Part shown: piece after piece, positions 1 to 64,000 of the stretch
Layout of the letters: every line of letters starts with the position of its first letter
Position numbering within the stretch: the stretch's first letter is position 1
Source of the DNA: Cornus controversa
Taxonomy: Eukaryota > Streptophyta > Magnoliopsida > Cornales > Cornaceae
Direction: 5' to 3'
DNA: 64,000 bases
Assembly (NCBI GenBank): GCA_026545225.1
Contig: CM048848.1
Coordinates: forward strand, 12,194,853-12,258,852
Notes under the pieces: model-generated
Told to the model about the DNA's origin: nothing
What the model saw: only the letters and a program-made list of their open reading frames with translations
The model's database searches: none
Made by a program: the position numbers and the translations under genes

Positions 1-63
1 TTAGTAAAATAGTATAAGTACTGATTATTATTGTTTGTCCATTTAATTTTGTTTCTGCTGCAG

Positions 64-886
64 GTGCCTTGATAAAGCTGCTGTCGTCTCGGTTGCTGAA
101 AGCAAAACTGGGGACTTCTCCAATCCTTGGAGGCTTTGCACTGTAACGCAAGTGGAGGAACTGAAAATCTTGATCCGCATGTTCCCAATCTGGGCTACTG
201 GAATCATCTTTTCTGCTGTTTATGCCCAAATGTCTACAATGTTTGTGGAGCAAGGGATGATGATGGATACAACTATTGGCTCCTTCACCATTCCTGCAGC
301 TTCTCTTTCAAGCTTTGATGTCATCAGTGTTATTTTCTGGGTCCCAGTCTATGATAGGATCCTTGTCCCAATTGCAAGGAAGTTTACTGGTAAAGGGAGG
401 GGCTTCTCAGAGTTGCAACGTATGGGAATTGGCCTCTTTCTCTCAGTCTTATGCATGTCAGCCGCTGCTTTGGTGGAGATCTGGCGACTGCAGCTTGCAA
501 AAGACCTTGATTTGGTTGATAAAAATGTTGCAGTGCCAATTAGTATCCTCTGGCAAATACCCCAATATTTCTTGTTGGGGGCAGCAGAAGTATTTACATT
601 CATTGGACAGCTTGAGTTCTTCTATGACCAATCGCCAGATGCCATGCGTAGCTTGTGTAGCGCATTGTCACTTCTGACAACTTCCTTGGGGAATTACTTG
701 AGCTCTTTGATTCTGACTGTAGTGACAGCTATAACAACAGCAGGGGGAAAGACTGGGTGGATAACCGATAACTTGAACGAGGGTCATCTTGATTATTTCT
801 TCTTGCTTTTAGCTGGACTCAGCTTCTTGAACATGGTGTTGTACGTCTTCTTCGCTAAAATGTATAAACAGAAGGCGGCCTCTTAA
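64..886 (+). CDS. NPF8: NPF8-type di/tripeptide transporter, last exon (partial)
   Basis: Last exon of a proton-coupled peptide transporter of the NRT1/PTR family, which moves di- and tripeptides across plasma or vacuolar membranes. The exon opens after a TTTCTGCTGCAG acceptor with a split codon, then reads CLDKAAVVS and, further on, [15 protein letters not shown], as in PTR1-like proteins. It holds roughly the last 273 residues and ends with TAA at 884-886. Family marks visible are [61 protein letters not shown] and NEGHLDYFF. About six hydrophobic segments fit the C-terminal half of the 12-helix MFS fold. The start and earlier exons lie upstream of the window. The exon reads open throughout. 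The resemblance is closest, from memory, to NPF8.1; the exact subfamily member is an inference. Confidence 0.95.
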
Positions 887-1122
887 CTCTACGTGCGAAG
901 AGAGGTTGGTACAATATTGTGTCCATCTCTGGCAAGGATCCCTCCAATATGGTCAGTGTGCTTATTTAATTTGTGTTTTATCCAGGTTCAAGGACAACGT
1001 TTATATCATACCATTTGCAATTTATATTTGAACGTATCCGAATTTCATTATCTCTCTAATGTAAAATTTTCAAAATCATGTATATTATCTAGGATTTAAC
1101 TGGCAATGCATACCATTTGCAA
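887..1122 (+). other. 3' flank / likely 3' UTR of the NPF8 gene
   Basis: AT-rich sequence directly after the transporter stop codon with no coding signal. It probably holds the 3' UTR. I see no clean AATAAA signal that would fix the poly(A) site. Confidence 0.5.
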
Positions 1123-1653
1123 GATGGTATGTAGTTGGCCCAGTCTAATGGCTACCATGTGTACAGAACAGCACTTGTGATAATATTGATAGTCTGGCTT
1201 GGTAGTTACTAGTCTGAAAATATTTGGAATCTGTTTATTGTCTAAAACTTTGGTTGACTTGTTTAATTTCTGGTTCAAGTCCAAGATGGTCCGCCCCTGA
1301 ATACAACTTACTATATATATGTATATATGTGTGTGTGAGTGTGTGTGTGTGTATATATATATGTAGAAGATGGTCTCTAGTTGCCTCAAGTCTATGTTTT
1401 TGTCCTGTGTACCAATTCTTTTGCCTGTTACTAAATGGCTACCATAGTACCATGTGTATATAGACTGCACTCGTGATAATGTTAGTAGTCTGGCTTGGTT
1501 GATCTGATCTAATAGTTTGATAATTTGGAATCTATTGATTATCTAACAAATTTTAATTTTTGAGATTGGATGAATTGCTGTAAAAAGAAGGATCTATTGA
1601 TTCTCTCGCAATTGGTGCGATGATGGACCAGTCCTTGAATACAACTTACTGCA
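1123..1653. repeat. Local tandem duplication downstream of NPF8
   Basis: Two diverged copies lie in direct orientation, about 1123-1312 and 1367-1653. Shared landmarks in order are AGATGGT, AATGGCTACCAT, GATAGTCTGGCTTGGT (GTTAGTAGTCTGGCTTGGTT in copy 2), TTTGGAATCT and TGAATACAACTTACT. The second copy is longer. A microsatellite separates the two. Confidence 0.75.
1311..1364. repeat. TA/TG microsatellite
   Basis: A compound (TA)n-(TG)n-(TA)n simple repeat at the junction of the two duplicated units. Confidence 0.9.
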
Positions 1654-2156
1654 CGCACAGTGTGGTGTATGTCTGTGTCTACGACATTATCATGCATTCT
1701 TAATTATAACCGTTAGATAGGATTATTTTGAACAAAGATATTTTGATTAACATGATTGATTTTTTAATAATTTTTAACCGTTAAATTGATTTTTTTTTTT
1801 GTCTTATTATACTAAACTTAATGTAATATAAATAGAGAGAGATAGAGGGATTAATATAATCCTCAAAACACTTGAAATTAGAACCTTAACTATCTAAATT
1901 TATAGTTGAATAGTAACTTCCTACACACTTAATTATAGAAATGAACCACAATTAAGATGAACCAGAAAGTTGACACCGTGTTCTTTGAATTCTTGAAATC
2001 ATGATAGTCACGATTTTAAGCTATTCGAAATCTTGGCATAACTCATCCAATTCTATCCTGCTATTATCACCTTCAATCTCCATCCATAATTCAAGCCTCC
2101 TATCACCTCAAGGAATTGACACAACAACTAGCACCACCAAAATGGGACATAATAGA
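1654..2156. other. AT-rich intergenic stretch
   Basis: No convincing gene or element boundary is visible. It contains a short poly-T run near 1790 and otherwise unstructured AT-rich DNA. Confidence 0.5.
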
Positions 2157-2560
2157 TTAATCGAGGACTTCGTTATCCCTTTTTCTTTCTTTATCATGAT
2201 CCATCTCCAAAATGGAGGAACAAAAATAAATGAGTCCAAAGGTTTCTATTAAATAAAAAATTTTAAACCAATGATTAAATTTATTTATTTTTTGAATAAA
2301 AAAAAGGTTTAAACATCGGCTAAAATTATTTGCAAATCTATTTACTTGAAATTCTTTGATCATGAGATAAATGAAACTAAATGCATAGTTGATTCTTTAT
2401 TATAAAAAATAAATAGATAACTTGTGTCAATCCAGACAAAACAATTCATAAAATTAATGGACACACACAAGCCAAAGCTTTGAAAAGCCTTATTAAGAGG
2501 GAGGAAGAAAAATCAACAACCTTTCTAAATCAACCATATATATATATATTAATATATACT
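2157..2560. repeat. Dispersed non-coding repeat family R1, copy 1
   Basis: Shares an ordered series of blocks with copies at 5126-6275, 9870-10315 and 28096-29335: TTCTTTATCATGATCCAT, AATGAGTCCAAAGGTTTCTA, a TTTTTTGA plus A-run, AAAACAATTCAT and GAGGGAGGAAGAAAAATCAA. It ends in a TA microsatellite, as two other copies do. There is no coding capacity and no terminal repeat I could recognise, so the class is unknown. Confidence 0.7.
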
Positions 2561-2766
2561 ATACAAACATCAATAGGTTTACGATCTTTACCTGCGAAAC
2601 GTTAGGGAAGATAAACCCCTGAAATCAGTTAACTGACTTAATCCACGCATTTTTTTTTTTTTTTTTAAGTTTCTTATAATATTGGTGTATGTGTATCCAA
2701 TCTTTTGACAAGAAATTTTCTTTAGAGATAAGAGTGTTACAGATTTCTCATCCTATTATATTAAAT

Positions 2767-2950
2767 TAAAGACTCTCTTTCGTGAGTTTCCAATCCTACA
2801 AACATCTAATTTCTGAATCAAACCCTGAACATTGTGAACAAAAAAAATTCAAACATCTAAGATTCTCTTTCATGACTTTCCAACTCTACAAACATCTAAT
2901 TTCTGAATCTAACGGTGAACAAAAACAATTCACTGAACAAAAACAATTCA
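2767..2950. repeat. Short tandem duplication, period about 92 bp
   Basis: The block TCTCTTTCRTGASTTTCC, CTACAAACATCTAATTTC, TGAATC, GTGAACAAAAA occurs twice in direct order. Confidence 0.7.
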
Positions 2951-3104
2951 AAACTTGAAGTAACCGTATACGCACGTTGGTATCTCTAACCTATGCTCAC
3001 AACCATCCTCTTAAGTCGTGATAATGAAACACAGCAGTCTAATAACTGCAAAGCATATGGCATAAGCTTTTGTTTCGTGACAATCTAATAACTGTAAAGC
3101 ATAG

Positions 3105-5085
3105 GGTAGGCCGGCACCGCCTAGGGCCCTCGATTTTGGAAGGTCCCCAATTTTTTAATCAAACCAAATATTATTACTGAGCCTCAATTTGTTAAAATTC
3201 CTTTTTATTAACTATAATCCATTTTATCAAACCCAATATTACTGGACCTCTTTTAATTTTTTTTTTATCAACTACAATCCATTTAACCAAACCCAATACT
3301 ATTGGGTCTCATTATAATTTTTTTTTTATTAACTATGGTCCATTTAATGATTATGCCAAATTTCAATGTGAAAAGATTGAATTGTATGTGTTAATTGTGG
3401 TTCATTGCATGATATGTTATATATGAACTTAAGGCATGAAATGGTTGCTATTGCATCGAGAATGTGCGTATGTATGTGTGCTAAATGTGTTATGTTTGGT
3501 ATATAGGGGAAATTCTCGGAGAGTGACTCATGTGGAAAGTAGAGGGGGAAAAGATCCTCCGGAGTTGAAAGATCTCAAACTTGTACAAGAGGGTTGTTAC
3601 CGAATTGGTTAGTAGATCAAAATAACTATGGTTTGGTACGAGGCATAAACACATATCGGAGTGTGAGTGTGAGCACAATTCTGAAACCAATGTGATTTTG
3701 TGTTGGATTTTATGTTCGAATTAAGTTTTTGTCATATGTTAAGTATGATGAAGTTATGCAATGAAGCATATATTAAATTGAGCCTTATGAATTGTCATGT
3801 GTATTGATGTGTATGACATGTTAATAAAAACAATTGTGGCATTTGATTAGAATGCTAGGAAGCATGATACGTAGCTATGCTATACATCTTGATTAAGTTA
3901 TGTATTAATATGAAATGTGAACTTAGGTGTATTCCACAACATGTGACCATGAACTGTTTATTTTACTAACCCCACTATATTAACAATTTCAGGACATGAC
4001 AAGGAAGTCGCCGAGGTAACCAACCATGAGTTGGATTTAGAGTTTAGAAGAACTCTTTTTGATTGTTTTTGTGTTATATATGTTCAGGATGTGGACATGG
4101 TGCATTTAGAAAAATTATTGGACCTCATTTTTTTATAAAAAAAAATTACTAACAAATGGTCCAATTTTGGGGTTTGCCAAATTATTGTTTGGGTTTTCTC
4201 TTTTTTTCTTCTTCTTTCTTCGTAGCTCGTTTTTTTCTCATTTTCTTCTTCTTTCTTCATAGCCAAACGACAACAAATAACAACTATTTTCTGTAAAGGT
4301 TGTGGTTCACCAAAGTCCAATTTGTCTCTTAGGTAAGTTATCTCTCATTTCTAGTTCTATACTTCTAGTCTTCTATGCATCATCTGTTTCACTTTCACCC
4401 CCAAATTAGAAGCCTCTTGTTATATCATGGCCCAAAGACAAAAATTATTTTCTGGTAATTGCAATTTTTTACAACAAGTCTTTTAACACTTGCAATTATT
4501 GGCTACTATTATTCTGTTTATTCATAAGTTATAAAAAAAATAAATAAACAGAAGATAAAATTATACTATTTAGGTACAAGAGATTCGAAAATTAGAAATG
4601 AAATCAGTATGTCTAATTATTTGACATTTATTTATTTTTTATCAAGTTTAAAGAAAAAAAACTTTAATTACTTTATGTAAGTTTATATATTGATATAGTA
4701 ATTGGAAGTACAATTGTTGTAATGCAAGCATATATGTGCTTGCACCTGTTCTTTGCAGTGTTCTTTGTCATCAGAAATGTACTCTATCATATAAAAAAAT
4801 GAATTATTTTGCTTCTCTTATTAGCCTATTAGTTGTTCAATATTATTTTATAATTTTTTGATGTGAACTAGATCACACTATTTATAAAGCATCCAGACCT
4901 GTAATTTTTTTTTTATGTTTTCAACATAAATATATTTTAAGTGCTTAATGTCTAATTTTAATAAAAAATTCTTGCTATTATAAAATTTATGCGCATATGA
5001 AATCTTATGTATAAGAGGTTTCGCATTTGTAAGTTCGCCTAGGGCTCCCAAAATTTTGTAAATCTCAGGGTCAGCCGTCGTGGTT
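3105..5085. mobile_element. Non-autonomous TTF/hAT-like element
   Basis: The left end has GGCCGGCACCGCCTAGGGCC. The right end read in reverse has GGCTGACCCTGAGATTT followed by GGGAGCCCTAGGCGAA. This style of end, with adjoining runs such as GGACCTCATTTTTTTATAAA, is known from plant hAT elements that encode TTF-type zinc-finger/hAT-dimerisation proteins. Between 3145 and 3352 about three to four units of roughly 62 bp (TTTTTTATTAACTAYRRTCCA, CCAAACCCAATA) are tandem. No transposase frame is seen, and I found no clear 8-bp target duplication. The assignment rests on remembered family features. Confidence 0.45.
3355..4105. other. Foreign insert inside the hAT-like element, possibly an LTR fragment
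   Basis: The hAT-like tandem units stop near 3352 and resume near 4105. The sequence between is richer in G and T and has the texture of the long Gypsy LTRs elsewhere in this window. No TG/CA ends or target duplication could be fixed. Confidence 0.3.
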
Positions 5086-5125
5086 GAATATCTTCCACAA
5101 TTGGTAGCAGAAAGACGGTTGATCC

Positions 5126-6275
5126 AATATTTTAATTTATCAAATCATTATAGAACAAAAAATTAAAAAAAAACAAATAATTGACCGTAGAAATGACTTT
5201 CTTATAACAGAATTAAGTTTGTTATTTTGCTCATTTTATATACATCAACAATGTTTAGAAAAAGCATTCATGAGATTCATGGTAAATATGTGACATATTT
5301 TGTTCTATCACAAATTATATGCATGTCAATATCATAGTTATGAAATTTAGATTCTAGAAATGTCATAAAACATGAGATGAGTTTCTTTCTTGAAGGAAAA
5401 ATGGAAACCTTCAATATTTTTTAATTATTATTATTATTTTTGGCAGAAACAAAATGTTCAAATATTTTGGTTGTCACATAAATGTATTGCAGTGGTTAGG
5501 ATAGAATTGCTACCGAGCTTATGCTTAGATAACATTATTTTGTTGTATTAATGGTGAGATGGAATTAGTAACATTTTATTTTGTTGTATTAATGGTGATA
5601 TGGAATTGGTGACTTTTTTTAAGCACAATGAACTGACATGTCAGATGTTAAACTCCCCTATGTTGTCAAACAGTCCAAAAAACCCTCCATCTAGGGGTAA
5701 AATAGTTATTTCAATAGTAAAAAAGTTTCAACAAATGTTTTAAGAAATAAAATTTTTGCTTCTATTAAAACAGTATCTAAGGGCAAAACAATTATTTTAA
5801 GGGTTTCAACAAATCTTTTGTCAAAGAGACAGAATAACACTTCTGTCAAATGGAAGTGATATTTTCTGCTTTTCTTTTTTTATTTTATTTTTTAAACAAA
5901 AGTTATGCCAAAAGAGTCCATAATAGAAGTCAAATGAAAGTGATAGTTTGTGCTTCTTTTTTTTCTTTCGCGTAAAAGTAGAAACAAAAGTTATGCAAAA
6001 GGATTCCATAATAAATTTTCCCATTGTCATCCCTGTTTCCATATATGCTCAATGCACAAACAATTATAAATTAATAAATGAGCCTAAAGGTTTCTATTAA
6101 ATAAAAAATTTAAGGCAACCCATGAACAAATTATTTTTTTTTTTGACCGAAAAAAACATATTAAATATCAACGCAAAACAATTCATCCAAATTAATGGAC
6201 CACCAAAATCTAAAGCTTTGAAAAGCCTTAAGAGGGAGGAAGAAAAATCAATCTATATATATATATATATATATA
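5126..6275. repeat. Dispersed repeat family R1, long copy 2
   Basis: Collinear with 28096-29335 over more than 1.1 kb. Shared blocks in order are AATTTATCAAATCATTATAG, TGACTTTCTTATAA, ATTCATGGTAAATATGTGAC, CAAATATTTTGGTTG, TTTTGTTGTATTAATGGT (twice in each copy), AGGTTTCTATTAAATAAAAA and ACGCAAAACAATTCATCCAA, ending in a TA microsatellite. It is non-coding and its class is unknown. The last 270 bp are the part shared with copies 1 and 3. Confidence 0.8.
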
Positions 6276-6280
6276 CTAGT

Positions 6281-7673
6281 TTAAAGCCAGTGGATAAAGA
6301 ATAAATTTATTTTAGTAATATTGATACATTTCAAATGAATTGTTTTATCCGTAAATTTTATGAGTGAGGAAAAAAGTATTGCCTGACTTTTTAATTGTAT
6401 TAGCTCATCTAGTGAACAATTTATTAATGATTGAGAATTATCAAATATTGTTAGATATGCATTATTTATTATATCTTTGACTCGAAATTGTATCCTAAAT
6501 CTGCATAAGTAAATGAGTATACTTCATTGATACATAATAATAAAGAATTACTTATTTGTCATATTGTAATTTTTTTTTAAAATATAATGTTTAAAGATAT
6601 AATAATACCCTTGAAAGCATTTAACGTCTTTTGTTTTACAATTAGTACAACTGAATCCATCATTTTGTACTTCAAGTTTCTTCTTGCATTGCTTACATGC
6701 ATTGTACCATAGTTCAGATGCATTTTAATCTTTATAATTCTTGCTTCAAAACGTAATATGTTTTCTGCAAGTTAAGTGACAAAATATATATATTTTTAAC
6801 AGAAATTAATTATAGTCATGTGATATAATAAAGAAAAATTAAATGAATATATAAAAAAAAAAAATTTAATACCTTGAATGCCATTACCGATTTTCCAATT
6901 ATGACTTCAAGTGGAAGTTTTTTAGCCTATTCGAATAATTGATATTTTGAACTTGAAATGAGAGCATCTATGTTTTTGTCATTTACGTTTTCTTCAAATC
7001 TGTCAAAGCATAATAAATTATTGGAACAATATGTTGTTGATATGTACAAATACATAGACACACAATCATTGTTTAGACCTTATTATGGGTTTCATGAACA
7101 AAGAAAGTTCTAATTTTTGTTTATGTCCTACCAGTCATGACATTCTTTAAGTAAAATAAATAATTAAAACCTAATGTAAGTAAGAAGAAATAAATAACCA
7201 ACCAATATCGTAATGCTTTTACTCTTTCAATTTTCATGTTAATTTGTAATGTAGATCCCGGTTGTGTTTGAAGATCCAAACTTGAAATATAATATTATTT
7301 TTTATTTTATGTTCGTTTAGATATAATAAAAAATATAAAGTGAACAATCTCAATGTTGTGTGATAAGTTACCTTTGAATGTGTTGATTGACAAATGTGTA
7401 ATTGTGATAATAGGTCTTTCGTTTATTAATTTCATTATCAAATTTCCTACATTCTTAGTAAGATCGTCCTACAATGTCAAAGTAATTGTTCTTGATATGT
7501 TATAAAAAATAATTAGATCAATAATTTATAATGGTAATTATGAGCATTTATGTAGTGTTGTAATGATATACCTCATATCCATTATACTGATGTCTCGCAA
7601 TTTGATATCCCTCAGTTGTTCTTCTTAGTTATGTTGAATGTAGGATATGATTCAATAACGATTCCTAAAGCAT
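6281..7673 (-). pseudogene. RPA1-like (replication protein A 70 kDa subunit-like) pseudogene, six exons
   Basis: Six collinear exon-like pieces on the minus strand, all bounded by GT..AG: 7572-7673, 7372-7468, 7203-7280, 6873-6999, 6609-6764 and 6281-6500. They read ALGIVIESYPTF..KLRDISIMDM (first OB fold), NERPIITITHLSINTFK, GSTLQINMKIERVKALRY, NDKNIDALISSSKYQLFE, RFEARIIKI..LWYNACKQCKKKLEVQND (zinc motif of the Rep_fac-A C-terminal domain, CxxC..CxxC) and FRIQFRVKDIINN..FDNSQSLINC. The last exon is open for 72 codons and ends in TAA at 6281-6283. The exon 5/6 phases match exactly and give GFRIQF across the junction. RPA1 binds single-stranded DNA in replication and repair. The copy is decayed: the frame changes inside exon 1 and around exons 3 and 5, TGA replaces the expected Trp at the exon 3/4 join, and exon 4 has a stop. 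It could be a host paralogue or a fragment captured by a Helitron. No Rep/helicase is visible. Confidence 0.7.
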
Positions 7674-8978
7674 CTAGCGAGAGTACAAATTAAACTTATA
7701 GATTTATATACAAGAGAAAGTATATGTAAGGAAATCAAAAGAGTTAAAAGAAAACAAACCTATAGTTTTTTTTGTTAGGAATGAAATGTAAGAGAAAGAA
7801 TAAATTGAATTAGAAAATTTATAAAAGTAAGATTTATAATATTATTTTTATTAATTTATTTTGAAATAAAAAGAGTTTTTGTTAGGGATGAATTTGAATC
7901 ACAATATTCCACTAAATTACAAAGTCTAATCCACATCCAAATTTACATCAACTTCCATATATATGGCTAAAATTTTATACTCACATAATTAAAATTTTTT
8001 CATTCTCAATCATATCATATGATAAAAGTATTCTGTTAAATCTTTTCAGCCTACAATTTTTTCTTGTTCAAATTTGAAAACCCAGTCGGAATACTTGCGC
8101 AACAAAGGAGGAAAAGAAAAGAATATTAAAAAAAAAACAATTCCATTAAAAGAATAGATTTTGCCATTTATGAAGTTCATATTATCCTTATTTATCCACA
8201 TCAATCTTTACTAAATTAACTACAAAATAAATTAATAGAGGACTATATCGATCTAATATAATGCGTGTGTATATATATAAAATATAAATCCCAACTGAAC
8301 TAATTTTATAACTACAAAATTCTTTACTTCTAGCAGTTGCATCAAAAGTCAAAAAACAGAGGACAAAGAAATGTATATTATATATAAATGAAAATTATTA
8401 TAATACAAAAACTTCTAGCAGTTGTATCAAAAGTAAAAAAATAGAGGGGGAAGAGATGCATATTATATATAACTTCATTATCTTGCCACAAATTCAAAAG
8501 TCCAAAAACAGATGGCAGAGAGCAGTAATACAAATTTAACTACTTTGAAAAGAACAAAAAAAAAAAAAACTATTATAAACTTATGTTTACAATTAAAAGA
8601 AATAAATCTAAAACTCTTTAGCTTTGCATTAGGATTATATATTGATGAACACATAAGGAGATACATAATCTTCAAAGTATAGAGATGATACAAATAACCA
8701 ACCAAATTGGTTCTATTCATCCTAAAAGTTTGAATCAAGACCAAAACCCTCTCACCAATAATTAGTTACAGTTATTCAAATTTATCCAAGTGAAATTGGT
8801 ACCACGAAATTAGAACTCTAAGCCTATGAAAAACAATAAAACACAAATATTTTTTTCATTTTCAGTAATAGGGAAGGCACAAACAAGAATCGATTTCCAA
8901 AAAAAACACAACAAATAATAGAAATCAAAGCACCTATAAGTAACCTTCTCAAAAAAAGAAAAAAAAAAGTAGCCATAA
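7674..8978. other. AT-rich stretch with short repeats
   Basis: No gene is supported. Around 7775-7890 lies the motif GTTAGGAATGAA..GAGAGAAAGAATAAATTGAATTAGAAAA, which recurs as an array at 29520-30265. A direct duplication of about 80 bp (CTTCTAGCAGTTGYATCAAA) covers 8327-8475. Upstream exons of the RPA1-like pseudogene could lie here, but I could not read any. Confidence 0.5.
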
Positions 8979-9730
8979 ACAACGTGTTTGTGCTGGTGGT
9001 TGCTTAGTGTTTGGTATATATTACAATTATTCAGAAAGTGACCTCACATATTAAATGGATCGGATTCTTACCGTCTGATAAAATCTGATGATTATTTATG
9101 ATTAAATTTGTGTCCGATTTATTAATCAGATATTCAATTCAATAACATGACTCGTTATAGATCTAATTTTTTATCAAAAAATTTTGATTTCAAAAGCTAA
9201 TAGCAAACAATGAGTAGAAAAAAAAAAGTCAAAGGAAAGAACTCACATGTAAGCCGAGACGAAACCGAATTGAATGGCCGTTGATGAGATCTGAGAGGAA
9301 GTTGAGAGCCGCACTGAGAGCCGTGTTACTTGGGTAAGGGTTTTGCATGGGTAATTCTTTTTTTGGAGAGCTATAGCCGAGAGGAAGAGTGATTCTAGGT
9401 GGTTAGGGCTTTGCTTAAACAACGTGTTTGTGTTCATGATTGCTTAGTGTTTGGTATATATTATAATTATTCAGAAAGTGACCTCACATATTAAACGGAT
9501 CAGATTCTTACCGTCTGATCAAATTCGATGATTATTTATGATTAAATTTGTGTCTGATTTATTAATCAGATATTCAATTCGATAATATGACTCATTACTG
9601 ACGTAATTTTTTTATTAAAAAATCTTGATTCAAAAGCTAATAGCAAACAATGAGTAGAAAAAAAAAAGTCAAAGAAAAGAACTCACATGTAAGGCAAGGC
9701 AAAACCGAATTGAATGGTTGTTGATGAGAT
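8979..9730. repeat. Tandem duplication, period about 439 bp
   Basis: 8979-9290 and 9418-9730 are near copies (AACAACGTGTTTGTG, GCTTAGTGTTTGGTATATAT, CAGAAAGTGACCTCACATAT, GCAAACAATGAGTAG, AACTCACATGTAAG). On the minus strand both copies keep a strong donor-like site ACAT/GTGAGT. Copy 1 has a short open frame next to it in two frames, one reading ALSAALNFLSDLINGHSIRF, so the unit may contain an exon of an unknown gene. That reading is weak. Confidence 0.7.
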
Positions 9731-9869
9731 TCGAGATTTTTTTAATTTTAAATTAAAAAAGGAAAGGATTTTGCTTGGGTAATTCTATTTTTCTAATTTA
9801 AAAATAAAAAATAGTGTACTGAAACTAAAAAACTCTCTTTGTACTTTTAACAGTACTATAGGTATATTT

Positions 9870-10315
9870 AACTACACAAAGATCAATGGGGTTTATAATC
9901 TTTACCTGCCAAATAGATTTCTCCTCCCTTTTTCTTTATCATGATCCATACCTGCTAATTGACAAAGAAAAATAAATTAATAAATGAGCCCAAAGGTTTC
10001 TATAAAATAAAAAAATTAAGGCAACTCATGATTTAGTTTATTTATTTTTTGACCAAAAAAAATTGAATACCGGCTAATATTATTTACAAATCTATTTACT
10101 TGAGATTCATTAAACAAATAAAAATAAATAAATAAATAAAGACAAAGACATGTAGTTTGTGGTGGGATTGCGTGGCTAAGGGGTGGCTTAATTCTTTGTT
10201 ACTCAAAAATAAAAAGAAACTAACTTGTTTATAGGTACCAAATCCATCATGGATCAACGCAAAACAATTCATAAAAGTACCTGACTTGGACAAGGAGGAA
10301 GAAAATCAACAACCC
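9870..10315. repeat. Dispersed repeat family R1, copy 3
   Basis: Matches copy 1 most closely: ATCTTTACCTGC, TTCTTTATCATGATCCAT, AATGAGCCCAAAGGTTTCTA, TATTTACTTGAGATTCATTA, ACGCAAAACAATTCATAAAA. It is non-coding. Confidence 0.7.
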
Positions 10316-10360
10316 TACTAAAGATGTCCTTGAAAACAAACTCAAAATCAAGATTATTTT

Positions 10361-10636
10361 TGGGTTAAATTCATAAAACCTTCCCTTACTATCAAAAAAT
10401 CTCATAAAATCCTCCTATACTAAAAAATCAATCAATTTGCTCCCTCCCGTTAGTTTTCAGTTGAAATTAATAGAGAAGCCACACATGCATCTCACGTGAG
10501 CTTTTAAGTGGTGTGTAAATGACTAAATTACCCTTGACGCATTTGTTGAAATTAAAAGGACTAAAATGCCCTCATAGTAAGGGGGGTTTTATGAGAATTT
10601 TTTTATAGTAGAGGGGAGTTTTGTGATTTTAACCCA
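10361..10636. mobile_element. MITE A with about 55-bp terminal inverted repeats
   Basis: The left end TGGGTTAAATTCATAAAACC and the right end TTTTGTGATTTTAACCCA are inverted copies that stay complementary for about 55 bp, with runs of C on the left and G on the right (CTCATAAAATCCTCC against GGGGTTTTATGAGAA). Length is about 276 bp and it is non-coding. No target duplication is obvious, so the superfamily (Mutator- or hAT-like) is open. Confidence 0.7.
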
Positions 10637-10654
10637 ATATACATGCTTGCTGCT

Positions 10655-10760
10655 GTTATATATATATATATATATACATAAATGATATGGTTGAAGTGTA
10701 TATATATAGGTCACAAATTATATATATGTGTGTGTGTGTGTGTGGGTGTGATTGGATTAT
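10655..10760. repeat. TA and TG microsatellites
   Basis: (TA)n near 10657-10676 and (TG)n near 10728-10745 lie between the two MITEs. Confidence 0.85.
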
Positions 10761-11037
10761 TGTATAAATTGATAATGTTAAAAACATGTAATGTTTGTAT
10801 GAGGTGTGTGTGTGTAAAAAGCCTAACTAAGACTGAATTTTTTTTTCTTAAACTGTGAATAGTTAAGTAAATACTGAATATTAGGATTCGAAATTTGTAG
10901 ATTAATAAAAACCCTAAATTTAATTTGAGTTTTGTGGCTTTATATAGGTTCAATTTGGAGAGAGAAAGCTTGAAAAATATAAAATGGTGGAATTTGAACT
11001 TTACAGTAGCATGACGTGAGTTAAAGGAGAAGATGAC

Positions 11038-11266
11038 CCATTTTGGGAAAAAATCAAGAAACCCCCCTCTACTTTCTAACTTTCTCAAATTGCCCCTTCA
11101 CCCCTGTAAAGGGTACATTTGTCATGACGTTATCAAATTTACGGAGTCGTTTAATTTTGTCCTTATATGATAGAAATTGATAGTAAATGGGGGTTTTTGA
11201 AAATTCAGGGGGTTTTATGAGAATTTTTAATAGTAGAGGGGGGTTTTATGAATTTAACACATTATT
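11038..11266. mobile_element. MITE B, related to MITE A
   Basis: The left end AATCAAGAAACCCCCCTCTA faces the right end TAGTAGAGGGGGGTTTTATG in inverted order, and the right end is nearly the same as that of MITE A. Length is about 230 bp, non-coding. Confidence 0.65.
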
Positions 11267-11734
11267 TTTTTAATGCAACTTTGTAATTTTTTTTTCAATT
11301 CAAAACTATTAACAGACAAAGTCGAGAAAAACTGTGTATAGATTCTTTATAATCAATTTCATTTGTTATTTAATTAAGGTCATGTAGTGAAAGAAAATTC
11401 TTGTCCCATATGGGGGGTTGATAAGAAAGGAATAAATGTAGGAGTTAAAATCCTCTTCAATAAGGATTTTCGCAGCCCTTTCAGTGAGAACATTTATAAC
11501 TATTGATAGTAACTCACATTACTAAAATGGATGATATCAATGTTATCCAAAGTCACCCATTTCAGTTACTAGGAATTAGTGTCACATATTATAGTAACGT
11601 GAGTCATCACTAAACGTTGTCATAATGGGCAATCAAGGAATAATATTCAATGAACTTGATACGTACACAACGAATAGTGAAAGGACTATATGAGTGAGAA
11701 ATGAGGATGTGGGGTTTTTGAGTGTGAATGGATT
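11267..11734. other. Intergenic, nothing recognised
   Basis: AT-rich sequence without a supported gene, repeat or element end. Confidence 0.5.
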
Positions 11735-12388
11735 AGGGGTACATGAAGAACCGCTAGAACCGGAACTGGAATCGTACGAAACCGAACCGAACCGTTCAAT
11801 ACGGTTCCAGTTCCAGTTTCGGTTTCATTTTTTTGGAACTGTTCATTACGGTTTCGGTTCCGATTCCATGTCAAGGAACCAAATCCGGAACCAGAACCCT
11901 CAAAAATGTATTATTGTTCATTTTTATATACTTTTTAAATTTATTTAATAATCTAATTTACTTACATAATTCATCAAGGATGCTCCTTTTGGGCTTGTTG
12001 ATTTGTGACTTTTTTTCTTCGAGTTTTTGTGGTCTACTTGATTTTTTTGTTTTCATTTGTATTTATTTAATAAGGGTATGACCTTGTTGTATTTATACTA
12101 TCTATTGTTCAAGTTTGTATTATTGTCACATTGAAAGAAAAGAATGATGGAACATTTGTTGGATTTAGTCATTTTTACCAAGGAAATTATGGGTTACTAT
12201 TTGACTGGTTTGTGCAATACATATTAATTGTGGGTTACTATTACAAGTTTTACATAACAAAATGGAAGTCTTAGTTCATTTAGAAGTAATGGTTGCTAAA
12301 AAAAATCAAAATAAAAAGAACCGCTATTTGGATACTCCAACAGTTTCAGTTCCGGTTCTAAAAGTAAGGAACCGGTGGGAATTGTTCC
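11735..12388. mobile_element. AACCG-rich hAT-like element (left part); its right part follows the nested insertion at 21914
   Basis: Begins near AGGGGTACATGAAGAACCGC and carries many AACCG/GGTTCC words at both sides (11745-11905 and 12310-12388), a texture known from ends of some plant hAT elements. The LTR element at 12389-21908 sits in its right part: GTTCC precedes the LTR and is repeated after it at 21909-21913, after which GATTCTGGTTAAGAACC continues the same texture. No transposase is seen. Confidence 0.45.
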
Positions 12389-12654
12389 TATAGACACATA
12401 AATTTTGTGATGGTCTAACTACCGTCCAATTGGTCAACAAGTCAAACACTCTTGGTCAATTAAAATTCTATGATTGCGGGTCCCGTCAATGGACACGTGT
12501 CAAAATCCTGAAGGTTCAGACCCTTTAAAAAATGTGTGACAATTCAAATTTAAATTTGAATATACTTCCATATAAAAAGAGGCAAAATCTCTTTATCTAT
12601 GGAAGTTGGCACAATTAATGGGGAGTTACCAAATTAAACCCCCACCCTTTTGTC

Positions 12655-12663
12655 TATAAATAT
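12655..12663 (+). promoter_or_regulatory. TATA box of the 5' LTR promoter
   Basis: TATAAATAT followed by GAGGTCACCCTAC. The same box is at 21131-21139 in the 3' LTR, where it could drive transcription outward into flanking DNA. Confidence 0.55.
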
Positions 12664-12861
12664 GAGGTCACCCTACATATTCAGACAGACACAGAAACAG
12701 AGTGATCAAGAGAACACAAAAGCTCTGCCGAACCTCTGCCTCGACCAATACTCAAAGTTCTGAAGACGAAGAACAACAAGTATGCCGCACAAGTGCAGTT
12801 CTTTTTTTAGGACCTTCAACCATCGAAGAATCTGAAGACGAAGAATAATAAGCACGCCACA

Positions 12862-15800
12862 TGATGTTTAAACACTTCCATAATCTCATTATATTGATTC
12901 CCCTTCTTAGGCTTTTGAAATCTTTAAGGATATGGTGCAGTAGGAACAAAGTTCCTAACTGGTGGAATTATTAGAGATGGTGGTCAAGATTAGGGACTTG
13001 AATTTCTGACTTAACTTCAGTGTAGTTTTGTCTTTCTTTCCTAAACCGTGAACATGATCCTTTTCAATTTCCTCATTATGTATAGGCATTTGGATTCCAT
13101 TATCAACTTGTCTACTTGACCTTAGGGTTGTGATAGACTGAACCTACTCATGTGAACCAGAAATGGACTTGTCACTAATATGAAACTGACCCTTTGGGTT
13201 AGGCACAGGCTAACTAGGAAACTTTCCCTTCTCCTTCTCTCCTACAACGGTGGCTAATTGACCTATTTGAGTTTCTAAGTTAGAAATCGACTGACTGGTC
13301 TGTAGCATGAACTGTTGGAGAGTATCCTCCAAAGTTGGTCTCTGTTGAGGTGGGGGAACATACGGAGGGGCATTTTGGGACATGAAAGGATATGAAAATT
13401 GTGGTTGCCCTTGGGGTTGCATAAGTTGCACCCCTTGTTTGTTTCAAGGTTGGTCTTGCCTCTAAGAAAAATTAGGGTGGTTCCTCCAATTAGGATTGTA
13501 TGTGTCAGAATAGGGGCTGTTAAATGGTCTCTTATAGGAATTGAGTGCATTGGCTTGTTCAGCTATACACTCATGAAAGGATGTAATGGATGGACAAGTT
13601 TGAGCCGTATGAGAATAACTCTCACACAATTGACACACCTCACTAGTTGGACGAACAAAATAATTACTTCCTTTACTCATAGCCTCGACTTTTCTAGTTA
13701 GACTAGCTATCCTCGCACTCAAATCGATTTCCTCTCGGACCTCGTAGATTCCTCTCCTTTTGGGTTCTGAGAGCATTGATAGAGCACTCCTTTTAACCCT
13801 CCTTGAGTATTCCTATTGTTGAGAGGTCTTTGACAACACATCAAGAAATTTCTATGCTTCATCCTCATTCTTAGACATGAATTTTACCCCACCTCGTGAC
13901 GATTATAGGGTGACAACCCCTCATAAAAGAATTGAACTAATTGCCACTTGGGAAAACCATCATGGGGACACTTAAGGAGGAGATCATTAAATTTCTCCCA
14001 ACACATGTAAAACTCCTCACCCTTTTTTTGAGTAAATTGCATGATATTTCAACGAAGGGAGTTAGTTTTGTGCATGGGAAAGAATTTGGTAAGAAATTTG
14101 GTGCATAACCCATTCCATGAATTGATGGACGTGGGTTCCAGTGAGTATAACCAAGATTTTGCTTTCTCTTTCAAAGAGAATGAAAATAACTGCAATTTAA
14201 TTGACTCCTTAAAAATATTTTAAAATTGTAGTGTGGAACAAATCTCTAGAAATTCCTTGACATGGAGGTATGGGTCATCAGAGCTAAGACCACTAAAAGT
14301 GGGCAGTAAATTAATTACCGCCGGCCATATTTCAATATGTCCTTGTTGGGTCGCAGGTAACACAATGCAAGACGGGTTTGTAATCTGCACGGGGGTGTAG
14401 TAGTCCTTAAGGGATTTAGTTTCAACATGATCTGCCATCTTGGGCAAAAAAGGATCTCTAACACTAGAATTTTTTACACCTTTTAAAAGGTTCTCTCAAT
14501 CTCAAGATCTAATGGAAACAACTCTGGATTCAGAGATCGACGACCTAACATACACTAGAAAGACTCAATGAAATGAATCACTAAGAACAATGTAATCTAA
14601 GATGACCTAATGCAAAAGAAAAAAGAAAAAAAATGGAATCCTAAAATGACTCACAAAACACCTACCAAATAAAAAAGCAAATTTTTTTTTGAAATTTAAT
14701 TCAAGGTTAGTGATTTCTATTTTAGTTTTTTATTTTTATTATTTTTTTTCTAAAGAATTATCTGGACTATTTCCAAAATAATTCTTACCTAGTTAGACAA
14801 CTTCTACTCTCTTTTAGAGGAACTAGAGGATTACTAGTTAAGTCCCACCAACAATACAACCAGGAAAGTTTCTAAGATAGATTGGAGGGCTCACAAACGG
14901 TCGCACTTAAAACTCAATCTCCTCAGAACTTTCCTAGAGATTGTGATGTTGGAAGGTACTCACTGGAGTTACCAAAAGTTAACTCTGTCCAAGAGGGTCC
15001 TATAAGTTATGTGAATTCCTATGGCCAATGTCTATTTGATTTTAAATTTAAACTAAATTTGGCTTGGGATAGACAAATGCAAGGAGATTTTTTAACCTAG
15101 GTGGGCAAGGAATTGGTGATGAAATCCAATCCTTATCTTGTTGGGGGTTCGTACCTTTACTAAAATTTTAATGCAAGAATGCTAAATTAAAATGCACAAA
15201 CAAAACACATAATAAAAATAAAAATAAAAATAAAAAGTGGGTGAGTGTGTCGTCTTTTTTTTTTTTAAATAGAGAAAAAAAATTAAAAAAATAAAATATA
15301 AAATAAATTTGAAGAAAGTGTGACCCTTGGGTTATTTCTAAGTTATTTTATCCTAGAGTTCTCATGCACAAGTTACCAACCTAAAACAAAAATCTACATT
15401 TTCCTAATCTAAGAGAAGAAAAATATAAATAAATGGAAAAAAATGTACTTACTTGGATTCTAAAGTAGTGCCCAAGAAATACGAAAAAGGCAATTTTCAA
15501 CAATACCACATATAGAATTCAAGAAGTATCAGGTAAAACATTAATAATAAAATAAAAGTAAAACTAAACTAAGAGAAACATTAATAATAAAAATAAAACT
15601 ACACTATAATAATAAAGAAAAAGTTTTTTTTAAACCTAAAACAATGAACTAAAAATAAATAAATAAATAAAATTAGAAAGATTTTTTTTCTTTTTGATAA
15701 TAATAAAAAAGGAAGAAAAAAAACTAAATTATAACTAGTTGAAGAATTAAATCAATCAAACTTTGATTAGTTTCTTGTTTGTGATTCCCCGGCAAAGGGG

Positions 15801-17060
15801 GCAAAAACTTGATGTTGTTTTAAAAGTGTAAATAACTCGCAAGTGTACGAATCTATTGAAGTATAGATCGGCAAGAACAAGGTCGAACCCAAGGGAATGC
15901 TTTGAGAAGAAAAATTAATACAAATTTAAATTAATTTAAAACTAATCTAGTTTAAACAAAAGTTGGTTGATTTGAGAGATTAAACTAACATGCAAATAAA
16001 AAAATACAATTGAAATCAAATAGAGAAAATAACTACGGTGTCGGATTCCACCACCATTAAATCCATGAAGCTCTTAATACTCATTTATTAATCCCCAAAG
16101 TTAGGGTAACAATCAAGAAATCAATCTATTGCTTACTCAAGATTTAACAATAAAGCAATATGAAAAATATATAAAAAAAATAGATTTTTCTTCGCTTCAC
16201 TAGTGTAAAATTCTAAGCATCCTATGAATCCAATTTAATGAAAAACATAAGATCAAAGATTATCACTTTTAAGAAATACAAACCCAAGCTTAGATTAATT
16301 ATAATACTTTTTAACTGCCACATATACATGATATAGATGGTGAAAGAACTATAAAATAATTAATCACAAGAAGCGAAAATCATAAGCATTTAAATCATAC
16401 ACATGAGAGTCAATTAATGAATAAAATAACTTCACTTCATTAATGGAGGTTTCCTCCTCAACCCTAGTTGAGGAGTTTAGTTACACATGGTAGAAGAAGA
16501 TAAAAAGTAAATAAAAGACATAATAAAATAAATAAAATCCTGATTGTCTCTGTCTTCTCTGCCTTGGCCTCCACTTGTTTTTCTCCTCCAAAACAGCCTC
16601 CAATTCACCACTTTATACCCCAAGAAAATACATAAAGTCCTAATCCAATTAGGAGATAATTAGGATTTTTGTTCAACCTTTACGAAAATGAAGTCAAATT
16701 GACGCTTGAAAATAATACTTTCAGGCTGTTTTCCAAAACGGGATTAAAAGTGGATTATGCACAGAATTGAGCTTCAGACCCGTAATCTCCTTAAGCAATT
16801 ATAATTCTCTTGGACCTCTTCCTTAGGCTGATTTGAGTTAAAATATCGAGTTGAATGGATCTATTTGATGTAGGCTTCATATAACCCTTTTGAATGTCTT
16901 CTTTAAAAGCCCAAAAAATCATAGTTTTAACTGAAATAATCATTAAGCCCCTGAAAAGACAGAAAACACAAAAATAGAGTAAAATCACAAATAATCTATC
17001 AATAAGAGAATAAAATATGCAAATTAAGAGGCTAGAATGCGTAACATTCAACGCCGATCA
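12862..17060 (-). mobile_element. Athila/Tat-type Gypsy element fragment nested in the LTR, broken
   Basis: Fossil element on the minus strand, flanked by the target duplication CCACA (12857-12861 and 17061-17065). Its 5' LTR is 17060 to 15810, starting TGATCGGCG and ending ACAACATCA. The downstream primer-site region GCCCCCTTTGCCGGGGAA resembles the tRNA-Asp-type site of Athila/Tat elements. Gag pieces follow: 14447-14220 (HIEIWPAVINLLPTFSG), 13776-13462 with a zinc knuckle (CQLCESYSHTAQTCPS) and 13431-13210, with further gag-like sequence to the inner end. Only one LTR and gag-type sequence are present. It must be younger than the element it sits in. It is broken. Confidence 0.8.
15810..17060 (-). 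repeat. 5' LTR of the nested Athila/Tat-type element
   Basis: About 1.25 kb. Its start TGATCGGCGTTGAATGTTAC and following GCATTCTAGC..TTAATTTGCATATTTTATTC match the LTR starting at 61578 and, less closely, those at 46630 and 58022. It lacks the dyad-word block that the last two carry. Confidence 0.8.
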
Positions 17061-17601
17061 CCACACAAGTGCCATTCTTCTTCTAAGACATTCAACCATC
17101 GAAGAATCTAAAGACGAAAAACAACAAGCACGCCACACAAGTGCCGTTCTTCTTCTAAGACCTTCAACCATTGAAGAATCGAAAGACGAAGAACATCAAG
17201 CACGCCACACAAGTGTCATTCTTCTTCGAAGACCTTCAATCCACCGTTCGAGATCAAGCTCTATCGGCCCTCGATTAGAAATTCTGTCAAGCCTTCCTCA
17301 ATCTTGAAGATTTGAAGAAAGCTCATCATTACAGGTTGAAGAACAAGCTTTTGAAACCCTTGCACCAAACATAAAGGAGATTAAATCAAAGGAAGATTCT
17401 TTGTTATAAAAGAATCGACCACATAGAATTGTACCCATTTTTTTGAAATTAATAAAATTGATTATTTATTACTCAGTTTGTTCCTAGATTTTCGGTCACG
17501 AAATTTGTGTGTACAAATTTCTGGCACACCCAATGGGACCTCTCTGCCTCTCATCTCTATCTCCTTAATCAATTCATCAAAGAGTTTCCTCGCTTGCATC
17601 G

Positions 17602-19992
17602 ATGGCCCTCGAAAAGGTTCAACTTAGTCAAGGCTCAAAGAATGTTGTTGAGAATGTTGCCACTTCAACAATCAACAACTCTCTTGTTAAGAAAAACACT
17701 AAGAATGTTATGACTTCATCAAGTGGTAGTAGTACCTCTATTGGACCAACAACTCAAAGCAATACAAAGACACCTGTTTCTCTAGCACAGAAACAAAGCA
17801 TGACAGATTTCAACTCGACTAAGCTTGCAAGTACAAAAGCTCATCATCCATTTATCACTCTCGATCCTTGAGGACGATGAACTTCAACAACACAAGTCTT
17901 GAAGAAGTTCCTCCAGTTTCTAAAGGATATTTTTTGAAAGATATGTCACCGCGCTCATCTCGCTCTATGTCAGATTCTAATTCGACTACAGGATCGCACT
18001 CAGTTTCCTCCCCTGGATTCCCGAGGGAGTTAATTTCTCCAAGGTACTTAGATTTCCAGAAGCAATCACAATCAACCAACATACAAGTTATGATGACCAA
18101 TTCAGTATCGATAGAGGAACAACTTGCGACCATGGCTCGTGTTATTGAAAAGCTCACCAAAACTGTTGAAGAAAAAGACTTGCAGATTGCTTCCCTCATG
18201 AATAGGTTGGAAGCTCAAAAATCTAAGGAGTCAAGTCAAGAACTCTCACACCCTCCCAGTTTCACACCACAAGGGGCCACAACAAACAAGGCTCACCATG
18301 CAAGCACATTCGAGGAAAGGGCAAATCATCATAGTTTTGCTCCCTCTATCGCTTCGTTGTCTGTTCAACAACTTCAAGATATGATCACTAACACGATCAG
18401 GTCACGATATGGCAGTGTTTCTCAAAGCTCACTCATGTATTCAAAGTCTTATACATGACGAATTGACAACATAAGGATGCCAGCTGGGTATCAACCTCCC
18501 AAGCTTTAACAATTCGATAGAAAGGGCAACCCTAAACAACATGTCGCTTATTTTGTAAAGACCTGTAATAACTTTGGCACCAAAGGGGACCTCTTAGTCA
18601 AGCAATTTATTCGTTCCCTCAAAGGGAATGCATTTGATTGGTACATAAACCTCAAATCTAGGAGTATTGGCTGTTGGGAGTAGATGGAACAAGAGTTTCT
18701 CAACTGCTTCTACAGTACTTGCATAATAGTAAGTATGCTAGAACTTACTAACACTAAACAAATGAAGGACGAGCTTGTAGTCGACTTTATCAACTGCTGG
18801 CGAGCTTTAAGTCTTGATTGCAAAGATTGTCTTTCTAAAGTCTCAATAGTCGAAATGTGTATCCAAGGCATGCACTGGGAGTTTCTCTACATTCTACAAG
18901 GACTTAGGCCTCGTACATTTGAAGAATTGGTTACTCGTGCCCATGATATAGAGCTCAGCGTAACAAGTAGTGGTGCAAAGCCTTTTACCTTTCCCAATAT
19001 TTTTGACAATTGTCTTAAAGATGAAGGGATCGAGTCTGAAGAGGAAGACAAAATACTTATTAACTTGAAATAGATACATCCTATGTTATAAGTATCGTCT
19101 CTATAGAATTGTATCAAGAAACACATCATGTTGTTCCAGTGCCTTCATCTGAAGGTTCTCAATTACATAAGTTATTGAATCAAGAAAACCTTGGTAGAAG
19201 ACTGGACAGACATGGGGCAAACTCTCCATACAAAGCTCATTCTCAACTCTCTCATATGAAATATCATTGGTAAGGAAGCAAGATTCAAGCCTGTCCTTTA
19301 AAAAGACCTACACATTTTCTCAAACCTCAAAATAAGAAAGAAGTCTCAAAAATGGAACAAGAAAAACTAAGGCATAACCAAAGTGACAATTCTCAAGGAT
19401 TTGCATCAAAGAAGCATTATAAAGAAAATTCTTCAAGTTCTCCTCAAACAACTTCAAATAGAAAGGATAAAAAAATTGTGCTTACTTGGAGGATAAAGAA
19501 AAATGCTCAAGAAGGGAATGGTTCTAAAAAGATTTCACAAGAATCAATGTCTAGAAATATACAAATGGCAGCTCAAGTAATTTATTCCCAATATGTCGTA
19601 AACAAATACCAAGGTAAGAGTCTGAAGCTACAAAATGAGGAACAAGAACAAAATCGTCTACAATCCTAGATGGAACAAGAGGCTCGAAAAATCAAAAGAC
19701 TAGAGAAAGGAAAAGTGAGGGGACTGAAGCCCGAAGATGCTGTCTGGATCAAATCTTGCAACGAATGAAAACATACTGGGTGAGTTTCAATCCGCCTACA
19801 TGGACCATGACGAATGAAATACCTCTCCCTTCTGGGGGAGATGAGTTCAAAGGAGATGCTTCTTCTGAAGTACAAGAAGAGTACAATGAAGAAACAAAGC
19901 AAGAAGGAAATCTTCAAATTGACGCCGAGCTGGTTCACACTTTTCAACGCAAGTTTGGACTGTCTTCTGAATCTTGCAGAGTTGAAGAATAA
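17602..19992 (+). pseudogene. Gag region of the gag-only LTR element, broken
   Basis: Fossil gag. Pieces in order: an N-terminal Ser/Thr-rich part (17602-17871); a part with a coiled-coil-like stretch EEQLATMARVIEKLTKTVEE (17868-18458); a retrotransposon-gag core (18684-19073, motifs QMKDELVVDFINCWRALS, IQGMHWE and PRTFEELVTRAHD); and a charged C-terminal part to about 19990. The same order of parts is seen on the minus strand at 44734-42280. The region is broken. Confidence 0.75.
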
Positions 19993-20002
19993 TCAAAACT
20001 AA

Positions 20003-20160
20003 AGTGCTCCTCGATATGAGCTTAAACTGTTGATGACACTCTATGACACGAGTATAAACTGTCTATTAAAAAAAAACTCCTTAACACTAGTATAAATTGT
20101 CTAGCAAAAAAAAAAAAACTCCTTGATATGAGTATAAACTGTTTGCATAAAAAAAAAATT
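20003..20160 (+). repeat. Tandem units of about 45 bp in the 3' untranslated part of the element
   Basis: Three to four units of GAGTATAAACTGTCT plus an A-run plus CTCCTTGA. A longer array of the same unit is in the related element, reversed, at about 42002-42250. Confidence 0.8.
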
Positions 20161-20309
20161 TCGAAGTTGCATGTTATATTATTTTTCAAGAGTTTGTAAT
20201 ACATAGGGTAGTGCAAGAGAGATGGTATGGTGTTGTAATAATTTTCTTTGAGGTCTTAAGTTCAAAACTAGTAAGCACCATAATGAGAATTATTATATAT
20301 ATATATTTT

Positions 20310-20430
20310 TGTTAATGAAGAAAAAAAAAAGAAGAAGAAACCAACGTGAAGCAGCAAGAGCAAAAAAAAAAAAAAAAACCAAGAAGAAACTGGCGTGAAG
20401 TAGCAAGAAGAAAGTCAAAGAAGAGCTTAC
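20310..20430 (+). repeat. Purine-rich tract
   Basis: About 120 bp of A/G-rich sequence with AAGAAGAAAC and GTGAAGCAGCAAGA words. It is the short counterpart of the 0.77 kb tract at 40231-41000 in the related element. Confidence 0.7.
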
Positions 20431-20454
20431 ATGAAGGGCTAGCTACATATGTAT

Positions 20455-20740
20455 AATGGTGGAATAATCCTATTTGACATTGGATTTTGATGATTCCAAT
20501 TCTGTTTGGACAAGGAAAAAAAAATTCCGATTTGTAATAGGATTCTCAAGTCTTCAATTCTGTTTGGATAAGGAAAAAAAATCCTATCTGTAAAAAATTT
20601 GATTTGTAATAGGATTCTTAAGTCTTCAATTCTGTTTGGATAAGGAAAAAAAATCCTATCTGTAATAGCATTCTCCAGACTCCAATTTTGTTTGGACAAA
20701 AAAAAAATCCTTTTCAAGACTCCAATTCAATTTGACAGAG
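20455..20740 (+). repeat. Tandem units of about 60 bp before the 3' LTR
   Basis: Four to five units of CTTCAATTCTGTTTGGA, AAGGAAAAAAA, ATCCTATCTGTAATAG. The same unit occurs reversed at about 39960-40125 in the related element. Confidence 0.8.
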
Positions 20741-20870
20741 AAGACATCTTCTTTGCAATTGAATTTTCGCAAAAAAAGAAACAAAAACTTTTCAAAAATT
20801 AAATACTTCAAGTCCCGCTTTAGATTCGTGACAAGCACAATATAGCGCGGGACTTGAAGTGGGGACAATT

Positions 20871-21908
20871 TGTAGACACATAAATTTTGTGATGGTCTAA
20901 TCACTGTCCGATTGGTCAACAAGTCAAACACTGTTGGTCAATTAAAATTCTATGATTGAGGGTCTCGTCAATGGACAAGTGTCAAAATCCTGAAGGTTCA
21001 GGCCCTTTAAAAAAATGTGTGACAATTTAAATTTAAATTTGAATATACTTCTATATAAAAAGAGGCAAAATCTAATGGAAGTTGACACAATTAATGGGGA
21101 GTTACCAAGTTAAACCCCCACCCTTTTGCCTATAAATATGAGGTCACCCTACACATTCAGACAGAGACAGAGACAGAGAGATCAAGAGAACATAAAAACT
21201 CTGCCGAAGCTCTACCTCGACTAACACTCGAAGTTCTAAAGACGAAGAACAGTAAGTATGCCACACAAATGTCGTTCTTCTTCTAAGACTTTCAACCATC
21301 AAAGAATCTGAAGACGAAGAACAATAATCATGAAACACAAGTGTTGTTCTTCTTCTAAGACCTCCAACTATCAAAGAATTTGAAAATGAAGAACAACAAG
21401 CACGCCACACAAGTGCCGTTCTTCTTCTAGGACTTTCAACCATATAAGAATCTGAAGACGGTGCCGTTCTTCTTCTAAGACCTTTAACCATCGAAGAATC
21501 TGAAGACGAAGAATAACAAGCACGTAACACAAGTGCCGTTCTTCTTCTAAGACCTTCAACAATTGAAGAATCTGAAGACAAAGAACATCAAGCAAGCCAC
21601 ACAAGTGTCATTCTTCTTCGAAGACCTTCAATCTACCGTTCGAGATCAAGCTTTATCGGCCCTCGATCGGAAATTCCATCAAGCCTTCCTCAATCTTGAA
21701 GATTTGAAGAAAACTCATCACTACCGGTTCAAGAACAAGCTTTTGAAACCCTTGCACCAAACATAAAGGAGATTAAATTAGAGGAAGATTCTTTGTTATA
21801 AAAGAATCGACCACATAGAATTGTACCCATTTTTCTGAAAGTAATAAAATTGATTATTTGTTACTCATTTTTGTTCCTAGATTTTTGGGCACGAAATTTG
21901 TGTGTACA
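20871..21908 (+). repeat. 3' LTR of the 12389-21908 element
   Basis: 1038 bp, TGTAGACACA to GTGTGTACA, preceded by the likely polypurine tract in GAAGTGGGGACAATT. It holds about six tandem units of 72 bp at 21231-21640, which give repeating but meaningless open frames on the other strand. Confidence 0.9.
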
Positions 21909-21934
21909 GTTCCGATTCTGGTTAAGAACCAAAC

Positions 21935-23571
21935 TGTCATGCCCCCAAATTTAAACACAGAAAACTCTCGTCCCATACTTAAATTTAGTGCATGACTTAA
22001 ATACAACATCCACAACCAACCACAAAATATTAAATGAAATCATCTTCATTCAATAATTCCATTAAATACTTAATAAATCCATACATCAACACCAATCAAA
22101 TTCCACCAACTAACATCATCCTCATTACATGAGTTCTCAATAACAAAGTAACTGAACTAACTAGAAATAAAAAAATAAACTAGATGATCTCCATCTCCAC
22201 CATTAGTTTCTTTCACATGTATTCCCAACGAGTACGTGAAATTTGTTAAAGGGGTGAGCTCACAAGCTCAACAAGAGTATCGCTAAACATAATCATTGCT
22301 TAGCAAATTGACCCGACGTTATATTCTCATGTATAAAAGTAACTCGTAATGATCGATTCTATTACCTCAATGACAGATAATTTAAACAAACATTAATTAA
22401 AAAAAAATGTACCATCTCATATAAAATGTATAGATCACGTATAACTCATCTCAAGCTATTTTATGATTTTCATACGTTACCATTGTCAGTATTATATAAC
22501 AATTAATAACGCACTAATTATCATATCAACACCCAAAGTTCTCACAATTTAATTTATGTCACAATTATCTCAATTATGAACCATAAATCAATTAATCATC
22601 TTGGTTAATTCTTATTAAGTTCTCACATATCTCCCATGAGCCCCGGGTTCCCCTCCAATAAATGGCTAGCTCAGCCAACAAAATGGTGTGCATCGCATAG
22701 TCCTGGACTATCGAAGGTCACACATGTGACTGAATTTGTACGTCTACTCACCTAGATGGTCCCGGACCATGTCCACATAATAAGGGTACGCTCAACCCTA
22801 TGGCCATACAAAAAAGGATAGTGCACTTCCAAATAGTCTAGTCCCGGACCATGCTATCAAAGTCCTCATATGGTTAGTCCCGAACTACCCTTTAACTAAT
22901 CAGATAACATCCATTAATTACCAACTATGCTGATTTATCAAACATATGCAACATTAAACAAATTTAATCAATAATCAATGTGTTTCTATACACTTTAATC
23001 ATTACTTAAAGTAAACATCAACAGTAAGCAAATTTAATCAATAATCAACGTGTTTCTATACACTTTAATCATTACTCAAAGCAGACAAGACGCAACTAGT
23101 GAGAGTACAAAATTTGTGAAGGTTCTTTAATCTCAAATATAGATCTCGGTAGAATTTCATAATCTAATTTCTTATCGACTTTTTTCGTAAACAAGTCTTT
23201 ATTGAGTTTTTAAATCGATTTCACCACCTAACTCAATCTCAATTCAAATATTTCAACATAAATAGGTTAGTTATGCTCAAATACATCATTTCTCGACTTT
23301 TCATTATGTCTAGAATATTTAAAATATTTTCTCCTAAATTTCTCTAATTTAAACTAATTAAAAATTATTTTATTTGAAGATCATTTTTTTCTCCAAATAT
23401 ACCATCATAAACCATCAGAACAATTAAGGTTATATTTTCATAAGAGTTTTGTTACAAAATATCTACACTAACATTGGGCCTTCAAAATTCACATCGTTCT
23501 GCTAGTTTGAGCCTCAAAACTCAAATCAAATATTGATATAAAAGAATTACTTAATATATCAATTTAGGACA
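21935..23571 (-). mobile_element. Candidate solo LTR, Gypsy (chromovirus-like)
   Basis: On the minus strand it starts TGTCCTAAATT and ends GGGGGCATGACA, the TG..CA form with a GC-rich end common in Tekay-like LTRs. No internal region is attached. The left edge abuts AACCAAAC of the hAT-like element. The right edge is uncertain, since the sequence AACCGAAC resumes only a few bases later. Between 22690 and 22900 it carries four near-dyad words such as TGGTCCCGGACCATG. Confidence 0.5.
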
Positions 23572-23635
23572 CGTATCAAACCGAACTCTATCTAAATTTT
23601 AGATCATGGTAGAGTGTGATTTTTGACTGCGCATC

Positions 23636-26110
23636 CACCACCTTGTATCTTGCATCCTAAATATAATTCTGTATATATACCCATCAGACACCTTGTAACC
23701 TAAATATAATTCTGTACATATACCGCAACTACACATTGTATCCTAAATATAATATAGGGCCAATATGTTATATTTGGTATACCGTAGCTACACATTATAT
23801 TAATGTATATATAGGGCCACTATGTATCAACACATTATCTACTAAATATAATTCTATATGTATCCTAGATATAATTCTGTATATATACAACCACTATGTA
23901 TCAACACATTGTATCCTAAGTATAATTCTGTATATATATACCCATCAATAGGTATACCGCAACTACACATTGTATCCTAAATATAATGTATATATAGGGT
24001 CACTTATTGTGAAAATTAGTAGAAAAGAATATCAAACACGCAAACAAAGACACACAGATTTACAAGGTTCACCCAAAATCTAGGGCTACGTCCTTGGTAT
24101 TGTAGGGTTTTCACAAGAAAAATGGGATACAATTACAGAGAGTTTAGACTGTATATATAGGAACCTCCTAAGGCTACATAACAAAGTGTGAAACTGATAA
24201 TATCAATCTACAAACTCCCTCATGCTCATGCCCCAAACCATAGCAAAACACCGCAGCAACTATCTTCTCTGTCCTCAAGCTCAAACACCAACTGAAGCTA
24301 AGCACAGCTTCAGTTTCTCAATAGTCACTACCTTGGTTAACATATCTACTAGATTCTGACTTCCATGGATCTTCTCAAGTGATAACACCTTGTCATCCAA
24401 AAGCGAACAAATGAAATGGTACCTCAACTGTATATGTTTCATTCTTGAATGATACGCTGGATTATTAGTAAGATGAATAGCACTCTGACTGTCACTGTAT
24501 ATAATACTATTCTCTCGCTCTTTACCCAGCTCTTCCAATAACCTCAGTAGCCAAACCATCTCCTTGCTCGCTTCTATAACTGCAATATATTCAGCTTCTG
24601 TGGTCGAGAGAGCCACAATCTTCTGTAAGTGAGAAATCCAACTCACTGTCGTACCAGCCAAAGTATATACATACCTAGTAGTGCTCTTCCTATTATCCAT
24701 ATCACCAGCCAAGTCTGAATCAACATAACCCTGCAACGCAATACCCGACCTCGTGAAACATAATGATGTATCTATGGTACCCTTTAAGTATCTGAGAATC
24801 TATTTTGCTGCCTCTCAATGTTGTTTTCCTGGATTACTCATGTACCTGCTCACAACTCCCACTGCATGTGCTATATCTGGCCTGGTACAAACCATAGCAT
24901 ACATCAAACTACTGATAGTTGAAACATATGGAACCTTTTTCATGTGTGCTCGTTCCTCTTTTATCTTAGGTGATTGCTCCTTAGTTAGTCTAAAATGACT
25001 AGCTAAAGGGGTGCTCACTGGTTTTTCATTTTGCATGCTGAGTCGGTTAAGAACCTTTTTAACATACTCTGCTTGTGATAACTTTAGAGTACCACCCACT
25101 TTGTCCCTGCAAATCTTCATACCAAGAATCTATTTTGCATCACCCAGATCTTTCATTGTAAAGTGCTCAGATTTTGAAAAAGGCTGATACAGATTTTTCT
25201 GATATAGATAGTCTTCAATCTGAATCTTCCAAAACCCAAAATCTGTTCCGTTGAACTTTCCTTCGATCCTGATCTTTCCTTCTTTTGCACCCATTGTTCC
25301 CACTCGAACCTGAGGCTCTGATACCAGTTGTTGTGAAAATTAACATAAAAGAATATCAAACACGCAAGTAAAGACACACAGATTTACAAGGTTCACCCAA
25401 AATCTAGGGCCACGTCCTTGGTGTTGTAGGGTTTTCACTATGATAAGAAAAATGAGATACAATTACAGAGAGTTTAGACTGTATATATAGGCACCTCCTA
25501 GGGCTACATAACAATGTGTGAAATTATCAAAATATCCCTCTAAAAAATTCGGGTGGGGGCCAAGTCCCCCGAACCCCCGACCTTCCGGGCAAGGGGGTGC
25601 TCCCCTCTGCAACCCCCCGCCAACTTATAGCGAAGTTGGATCCGCAAAGTTGGGCCAATGTGTACAGTATAATCAGGCTCCACACTTCCTATCACCACTA
25701 TGTATGACCACATTATATCCTAAATATAATTCTGATGTATAAACCTAAATATAGTTCTGTACAAATTCCGCAACTATACATCACCCCATTGTATCCTAAA
25801 TATAATTCTATATATATATATATATAGCCCCATTGTATCCTAAATATAATTCTCTATATATATATAGCCACTATGTATCACCACATTATATCCTAATATA
25901 AATCAGTAACCTTGTAACTTAAATATAATTCTATATCGCAACTACATATCAAGTACCCATTATAACCTAAATACAATTTTGTATATATAGAACCATTACA
26001 CCCCAATATAATTTGTACATATACAACCACTACGCATCAGCCCCATTATATCCTAATTATAATTTAGTACATATATCGCCACTACATATCAGTATCCTAA
26101 ATACATATAC
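23636..26110. repeat. AT-rich tandem array (about 55-60 bp unit), split by a Copia copy
   Basis: Units of ATTGTATCCTAAATATAATT, CTGTATATATA, GCCACTATGTATCA repeat with variable spacing at 23636-24007 and 25685-26110. The two halves are one array separated by the Copia insertion. Confidence 0.75.
24008..25684 (-). mobile_element. Short Copia LTR element, broken
   Basis: Fossil on the minus strand. The 5' LTR is about 25684-25332 and the 3' LTR about 24008-24213, with shared TTTACAAGGTTCACCC, AATCTAGGG, GGTTTTCAC and LTR end TTTTCACA. The primer site TGGTATCAGAGC (initiator-Met type) is at about 25325-25336, followed by a gag start (FNGTDFGFWKIQIEDYLYQK). The reverse-transcriptase tail is at 25120-24815 (SQAEYVKKVLNRLSMQNEKP, TRPDIAHAVGVVSRYMSNPG) and RNase H at 24736-24281 (GYVDSDLAGD, LSTTEAEYIA, KHIQLRYHFI). 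It is far shorter than a full Copia element and broken. The 5' LTR holds an unusually GC-rich patch at 25545-25650. Confidence 0.85.
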
Positions 26111-27175
26111 ATATATATCATATATTACACCAAAGATATCATTGTAATTCTTTCATTGTGATTTACTAATTCAAGTCATATGTGATGTTATTAGGCATAA
26201 AACAATCAATGTTGCAATCTGTTATACAATGAAAATCTTGAACATATAAAATATTTTATGTAATATTAATAGGCAAGTTACAACAATATATAAAAATATA
26301 ATGCAAGATCAACTTGCCTCAATTATTTCTTCAATTCAAAAATATTCTTCCTTCCAAGCAACTCTCTTCATCGCTGTTGTCTCTCGTAAAATGTTATATA
26401 TTTTCCGATATTAAACCCTAACCATATAATTTATAGAGACTATTTAGTGGTTATAATTCCATTTTAGGATTCTATTTAAATTTAAATCTCTAATCTTGTT
26501 TGTCAAGCATAAATATATATACTTATATTATAAATAAATATATACTCAAAATTACTCTCTAACTCTCATAATATTTTAAAAATCTATTTTAAAATTTGGG
26601 GGATAATACACAAACTGTGTACACTCCTAGAAAGGATAGTGAAGCAGCGTAAACTTGTCGTAATTTTTTTATTTTATTTTATTCTTTTTCTCAATTTTAG
26701 GGGATTGGAAGAGTTTATGTTAAGTATGAAGTGTGAGAAAGAGTGAGAATTAAAATGAGAGACTAATTTGAAACTTATACAAAAATTAGATTTTGGTAAC
26801 CAAAATAGAATTTCTTTATTTATTTATAGTGACCTTAAACTAATAATAACCAAAATTTAAAAATAATTATCAATTAGTGACTATTTAAATTATTTATCCT
26901 AATTAGCCTTCCATGAACCAAATCCAATCACAGGCATGACGGCAGCTAAGTGTTTTAAAGACAATTCTTTAGGTTTATTTCAGGTAGATGTGCAACAAAC
27001 TTGATGAAACCGTGATCCTATGGCAATGGTATCAGGTGGATTAGATGAGTTTTTTTGGGAATCAGATAATCGAGTTTGTTGGTTTCCAAGAGAATAAAAA
27101 AAAATGCACTATTTTCGATAAAATCAAAGAAAAATATGATGACAGTGGCAGTGGTAGTGGTGGAGGTGGAGGATG
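26111..27175. other. Intergenic, nothing firmly recognised
   Basis: AT-rich. Near 26700-26765 it has one loose match (AGAGTTTATGTTAAG..GAGAAAGAGTGAG) to the motif arrayed at 29520-30265. Confidence 0.4.
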
Positions 27176-27660
27176 GTGGGTTACTTAGGTTATGTTTGGT
27201 AGAAAGAAAAGAAAGGATAACATTACTTGGTGGGTTACTTAGGCTATGTTTGGTAGAAAGAAAAGAAAGGATAACATTACTAATGAGAAAAAAGAAAAGA
27301 AAGGAAAGGAAATGATAGTGTTAAAATTTTATTGTGTTTGGTTGATTAGTAAAGAAAAAGATAGTTAACATGTTTGGGGAAAGAAAAGAAAGGAAACAAT
27401 TTAAAATTTTTATCATTATATCATTTTATATTTGAAAGAACAAATTTTAGCTTTTATCAAAATAAGGGCAAAATTGGTATTAACAAAGTTTCATTAAAAA
27501 AGGTAGCCCTTTCCTTTCCTTTCCTTCCATTTCTTCCCATTTTTGGAAGGATAACAAAAACTACTATTCATCCTTAATTTATCCCTCCAAATTCTTCCAT
27601 TTCCTTTTCTTTTATATATATATATATCGCTACACTAAGTGTCAATTTGGTAGAAAAGAT
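27176..27660. repeat. Purine/pyrimidine foldback-like repeat with a 53-bp duplication
   Basis: GGTGGGTTACTTAGGYTATG with GAAAAGAAAGGATAACATTA is duplicated at 27176-27282. GAAAGAAAAGAAAGGA-type sequence on the left faces CCTTTCCTTTCCTTCC-type sequence on the right (27500-27545), and the flanks carry TATGTTTGGTAGAAAG and CAATTTGGTAGAAAAG. It could be a degenerate MITE; the ends are not fixed. Confidence 0.4.
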
Positions 27661-28095
27661 TCGGAAGGAAAAGAAAAGAAAAGAAATGTGATGGAGGGAT
27701 ATGATTTTGTGTGTTTGATATGAAATTTTTAATGGAAAGAAAAGGAAATAGAAGAATTTATATATATATATATATATCTATTTTTTTTATACGTCTATGT
27801 ATATATGTATATATTAATTTAAGAAAGATTTAACCCAAAACCAAATAGCTTTTCTTTTAGTCCAACAACAATTATATAAAGTTTACAACTCTACACATAT
27901 CTTTTGATGAGATAAAACTCAATACGAACCGGACATAACATGATTTATCATGAAATTGAACCTATTCTGCCTTTTCTAACCTATGACAACAACTATCATC
28001 GAAACCAAAACACAACATCAATTGTTAGGAAAAAGATGGGCAGAGTCGAGTAAGAATGAAGAGTGTTTAGAGTAAACACTTATATTTAATTTTCA
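27661..28095. other. Intergenic, nothing firmly recognised
   Basis: Contains a TA microsatellite near 27757-27777. No gene is supported. Confidence 0.4.
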
Positions 28096-29335
28096 CCAAT
28101 ATTTCAATTTATCAAATCATTATAGAACAAAGATTCTATATATTGATGTTGAAAAAAAAGAAAGAAAAAAAAGAAAAACAAATAATTGACAGTAAGAATG
28201 ACTTTCTTATAATAAAATTATAATAAAATTTTGTTATTTTACTCATTTTATAACATCAACCATGTGAAAAATAAAATTCATGAAATTCATGGTAAATATG
28301 TGACAGGTTTTATTTTATCACAAATTGTATGCATGTCAATATCATAATTGTGAACTTTAGATTCTAGAGAAGTTATAAAATATGAGATGAGTTACATTCT
28401 TTCTAGAAGGAAAAATGATGATCTTCAATATTTTTTAATTATTATTATTATTTTTGGTAGAAACAGAATGTTCAAATATTTTGGTTGCCACATAAATGTA
28501 TAACAGTGGTTGGGATAGAATTGTTACAAATTGCTAAACAACTTATGCTTAGATAAACATTTTATTTTGTTGTATTAATGGTGAGATGGAATTAGTCACA
28601 TTTTATTTTGTTGTATTAATGGTAATATAGAATTGGTGATTTTTTTTTAAGCACAATGTACTGCGTATAATGTTAGATTAAATTTGATTATATTGAATAG
28701 TTTTTTTGTATGAGGTTAAAAAGAGTCTAGTATAAAAATAAGGTTGAATTTCCTATGTTACCAAACAGTTCAAAAAACATAGTAAAAGAGTTTCAACAAA
28801 TCGATAAAAAATTTCTCTTATTAAAAAATATTTCATCTAAGGACAAAATAGTTATTTCAATAGTAGAAGACTTTCAACAAATCTTTTGTCAATTAGACAT
28901 AAAAACACTTATATCAAATTGAAGTAATAGTTTATGCTTCTCTTTTCCTTTTGCGTAAAAATAGAAACAAAAGTTATCCATTTTTAGGTAATTTTGTCAT
29001 CCCTGTCCATATCTGCTCAATAAACAAATAAATATAAATTAATAAATCAGCCTAAAGGTTTCTATTAAATAAAAAATTTAAGGCAATCCATTGATCAAAT
29101 TATTATTTTTTTGACGCAAAAAAAAAAAAATTAAATATCAACGCAAAACAATTCATCCAAATTAGTGGACCAATACAAAACAAAATCCATGATCAAATTA
29201 TTATTTTTTTGAAAAAAAAATTAAATATCATTGCAAAACAATTCATACAAATTAATGAACCAACACAAACCAAATCTTTGAAAAGCTCTAAGAGATAGGA
29301 AGAAAAATCAACAATATATATATATATATATATAT
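28096..29335. repeat. Dispersed repeat family R1, long copy 4
   Basis: Collinear with 5126-6275 (see that entry). It has an internal extra copy of the ACGCAAAACAATTCATCCAA segment around 29145-29265 and ends in a TA microsatellite. It is non-coding. Confidence 0.8.
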
Positions 29336-29519
29336 ATTAACAATTGAATCTCAATTTTTTTTTAATCAAAATAATTTACTTAAATATATATTTTAATTTA
29401 GTACATAAATAATAGCTAAATTAATATAAAATTAGTGAGTTCATTAAATATTATTTAGTTTAATTTTTTCAATTCCCTTCTCTAGAAGTTTTTTCATTAG
29501 TAGTGTTTTTTTATTAATT

Positions 29520-30265
29520 AATATTATATTTTAAGAGTTTATGTTAGGAATGAAGTTAGAGAGAGAATAAATAAAATTAGAAAAAGAATACTTATTTAAA
29601 TAATATTATATTTTTGGAGTTTGTGTTAGGAATGAAGTTAGAGAGAGAAGAAATAAAATTAGAAAAAAAATACTTATTTAAATAATATTATAATTTTGGA
29701 GTTTGTGTTAGGAATGAAGTTAGAGAGAGAAGAAATAGAATTGGAAAAGAATACTTATTTAAGAGTTAAGGAAATGTTATGTTTTTATTTATTTATTAGA
29801 ATAAATAATATTATAAAAATTTAAACATGCATTATAAAAAATAAAAAATGGTGTTTTTTCATTAGTACATTAGAAATGTTATGTTTCTATATATTTATTG
29901 AAATAAATAATATTATATTTTAGGAGTTTGTGTTAGGGATGAAGTTAGAGAGTGAAGAAATATAATTAGAAAAAAATACTAATTTAAATAATATTATATT
30001 TTAGTAGTATGTGTTAGGAATGAAGTTAGTGAGAGAATAAATAGAATTAGAAAAAATATCTATATATAAGAATTATAATATATATATTTTTATTTTTCTG
30101 AATTTTAAAAATAGAAAGATGGTATGTTAGAGATGAAGTGTGAGAGAAAGAATAACTAGAATTAGAAAAGTTATAAAAATAAGAATTATAATTTTATCTT
30201 TATTTTTTCTAAAATATGAAGAGTTTGTGTTAGGGATGAAGTGTGAACTAAATTGGAATTCTAAC
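29520..30265. repeat. Irregular tandem array, about 90-115 bp unit
   Basis: About seven units of GAGTTTGTGTTAGGAATGAA, GTTAGAGAGAGAAGAAAT, AGAATTAGAAAAA, ACTTATTTAAATAATATTAT. The first three are regular (about 91 bp); later ones are spaced by unrelated AT-rich DNA. Single copies are at 7775-7890 and about 26700. Confidence 0.75.
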
Positions 30266-31124
30266 AACTAATACAAGGAAAATGAATTTTTTTTGGAATG
30301 TTTGACTAATAAAAGAAAAAAGAAGAAGAGAGAATTCTAATTACACTAAATAAACTGATTTGAAACTCTAAATTTAGTGAAACTAAATTGGAATTATTTT
30401 GATGGTGAAATAATATACTAATATAAAATTAAAACTATATGTCAATCACAAGTAGCTAAAACTTATAGAATTATTATCTAAGATAAAATTCATAAGAAAA
30501 TAATCCTTCCATGCAATTTTGTTTTTCAAAAAATTAAATTGCACACAAAAACAATAAAGATGGGTAAAATCCTTTTAGAAATTAAAATATTTATTATATT
30601 AATAGTTTTAAAGTTCGTCTTACATAGACAATATATACTTGAGACCATTAAATAATACTAGCAAACATTTTTATTTAGAATTAAGAATATATCTTTTAAG
30701 CTTAGTTAACAATTTATTCCAAACCTTATTTTATAGTTTTTATACATATCATGAGGTGGGACCTAACTTTTTAATAAAATTACATTAAACATGCATGTTG
30801 CTATATTTTATGCTTCTAGCTAGTCTTAAATTCTTTCTTTTGTTGGACCATAATCAACTTTGGTTGAAGCCCTAATTCCAATTTGAAAACTCTGATTTGA
30901 AAACCCTAATTCCTATTACATGGACATCACGACAATTTTTGAAAAGGAGAAATTAATGATGAATAAAAGAAAATTAGAGAATTTCGTAACAAACTTTAAG
31001 ATAGAGTTACATTGGAAAAAAACTTGATGAGAGATTAATGATAGTAAAAACTTTTTTGTATAGCCATAAAACCAAAAATGACAACAGCAGTAAAACAAAC
31101 AAAAATGACAAAAACCGTAAAATA

Positions 31125-31165
<41 letters not shown>

Positions 31166-31264
31166 TTTGAAGAAAGCATTTACTCGTGAAGCTGAGAGAG
31201 AAACAAGAAGGCCACGTCAATTAAACCGAATAGAAGAAACCGCTAAAGAAACTGTAAAACAATA
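30266..31264. other. AT-rich intergenic with a TA microsatellite
   Basis: No gene is recognised. An uninterrupted (TA)n run of about 37 bp lies at 31125-31161. Confidence 0.5.
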
Positions 31265-34200
31265 AGTAATAAAATTTTTTAAATTCCTTGCTTCCCTAGT
31301 CCTCTGATTTTCATTACTGACTTCCTCTACCACCAAGGTCCTCTCCACTACCATAGCGTAGCTCATCAAACCCAAAATCGCAATCCGATCTCTTATGAAA
31401 GCTCAGAGACCTCTCTCGAACTTTTTTGACTTTAGTTCTTCAGTAGGGATAACTTCAGGTGCAAAATGAGCCAAGGATATGAACTTGGTCTGGTATTCTA
31501 TCATCGTCATGTTGCCTTGTTGAAACTCATATAATTCATACCTTAAACTTTCTTTCACCAACACCGAAAAGTATTTCTTGAAGAAAAGCACTTCGAACAT
31601 ACCCCAATCCATCACCTTGATGCCATGGTAGTTCCCAATAAACTTCCACCAACGGTTGGCCTCACCCGTAAGATAATGGGCGACCACTTTCACTTTCAAA
31701 TCCTCCTCTACCTCTAGAGTGGTAAAGAGCTTAACCATATCGTCCAACCAATTCTCGGCCATCATGGGGTCTGACCCCCAATATATAATGGCGGATTATG
31801 TTTCTTAACATTGTTCAATGCCACCATCATTCTACTAGGAGCGGCTCTAGGTGAAGCCTGAATCTCCTCTTGTGTTTCCTTTGCAATTTGCCACATGGTT
31901 GTGACCATGTCATGCATAAACTGTTCTCCATCAATTGGAACTGCTGTGGCTACCCCTTCGTGAGCTTTACGTGGCGGCATCTTGCTATACATATATAACA
32001 AGAAGGTTTAATATTCAAATATGCATGCTCATACAACTTTCATTATACTTTCACAACGTTATGCCAAGTCATTCCACAATTTGCATGTTATAAAGACGTA
32101 AGCAATTAATCATGTTACACATAAACAATTTACACTTTAAGTCTAAATCCTTATGTTTCCTTCCTTAACCTCAAGTGAAAACATAATCAAGTTTCACTCT
32201 TCATCCCTAGGTATCCCAACCTAGAGCTCTGATACCATGTTATCATGCCTCGAGTTTTCAACTCCAGGAAACCGAGGGTGACTCAGTCACACTCACCACT
32301 CCTAATCTCAAGAATTATCCTAAAACCATACAATCATTGAAGCTAATCATACATACGCAATACATAGGCGTAAACTCATCTTCATTCTCCTCAACAGGCC
32401 CTACAATAGTCTATACACCCATACACGTTCACTCGCATTCTAGAAATTTTAAATTTCCATCCCAGCCCAGTTTCGGTCGGCTGGTACTACTCTCCAGTCG
32501 GCTGAAACCTGGGCTCAACTAACCTGGGGTTCTTAATTCTGTAGGCCGACTGGAGAGTAGTTTCGGTTAGTTGAAAGGATGCTTTCAGCTGGCTGAAACT
32601 CTCTTTCAGCTATCTGAAATAGGTACCCCATTTGCAAATGTTCTGGATCTCACTTTCGGTTGGTTGCTGTAGAGACTAGACGATCGAAAGTGCCCTAAAG
32701 GCTCAAAACCTATGTAATCCCAATCGAAATGTATTCCATAACTTCACTGACTCATACATAAGCTAAAATATGATTAAAACTTGATGAAACTCATATAACC
32801 CTCATTTATTGTCACCACAATCCATACATCTCCCAAATGCAATTCAAAATCACATATTCATACCCATTCTTCTCAAGCAATCTCAATGATGTCCAACCAC
32901 ACTTAAAACATTTAGAATCATTGATACAAAGTCATAATATAATTAGAGGTCATAATCTTTATAATTTCATACATCACAATTTCACACAATTGGTCCCAAA
33001 TGAGCATTTCATTAATGAGGCCTCCCAAGTTCATAGTCACTATATGAATTACATGCATATTGTCCAAAAATATAAATAATTCAATTATGACTACAACTAT
33101 AGTGAATCAACATGCCACAAGTTGGCATTGATAGCCACATACAAAAATATCCAAAATGTCGAAAAAGAACTCCACTTGGATGTTAACGTTCCATTAGCTA
33201 TTGGTACCTTATCTATAAAAATTTTGGGGGGAGATGGGTGGACAAATCAACGGCTCAGTAGAAATGTCCCAACCCACCTATGTATCGACTCGACACCGAC
33301 CTACATGATATGCAACCATGATGTCTCTCTACTACATGACATATATCAATGTTCTCATGTTCAATAACTCATAAATGCGATTTGACAAAATGTATTTAAA
33401 TATACCACATGCTTAGTAGTTAATTCACATAAGCATTCAAGATATTTACATCTTTGGTCATAATCTGATACATAGACATGATTGATCCACTTCGACGATC
33501 ATGTGGTGCTGGACCACTCTGATGACACCAAAGTGTTGCTCAACTCTATCGACACTCGTGTGATGGGCCAACTCCGACGGTCACACAATCATGGCATTAT
33601 ATAAGCCTTGCACTAGTGATTGGGCAACTTCGACGATCACTATACTTGGGGCATGATTGGGCATCTCCAACAATCATCCCATTGAGAGTATTCTCACCAA
33701 TTCAACTACATGGTTGGCCACCTCCGAACCCCATGTTCCTCATACTTGGACAACACTCCGATATACATGTGTACATACTCATAGAACATATACATTTCAC
33801 ATAGCATATTATCATGCTCTTCAATGCACATTCTTTCTATTGATGATTCTAGTATGCATTTCATCTACACAACCACCATATAGTCACATATATGCCACGA
33901 TTTAAGCACATTAATCATACATGTATACGTTTCACCATATATCGAATATGCTATTACTTCACATACATTACATGTATAAACACATAATTCATCACATATT
34001 ATGAATTAAACAACTCTAGCATGCATAAATATACAATGTGAAGAGAGGAAGGAAAATAAACTCAACTCCCACTACTCACCCATTTATGTTAGCACAAGTT
34101 ATACAACACCAACTCCTCCTATACCCTATAATCAACAACTAAGAGGAAAGAAACACCCCTACCTCAAGTTTGGAGCCCTTCCTAGCAAGCCCTAGAATCC

Positions 34201-34979
34201 ACCAAACTTCAAGTTCTTCGAGGTGCAATTTTTTTTTGTAAAACTGTAGATCGGGATAAGGAGAATACTCTTTCTTTCTTGGACGAAGCCCAAATCCAAG
34301 CCTCACTCAACCCTAACTTTCAGAACTCTGTAAATGGTAACTTTGAAGCCACCAAGGTGAAGAGGAAAGAGAGGGGAGAAACTTTCTCTCTTCTCTTGGA
34401 GCAAGCTCCAAATCTTACTCTAAGGTGATGAAAACCAAGGAAGAAGGTTGGAGAAGAAGGAGAGCTTGGAGAGTCTTCAATGGCCAAATCTATATCTTTT
34501 TAAATCTATCCCAGCAATATACACTAAGTGTATATACACCTCACTAAGGGCAAAATGACTATTTTTCCCTTAAGTCACTTAACGTACCTCAAGTGTATAT
34601 ACACCTCACCAAGGGCAAAATGACTATTTTCCCCTTAAGTCACTTAACGTACCTCCCGAGCTTCGATTTCAATTTTGAAAGCTCCTACGGCCTCAAAATT
34701 GTTTCCTTAACTCATTAAACATTTCATTTAGTCCAAATTAAAAAATAATTATTTTTTAAAAAATTTTTGAATTCTCGGACCCAACTAGACCGCATCCCGA
34801 GGTCTCATTGATCCAAAAAGTCAAAATTCTCTAAATATTTCAAAAACTTTCTTAAGCCTCTAAACAACCACTCTAACATGTTTTCCACACTTAAGACAAG
34901 TTAAACATCATTAAAAATACATTTATGGCAATTATGATGAAAAAATGCAAATCGGCCAAAATTGGTCCTGGTCTCTACA
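31265..34979 (-). mobile_element. Tekay-like Gypsy element fragment, broken
   Basis: Fossil on the minus strand made of the 5' LTR (34979 to 32238), a primer site TGGTATCAGAGCTC at about 32224-32237 (initiator-Met type) and gag (32001 to about 31265: DMVTTMWQIAKETQEEIQAS, AHYLTGEANRWWKFIGNYHG, MTMIEYQTKFISLAHFAPEV). Protease, RT, integrase and the 3' LTR are not seen here. The lineage call rests on the LTR ends and the gag style. It is broken. Confidence 0.75.
32238..34979 (-). repeat. LTR A (Tekay-like), 2.74 kb
   Basis: Starts TGTAGAGACCAGGACC and ends ATGATAACA on the minus strand. Notable contents: a 67-bp duplication at 34517-34650 of the box AAATGACTATTTTYCCCTTA, CACTTAACGTACCTC; degenerate tandem units at 33480-33770; and a block of dyad words at 32455-32700, about 220-460 bp from the LTR end. 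Confidence 0.8.
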
Positions 34980-35007
34980 TAAAATGATTAGTGTTGGTAA
35001 ACCTGTA
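34980..35007. other. 28-bp spacer between two head-to-head LTRs
   Basis: TAAAATGATTAGTG.. separates the starts of LTR A (minus) and LTR B (plus). Confidence 0.75.
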
Positions 35008-37570
35008 TGTAGAGACCGCGACCAAATTTGACTGCTTTTCAAAATTCTCATCATTTTCACTATAAATGCATTTCGAATGATGTTTTGGATGTTTTGAGAG
35101 TGGGAAACATGTTATGAGGTTTTTGAAACATTTGAAAAAGTTTGACTTTTTGGTTAAAAGGAGCTTCGGGATGAGATTTAATGAGTCTGGAAAAATTTTA
35201 GAAAATTTTATTTTTGATTATGAACAAAAAGAAATGTTTAGAGTGTTAAGGAAGTGATTTCGAGACTATTGGAGTTTTCAAAATTAAAAACGAAGGTAGG
35301 GAGGGTACGTTAAGTGGCCTGGGGGCAAATCGGTCACTTCGCGCCCCGAGGAGTGAGATAAATATCCCAAGATCTAAGATATTTCACTTTTACAGATTTG
35401 TTTCTCTCTTTAGCTCATCCACTTCATCTCTCTCCATTCTCTCTAAATTTTGGAGCACTTATGGTGTGATTTGGAGCTTCCCGAAGAAGGGGAGTACGTA
35501 GGGGACATCAAGGTCATTGGTTTGAACCGATCAAAGTATCCATTTCATGAAGTTAAAAAGGATGGAATTTTTAAAGTTGGCTTCCAAACTTGAGATTTGA
35601 GGTAGGGGTGTCTTCTCCTCCCTTTTCATCGATTCTCTAGGATCTTTTGTGATATATGGTAGTGTTAGTATAATTTAGGAAGATAGAAGGTCTTTTCTTG
35701 ATTCCTTTGATATTTAAATATGCTAATAACGTTCTTTGTATGATTTATGTGGTGTAGGAAAAGCATGTTAGTCCTATGCATGTTAAAAATTGAGTTTTGT
35801 TATATATATGAGATGTATGATGTAGGTGACTTGTATGAATGTTATACATGAAATATTGTGTGCTTAACATGGTAGTTATAACTTAATGGTGTTTTTCACA
35901 TGTTATTACCATTGGATAAGAATCATGAGGTTCATTAGGCTTACCTTGAATAATGACTTGAATTATGTGAACTTGAATACCATATGTTGAAAATACATCA
36001 AATGAGTGATTTTTTAGGTCAATGCAATTGATGATTATTGTGGGTCAAAATGCATGCAATGTGATGCATATGTTGTGATTGCCTAACATAGGTTGCTCTT
36101 GGTGGATAGTGGGATGATTGTCGAAAATAGAATGGGTATTAAGGAATTTGGACTATAAGAATGGATGCACACGAAAGGTGTGATGAGCTAATGTTTTCAA
36201 TTGGTGGAAAATGGACTCCTCTCCTTCAATTAGAAATTTTCAATTGATGAGGAATCGAAGTGACAATCTTATGATTGACGAGTGTCAACATGTGATAAAC
36301 ATGGTGGTTGTGGAAATATGGAACTATGAGGTTCAAAGGTTCTGTCGTGATACTCTAGAAATTGCAAGGTTAAGTGGTCGAATTAGTGGATTCATGTAGA
36401 GGATTGGTTGTGAACTTAAGCCATGGGTTATATGATTTGTGATTTTGCGTGGTTACACGTATACTTGCTATTTGTTATATTGTTACCTTGTTGATGACAT
36501 GAGTATTGACTATGCCATGTAGTATAGGGATGACATGAGGCATATCATGTAGCTCGGCGTCGAGTCGATGCTTAGGTGAGTTTGGTCATCTCAACTGAGC
36601 TACCGTTGTGCTCACCGCTTTCCCCCAAATATCTTTTAGGTTATACGTCAAGGATAGATTGAAAGGACTCAATAGTCATTTGTGGGTGTTTGGAGTGCAT
36701 TGGACACTTAGACGAATTTTATGGTTTGAGTATAAACCATATATGTATCGTGTTGTGGACTATGTTTGGTTATCCATGCTGACTTGCATGGTGATTTATG
36801 TTGTAATTATGTTTAAATTATATTGCTATGTTCTAGCTTCACATGTAATGACTGTATATGAATCATATGTGACCCTTTTGATTATGAAAGGATGAATGTT
36901 GGTTTTAAGTCCAATATGTACAATATTCTTATATATGGATGCTTAGAGATGTGAATTTACATTTAGATTATGATCATGAGTATGATTTAATACATGTGAA
37001 TGATGCATGATCCTTTTCTGTATGATTTTAGAGTTGTATAAACTGGTTATGATGATAGGAAGGACTTAAAATGCCAAGAATGGCCAAGTGTTGAGCTACA
37101 TGATTTTCTGTAGGTGTATCAATCTGGGCACTTCAATGCATCGAAATGCCCACTTCGATGCATTGATCTATCGATGTATCAAAATGGCAGGAATGATGCA
37201 TCGAAAAACCTGCAGGATTTTGAGAAACCAAAAGTTTCGAGAGTTTTTCTTGGACGATACTTGTGCGATGCATTGTAAGATCAATGTATCAAAATCATCA
37301 TTTCAATGCATCGAACCTACGATGCATCGAAACCTATATGTTGATGGATTGAAATGCATGCCAGGCTGAAATGTTAAAATGCCTTGGAACGGACATGGGG
37401 CGTTATGTATTGACCCCAATGAGACGTGTTGAGTTTGTAACGTACGGTTGGATGTACGTGCACACGATTTAAACTCCGCATTGAGATTGATGATGAGATT
37501 AGTGAGGAAATTGATTAAGTGACAACACAGTCACCCTTGGTTTTTGAGGAACGAAAATCTAGGCGTGACA
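35008..37570 (+). repeat. LTR B (Tekay-like), 2.56 kb
   Basis: Starts TGTAGAGACCGCGACC and ends CTAGGCGTGACA. Shares with LTRs A, C and D2 (62008) the box TTGAGGTAGGGGTGTC and, near 35300-35390, the GGGTACGTTAAGTGGCC box. A dyad-word block lies at 37125-37345, about 225-445 bp from the LTR end. Confidence 0.8.
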
Positions 37571-39150
37571 ACATGATATTGGAGCTTAACTGGGTTTGAA
37601 TACCTAGGGACGACAGGAAAAGGCTGAACTACGTTTTGATGTTTGAAAGGATTTAAGGATCTGAACATTAGGTTCAAAAACCTAAAGATGAAGGGTGAAG
37701 TCCAATCACATGTTAGATTGGGATTGTGTATTGACCTATAGCTCATTTAATTATTGTCGACGAAGGGTGAGAATTTGATGTGTATTTATTTGAGGTTAAA
37801 AACTTTGACTTGAGATTTGTATTGGATATACTTATGTAGTGTCATATGGAATATGATTTGATGCTTACATGTTTAGAATAAACATACTGTTTTGGATGAA
37901 ATGGCTTGAGATTTAAGTGTCTTCGTGTTGTTAGAGGGGCAGATACAGTCCCTATGAATGGAGGACAAGTTATACGTGATATGGTTGCAACCATATGGCA
38001 GATTGCTAGGAAAACACAAAAGGAGACTCAGGCTTGACCTAGAGTAGCTCCTCGTAGGATCGATGATGTTGACATTGGGGCATGTCAGGAAGTATAATCC
38101 GCCAATGTACGCCAGAGGGTCTGACCCTATGGTGGCTGAGAATTAGCTTGATGAGATGGTCAAACTCCTTATCGCACTTGAGGTAGAGGAGAACTTGAAG
38201 GTGAAAATGGGCACCCATTATCATAAGGGTAAGGCCAAGCGTTGGTGAAAGTCTATTAGGAACTGCCATGACATTGAGGTGATGGATTAGAATACGTTTG
38301 AAGGATTATTCATAGAGAAGTATTTCCCAATAATAGTGAAGGATAACTTGAGGCAAGAGTTCTATGATTTGCTTCAAGGGATATGACAGTTATAGAATAT
38401 GAGATCAAGTTTACATCATTGGCTCGTTTTGCACTAGAGGTGATTCCTACTGAGGAATTTAAGGTGAAGAAGTTCGTGAGAGGTCTCCGGACCTCCATAA
38501 GGGATATCATTACAATTTCGGGGCTAACAAGCTATGCTGTCATGGTAGAAAGATCACTAATAACAGAAGAGCTTGGTAATGACAATCAGAGGGTACAAGA
38601 TGAGGAAATGCGTGTTTTTCCTAAGAGTCAGCCAAAAAAGAAATAGAAAAGGGGCCCTTATTGATCTGTAGGATCAGTGGGATAGTAGATGACACATTCA
38701 GTGCCTACGACTTCCAACTCAGTATGGTCGATTGGGTCAAGGAGAGTGTGTCATCATTGTCAGCAACTGGGTCACTATAGGTCTGAATGTCCCAGCATAC
38801 ATTTGGCACCAGTAGATGAGCAGGTTTGTTACCACTATTATCAGACTGGTCATATAAAAGTGGATTGTCCTCAAGGACAGGGTGTATAGGGTAGGACAAA
38901 GTCTTTTAACTACACCAATCAGTTTTTGGTGAGTCAGATTAACTCGGTGGTAATGCCGCCACCCCTGCCAGTGCAGTCTGCTTTGCGAGCAAGTATGAGG
39001 AACCTTTCGAGTGGTTCAGGATAGTAGTTTAGGTATCAGAGGATTGGTCCACAGTGATTGAGGTATATCAATGATTTCTTGTTATGAGCTATAACGATAA
39101 GTTATACAAGTATATTAAGTTGCATATCATGAGTTTGTGTTATGTGAGTT
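35008..39150 (+). mobile_element. Tekay-like Gypsy element, LTR and gag part, broken
   Basis: Fossil on the plus strand: LTR 35008-37570, a diverged primer-site region beginning at 37571, and gag about 37955-38890. Gag shows the same layout as the element at 31265-34979 (VIRDMVATIWQIARKTQKET, later IKFTSLARFALEVIPTEEF) and two zinc-knuckle-like motifs, CHHCQQLGHYRSECP and CYHYYQTGHIKVDCP. It is interrupted by the insertion at 39156-45379 and probably continues in diverged form to about 46070. It is broken, with many disruptions. Confidence 0.7.
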
Positions 39151-39155
39151 ATGTT

Positions 39156-39811
39156 TGTACACATAAATTTCGTGTCCAAAAATCTAAGAACGAAAATTAG
39201 TGACAAATAAACAATTTTTATTGATTCAAGAAAAAGGGTACAATCCTCTGTGAATCTTTACGAAATAAAGATAATTCCTCTGATTCGATCTCCTTAGTGA
39301 TTTGGCTTCAAGGGCTGCTAGAGCTTGATCTTGATTTGGATTGAAATTTTGGTGAAGAACGGCACGTGGATGATGTGCTTGTTGTTCTTCTACTTCAGGG
39401 TTTAGATACTTTGGAGCTTTGGATCTTGAGTGAAGAGTTCCGCAGAGCTTCAGCTTTTTCTGAGAGTCTTCTGGTCCCTTTTCTCCCACCTCTGGACCTT
39501 TATTTATAGGCTCACCGGAGGGGTAGATTTGTAACTTTCTTTTCCTTTAATAATTATCCTATAATTATCTTTTATGATAATTTTGATAATTATCCAATAT
39601 ATATATATATATATATATAATTATCCATTAGACCCATTTTCAAGTGGGCTTTGATTTCTTAGACAATTTAGACCAACCCATAACTCATTTATTTGTGGTG
39701 GGTCTGGGTTTCAAATTATCTGACTTATTGGGCCACATTTCAAAGTGGGCTAAAATGAAAATAAACCCAAATTGTATTTTGGGTTCATCATGTAATTTTT
39801 TAATGTCTACA
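39156..39811 (-). repeat. 3' LTR of the 39156-45379 element
   Basis: 656 bp, TGTAGACATTAAAA to ATTTATGTGTACA on the minus strand. TATA box TATAAATAA at 39500-39508 (reverse strand), and a TA run near 39597-39619 that is longer than in the other LTR. Confidence 0.9.
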
Positions 39812-39959
39812 AATTGCCCCCACTTTAAGTTTCGCGTCATGTTGAGTTTGTCACGTATTTAAAGCGGGACTTGAAGTATTTATATTTCGCTTTTTTTGTT
39901 GTGCGAAAATTCAACTGCAAAAAGGATGTCTTCTTTGTCAAGTTGAATCAAAGACGTGA

Positions 39960-40125
39960 GGTTCCTATTGCCAATAGAATTTTTTTTTTCTGGTCCAAGT
40001 GGAATTGAAGACTTGAGAATCCTATTGCAAATAGAATTTTTTTTTCCTTATCCAATTTCAAATAGAATTTGCTGTTTTTCATATTCAAACGAAATTGGAG
40101 TCTTGAAAATCCTATGTCAAATAGG
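39960..40125 (-). repeat. Tandem units of about 60 bp, counterpart of 20455-20740
   Basis: Units of AATTGAAGACTTGAGAATCC, TATTGCAAATAGAATTTTTT, the reverse complement of the units in the older relative. Confidence 0.75.
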
Positions 40126-40230
40126 ATTAACTCACCACTATATATATGTGACTTATGCTTGAGACTCTTCACATCAGAGATAATTGAAGGAAATCTTCTG
40201 AACTCTTGAACTCTTGTAACGGTACGCTCT

Positions 40231-41000
40231 TCTCTTCTTCTTTTTTTTTTTTTTTTTCCTGTTTTATCCTTTTTTTTTTGTTGCTGCCTTCTGTTATATA
40301 TTCTGTCTTTTTTTTTCCTTGCACGGCTGTTTCCTTTTTTTTTTCTCCTCTTCCAGCGCCTGTATTTTTTTCCCTTTTTTTTTTCTCTTTTTTTTCTTCT
40401 TTCCTTTCTTCTTCTCTTCCAGGCTGCTGCTTCTTTTTTTTTCTTCTTCTTTCTTTCTTTCTTCTTCTCTTCCAGGCACACGTCTTTTTTTCTTTTTTTT
40501 TTCTCTTTTTCTTCTTCTTTCTTTCTTTTTTTTTTTTTTCAGGCACGTTTGTTTTTCTTTTTTTTTTTTTCCTTCCACGCCACTTTTTTTTTTCTTCTTC
40601 TTTCTTTTCTTCTCTTCTTTCTTTCTTTTTTTTTCTTTTTCCTTTTTTTTTCTTCTTCTCTTCATGTACATGTTTTTTTCTTTTTTTTTTTCTTCTTCTT
40701 CTTCTTCTTTCTTTTCTTCTCTTCTTCAGCTGCCACCTCATCCCTTTTTTTTCTTCTTTCTTTTCTTTCTCCAACTGCCACCTCCTCTTTTTTTTTTCCT
40801 TTTTCTTTTTTTTTTCTTCTTTCTTTTCTTCTTCTCTTCTTTCTTCTTCTCCTACTGCCGCTATAATTTCTTTTTTTTTTTTCTTTTTTTTCCCTCCTTT
40901 TTTCTCCAGGCGTTGGAATTTTTTTTTTCTTTTCTTTTTTTTTTCTTCTTCTCTTCTATGCACCAGTGTTTTTTCCTTCTCTTCTTTTTTCCTTTGACGT
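40231..41000. repeat. Very long polypyrimidine (reverse: polypurine) tract
   Basis: About 770 bp of almost pure T/C on the plus strand, in irregular units of TTCTTCTTTCTTTC, TTCTTCTCTTCCAGGC and T-runs of 8-17. On the element's own sense strand it is A/G-rich. It gives long open frames of Phe/Ser or Lys/Arg that have no protein meaning. Confidence 0.95.
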
Positions 41001-41403
41001 GAAAAAAAAAAATAAAGTTTCTTTTTTGTTGCTTAGAAGATTTGAACACAAGATCTCATGAGAAGACATTATAGCACCACACCATTTCTACTACACAATT
41101 TTTTTCTATTATAAACCCTTAGAATATAATATAACAAACACCTGAACTTTGAAAAACACATTTTTTTTAACAACTTTGCCTTCCATGATCACTATTAACC
41201 AACTCTTTTTTTTTAGACCAATTTTTGCTTGTGGGCTCCACTCAAATTTTGTATTGTCTCTGGAACATCGTACAGATCCATTGAACTTACTGAAGAAGAC
41301 AACTTTATGTCAGTTATTCAACTCTTCTCTTGTAAGTTTCAAATTTTTTTTTCAATTCTTGCAGGTCAAATTGTCTTTCTCAGAATATGGAGTTCCAGAT
41401 GCC

Positions 41404-41892
41404 ATTCATTAGTCCCTTCGGGGTCCCTTAGTGCACTTCAGTGTCACTTTTATTGTACTTCGGGGTCCATTAGTGCACTTTGGTGTCACTTTTTCGTCCC
41501 TTCGGGGTCCCTTAGTGCACTTCGGTGTCACTTTTATTGTCCCTTCGGGGTCCCTTGGGGCACTTCGGTGTCACTTTTTTGTCCCTTCGGGGTCCCTTGG
41601 TGCACTTCGGTGTCACTTTTTCGTCCCTTCGGGGTCCCTTGGTGCATTTTGGTATCACTTTTATTGTCCCTTCGGGGTCCCTTGGGGCACTTCGGTGTCA
41701 CTTTTTCGTCCCTTTGGGGTCCCTTGGTGCACTTCGGTGTCACTTTTATTGTCCCTTCGGGGTCCCTTGGTGCACTTCGGTGTCACTTTTTCGTCCCTTC
41801 GGGGTCCCTTGGTGCACTTCGATGTCATTTTTATTGTCCCTTCGGGGTCCCTTGGTGCACTTCGGTGTCACTTTTTTGTCCCTTTGGGATCA
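41404..41892. repeat. 43-bp minisatellite, about 11 units
   Basis: Unit: GTCCCTTCGGGGTCCCTTGG, TGCACTTCGGTGTCACTTTT, with T-run length varying from unit to unit. It is absent from the older relative at 12389-21908. Confidence 0.95.
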
Positions 41893-42001
41893 GGCCAAGT
41901 CACCACGATGCAGTAGACATCCGTCAATATCTCGGCGGCAAGTCAGGTCACCCAACTCTTCTCTTGCAAGCTTCAATTTTTTTTTTACTCATATCCAAGA
42001 G

Positions 42002-42250
42002 TGATTATTTTTTTTCATGCAGACAGTTTATACTCATGTCATGAGTGTTTTTTTTTTGGTAGACAGTTTATACTCGTGTTAAGGAGTGTCATCTTTTTTT
42101 TTTTTTGGTAGACAGTTTATACTCGTGTCAAGGAATGTCATCTTTGTTTTTTGGTAGACAGTTTATACTTGTGTCAAGGAATGTTTATTTATTTTATTTT
42201 TTTTGTAGACAATTTATACTCGTGTCATAGAGTATCATCGACAGTTTAGG
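42002..42250 (-). repeat. Tandem units of about 45 bp, counterpart of 20003-20160
   Basis: Five units of GACAGTTTATACTCGTGTCA plus a T-run on the plus strand, the reverse complement of the unit in the older relative. Confidence 0.85.
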
Positions 42251-42279
42251 CTCGTATTGGGGAGCACTTTTAGCTTTAA

Positions 42280-44734
42280 TTAATTTTTAGCTTTGCAAGA
42301 CTCAGGAGACAGTCCAAGCTTGTGTTGAAAGGTGTGAATCAGCTCGGCGTCAGTTTGAAGATTTTCTTCTTGTTTTATTTCTTCATTATACTCTTCTCGT
42401 ACTTGAGAAGAAACATCATCTTCGAACTTGTCTCCCCACCCAAAAGGAAGAGGTATTTCATTCGTCGTGGTCCATGCAGGAGGATTGAACCTCACCCAAT
42501 ATGTTTTTATTCCGTTATGAGATTCGATCTAGACAGCATCTTCGGGCTCTGGTCCCCACACTTTTCCTTTTTCTAGTCTTTTAATTTTTTGACCCTTTCG
42601 TTCCATCTGGGATTGTAAACAATTTTGTTCTTGTTCCTCACTTTCTTCTTTGAGACCTTCGTTTCATTGATTGTTAGAGGCAGTTCGAGAAAGTGACTCT
42701 TGAGACATCACTCGTGTGTTTCTGGGCAATGATTCTTGCGAGATCTTTTTATAATCATTCCCTCCTTGAGCATTCTTCTTTGGCCTCCAAGCAAGCACAG
42801 TATTTTGAACTCTCCTACTTGAAGTTGTTTGAGTGAAATTTGATTGATTATTCCGATACCGCATCTTCAACACAAATCCTCGAGATTCGTCATTTTGGTT
42901 ATGCTTTTGTTTTTCTTGTTTCCTTCTTGGCACTTCATTCTTATTTTCGGATTTGATAAAATGTGTAGGCCTTTTTAAAAGACAGTCGTGAATCTTGCCC
43001 CCATGCCAAGGATATTTCATGTGAGAGGGCTGGGAATGAGTCTTGTATGGAAGGTTTGCCCCCTGTCCGTTCAGTCATCTATCAAGGTTTTTTTGACTTA
43101 ATGTTTTATTTAATCAAGAACTATCAGATGAAGTCACGGAAGGAACACGATGTGTTTTTTGATACAGGTCGTTAGAGACGATACTTGTAACATAAGATGT
43201 ATTTATTTCATTGTCCGAGTTAGGAAGTATTTTGTCTTCCTCTTCATCTTCAGACTCAACCTCTTCATCTTTAAGACAGTTATTAGACAAATTAGGAGAG
43301 GCAAAAGCCTTTGCACCACGACTTGTTATGCTGAGTTCCATATCATAGGCACGAGTAACCAATTCTTCAAATGTACGAGGCTTGATTCCTTGTAGAATGT
43401 AAAGAAGCTCCCAGTGCATGCCTTGCATACACATTTCGACTGCTGATACTTCAGAAAGACAGTCTTTGCAATCAAGACTTAGAGCTCGCCAACGGCTGAT
43501 ATAGTCGACCACAAGCTCGTCCTTAATTTGTTTCGTGCTAGTGAGTTCTAGCATGCTTATTATTCTACGAGTACTGTAGAAGCGGTTAAGAAACTCTCGC
43601 TCCATCTGCTCCCAACAGTCAATACTTCTAGCTTTGAGGTCCGTGTACCAATCAAATGCATTCTCTTTGAGGGAACGAACAAATTGCTTGACCAAGAGAT
43701 CCTCTTCGGTGCCAGCGTTATTGCAGGTCTCCACAAAGTGTGCAATATGTTGTTTGGGATTGCCTCTTCCATCAAATTGTTAGAACTTTGGCGGTTGATA
43801 TCCCACTGGCGTCTTTAAGGTGTGAATTCTTTCGGTGTAGGGTTTTGAGTACACAAGAGTGCTTTGAGGGGCGCCGCCATACTGTGCTCGGATTGTGTTC
43901 GTTATTATATCTTGCAACTATTGGAGAGATAACAAAGCGACTGGGGAAGTAGGGTTAGTTTCATCAGCCATGTGTCTTGACGCAGATGTGTGATGACGCT
44001 CTTTTGATTGGGCACCTTGAAGAGAGGAATTTGAAGTATTCGCAGGCAAATGTGTTGACTTGTCAGGATTTTGGATTTCAAGCTTCCTCATTAGCGCGGC
44101 GATCTACAAGTCCTTCTCTTCAACAGTCTTTGTGAGGTTTTCAATTGCGCGCCATGACTACCAGTTGGTCTTCCACCGAGGTTGTTCCAGTCTTCATAAC
44201 TGCGACAACATTCGAATAGGAAAGACCTTGAGGGCTAACATTCTTTGAAGGGACCGATTGTTCTGAAATCTCAAGTAATAACTCTGAGAGTGAACCAACA
44301 CTAGAGTTGGTGTCAGAGACGGAGTGGGGTGAATGTGGTGGAGCCGACTTTTCTAAAACTACGCCAGAGTTCTTTGCCCCCTGAGGACCAATGGTGTTAA
44401 CATGTTTAGTTTTCACATCCATTGATTTAGCAGGATTGGTTTTCACCAAATCTTGCTGATTCTTGAGCGAAGCAATTGCTTTGGTCTTACTACGCGTCAT
44501 ACGACTTGCTGAGGTGCTGCTGGCACTTGACAGGTTCCTAGTGTTCTTGTCACTGCTTGCGGCAACTTTGGTGTTAGCCATTGCAACAGCAGTTTCTTTT
44601 GAGTTTTTCTTGTTTGTCGTCTGAACCTTGGTAGCACCCATAGATTCTGATGAACAGAGTTTTGGAGGGATGATGTAGGAGACAGAGATGAGAGGTAGAG
44701 ATGGTCCCATCGGGTGTGCCAGAAATTTGTACAC
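42280..44734 (-). pseudogene. Gag region of the gag-only LTR element (second copy), broken
   Basis: Fossil gag on the minus strand in the order: Ser/Thr-rich N-terminal part (44734-44141), gag core (43734-43114; IKDELVVDYISRWRALSLDC, MQGMHWELLYILQGIKPRTF), basic part (43020-42664) and C-terminal part (42495-42280). It is close to the plus-strand copy at 17602-19992 and better preserved. No zinc knuckle or protease is visible. Broken. Confidence 0.8.
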
Positions 44735-45379
44735 ACAAATTTCATGTCCAAAAATCTAGGAACGAAAATTAGTGACAAATAAACAATTTTTATTGATTCA
44801 AGAAAAAGGGTACAATCCTCTGTGAATCTTTACGAAATAAAGATAATTCCTCTGCTTCGATCTCCTTAGTGATTTGGTTTCAAGGGCTGCTAGAGCTTGA
44901 GCTTGATTTGGATTGAAACTTTGGTGAAGAATGGCACGTGGATGATGTGCTTGTTGTTCTTCTACTTTAGGGTTTAGATGCTTTGGAGCTTTGGATCTTG
45001 AGTGAAGAGTTCTGCAGAGCTTCAGCTTTTTCTGAGAGTCTTCTGGTCCCCCTTCTCCCACCTCTGGACCTTTATTTATAGGCTCAATGGAGGGGTAGAT
45101 TTGTAACTTTCTTTTCCTTTAATAATAATCCTATAATTATCTTTTATGATAATTTTGATAATTATCCAATATATATATATATATATAATTATCCATTAGA
45201 CCCATTTTCAAGTGGGCTTTGACTTCTTAGACAATTTAGACCAACCCATAACTCATTTATTTGTGGTGGGTCTGGGTTTCAAATTATCTGACTCATTGGG
45301 CCACATTTCAAAGTGGGCTAAACGAAAAATAAACCTAAATTGTATTTTGGGTTCATCATGTAATTTTTTAATGTCTACA
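44728..45379 (-). repeat. 5' LTR of the 39156-45379 element
   Basis: 652 bp. TATA box TATAAATAA at 45072-45080 on the reverse strand. An 87-codon frame downstream of the box is open in both LTRs, but nearly every base change between the copies alters a residue, so I do not call it a gene. Confidence 0.9.
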
Positions 45380-45384
45380 ATGTT

Positions 45385-46070
45385 ATGAGATTAATAAAAC
45401 ATGATGAGTTATATATGTTTGAAAATCATGCTTTTGGTTTAATCATAGTCGTTGTAACATGTCTTGTCTCTAGAATGTTTTAATGTACATTACATGTTTG
45501 ATTTTAGTATCCTCGTTTTGAGGATCTAATGAGTCAAACAGAGGTTTGAAATAAGTTGATTCATGAGACTTGAGATGAGTCAAACTGAGGTTTGAAATAA
45601 GTTGATTCACGAGACTTGAGATGAGTCAAACTGAGGTTTGAAATAAGTTGATTCACGAGGCTTGAGATGTGTGAGTTATACTAGGCTTAGGTTGTCTGAG
45701 CCTAGAGCTAGTGGGGAAGAGTTAAGATATCTTGATGTTTTTCATACAGAGATTTTTGAGAATGGATTAGAGTTGAGTATATTAGTCCTTGTACATGTTA
45801 GGGACTTAATATATGTAGTCCATTAGCTTTATGCCAGAATGGACAGTTGGTATCGAGAGTAAGAGGGACAGGAAGGCATGTAGTGGGGGTTGGACTATCG
45901 AAAAGAAACGGTTTGGCCAGTCATTTCTCTTCGATTAGTGTTTCTCTTACAATGAGTCAGGTCTAAGTACTTGTGAGATTAGTTCGATGAGTATTGGCAG
46001 ATAAGGGAATGAAATTTGAATGTTGTGAGTATAGCGAGTTTTACATAGGCTTGTTAGAAAGCTTAAAGGA
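45385..46070 (+). other. Probable diverged continuation of the Tekay-like element, with a 46-bp minisatellite
   Basis: Flanking sequence resumes after the target duplication. Three tandem units of 46 bp (ATGAGTCAAACTGAGGTTTG, AAATAAGTTGATTCACGAGA) lie at 45529-45672. Coding identity of the rest is not readable. Confidence 0.45.
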
Positions 46071-46379
46071 CTTAGGCATTGCATAGCCAATTGTACTTAT
46101 ATGTTTGTAAATATTTTGCAGTTAATGGCATGCTTCTGTGTTCTGCCTTAAAAAGTTTTTCTTTTGAAGATAGATGTTCTATTTATTCTCCAGCTACGAA
46201 AATAAACCATGCATTAATTGGATGTTCACATTTCAAAGAGAATTTTAGGGTTTGCACTTGTATGTGTATCAGATTGACCATTATGCGGGGACTATCACCT
46301 AATTCTGTTTTTAATGGTTTATTTCTTTTGATGTCCATATAGCTCCATAATACTTGTTACATTTGCCATTTTTGAACAT

Positions 46380-46629
46380 GAATTGGGGTATCACTCTTTT
46401 CTAGTTGATAACTGAGCAGACCACCATTTTTGCATATTTTTGTAAGTTTAACAAGTGTGTTAAATCCAATGAGACTTCACTCGTCCAATAGACGTGTCTA
46501 GGGGTTTAAAAGGTTTGTTGCATTTGTTAAATGCAATAACGTTTTTCACAAAAGCGAAAGTAGAGTACTTATTTTATTTTATTTCTTTTTGTATTGCTAA
46601 GGGACTAGCAATATCTAAGTTTAGGGGTG
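46380..46629 (+). other. 3' end of an Athila/Tat-type element ahead of its LTR
   Basis: TTTGTTGCATTTGTTAAATG, TGTATTGCTAAGGGACTAGC and the polypurine region AAGTTTAGGGGTG match the 3' end at 61430-61577. So the LTR at 46630 is preceded by a 3' untranslated region and followed, beyond the SIRE piece, by Athila coding sequence. Confidence 0.65.
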
Positions 46630-47997
46630 TGATAAGCATTGAATGTTATACATTCTCGCACCTTTACTTATGTATTTTAATTCCTTAGATGCACATATTG
46701 TATAGTTTTCACGTGCTTTTATATTTTTGATGATTTTAGGTTCAAAGTCAATTTTTGGTGTAATTTGATTCCATTAGCAATTCAAGAATGCATTCCTCAA
46801 TCTGAGTGTACTTCATGGAAGATCTTTAGCTAGGATTGGTGAGTTGCGTATCAAGACCAGAGTCGGGAAGCTGAAGAGTGAAGGAGAGTAGAAGCAGGCA
46901 CTTCGATCCATCAAAGTCACAGCTTTGATCCATCGAAGCTTTGATGCATCAAAGTCCCTACTTCGATATATCGCCCAATCTTGCAGAAGATATTTTTTTG
47001 CAAGATATTTTCTTCACTTGCCACTTGTCCAATTTTGCTTAGATGAAACCTTGAACGAAATTTCTGTGATATTTTGAGCCTAAAGTCAAATATATAGATA
47101 AGAATTATGTAATAGTTAGATATATCACTTTTCTTGTAAGAAATAACATATATGGAAATTTTAGATAGAGAAAGTAAAGTTCTAGAGAGGGAAAGCTCCA
47201 ATGAAGGCTTTGGAAAGCCTTGAAGACCATTTTGAGCATGGATTTACCTCTGTCTATGGAGTGCATCTAGTCCACCATAATCAACTAATCCTTCTCTAGG
47301 GTTTTGACAAACCCTAGCCATGTAATAGTGTTTTAATTATGGTGAATTGTAGTTTTTATACAATCTTTGTGTATATGTCTCTTGCCTTGAGCCTTATTTC
47401 AATAAAAGTTTAGAAATTCCTTATGCTCATGTGTTGTGATTTATCCACTTGTCTTAGAATGCTTAAATTTTTCACATGATCTTCAAACACTTGTAAGTTC
47501 CACGAGGACTACAAGTGATGGCTTGAGACTAGTTTTCATTTTCACATGCATAGCTAGATTTGTATAGTCCATGCTAAGAGATGGTAAATTAGCTACACTT
47601 CGTTAATTAGGTAAGTAGTTAGGTAGAAAATTTACATGTATCAAAGATGGACTATAGTATTTTAAGGAGCACATATCCTCTTGACGGTTGCATTGTAAGC
47701 CACAAGCTAAATGCATCGATTATTACACATTTGCATTAATCCCCCAATTTATTATAAGTTTGACATGTTACGAGGCTAGTGGCGAAGTCTCAACCCTAGT
47801 TCTTTATCTTTTTCTCAACTTTGTATTTTAATTACAATTTCTGAATTTTAAAGTAGAGTAGACAAACAACTCAAACTTGTTTGTGAATTAAACAAGAACC
47901 GACCTTCGAATTTTAGTATATTATTCCGACGACTCTCTGTGGGATCGACACCTTCAACTTAGAACCCTATCCTTCAAGGATTCGTTCTAGTGCGTGT
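46630..47997 (+). repeat. Athila/Tat-type LTR with dyad-word block
   Basis: Starts TGATAAGCATTGAATGTTAT; the right part (GGGATCGACACCTTCAACTT, CTATCCTTCAAGGATTCG) matches the solo LTR end at 59305-59360. The exact right end is blurred by the Copia piece that follows. Dyad words CTTCGATCCATCAAAG, CTTTGATCCATCGAAG and CTTTGATGCATCAAAG lie at 46901-46973. Confidence 0.7.
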
Positions 47998-50220
47998 TTA
48001 TCTTCATCATCACTAACATATTTACCATTTTCCTCCTTGACCTCTTGAATTGAAGTCTTTAGACCTATGCTCTTCTTTTGTTCAGGTTTTTCTTGACGAT
48101 TTTTCATCTAGATTTCATGAGTCATAAGTGATCCCATGAGGTCTTCAAGACTCAATGTATCGAAAGAATTGAAGGTTGGCACCAAAGAATTTTTTCCACA
48201 TTGTCGGGAGTTGAGTAATTCCTACCAAGATGAGATAAACTATTAATAATGTTAGTGAATTGAGTAAACATCTCACTCTCACCAATGGTTTCATTGGGTT
48301 CCATCTTAAATAGCTCATACTCACGAATTAACATGCTCACTTTGGTGGCTCTAACTTGCTTAGTGCCTTCATAGATCATTTCTAATTTATCCCAAATATT
48401 TTTTGTGGACTTACAAGCCAAAATTCTATTGAATTCGGATTTGCTCAAAGCACAATAGAAGTTTGTAATGGCTGTAACATTGATTTGAACAAGTTTTCGG
48501 TCATTATCATTATATTCATGCAAATCTTTTGGAACTCTTAGACCTTCTATGATTTTTATAGAAACTAAGGGTCCGTCACATCACTTTCTAAATTTGGTAA
48601 TCAATAGATTAAAGAAACTATATCATTCTAGGTTTCCAATAGCTATAGTCGAGTTCGTCAAACTAAGGTGGCCTATTGTTAGATTGGCCTTCTACATGAG
48701 ATGGTCCTTGCATGTTTGCCATATTCAAACTCTAAGACGATTAAGTCCTATTCAAGAGTCCAAACTCTAATACCAATTGTTACCCAAGAGTTGACCCTAG
48801 AAGGGGGGTGAATAGGGTCAATGGCAAACTATGACAATTTCTCTACTAATTTAAAGTGTAATAAGTAAATAAAGATAAAGTAATTATAGAAGAAAGATAA
48901 TGGAATTAATGCACAATAAATAAAAGCAAGAGATAGAGAAGATGTAACGTGATTCAGAATCCCCTATTCCACGACTCAAGATCCCTCTTGAGAATTTCTA
49001 AATCCACTAAGGCTTCTCCTTTTGGATAGAGAGCAAACCTTTATAATAGAGCTCACAAGCTCCTTCTTTCTCTTGCTTAGTGAAGTGTTCCACCTAGTCT
49101 TTTAGGGTTCAACCAACCATTTACAATAAATGAGAGGAAGATTTGTTGCACCATAAATGGTATCTCTCAAAGGCAAATGCTCAAATTTAAGATCACAACT
49201 ATAACAATAAATGAATATCAAGTTTAAAGCTCAAATCTTAGTTGAAAGAGGATGAGATGAATAAATGATGATCAATTTTTGTACACTTGGTAGCTCTACA
49301 TCATAAATACAGACCAAGACTCATATATAAAGTTTCTTTCAAAAATATGGTTGTTGGAGGTGGTTGAATACATTAAATGTACCAAACTAGCCGTTTAGAT
49401 CTGAATCGCATAAAAGCAGTTGACTTATGCATAAAACAATCGACTTATAAGTTGACTATTCATTTAGGAACGTCGTCTGTTTCATCTTTTCAAAGTAAAA
49501 ATTAAGATTCTTCACAATATAAGTCAACTGATGAAATTGGGTACGTCGACTATTTTGTCACTCTAGAAATGTCAAAAATGATCTGTTGTAATAAGTTGAC
49601 TTACAAGAATAGATAAGTCAACTGATAAGAAGACTTATCTAAAAATATAAGTAGACTTATTTATGGAATAAGTCAATTATTTTGACACTCTAGAAAAGTC
49701 AAAAAGTTCTGTTGAAATAAGTCGACTATGGGAATGGATCTGATTTATGCTCAGCATAAAAAATACAGAACTTTGAAATCCAAATGAGCCTAAACCATCA
49801 AGGACATTTAAGATGTGATTCAATATGATCAAATCTTGTTTCTAAGAGGCTAAGGACCAATATGACATATAAGAATGATATGCATATGGTTTGTAGAATC
49901 TTGTTTTAAGAGAATGAGCTTCAAGCAAGATATTTAAATATAACTTTACAAGATTACCTAAGCTTGCACCATTTCTTAACTACCTCAATTCTTCTTTGTT
50001 TGACATGATTCTTCAAGCTTGATGTGCCAACTTCTTTTCAATGGAATGGATTATTTCGATCATGTCATCTTCAATATTTTATCCTCATTGTGAATGCTAT
50101 CTTGAGTAGATCATTGTTTTAAGCAATCACTCAATGTAAATGTTAGTACCTAACATCATTAATGGTTTGTTATCATCAAAATTACAAGATTGCCCTTAGG
50201 TTAAAACTTTTGGGTCAACA
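47998..50220 (-). mobile_element. SIRE-type Copia fragment (LTR plus gag), broken
   Basis: Fossil on the minus strand. The LTR runs 50220 to 48778, starting TGTTGACCCAAAAGTTTTAA and containing TTTTGATGATAACAAACC, known from SIRE/Maximus LTRs, and ending GGGTCAACTCTTGGGTAACA. The primer site TGGTATTAGAGTTTGG follows at about 48759-48774, then gag of the UBN2 type (48523-48152: FYCALSKSEFNRILACKSTK, IWDKLEMIYEGT). The rest of the element is absent. Broken. Confidence 0.8.
48778..50220 (-). repeat. SIRE-type LTR with dyad words
   Basis: 1.44 kb. Words of the AATAAGTCGACTTATT type, many with one or two changes, fill 49380-49740 in two longer units that share CACTCTAGAAA and CTGTTG. Confidence 0.75.
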
Positions 50221-53200
50221 ACCACTTTGAGAAGTGGAAAATTAATTGACAACAAGGCGGGGGAAGAAGAAGAGTGATAAAGAAGAAGTGACAAAGTGTC
50301 CAAGGGCTGAAATTTCTTATGAGCCTAAGGCGCCTTTCCTACAACGTTTTCAAGAAGCATCTAAGTTAGGAAAGCAAGGGGACAAGTTGCATGACATGAT
50401 GGAGGTGTTTCAATAAGTGAAGATTAACCTAACATTCCTTGATGCAATTAAACAGATTTCTCCTTAGGCAAAATTCTTGAAGGACTTGTGCACTCAGAAA
50501 AGGCGATTAAAGAGCTATGTTCCTAAGAGAGTGATACTCCCACAAAAAGTAAGTTTTATTATTCATCATTGTACTTCTCCCAAGTATAAAGATCCTAGAG
50601 CTCCAACTATTTCATGCATCATTGGGGAGCACCATGTGGATAAAGCTCTTTTGGATTTGGGTGTAAGTGTGAACTTGTTACCTTACTCGGTGTATCTACA
50701 GTTGGGTTTAGGAGAGTTAAAGCCTACCACGGTGGTGTTACAATTTATAGATAGATTAACCAAGCAACCTCGTGGAATCATTGAAGATGTGCTAATCAAG
50801 GTGGACAAGTTTTATTTTCTAGTGGACTTCATTGTTGTAGATACTAAGCCAGTTCACAATCTGAAGAGGCATATTCCAGTCATCCTTGGACGATTTTTTT
50901 TAACGACTGCTGATGCTTGTATTAATTGTAGATTAGGGGTTATGGATATATCATTTGGCAACATAAAGGTAAAATTGAATATTTTTAATGTCATTCAACA
51001 TCCTCCAAACCAGAGAAACTTTTTCTTCATGGATGGCATTGATTGGAAGAATTTGCTTCATGTGTTTTATCTTAAAATCCTTTGGAGGCATGCATGTCCT
51101 TCTTTGATTATGAGTTTTTTGACATTGAGAAGTCCATTGAGGAGGTGAATCATATTCTTAATGTAGGGGCTATGCAGAATACTCCACCTTGGAGGATTCC
51201 GATTAAGCCACTACCTCATCTTTCCAATACTCCTCCAGTGCCATCATTAGTGTCCCCTCCACAGTTAGAGTTGAAGCCTCTACCTAAGAAGCTAAAGTTT
51301 GTATTCTTAGGGGCTAATGAAACCCTTCCAGTTGTCATTGCCTCTGATTTGACACACCCAAGAAGCAAGCCTAGTGGAGATTTTATGCAAACATTGTGAA
51401 ACAATTGGGTGGAGTGTAGCTGATCTCAAAGGCATCGAACCTTCTATTTGCATGCACAAAATTCACTTGGAGTATGAGAGTAAGCTAACCAGAGAAGCAC
51501 AAAGGCGATTAAATCGTAACATAAAGGAAATGGTGAAGAAGAAAGTGATCAAGTTGCTAGATGCGGGCATCATCTACCCAATTTTTTATAGCAAATGGGT
51601 GAGCCCTACTCAAGTCGTTCCTAAGAAGTCTATCATAATAATTGTTCCAAATTCTGTGGGGGAATTCATTCCACAACACATCACCACTGGTTGGCATGTT
51701 TCCATTGATTATAGAAAACTCAACTCCAAGACTAGGAAGGATCACTTTCCTCTTCCATTCAATGATCAAATTTTTGAGAGATTGACGGGTTAGAGTTATT
51801 ATTATTTCTTAGATGGTTATTCGAGTTATAATCAAGTGGCTATGGATCTAGAAGATCAAGAGAAGAACACTTTTACATGCCTTTTCGGTACTTTTGCTTA
51901 TCGTCGCATGCATTTTGGGTTATGTAATGCGCCAATGACTTTTTAGAGGTGCATGATAGCCATATTTTCAGACATGGTGGAGAAATTCTTAGAAGTCTTT
52001 ATAGATGACTTCTTAGTTTTTGGGTCATCTTTTGAAGATTGTTTACAGAATTTATCACTTGTTCTTCAATGATGCCGAGAATGGAATTTCATCCTTAGTT
52101 GGGAGAAGAGTCACTTTATGGTGAAGGAGGGTATTGTGTTAGGATATGTTGTCTCACAGAATGGCATTGAGGTTGACAAAGCGAAGATTGATCTTTTTCT
52201 ATTTTGCCTCCTCCCACATCCGTCAAGCAAGTTCATTCTTTCTTAAGCTATACCAGATTCTATATAAGGTTCACTAAAGACTTCAGTAAGATTGTTTGAC
52301 CCTTATGTCAACTCTTGACTAAGGATGCTACTTTCTCTTTTGATGAAGATTTTTTGAAGGCCTTCGAGAAGCTTCGATCTTTACTATCATCTGCTCCTAT
52401 CATGCAGTCTCCTAAATGGTCTTTACCATTTGAAATCACGTGTGATGCTTTTGATTTTTCAATAGGGGCTGTTTTGGGTCAACAAGAAGACAAGCGTCCA
52501 TATATCATATACTATGATAGTAAGACTCTTTCTGATGCTCAACTCAATTACATGACCACAGATAAAAAAAATTTAGCAGTAGTATTTGCCTTGGACAAAT
52601 TTCGTTCATATTTGTTAGGATCCAAGGTGGTGGTCTATTCTGATTATGCTTCATTGAGGCACTTGTTAGCCAAGAAGGAGACCAAGCCACGTCTTATTCA
52701 GTGGATTCTATTCCTAAAAGAATTTGACTTAGAGATTAAAGACAAGAGGGGGACATTAAACGTGGTGGTGGATCATCTATCTTAGATTTTATTGGACTCC
52801 TTGTTCGATAAATTACCCATTTGTGAATCCTTTCTGGATGAGCAATTATTTGGAGTCTTTGATGGGTCTTTGCCATGGTATGTAGGCATTGTGAACTATT
52901 TGGCGCCATTAGGAAGTTACCACAGGGGGTGGTCCAAGCAAGAGCGTGATAGATTATTTTCTCAGATTTGTCGTTATTTTTGGGAAGATCTAGAGTTGTT
53001 CAAGTATTGTCCAGACCAGATTATTCGTCAATGTGTTCCTGATCACGAGTTCCAATATGTGTTTAAATTCTACCATTCTTTAGCATGTAGAGGTCATTTT
53101 AGTGCAAGGAAGATGGCGGCAAAGGTACTTCAATGTGGGTTCTTTTGGCTCTCTTTATTTTGTGATGCCTATGTCATTTATAAGACTTATGATTTATGTT

Positions 53201-54130
53201 AGAGACTGGGTTCCATGTCGAGCCAAAATGTGATGCCAATGAGCCCAATATTGGTTGTAGAGATATTCGATGTTTGGGGAATTGATTTCATGGGCCCTTT
53301 TCCACCTTTTGGTTGTGAGTATATTCTCACGGAGGTTGATTATGTTTCTAAATGGGTGGAGGCGGCAGCGACTAGAACCAATGATCACAAGGTCATTGTC
53401 AAATTTATGTATGAGAATGTTTTCAGTCAATTCGGTATTTTGAGAGCATTGATCAGTGATGGTGGTTCTCACTTTTGCAACAAATTCTTGAGGGGATTGC
53501 TTGCCAAGTGTTTTATGACCCACAAGCTTGCGGCCCCTTATCAGCCTCAGATGAGTGGGCAAGTAGAGTTTTCTAACCAGGAAATCAAGCACATCCTAGA
53601 GAAGACAGTCAGGTCGGATTAAAGAGATTGGTCTTTTCGTTTGAGTGAAGCACTGTGGGCGTATCGTACTACTTACAAGACTCCTATCGGTTGGTGGTTG
53701 GGAAAGCATGTCATCTTCCAGTACAAATAGAGCATAAGGCGCTTTGGGTGATTCAGAAGCTTAACTTTGATATGAAGGCGGTCGGGGAAGAAAGAAAGTT
53801 GTAACAAAATGAGTTGGAAGAGTTTTGATATGATGCATATGAGAGTTCATGCATTTATAAGGAGAGGATGAAAGCATTCAATGACAAGCACCTTTTGCGT
53901 AAGTCATTGTCTCTGGGTAAAAAGGTGTGGCTTTTCAATTCTAATCCTTGGTTGTTTCCCGAAAAGTTGCTTTCAAGATGGGATGGTCCATTCAAGTTAT
54001 TTTAGTTTTTCCCCATGGAGCCGTGGAGATTTAGAGCTTGAGGGATAATACTTTGATGAAGGTTAATGGACAAATTCTCAAACATTGTGTTGAGGGGATA
54101 GTGCCCAAAGAGAGATGTGGAATCTGTTGA
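50221..54130 (+). pseudogene. Athila/Tat-type Gypsy gag C-terminus and pol, broken
   Basis: Fossil polyprotein region in Gypsy order. Gag tail 50221-50470. Protease 50477-51010 (LDLGVSVNLLPYSVYLQLGL). Reverse transcriptase about 51400-52260 (SKWVSPTQVVPKKS, HVSIDYRKLNSKTRKDHFPL, HFGLCNAPMTF, VFIDDFLVFGSSFEDC). RNase H 52315-52785 ([39 protein letters not shown]). Integrase about 52980-53700 (zinc region HSLACRGHFSARKMAAKV, core [37 protein letters not shown]). It is the only pol-bearing Gypsy region in the window. Broken, with several disruptions. Confidence 0.85.
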
Positions 54131-54809
54131 CTTGACGGATCCCATCTATCATGATTGATCCTCTCAGTTGGTGAACGTCGCCTACGAACGTTAATTGTGG
54201 GATATTTTGTATATTAGTTATTTGATTTCTTTTTATTTCTTTCTTGCATTCTTCTTTTTATGTTTTTCTTTACTTTTAGTTGAAGATTATGTGCTTTTTA
54301 ATGTATTTTTTTTAGTGTTCAAAGTATATTTGCTTCCGCTGGAGGTTAAGAGATGGACAGGGGGTATTTAGCTCCAAAACAGGCAAAAAAAGGTCCCCTC
54401 AGTCGACCTTAGGTGATAGGCCCTCTAAAAATAAGCCTCTCGGTTGACCTTGGGCGAGGAACAGCCCAGGTCGTACCAGTTTAGGCGATTGATCGCTTAT
54501 TAGAGGGGCGATCGGTTGCCCCTACCCATCAGATATTTTTTTTGCATTACCAGGTTGGGTGATCGATTGCCCAGCCTTGGGTCGATCAATCGTCCGGGCT
54601 TATGAGGGCCCAACTGATCTATTTTTGATGTATTTAAAGAGCTTTTGGTGACCTATATGGTCCCACTCAAAAATACCTCACTTGGTGCCTACTTTTGCCT
54701 CTCCTATATCAAAGTACTCTAAAATATTTTACTTTTATTGGCATATTGCTACTTGATCATCATCAATCATCACTATCATCATCAATTCCAACTTGTGCTT
54801 CTCCATTAT
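54131..54809 (+). other. Post-pol non-coding region of the Athila-type element with dyad words
   Basis: Pyrimidine-rich after pol, then a block at 54395-54600 with words such as TAGGCGATTGATCGCTTAT, GGGCGATCGGTTGCCCC and GGGTGATCGATTGCCCA. No coding signal. Confidence 0.6.
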
Positions 54810-56065
54810 TGTTACACCCTAAAATTTGGACCGCCGGGACTCCCTCGGACCGACCCGAATCCCGAGTGTGAACCCGTTCACTCAACCCCGTGAACGACCT
54901 TAACCATACTCATGTGATAGTATCAAACTTTGATACCATGCTGTCATACCCCAGAATTCATTACCCAAAAACCCGAGGTGACATCCGTTCACTTACCCGT
55001 AATTACCGCGGAAGCTCAATCACATTCATACGCCTATATATGCATAAATATACGTATGTATATACACACAACGCAAAATCAACCAATCCCAGTGGGCCTC
55101 CAGCATACACCCTTCAATGATTACCTCACACAGGATACATAACTCCTTGTACGTCCATCATCATGGGCTAAAAATGAAACCATTGGAAAGAGGGTTTCAA
55201 AATACTTTATTTCAAAAAACGAATCACTTAATTCGGATTTGAAACGACCAAGTTATGCCTATTTCAAATTTTAAAAATCTGCATCAGTCGACTTATCAAT
55301 GAATCACTTGACTTATTGAATGAATTAGTCGACTTTTTTGCTACTCTAGAAAGCTCTAAAACACACTGTCCAAATTAGTCGACTTATAGAAAGGAATAAG
55401 TCGACTTATTCAACCTGGAAATCCTATTTTACACCCTTTTTGTCCAAAATTCACTCTAAAACTCATATCTAATCACTTCTACAATACAAAACTAATCCAA
55501 CCACATTCAAATCATCATTTAAAAGGCATTTCAACCTAATAAAAATAAAGCTTCATTTGATCATGTCCATAAACATATACAATGGGATTCAACCCAACAT
55601 TCTTCCGTTCAAAATCCACAAATCACATATGATCTATATATGAACATTACATTTGAAACTAAAGTGCACCAACATGAATCAAATGTAAATACAAAGCTTT
55701 CAATCTAGTCCACATGCCACAAGTTAGCTTGGACATCTATCTACATGTCAAAAATCCAAAAGAACTTTAAAAGGTCCATTATGCTAATCATGCTTCGTCC
55801 TCCATCGGCGCCTTATCTGAAAAGTTTATATAAATAGGGGGTGAGCACCACTGCGGCTCAGTAGAAATGATCCACCCATCTCCACTCCAATCTGTCAGCC
55901 TTGCATGAATGCACATAAAATCACTACATGTCTACATGACGAGTATGCATGCCCTTTTTACCCACAAATAATCGCGTTTTTTAAATCATGAGTGATGCTC
56001 CACATCTCAATGCATACATATATATATATATATACATATATATATACATATATATATATATATAC

Positions 56066-56098
<33 letters not shown>

Positions 56099-57239
56099 AC
56101 TCACGCCATAAATTTTTGAAAATCAATTCAATGGGGACTAACTTATCACACCACCTCCATAGTAAGGGTCTCTTCGGCACACAAACTCTGCTTACGCTTC
56201 TCGATTTACTATTCTGACGGATGCGCTATCCTCTTGGCCAAGTCTTGGGTCTTCCACCCTAGGGGTCATCCCCTTATCTTAATTCTCAATGTTGTCACGC
56301 CCCAAAAATCTCGATTTTCACATAGTGCACATAATCACATCAATGTACTCAATCAACACAATGCAATGCATTTTATCAAATCAATGCATTTTCCTTCCAC
56401 TTCAAGATTGTCACAATGTCATCACACTCATCTCATGGAAATCATCATGTTTGTGCATTTTATAAGAAAAGTCATATCTTTCATGCATAAATCTATAAAC
56501 ACCCACATTTTCATATTTTCACCAAATGAACACATTTTTCCTCAAAAGCATTCATAGTCACATTTGCACATACACAACATATATAAGCCCTAACCAACAT
56601 GTTAGACATTTGTACATGCATAAATCACAATGGTATACATATATACACATATACTTAACCCTAGGCTCAAGAAATCAAATCTATCTTTTATGTCACATAA
56701 AAGTGACCTATAAGATCAAAGTAAGAATGAGTCTAGCACCCCTACCTCAAATCTTAGGCTTTGAATCCCTCTTTTGAAAATTCCAGCCGTCCCAACTTTA
56801 TGAAGTGAAGGTTTTGATCGGTTCAAACCGATGCCCATGACGCCCTCTACACACTTTCCTTCTTCGGTTACCTCTAAATCACACCTTAAGCCTTCCAAAT
56901 TCTAAAGAGAAGGGAGAGAGATGAAGTAGGATTTTTAGAGAAGGAGAGAGAGAGAGACATAAAAATGAATATCTCTGACCCCCCAGATATTTATTCCACT
57001 CCTAGGGACGCGAAAAGACCATTTTGCCCCTGGCCACTGAACGTACCCTTCCGACCTCCGGATTAATTCTCAAAAACTCCGTTGGACTTGACACTTCCAT
57101 GACATTCTAAACATTTCGTTTAGTCCATAACCAAAAATAAAATTTTTCATAATTTTTCTAAAATTTTTGGACTCATTTAACCTCATCCCGGGACCCCTAT
57201 TGACCAAAAAGTTAAACTTTATTGGGCACGGTCTCTACA
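54810..57239 (-). mobile_element. Tekay-like Gypsy copy, mostly one LTR, broken
   Basis: Fossil on the minus strand with target duplication ATTAT (54805-54809 and 57240-57244). LTR C runs 57239 to 54942, starting TGTAGAGACCGTGCCC and ending GGGGTATGACA, and is followed by a primer-site region TGGTATCAAAG at about 54927-54937. The last part, 54810-54890, resembles the LTR's own end and finishes GGGTGTAACA. LTR C holds a TA/CA microsatellite at 55997-56098 and dyad words at 55280-55425. Broken. Confidence 0.8.
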
Positions 57240-57244
57240 ATTAT

Positions 57245-57487
57245 CATTAAAGTTTTAAATTTTCCATATTTCCTTCTTCACAAGATGTGTGCTTTAATTG
57301 TGGGATTGGGCTGATATCTCTGATGGGTTTTGTGCTACAAGTTTGGGGGAGGACATTACACTTTGGTTGTGGACTATTTGATTGATTTTGGAGTGGTGTT
57401 GATCTTAGAAAAGGAAGTTGAAGGTAGTGATAAAATTGTGCGTGCCAAGTGTTTGTTAAAAGACCTCAACCAACTTTTTGATTCTAA
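57245..57487 (+). other. Athila-type internal sequence before the accessory ORF
   Basis: Continues the sequence left of 54805. Contains AAGTTTGGGGGAGGACATTA, of a type common in the untranslated parts of Athila/Tat elements. Confidence 0.5.
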
Positions 57488-60060
57488 ATGGCTCCTAAAA
57501 GGGCTAATGTGCAATGTACTTCTAGTTCTCATGTGCGCAACGCCCACGCCTTACCCGCTCACCAGTTGCTTCACTACCGCAAAGAGACTGAATTGATGAT
57601 ATGTGGCAACCAAGGCCATTAAATTTTGAAACCACTTTTAAAATTTTAGAGTTGTACATAATGTTCCCCAAGACTCAATGGGGCATCACAAATTTTCATT
57701 GCCATCGGGTTGACTCCCTTTTTACTCTAGCATCCACTGTGATCTATTTTTGGTTTGTAAAAGTATTTTATCAAAATTTGAGGCCCAAGCAGGATAAGCG
57801 TGGTGTATTGATATCTTCAGTGGATAATGTGCAAATTTGAGTTGATGTGGAGACCGTGGCCACTACTATGGGATATCCCGCTGAGTGCCCAGATGACTTG
57901 GCTGATGTGTTCACTCCTTTGCCTGAGGAGCTTGCCATGGGATTTATGGTGGGATGTTTATATGCCGGTCAGTTTTTTGCCCTGAAGAATAATGCTGCAT
58001 CCAAATCTTCTATGCCCATGCTGATAAGTGTTCAATTCTATGCATTTGAACCCTCTTTATTGCATATGTTAGTTCCGTTTTTGCGTTTACCGAGATATGT
58101 TTACGGTATTTTTGTGTTTTTGATGTATTGCAGGTATTGGAGTAAATGGAGCAAAGTTGGAAGCTTTCTGCAGTCAAGAGATGAAATCAGAAGCTGTTAC
58201 CAAGGCATTTCGATTGATCGAAATGTGGATTTCGATTGATCGAAATCTCATTTCGATTGATCGAAATCTTGATCAATCGAAATGCAATTTCGATCAATCG
58301 AAATGCTGCAGAGCCCACTTGGCCACTTGCTCACCTGCTCTCCCACTTGCAACAAAATCCCCCTTTTTGCACGACTTAGGGGGATTGTCTGACTTGAACA
58401 AGACTTTTGGGGAGCCTTCTTGATACAAGAGATATATATAATGATATATATATATATGGTGGGCCCAAAGGAGCCAAAAAGCATACAAAAAGCACCAAAA
58501 GCCACATATCTCATATCTCTCAAAATATAGACATCAGAAGACTTAAGGAGAGACCTTCGGGAGAGGAAGAGGAAGGGCTGAACCAGACCAAGAAGCTTCA
58601 TTCTCTTCATCAATGGAAGGGTGCATGGCAACCATGAGCAACTAACTCTTCTACTAGGGTGTTGGTTTCAACCCCTAGCCATGTAAACTTGTTCATCTTT
58701 GTAGCTCTTGGGACTTGTAATTAAATGTTGATTATTTGGCCTAGTGATTATGTACACAAATACATTTCTTTTATATATTCATTTGATATGGAATTTATTC
58801 TTGTCTTAGAGTAGGTTTTGTCACTTGAATGCACAACATTTGCATATTCCACAAGAAGTGCAAATGATGGCTAGATAATGGTGTTTAAATGAATGTGTGA
58901 TGCTAGTTTGTATAGACCATGCCAAGACAAGGTAGTTTGGATGCATGTAGTGTTCACTTAGAGAGTAGAGTAAGTAGGTAGTTAGTTAGGTTGAAGAGCT
59001 ATGCTTGTTGAAGATGGATTATGATAGGTTAGCACACACATTGATCTTTTGATATGTCATTGAGGTCACAAGCCTAATGACATTGTTAGGCATTTAATTA
59101 ATGAATCCCTTGCTTGCTACACTTATGAACATGTGAATGACTAGGGGTGGAAACCAACCCTAGTTCTCTCTCCCAACTTTACTCTTTAATTTTATTGTCA
59201 TTTCCTTTATGCAATAGCTTTAAACACAAAACCAAAAACCTGTTTTGTTTGAATTAAAGTAGAATTAATCTTTCTCTATGACAATTAACGACTAGTCCTC
59301 GTGGGATCGATACCCTCTATATAGAACCTTATCTGTAAAGATTCGTGCTCTTGCGAGTGGTTAAATTATATTTTGATAAAAAGGGCAAAATTAAGCTTGC
59401 AATATAATTTAGTTCCGACCACATCACATGCATTTGTGGTTCATTGATGCATTGATGCTTAAGAATGTGTGTCCCATTGGGCACAAAATAGAGAGGTGTC
59501 AGGAGTTCCTGTCAGCACTTTATGCAATACATTTCGAGCATTGGGTTTCTTTCCTACGAATTATCTGGGGGAAATTAGAGGAATTTAACTTAAAGATCGT
59601 CGGCAAGACACCTGATAATGCAAGTGACTGGGATTTTTCATTCTTATATCTTATCTACCAGCTACTCACACTCCAGGGTTATGCGGTTAGCCTAGATGAG
59701 CTCTCATTCACTAGAGATATCTGCTATGGTAGGGGGGACTAGAATTTGAGTCGGTCACATATGAGGCAGACGATTATAGGTGCTCCGACCGAGATGGCGA
59801 GGCATGCCCATGGAGGAGAAGCTGTGGTAGCACCACCACCAGTGGTTGAGGAAGCGGAGGATGAGGAGGAAGCCGGTGGGCCATCATATGATCATTTGGC
59901 AAATGAGGTTATGGGGTTGACCACCTAGTTTGGGGCTTTCCGTACAGAGGTGACAGAGTACTTCTGTGATGTTTGGTAGGACCAGCGGTTTATGATGTCC
60001 ATAATGCGTGCTTTGATACTTCATTCTGGAGTGGATCTGGATGCTCCGCCACCACCATCT
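57488..60060 (+). pseudogene. Accessory ORF of the Athila/Tat-type element, split by a solo LTR, broken
   Basis: Fossil ORF opening with MAPKRANVQCTSSS at 57488. Later pieces read VATTMGYPAECPDDLADVF (57847 on), and after the solo LTR LMLKNVCPIGHKIERCQEFL and LISYLPATHTP/LTLQGYAVSLDE-type sequence (59428-59742), then an acidic Pro-rich tail (VVAPPPVVEEAEDEEEAG, 59746-59928). The style resembles the protein class annotated as putative plant transposon protein, encoded outside gag-pol in such elements. This is from memory and its role is unknown. Broken. Confidence 0.6.
58022..59426 (+). mobile_element. Athila/Tat-type solo LTR
   Basis: 1405 bp, from TGATAAGTGTTCAATTCTAT to CCGACCACATCA, flanked by the perfect target duplication CATGC (58017-58021 and 59427-59431). 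No internal sequence. It carries the dyad-word block at 58207-58303 and shares its right half with the LTR at 46630. A solo LTR is the known product of recombination between the two LTRs of one element. Confidence 0.9.
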
Positions 60061-61577
60061 CATTAACTTTGAGGGAGTCCCTTCACCTTGTATTTTTATT
60101 TCTTTTTTATTTTATTTTATTTTATTTTGCTTTGTTTTGTCTTTTTATTCTGTTTCAAAAAAAAATTGTTCTTGTTTTCTTTTATTCTTATTTCCCCACG
60201 TATTTCACTTGGTCGTTGGAGTATAGTGGTTTGTTTTGCAGGTTATTGCATCCAAGTTTGGGGGAGTGCTATCATTAGCTTCATCCTCCTGGTTTCCTCT
60301 ATTTTCTTACCATTACTCCGGGTTCATGGTAATATTTTTCTCACCCTCATCTATGTTTATTTTTCATGAACATTGAGGACAATGTATAGTTTAAGTTTGG
60401 GGGTAAGGCGATGTCTTTTTATATGCTTCATTGATAAAAGGTGGAATAAGGGAAGTTTTTATGAAATTTTTATTATGCTTTTACATTGATCAAGAGTTTA
60501 ATACTTTATGTAAGATCTTGACTTGCACTTCTTGGGCATGTTTAAATTTTTAGAGACTGTGGTTTGCATTTAGTGATTTTAATCATTATTTGCATTGACA
60601 TCCATTCGGGTGATTGGTTTGAGTTTCCTCACATGCACATATACACTAGCATAATCTTGTGGGTTATAAACTTTTGTTGTGATTTATTGGGTTACATATG
60701 CTTGATAGTAATTGGTATCTCTTAAGAATGAATACCGATGATGTGTTTTACATGATTTTAAAAAAAAAAGGGAAAAAAAATATATCTGATGAATAGCAAA
60801 TCAATTTGATCCTTCTCATGAACTAATCGGGCCTCTTGCCTTAGTAAGCATTGAGTGTTCGTGCCAAAAGTGAGGGGGAAGAGATGAAACATTAGTTGTC
60901 TTGGTTTGTAGCCTAACTAATTTGAGTTATTTAGTTATTTGGGGTGTCTTGACACCTAGTGCCCTAAAGCCATTTGGTTTGGGAGTCATTGACTGAAAGC
61001 TTGTTACACGGATCTTCTAGAGGGTTCAATGGACCAAGACATTGCACAACCAATAAATCAATGAAAAAAAAAGTCATGTATTCATGTTTTGAGTATGAAT
61101 TCAATGAGGGGAGCTAGTGAGTTGAAGGGATATGTGACTTAGTATATTCAGAGTTGGATTATGCCACCTGAGAGGACTTTTAGTTCACTTTTCATAAGGG
61201 AGCTAGAGTTGGTTGCTTTGAGATGTGTTGATGTAAATTGTGCATGGGGAGCATTGATTTGAATTATGGAATTTAAATATTTAAAATTATTCTTGAATGC
61301 AAGTCTGTAACTGTATATTGTAGTCTTCTTTTTTATTAATGTTTTAAACAAGAATTTTGAATGTTTGTGGGTAACATTTCTCGAAACCCTCAAGAGACTA
61401 TAACTCGTCCACTGGAGGTAACCTAGGGGTTCAAAGGCCTGTTGCATATGCTAAATGCAATCGTTTCTTTCATGAAAGAGGAGTTGGGTAGTTTAGTCAG
61501 TGCTTAGTTAATTTTCTTTAGTGTGGTTTTATTTTGTTCTATTGCTAAGGGACTACCAATATGTAAGTTTGGGGGTG
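60061..61577 (+). other. 3' untranslated region and polypurine tract of the Athila/Tat-type element
   Basis: T-rich start, then AACATTGAGGACAATGTATA, GTTTAAGTTTGGGGGTAAGG (60370-60410), a motif common after the last ORF in such elements. It ends with TATTGCTAAGGGACTACCAA and the polypurine tract AAGTTTGGGGGTG directly before the LTR. Confidence 0.75.
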
Positions 61578-62007
61578 TGATAGGCGTAATGTTACGCATT
61601 CTATCATCTTAATTTGCATATTTTATTCTCTTAGTAGTAGATTATTTGTTATTTTACTATGTTTTAGTGTTTTTCATATTTTTAGGTCCTTAATAGTAAT
61701 TTCACTCAAATCATGATTTTTGGGCTTTTCAAGATGACATTCAAGAGGGTGAGAAGAATCTTACATCAATAGGACCAATTCAATTCAATATTTCAACTCA
61801 AAACAATCCAAGGAAGAGACCTACGAAAACTGTAACTGCATAAGGATATTGCGAGCTCAAATCCAATTCTGTGAAAATATAGTTTTAATCCTGTTTTGGT
61901 AATATGCTCATAACTCCTGTTTTTGACTATCAAAATAGCCTAAATCTCATGTGTGTTTAATGAAATGGGATTTTGGATCTTTTTGTGTTTCACAAAAATT
62001 TCATGAA
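61578..62007 (+). repeat. 3' LTR of the Athila/Tat-type element (left part)
   Basis: Starts TGATAGGCGTAATGTTACGC and follows the LTR at 15810-17060 closely, including AATTTGCATATTTTATTCTC and TTTAATCCTGTTTTGG. It has no dyad-word block. It is cut at 62008 by the next LTR. Confidence 0.75.
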
Positions 62008-64000
62008 TGTAAGGACCGTGACCATTTTTGTCCAGTTTTCTTGAATTTCCATTTAATTGTCATATTAGGACTTTAAATGATGTTATATGTGTTTTAAATG
62101 TAAAATGCATGTTTAGATAACTTATTTAAGGTTTGGAGAAGTTTTCGAAGCGTTTGACAATAGTTGACTTTTTTGGGTCTGATCAACCCAAAGGCGCAGG
62201 TCCCGTGGGCCCAAAAAATTTGAAAGTCTCAAAACGACCTCAAATTTGGAGGGTAGCTTAAATAAAATATTTGACGCCCAACGGAATCAATTTTATGTTA
62301 ATCGGAGTTACGAAACTCTGAAAATGAGCTCGAAAAGATTTAGTGAAAAGGTGGTGGCATACTTGTAATTATGAGTAAGTCATTTAGGGTATAAATAAGC
62401 ATGAGAACTCAGCCATTCTCACTCTCTTCTCCCAGTCGTATAAGCATCTATACATTTATATACACAGCATCTTCATCTTCTTCCTTTCTTCATGGATAGT
62501 GAGGGGTCTTGAGTGAGAATTTGAGTTCGCCGAAGAAGGAAGAAACGATCTACGCATTGAGGGCTTGAGATTGATCAGTCCAAAATCAATTTTAGAGAAG
62601 GTTGATCTTTTGGGTGAGGTTTGGAGAAATTCAATTGAAAGCTCTTCCAATTTGAGGTAGGGATGCCTAACCCATAAAATTCAAGATTTTTGTGAGTATA
62701 TTGGTTGTCTATGACAACCAATTGGTTATGTGGGATAATTACATGTTCTTCAATGTTCAAGCATGCTATTCTTACCATTTAAATGCAATTTTACTGTTGG
62801 TTGATATAATTATAAATTTATAAATGCCTTACAGGAATTCATAAGCATGTTGGAATTGTGTTGTGAAATTATTGGTGGGTTCATATGTAATTATGAAGGT
62901 GACTCTTATGTGTTTGATAAATTGCTTTAGATATGTTTTATTGCAAGCATGATTTAATTATCGAATTTGTGAAATTGGTGAAATGTGAAAGATACGTGGT
63001 TATGTGAGATGTGGAGATGTGAAACATGTTCATTGTAAACACCTATGGTGCTTAAATGAGAACTTGTACAAATGTGATTGTCAAATGCCTCATTACTTGT
63101 AAATTATGCATGTACATTTGATAAGATTGTGGGGTTCATCTTCATTGACATGGTGAGGGAGGTGAGCTCAATGTGGACGGTGGAATCTATTCGGTAAAAC
63201 GGCGAGGTATTCTGGTAAAGGTAACCCTCGTGAGGTATTTCGATCAAGGTATCCTTATGGATTGATGTGTAGTGAGGTATTTCGGTAAATGTAACCCTCC
63301 ATATGTGGGATTGGAAACCAATGAATGTATGGAAAGGATGAGAGAGTTGTGCATATCATGTTGTATTCTACTTTCCTTATGATATGGTTGTGTTATGTGT
63401 ATAATTGCTCAACATGTTAAATATAAATGTATGTTTATGTGGTATGCATGGAACTTGCGGAATTGTGTTTTAGACATTCCTACTTTGCCATAGTGGTGCT
63501 CACCCCTTTATTCTAAACTCTTTTATAGATAAGGCACGGATAACAGATGGGACTTGAGTGTCCAAGTGAAACTTTTGTTATATTTTGATACATTTTGGAT
63601 ATTTGTACATTTGGCTATCTGTGCCGGCTTATGGCACAGTAATGATCTAGTTGTAGTCATGGTAGAATTTGTTGCATTTTGAACCTTATGCGTGAATTCT
63701 TGTAATGACTATAAACTTAAAAAACTATATGACTGATATGTGCCTTTTGAGACAAGTGTATGTGTGGGAGATGTATGGCTCCATAGAACCATTTTTCTCC
63801 TAAGTTATGACTTGTTGTATGGTTAATCATGAGTAAATGGAGTATGAAATGTATATATGTGTGAGTTGTTGAATGAAGATGGTAAGAAAAATTGATGGAA
63901 TTACATTTCAAATGTGAGATGCATGTTATGTGAATATACTTGATGGCCATTGAGGCATTAGAGTAGCCATTGGGGGGGACAAAAGCCCAAAAGTGTCCAT
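62008..64000 (+). mobile_element. Tekay-like LTR D2, continues past the window
   Basis: Starts TGTAAGGACCGTGACC, related to LTRs A-C. Contains a TATA box TATAAATA near 62391, the shared box TTTGAGGTAGGGATGCC (62652 on), three GAGGTATTYCGGTAAA-like units (63205-63300) and GTGGTGCTCACCCCTTTATT near 63492. The element body and any dyad block would lie beyond the window. Confidence 0.7.

Follow-up and report, generated by a model that had tools for sequence, protein, structure and literature searches.

In a stretch of 64,000 nt from Cornus controversa (the window), we found that LTRs of both Gypsy and Copia retrotransposons carry blocks of short, repeated palindromic words. These words are characteristic of element families, are replaced between relatives, and in one case are common, spacer included, to a Gypsy and a Copia family. 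The blocks look like exchangeable control modules rather than products of chance. With middling confidence, and judging from sequence features, we interpret each block as an exchangeable cis-regulatory array for a putative dimeric DNA-binding factor. An earlier note, which had described such words in three related Gypsy LTRs, was partly supported.

Palindromic blocks and their LTRs

LTR A (32238-34979, minus strand) is followed, at lower coordinates, by a PBS-like site and part of a Ty3-type gag (Retrotrans_gag, E 1e-12, 31406-31795), and contains block A (32455-32700, minus strand), composed of TTTCAGCTGGCTGAAA-type words. LTR B (35008-37573, plus strand) is positioned head to head with LTR A, and its element showed a weak Ty3-type gag match, under Pfam's cut-off; block B (37125-37345, plus strand) consists of TTTCGATGCATCGAAA words with centre spacings of 22 and 16 bp. 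LTR homology groups A and B with LTR C (54810-57239, minus strand), a solo LTR with the target duplication ATTAT, in which block C (55280-55430, minus strand) combines AATAAGTCGACTTATT words with a TTTCTAGAGT spacer. 'Tekay-like' is the label of the earlier note; the domain pieces examined for A and B were gag.

LTRs D (46636-48015) and E (58022-59350) lie on the plus strand, have approximate limits (drawn by eye for D), can be aligned with each other and are both presumably Athila-like. Block D (46897-46980, plus strand) has CTTTGATGCATCAAAG and CTTCGATCCATC words at spacings of 22, 16 and 22 bp, and block E (58204-58306, plus strand), with ATTTCGATTGATCGAAAT words, is the strongest peak. LTR F (48785-50219, minus strand, approximate limits) belongs to a Copia element that we take to be SIRE-like and that has a Copia-type gag (Retrotran_gag_2, E 1.1e-17, 48155-48580), with 40 copies scored; block F (49400-49735, minus strand) contains ATAAGTCGACTTAT words and the spacer in common with C. 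Block H (54440-54600, plus strand; GGGCGATCGATCGCCC-type words) is located in a candidate LTR stretch and has an integrase fragment (53203-53619, rve E 2.9e-10) approximately 0.8 kb upstream of it. Finally, LTR G (62008-64000, plus strand) runs past the window end; a block was predicted from this LTR and then located just outside the window (block G, L040:429-530, window-equivalent 64329-64430, TTTGAGGCACCTCAAA words). The restriction to a single family in the earlier note did not hold, as blocks occur in other families, including that of Copia F.

Excess of palindromes over shuffled sequence

Comparison with 1000 dinucleotide shuffles per block (A-F), using inverted 8-mer pairs as the measure, confirmed that the palindrome blocks are real. 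Block A has 33 such pairs (shuffle mean 2.1, maximum 14), block B 71 (mean 4.3, maximum 26), block C 42 (mean 1.4, maximum 15) and block E 145 (shuffle maximum 32). The dyad words quoted in the earlier note are present in blocks A, B and C, and each of the blocks A-F was matched by 0 of 1000 shuffles; three control stretches from the same LTRs as A, B and C were matched by 185, 1000 and 34 of 1000. The control stretch adjoining C is itself slightly high in inverted 8-mers. When the whole 64 kb was scanned in 220-bp windows (step 20), the top four non-overlapping windows by inverted 8-mers were E, B, C and A.

Other measures separated the blocks less sharply. When palindromic 14-mers are simply counted, several AT-rich sites rank above the blocks, and a looser measure based on 12-mers placed A 7th and F 8th, below 11681 and 21201, which have no known LTR blocks. 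AT-rich arrays near 23.8 kb, again with no known LTR block, scored 7, equal to A and H. The palindrome family of block A was reached by 0 of 200 shuffles, as was that of the weaker block H, whose inverted 8-mers were reached by 8 of 500. Block F has no excess of near-perfect single palindromes (its number is attained in 176 of 1000 shuffles); only its repeated family is in excess. The repeat pair 39154/44726 showed only an AT-rich palindrome, its score of 6 being the 95th percentile. In a G-like LTR at window-equivalent 100166-101705, only degenerate dyads were seen by eye (best score 5), and no block was present in the 700 bp examined at an E-like 96-bp match at 103148.

Words are constant within families and replaced between relatives

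Relatives of families B, C and F were followed in the genome. The family word was present in 28 of 29 other B-family slots examined, in all 19 other F-family slots and in 18 of 20 C-family slots; in the B family, mean word distance was 3.04 within a copy and 3.05 between copies. The words are family-specific, and these two results rule out the copy-specific words that the earlier note had described. The slot of C-family L078/L090 is interrupted by another insertion. A sharp peak of dyad words at the slot, which the earlier note had named as support for its view, is present: across 29 B-family copies, 86 dyad 14-mers fall in 240 slot bases, versus 65 in the remaining 1560 bases covered.

The same note had also named several word classes among close relatives as support, and these were observed for LTR G. 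Its left flank is 81, 77 and 72% identical to those of L089, L091 and L092, with the flanks alignable, whereas local alignment of the G block with the three relatives' blocks is at shuffle level. Thus, the block words have been replaced between relatives that share left flanks. L089 and L091 have significant words of their own, yet score weakly on inverted 8-mers (matched by 26 and 54 of 400 shuffles); the words of L092 are doubtful, being reached by 7 of 200 shuffles. LTRs of this kind, with 72-81% identical flanks and differing slot words, represent natural swap experiments on word function.

Counted in one LTR or stretch each, there are 11 words in F, nine in B and four to six in each of A, C, D, E and H. 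Irrespective of the word, the most frequent centre-to-centre distance is 22 bp, and a distance of 20-23 bp accounts for 22 of the 38 spacings measured across seven blocks, bearing out the earlier description of words about every 20 bp. Of 126 spacings in the B family, 92 measure 22 or 16 bp exactly, and of 72 in the C family, 37 measure 20-22 bp; in the F family the spacing is 20-23 bp in 67 of 150, with further peaks at 50, 12 and 72. Helical phasing of the words was not upheld, because 16-bp spacings are present beside the 22-bp ones.

One array is common to Gypsy C and Copia F

Homology between the arrays of C and F extends to the spacer. Shared words and spacer align over 97 bp (72% identity, E 3e-7) and over 82 bp (E 4e-6), and these matches to the C array are the only ones LTR F has elsewhere in the window. 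Against 20 F blocks, the C block had a median score of 102 forward and 59 reverse, compared with 20-27 forward for six other blocks, and all 18 C copies bearing the word matched an F spacer better in the forward orientation than in the reverse. Against the C spacer, the F spacers within the window scored 33 and 32, compared with 32.5 for the top unrelated site in 146 kb; F-family spacers reached up to 44, so that only the family-level match stands out. We infer that the array was exchanged at least once between the Gypsy family and the Copia family.

Position within the LTR

The earlier note had set the slot 220-480 bp from the LTR end, which is accurate for A (217-462 bp) and B (228-448 bp) and fails for C (about 470-620 bp). 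A constant distance was rejected, since block-to-end distances range from approximately 100 bp (p1-p4) to 620 bp (C). In stretches picked by eye, the blocks of LTRs A, B, C and G are 1.6-1.9 kb downstream of a TATA-like box, and those of D, E, F and H are just upstream of one. With the TATA-like boxes so far upstream, the A, B, C and G words are probably transcribed, and the proposed R/U5 placement fits these four; the position of D, E, F and H means that it is not general. In six of six LTRs, CpG observed/expected is raised in the block relative to the remaining LTR sequence, slightly so in A, with a block GC of only 0.29-0.48.

Possible function of the blocks

Of the roles suggested in the earlier note, sites for dimeric proteins fit best. 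Each block would be a modular array of palindromic words of ~16 bp, mostly 22 bp centre to centre, serving as putative sites for a dimeric DNA-binding factor that acts on LTR transcription. Such an array would be conserved inside an element family and swapped as a unit between families, possibly by template switching or recombination between elements. For an enhancer, a site 1.6-1.9 kb past the TATA-like box, as in A, B, C and G, would be unusual.

RNA stem-loops, also suggested previously, are possible: all blocks tested (A-H) fold more stably than shuffles (z -4.2 to -9.7), and in five of six LTRs no folding window reaches a lower z than one at the block (in C it is second, after an AT run). 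Hairpins cut into small RNAs could mark the element for silencing, or the blocks could act in RNA processing. PMC10760457 reports that maize Sirevirus palindrome clusters attract excess small RNAs, and the strong predicted hairpins recall LTR palindrome clusters described in 2016, as related there. However, palindromic DNA folds regardless of function, the halves of 155 B words showed no excess of compensatory change over independence (words in old B-family copies decay independently, without excess paired changes), and the same paper gives maize Ty3 elements no obvious structure peak, unlike the Gypsy LTRs here. We consider an RNA function unlikely. A role in which self-complementary words let RNAs of one family recognize each other, for dimerization or co-packaging, would suit words that are family-wide and probably transcribed in four LTRs; yeast Ty1 and Ty3 RNA dimerization is reportedly the subject of published papers. 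Family recognition would be defeated by the words that Gypsy C and Copia F share, D, E, F and H are placed as U3 sequence would be, and on sequence grounds the idea seems scarcely credible.

It is distinctly unlikely, in our assessment, that a rapidly evolving, sequence-specific silencing factor targets the arrays, with word switching as escape or retargeting. G and its relatives do combine common flanks and a short repeated motif with replacement of the whole array, and according to PMC5735166 (Hosaka et al. 2017) VANC targets evolve through the formation of tandem repeats and differ from one related element to another. The VANDAL arrays described there are likewise non-coding short-motif tandem arrays that differ between related elements, but VANDALs are DNA transposons encoding the binding protein, and their motif, of the YAGTATTAY type, is non-palindromic. 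Neutral turnover of slippage-prone palindromic minisatellites might account for the range of one to nine words among B-family copies, and is very unlikely given that palindromy and the 22-bp step are common to arrays of differing words, whereas a nearby ordinary tandem array (45529-45672) has 172 direct versus 0 inverted 8-mer pairs. Palindromes as insertion targets, for which PMC6911290 indicates a weak preference only, were rejected, as such targeting would not account for arrays occupying a single slot of the LTR.

Returning to the cis-regulatory array, a broader extension is more doubtful: Gypsy and Copia superfamilies may draw on one pool of palindrome cassettes that are exchangeable and have a common spacing, in which whole-cassette swaps switch regulatory or silencing identity and the word set acts as a transferable tag. 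If so, plant retrotransposon control regions would evolve as palindromic cassettes are exchanged between superfamilies; this would account for the control of unrelated elements by one factor, and a trait presented as particular to Sireviruses would be present in Gypsy elements too.

Comparison with Sirevirus RM boxes

According to PMC2829016 (Bousios et al. 2010), RM boxes are palindromic LTR repeats upstream of the TATA box of Sireviruses, absent from the other Ty1/copia elements compared. They are defined there by at least eight copies per element, a CGG-CCG core (one exception of 13, Tnd-1), a start 200-400 bp into the LTR and a CpG island. Our blocks are similar in having multi-copy palindromic words in the LTR (A-G) that vary between elements, in lying upstream of a TATA-like box in F, D and E, and in the near-identity of words in elements of little other homology. 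Measured from the approximate LTR start, blocks D and E begin at ~180-260 bp and block F at ~480 bp. They differ from RM boxes, as described there, in occurring also in Gypsy LTRs (A has a Ty3-type gag), in lacking the CGG-CCG core in the words of B-F, in the location of the A, B, C and G blocks far downstream of the TATA-like box, and in a spacer plus words common to a Copia and a Gypsy family. Among the matches listed in open-licence literature, searched also with the words as letters, none described blocks of this kind in LTRs of Gypsy elements. A protein search with an E reading frame and a search for relatives in IMG/VR gave no match; among prokaryotes there was one, a Calditrichaeota record.

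Palindromic word blocks in the LTRs of the window

In the genome of C. controversa (772 Mb; GC 34%), the three blocks of short palindromic words described in the earlier note lie at the positions reported there (A, 32455-32700, minus strand; B, 37125-37345, plus strand; C, 55280-55430, minus strand), and the same words were recovered de novo by searching for repeated palindromic 14-mers. Inverted 8-mers (an 8-mer and its reverse complement both within the block) numbered 33, 71 and 42 in A, B and C; the most found in any of 1000 dinucleotide shuffles per block was 14, 26 and 15, respectively. The counts in blocks D (46897-46980), E (58204-58306) and F (49400-49735) were reached by none of 1000 shuffles, and that of the weaker block H (54440-54600) in 8 of 500. 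The palindrome-family score, based on repeated palindromic 14-mers, was reached by 0 of 200 shuffles in each of A-F, G and H. The observation of palindrome blocks holds, and extends further than was first reported.

LTR G starts at 62008 and continues past the window edge; if the slot (the place in the LTR where the block sits) is real, its block was to be expected outside the window. Block G was found at positions 429-530 of the adjoining stretch L040, 237-338 bp before the LTR end at approximately L040:767, with a new word, TTTGAGGCACCTCAAA, and spacings of 22, 22 and 44 bp. Its inverted 8-mer count was reached by 0 of 500 shuffles, and the remaining 3' part of LTR G was at shuffle level on this count (305/500).

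When non-overlapping windows across 146,400 bp (the window plus neighbouring sequence) were ranked, the ten best of 1172 with a scorable palindrome family were LTR blocks throughout: B, C, D, E, F, G and four newly found ones, p1-p4. A and H scored 7, tied with four windows not known as blocks. Ranked by inverted 8-mers among non-overlapping 220-bp windows across the 64,000 nt, F was 6th and D 13th. A 12-mer measure (10/12 matches) placed A 7th, F 8th and H 18th, with two places that are not known LTR blocks (11681 and 21201) above A and F. Counts of single palindromic 14-mers were topped by AT-rich places, ahead of the blocks, and in block F such 14-mers were no more frequent than in shuffles. 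A contrast array of three near-identical 46-bp tandem units (45529-45672) was without inverted 8-mers. Other repeats were seen at 23650-26076, where AT-rich tandem arrays flank on both outer sides a pair of ~220-bp direct repeats (88% identical) enclosing open frames (24284-25129), and at 39154-45380, where a 42-bp tandem array (41412-41888) and long pyrimidine-rich tracts lie between ~660-bp direct repeats (96% identical).

A Ty3-type gag piece (E 1e-12) comes after LTR A and a weak one (E 0.0018, under Pfam's cut-off) after LTR B, and the gag after LTR F is of copia type (E 1e-17). The solo LTR C has the target duplication ATTAT, and its homology to LTR B (489 bp aligned, 74%, E 5e-83), rather than any protein, suggests a place among Gypsy elements. 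LTRs D and E align with one another. The lineage labels Tekay (from the earlier note), Athila and SIRE are provisional. LTRs A and B stand head to head (32238-37573), their outer ends ~28 bp apart. An internal PBS-like site in LTR C (54810-54950; TGGTATCAAAG), ~125 bp before the LTR end, gives the appearance of an earlier LTR end and PBS having been absorbed into the LTR.

Words are constant within families

The earlier note held that the words were specific to each copy, and this part of its proposal falls. A query from the B 3' end (37350-37650; ~five bases overlap the last word, and it is otherwise free of the block) gave 1066 first-look candidates, of which 40 were scored, yielding 30 loci including the window. 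Among these, 28 of the 29 other loci carried GATGCATC words in the slot (best form TTCGATGCATCGAA in 26 and TTTGATGCATCAAA in 2), the exception being L030. A query from F, free of the block, gave 891 first-look candidates and, from 40 scored, 20 loci; all 19 other than the window's bore AGTCGACT words. For C (block-free query, 3489 first-look candidates, 40 scored), 20 slots were sampled, comprising 19 of the 20 best other matches and one weaker, and 18 bore AGTCGACT words; the slot at L078/L090 is interrupted by an insertion, and that at L088/L089, the weaker match, bears other words. Of three more slots picked among weaker C matches, L093 had the C word and L091 and L092 had AGCGCTCGAGCGCT type words. 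The element inserted at L090 has inverted-repeat ends, TAATACCCCACTCC and GGAGTGGGGTATTA.

The mean distance between B words was 3.04 within a copy and 3.05 between copies, and words at the same slot in different copies were closer (2.27), which argues that B words are inherited rather than homogenised per copy. In the 29 B copies, the 240 slot bases held 86 dyad 14-mers and the remaining 1560 bases examined held 65. Of 284 substitutions among 155 B-family words, 123 were C>T or G>A, a share that may reflect the expected decay at methylated cytosines. Two pairs of LTR 3' ends, L041-L042 and L045, all carry the same TTCGATTAATCGAA block; in window-equivalent numbering they lie at -30.1 k, -26.4 k, 71.7 k and 75.4 k, 3.7 kb apart inside each pair and ~102 kb between pairs.

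Among 38 spacings of word centres in seven blocks, 22 were of 20-23 bp, six of 16 bp, four of 49-51 bp and three of 69-72 bp. Spacings were exactly 22 bp in 61 and exactly 16 bp in 31 of 126 in the B family; 22 bp in 45 and 50 bp in 19 of 150 in the F family (window's copy counted); and 22 bp in 21 and 50 bp in nine of 72 in the C family. Arrays with unrelated words thus have 22 bp as their most frequent step.

Replacement at the slot and an array common to two superfamilies

The companion claim, of a constant slot with replaced content, found support between related LTRs. G shares its left flank with L089, L091 and L092 (81, 77 and 72% identity over 185-188 bp), and its block is unlike theirs: the local scores of 16, 19 and 14 are at the level of shuffles, which averaged ~18 and peaked at 27-36. 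End-to-end alignment gave 60-64% of aligned bases, values that a forced alignment with free gaps permits. The G words had inverted 8-mers reached by 0/400 shuffles; those of L089 and L091 had palindrome families reached by 0/200 shuffles each and inverted 8-mers by 26/400 and 54/400, and those of L092 are doubtful (7/200 and 174/400, respectively). The blocks of L089 and L091 are similar in part (score 58, shuffle maximum 30); their words differ yet sit at nearly equal offsets (38 and 39). The L089 block sits where a G-like left flank (397 aligned bp, 83%) joins a C-like right flank (481 bp, 76%) that is also G-like (84%) over its final 80 bp; judged from the sequence, this switch suggests recombination at the block. 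Within these limits, word replacement between related LTRs is supported as anatomy.

Exchange is also indicated across superfamilies. The sole match of the LTR of F, a Copia element, in the window outside itself was block C (97 bp, 72%, E 3e-7; second unit 82 bp, E 4e-6), and it takes in the inter-word spacer, beyond the words alone. Against 20 F blocks, the window's among them, the median score of block C was 102 in forward and 59 in reverse orientation, and A, B, D, E, G and H had forward medians of 20-27. The C spacer scored up to 44 against F-family blocks (500 shuffled spacers, at most 32), and just 33 and 32 against the window's own F block, a level equalled by one unrelated place in 146 kb (32.5). 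In 18 of 18 word-bearing C copies, the forward match to an F spacer (24-44) beat the reverse (14-20). Array exchange between Gypsy C and Copia F is supported as anatomy, within the limits of these scores. B, D and E have TTYGAT..ATCRAA words and the left edge GGCAYTTYRATNNATC in common; in the window, GGCAYTTYRATNNATC occurs without mismatch at these places only, a descriptive result because the pattern was built from the three.

Position, RNA folding and comparison with known systems

TATA-like strings, sought in stretches chosen by eye, lie ~30-130 bp downstream of the block in D (47091), E (58433 onward), F (49329) and H (54633), which therefore resemble arrays upstream of a promoter. In A (34504), B (35358), C (56994) and G (62390) they lie 1.6-1.9 kb upstream of the block, and use of those boxes would place these arrays within the transcript. 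By eye, a TTAAAAT-like string, a possible second promoter, follows each of blocks A, B and C. RNA folding found each of blocks A-H more stable than 100 shuffles (z -4.2 to -9.7), and in five of six LTRs the 200-nt window of lowest z lay at the block. Such stability follows from the palindromes and is by itself no demonstration of an RNA role; any function of the blocks is putative.

The LTRs of Sireviruses, according to Bousios et al. (2010; PMC2829016), have palindromic repeated motifs that differ from element to element, lie 200-400 bp past the LTR start and upstream of the TATA, are absent from the other Ty1/copia elements compared there and, in 12 of 13 cases, have a CGG-CCG core. By that account, block F is alike in form and broadly in place but differs in its core. 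Our literature search uncovered no earlier description of Gypsy LTRs with blocks of this kind, nor of one array occurring in both a Gypsy and a Copia family. According to Martin et al. (2023; PMC10760457), maize Ty3 elements are without an obvious peak, and the commonest maize Copia palindrome is also present in Helitrons, a precedent for palindromes common to different element types.
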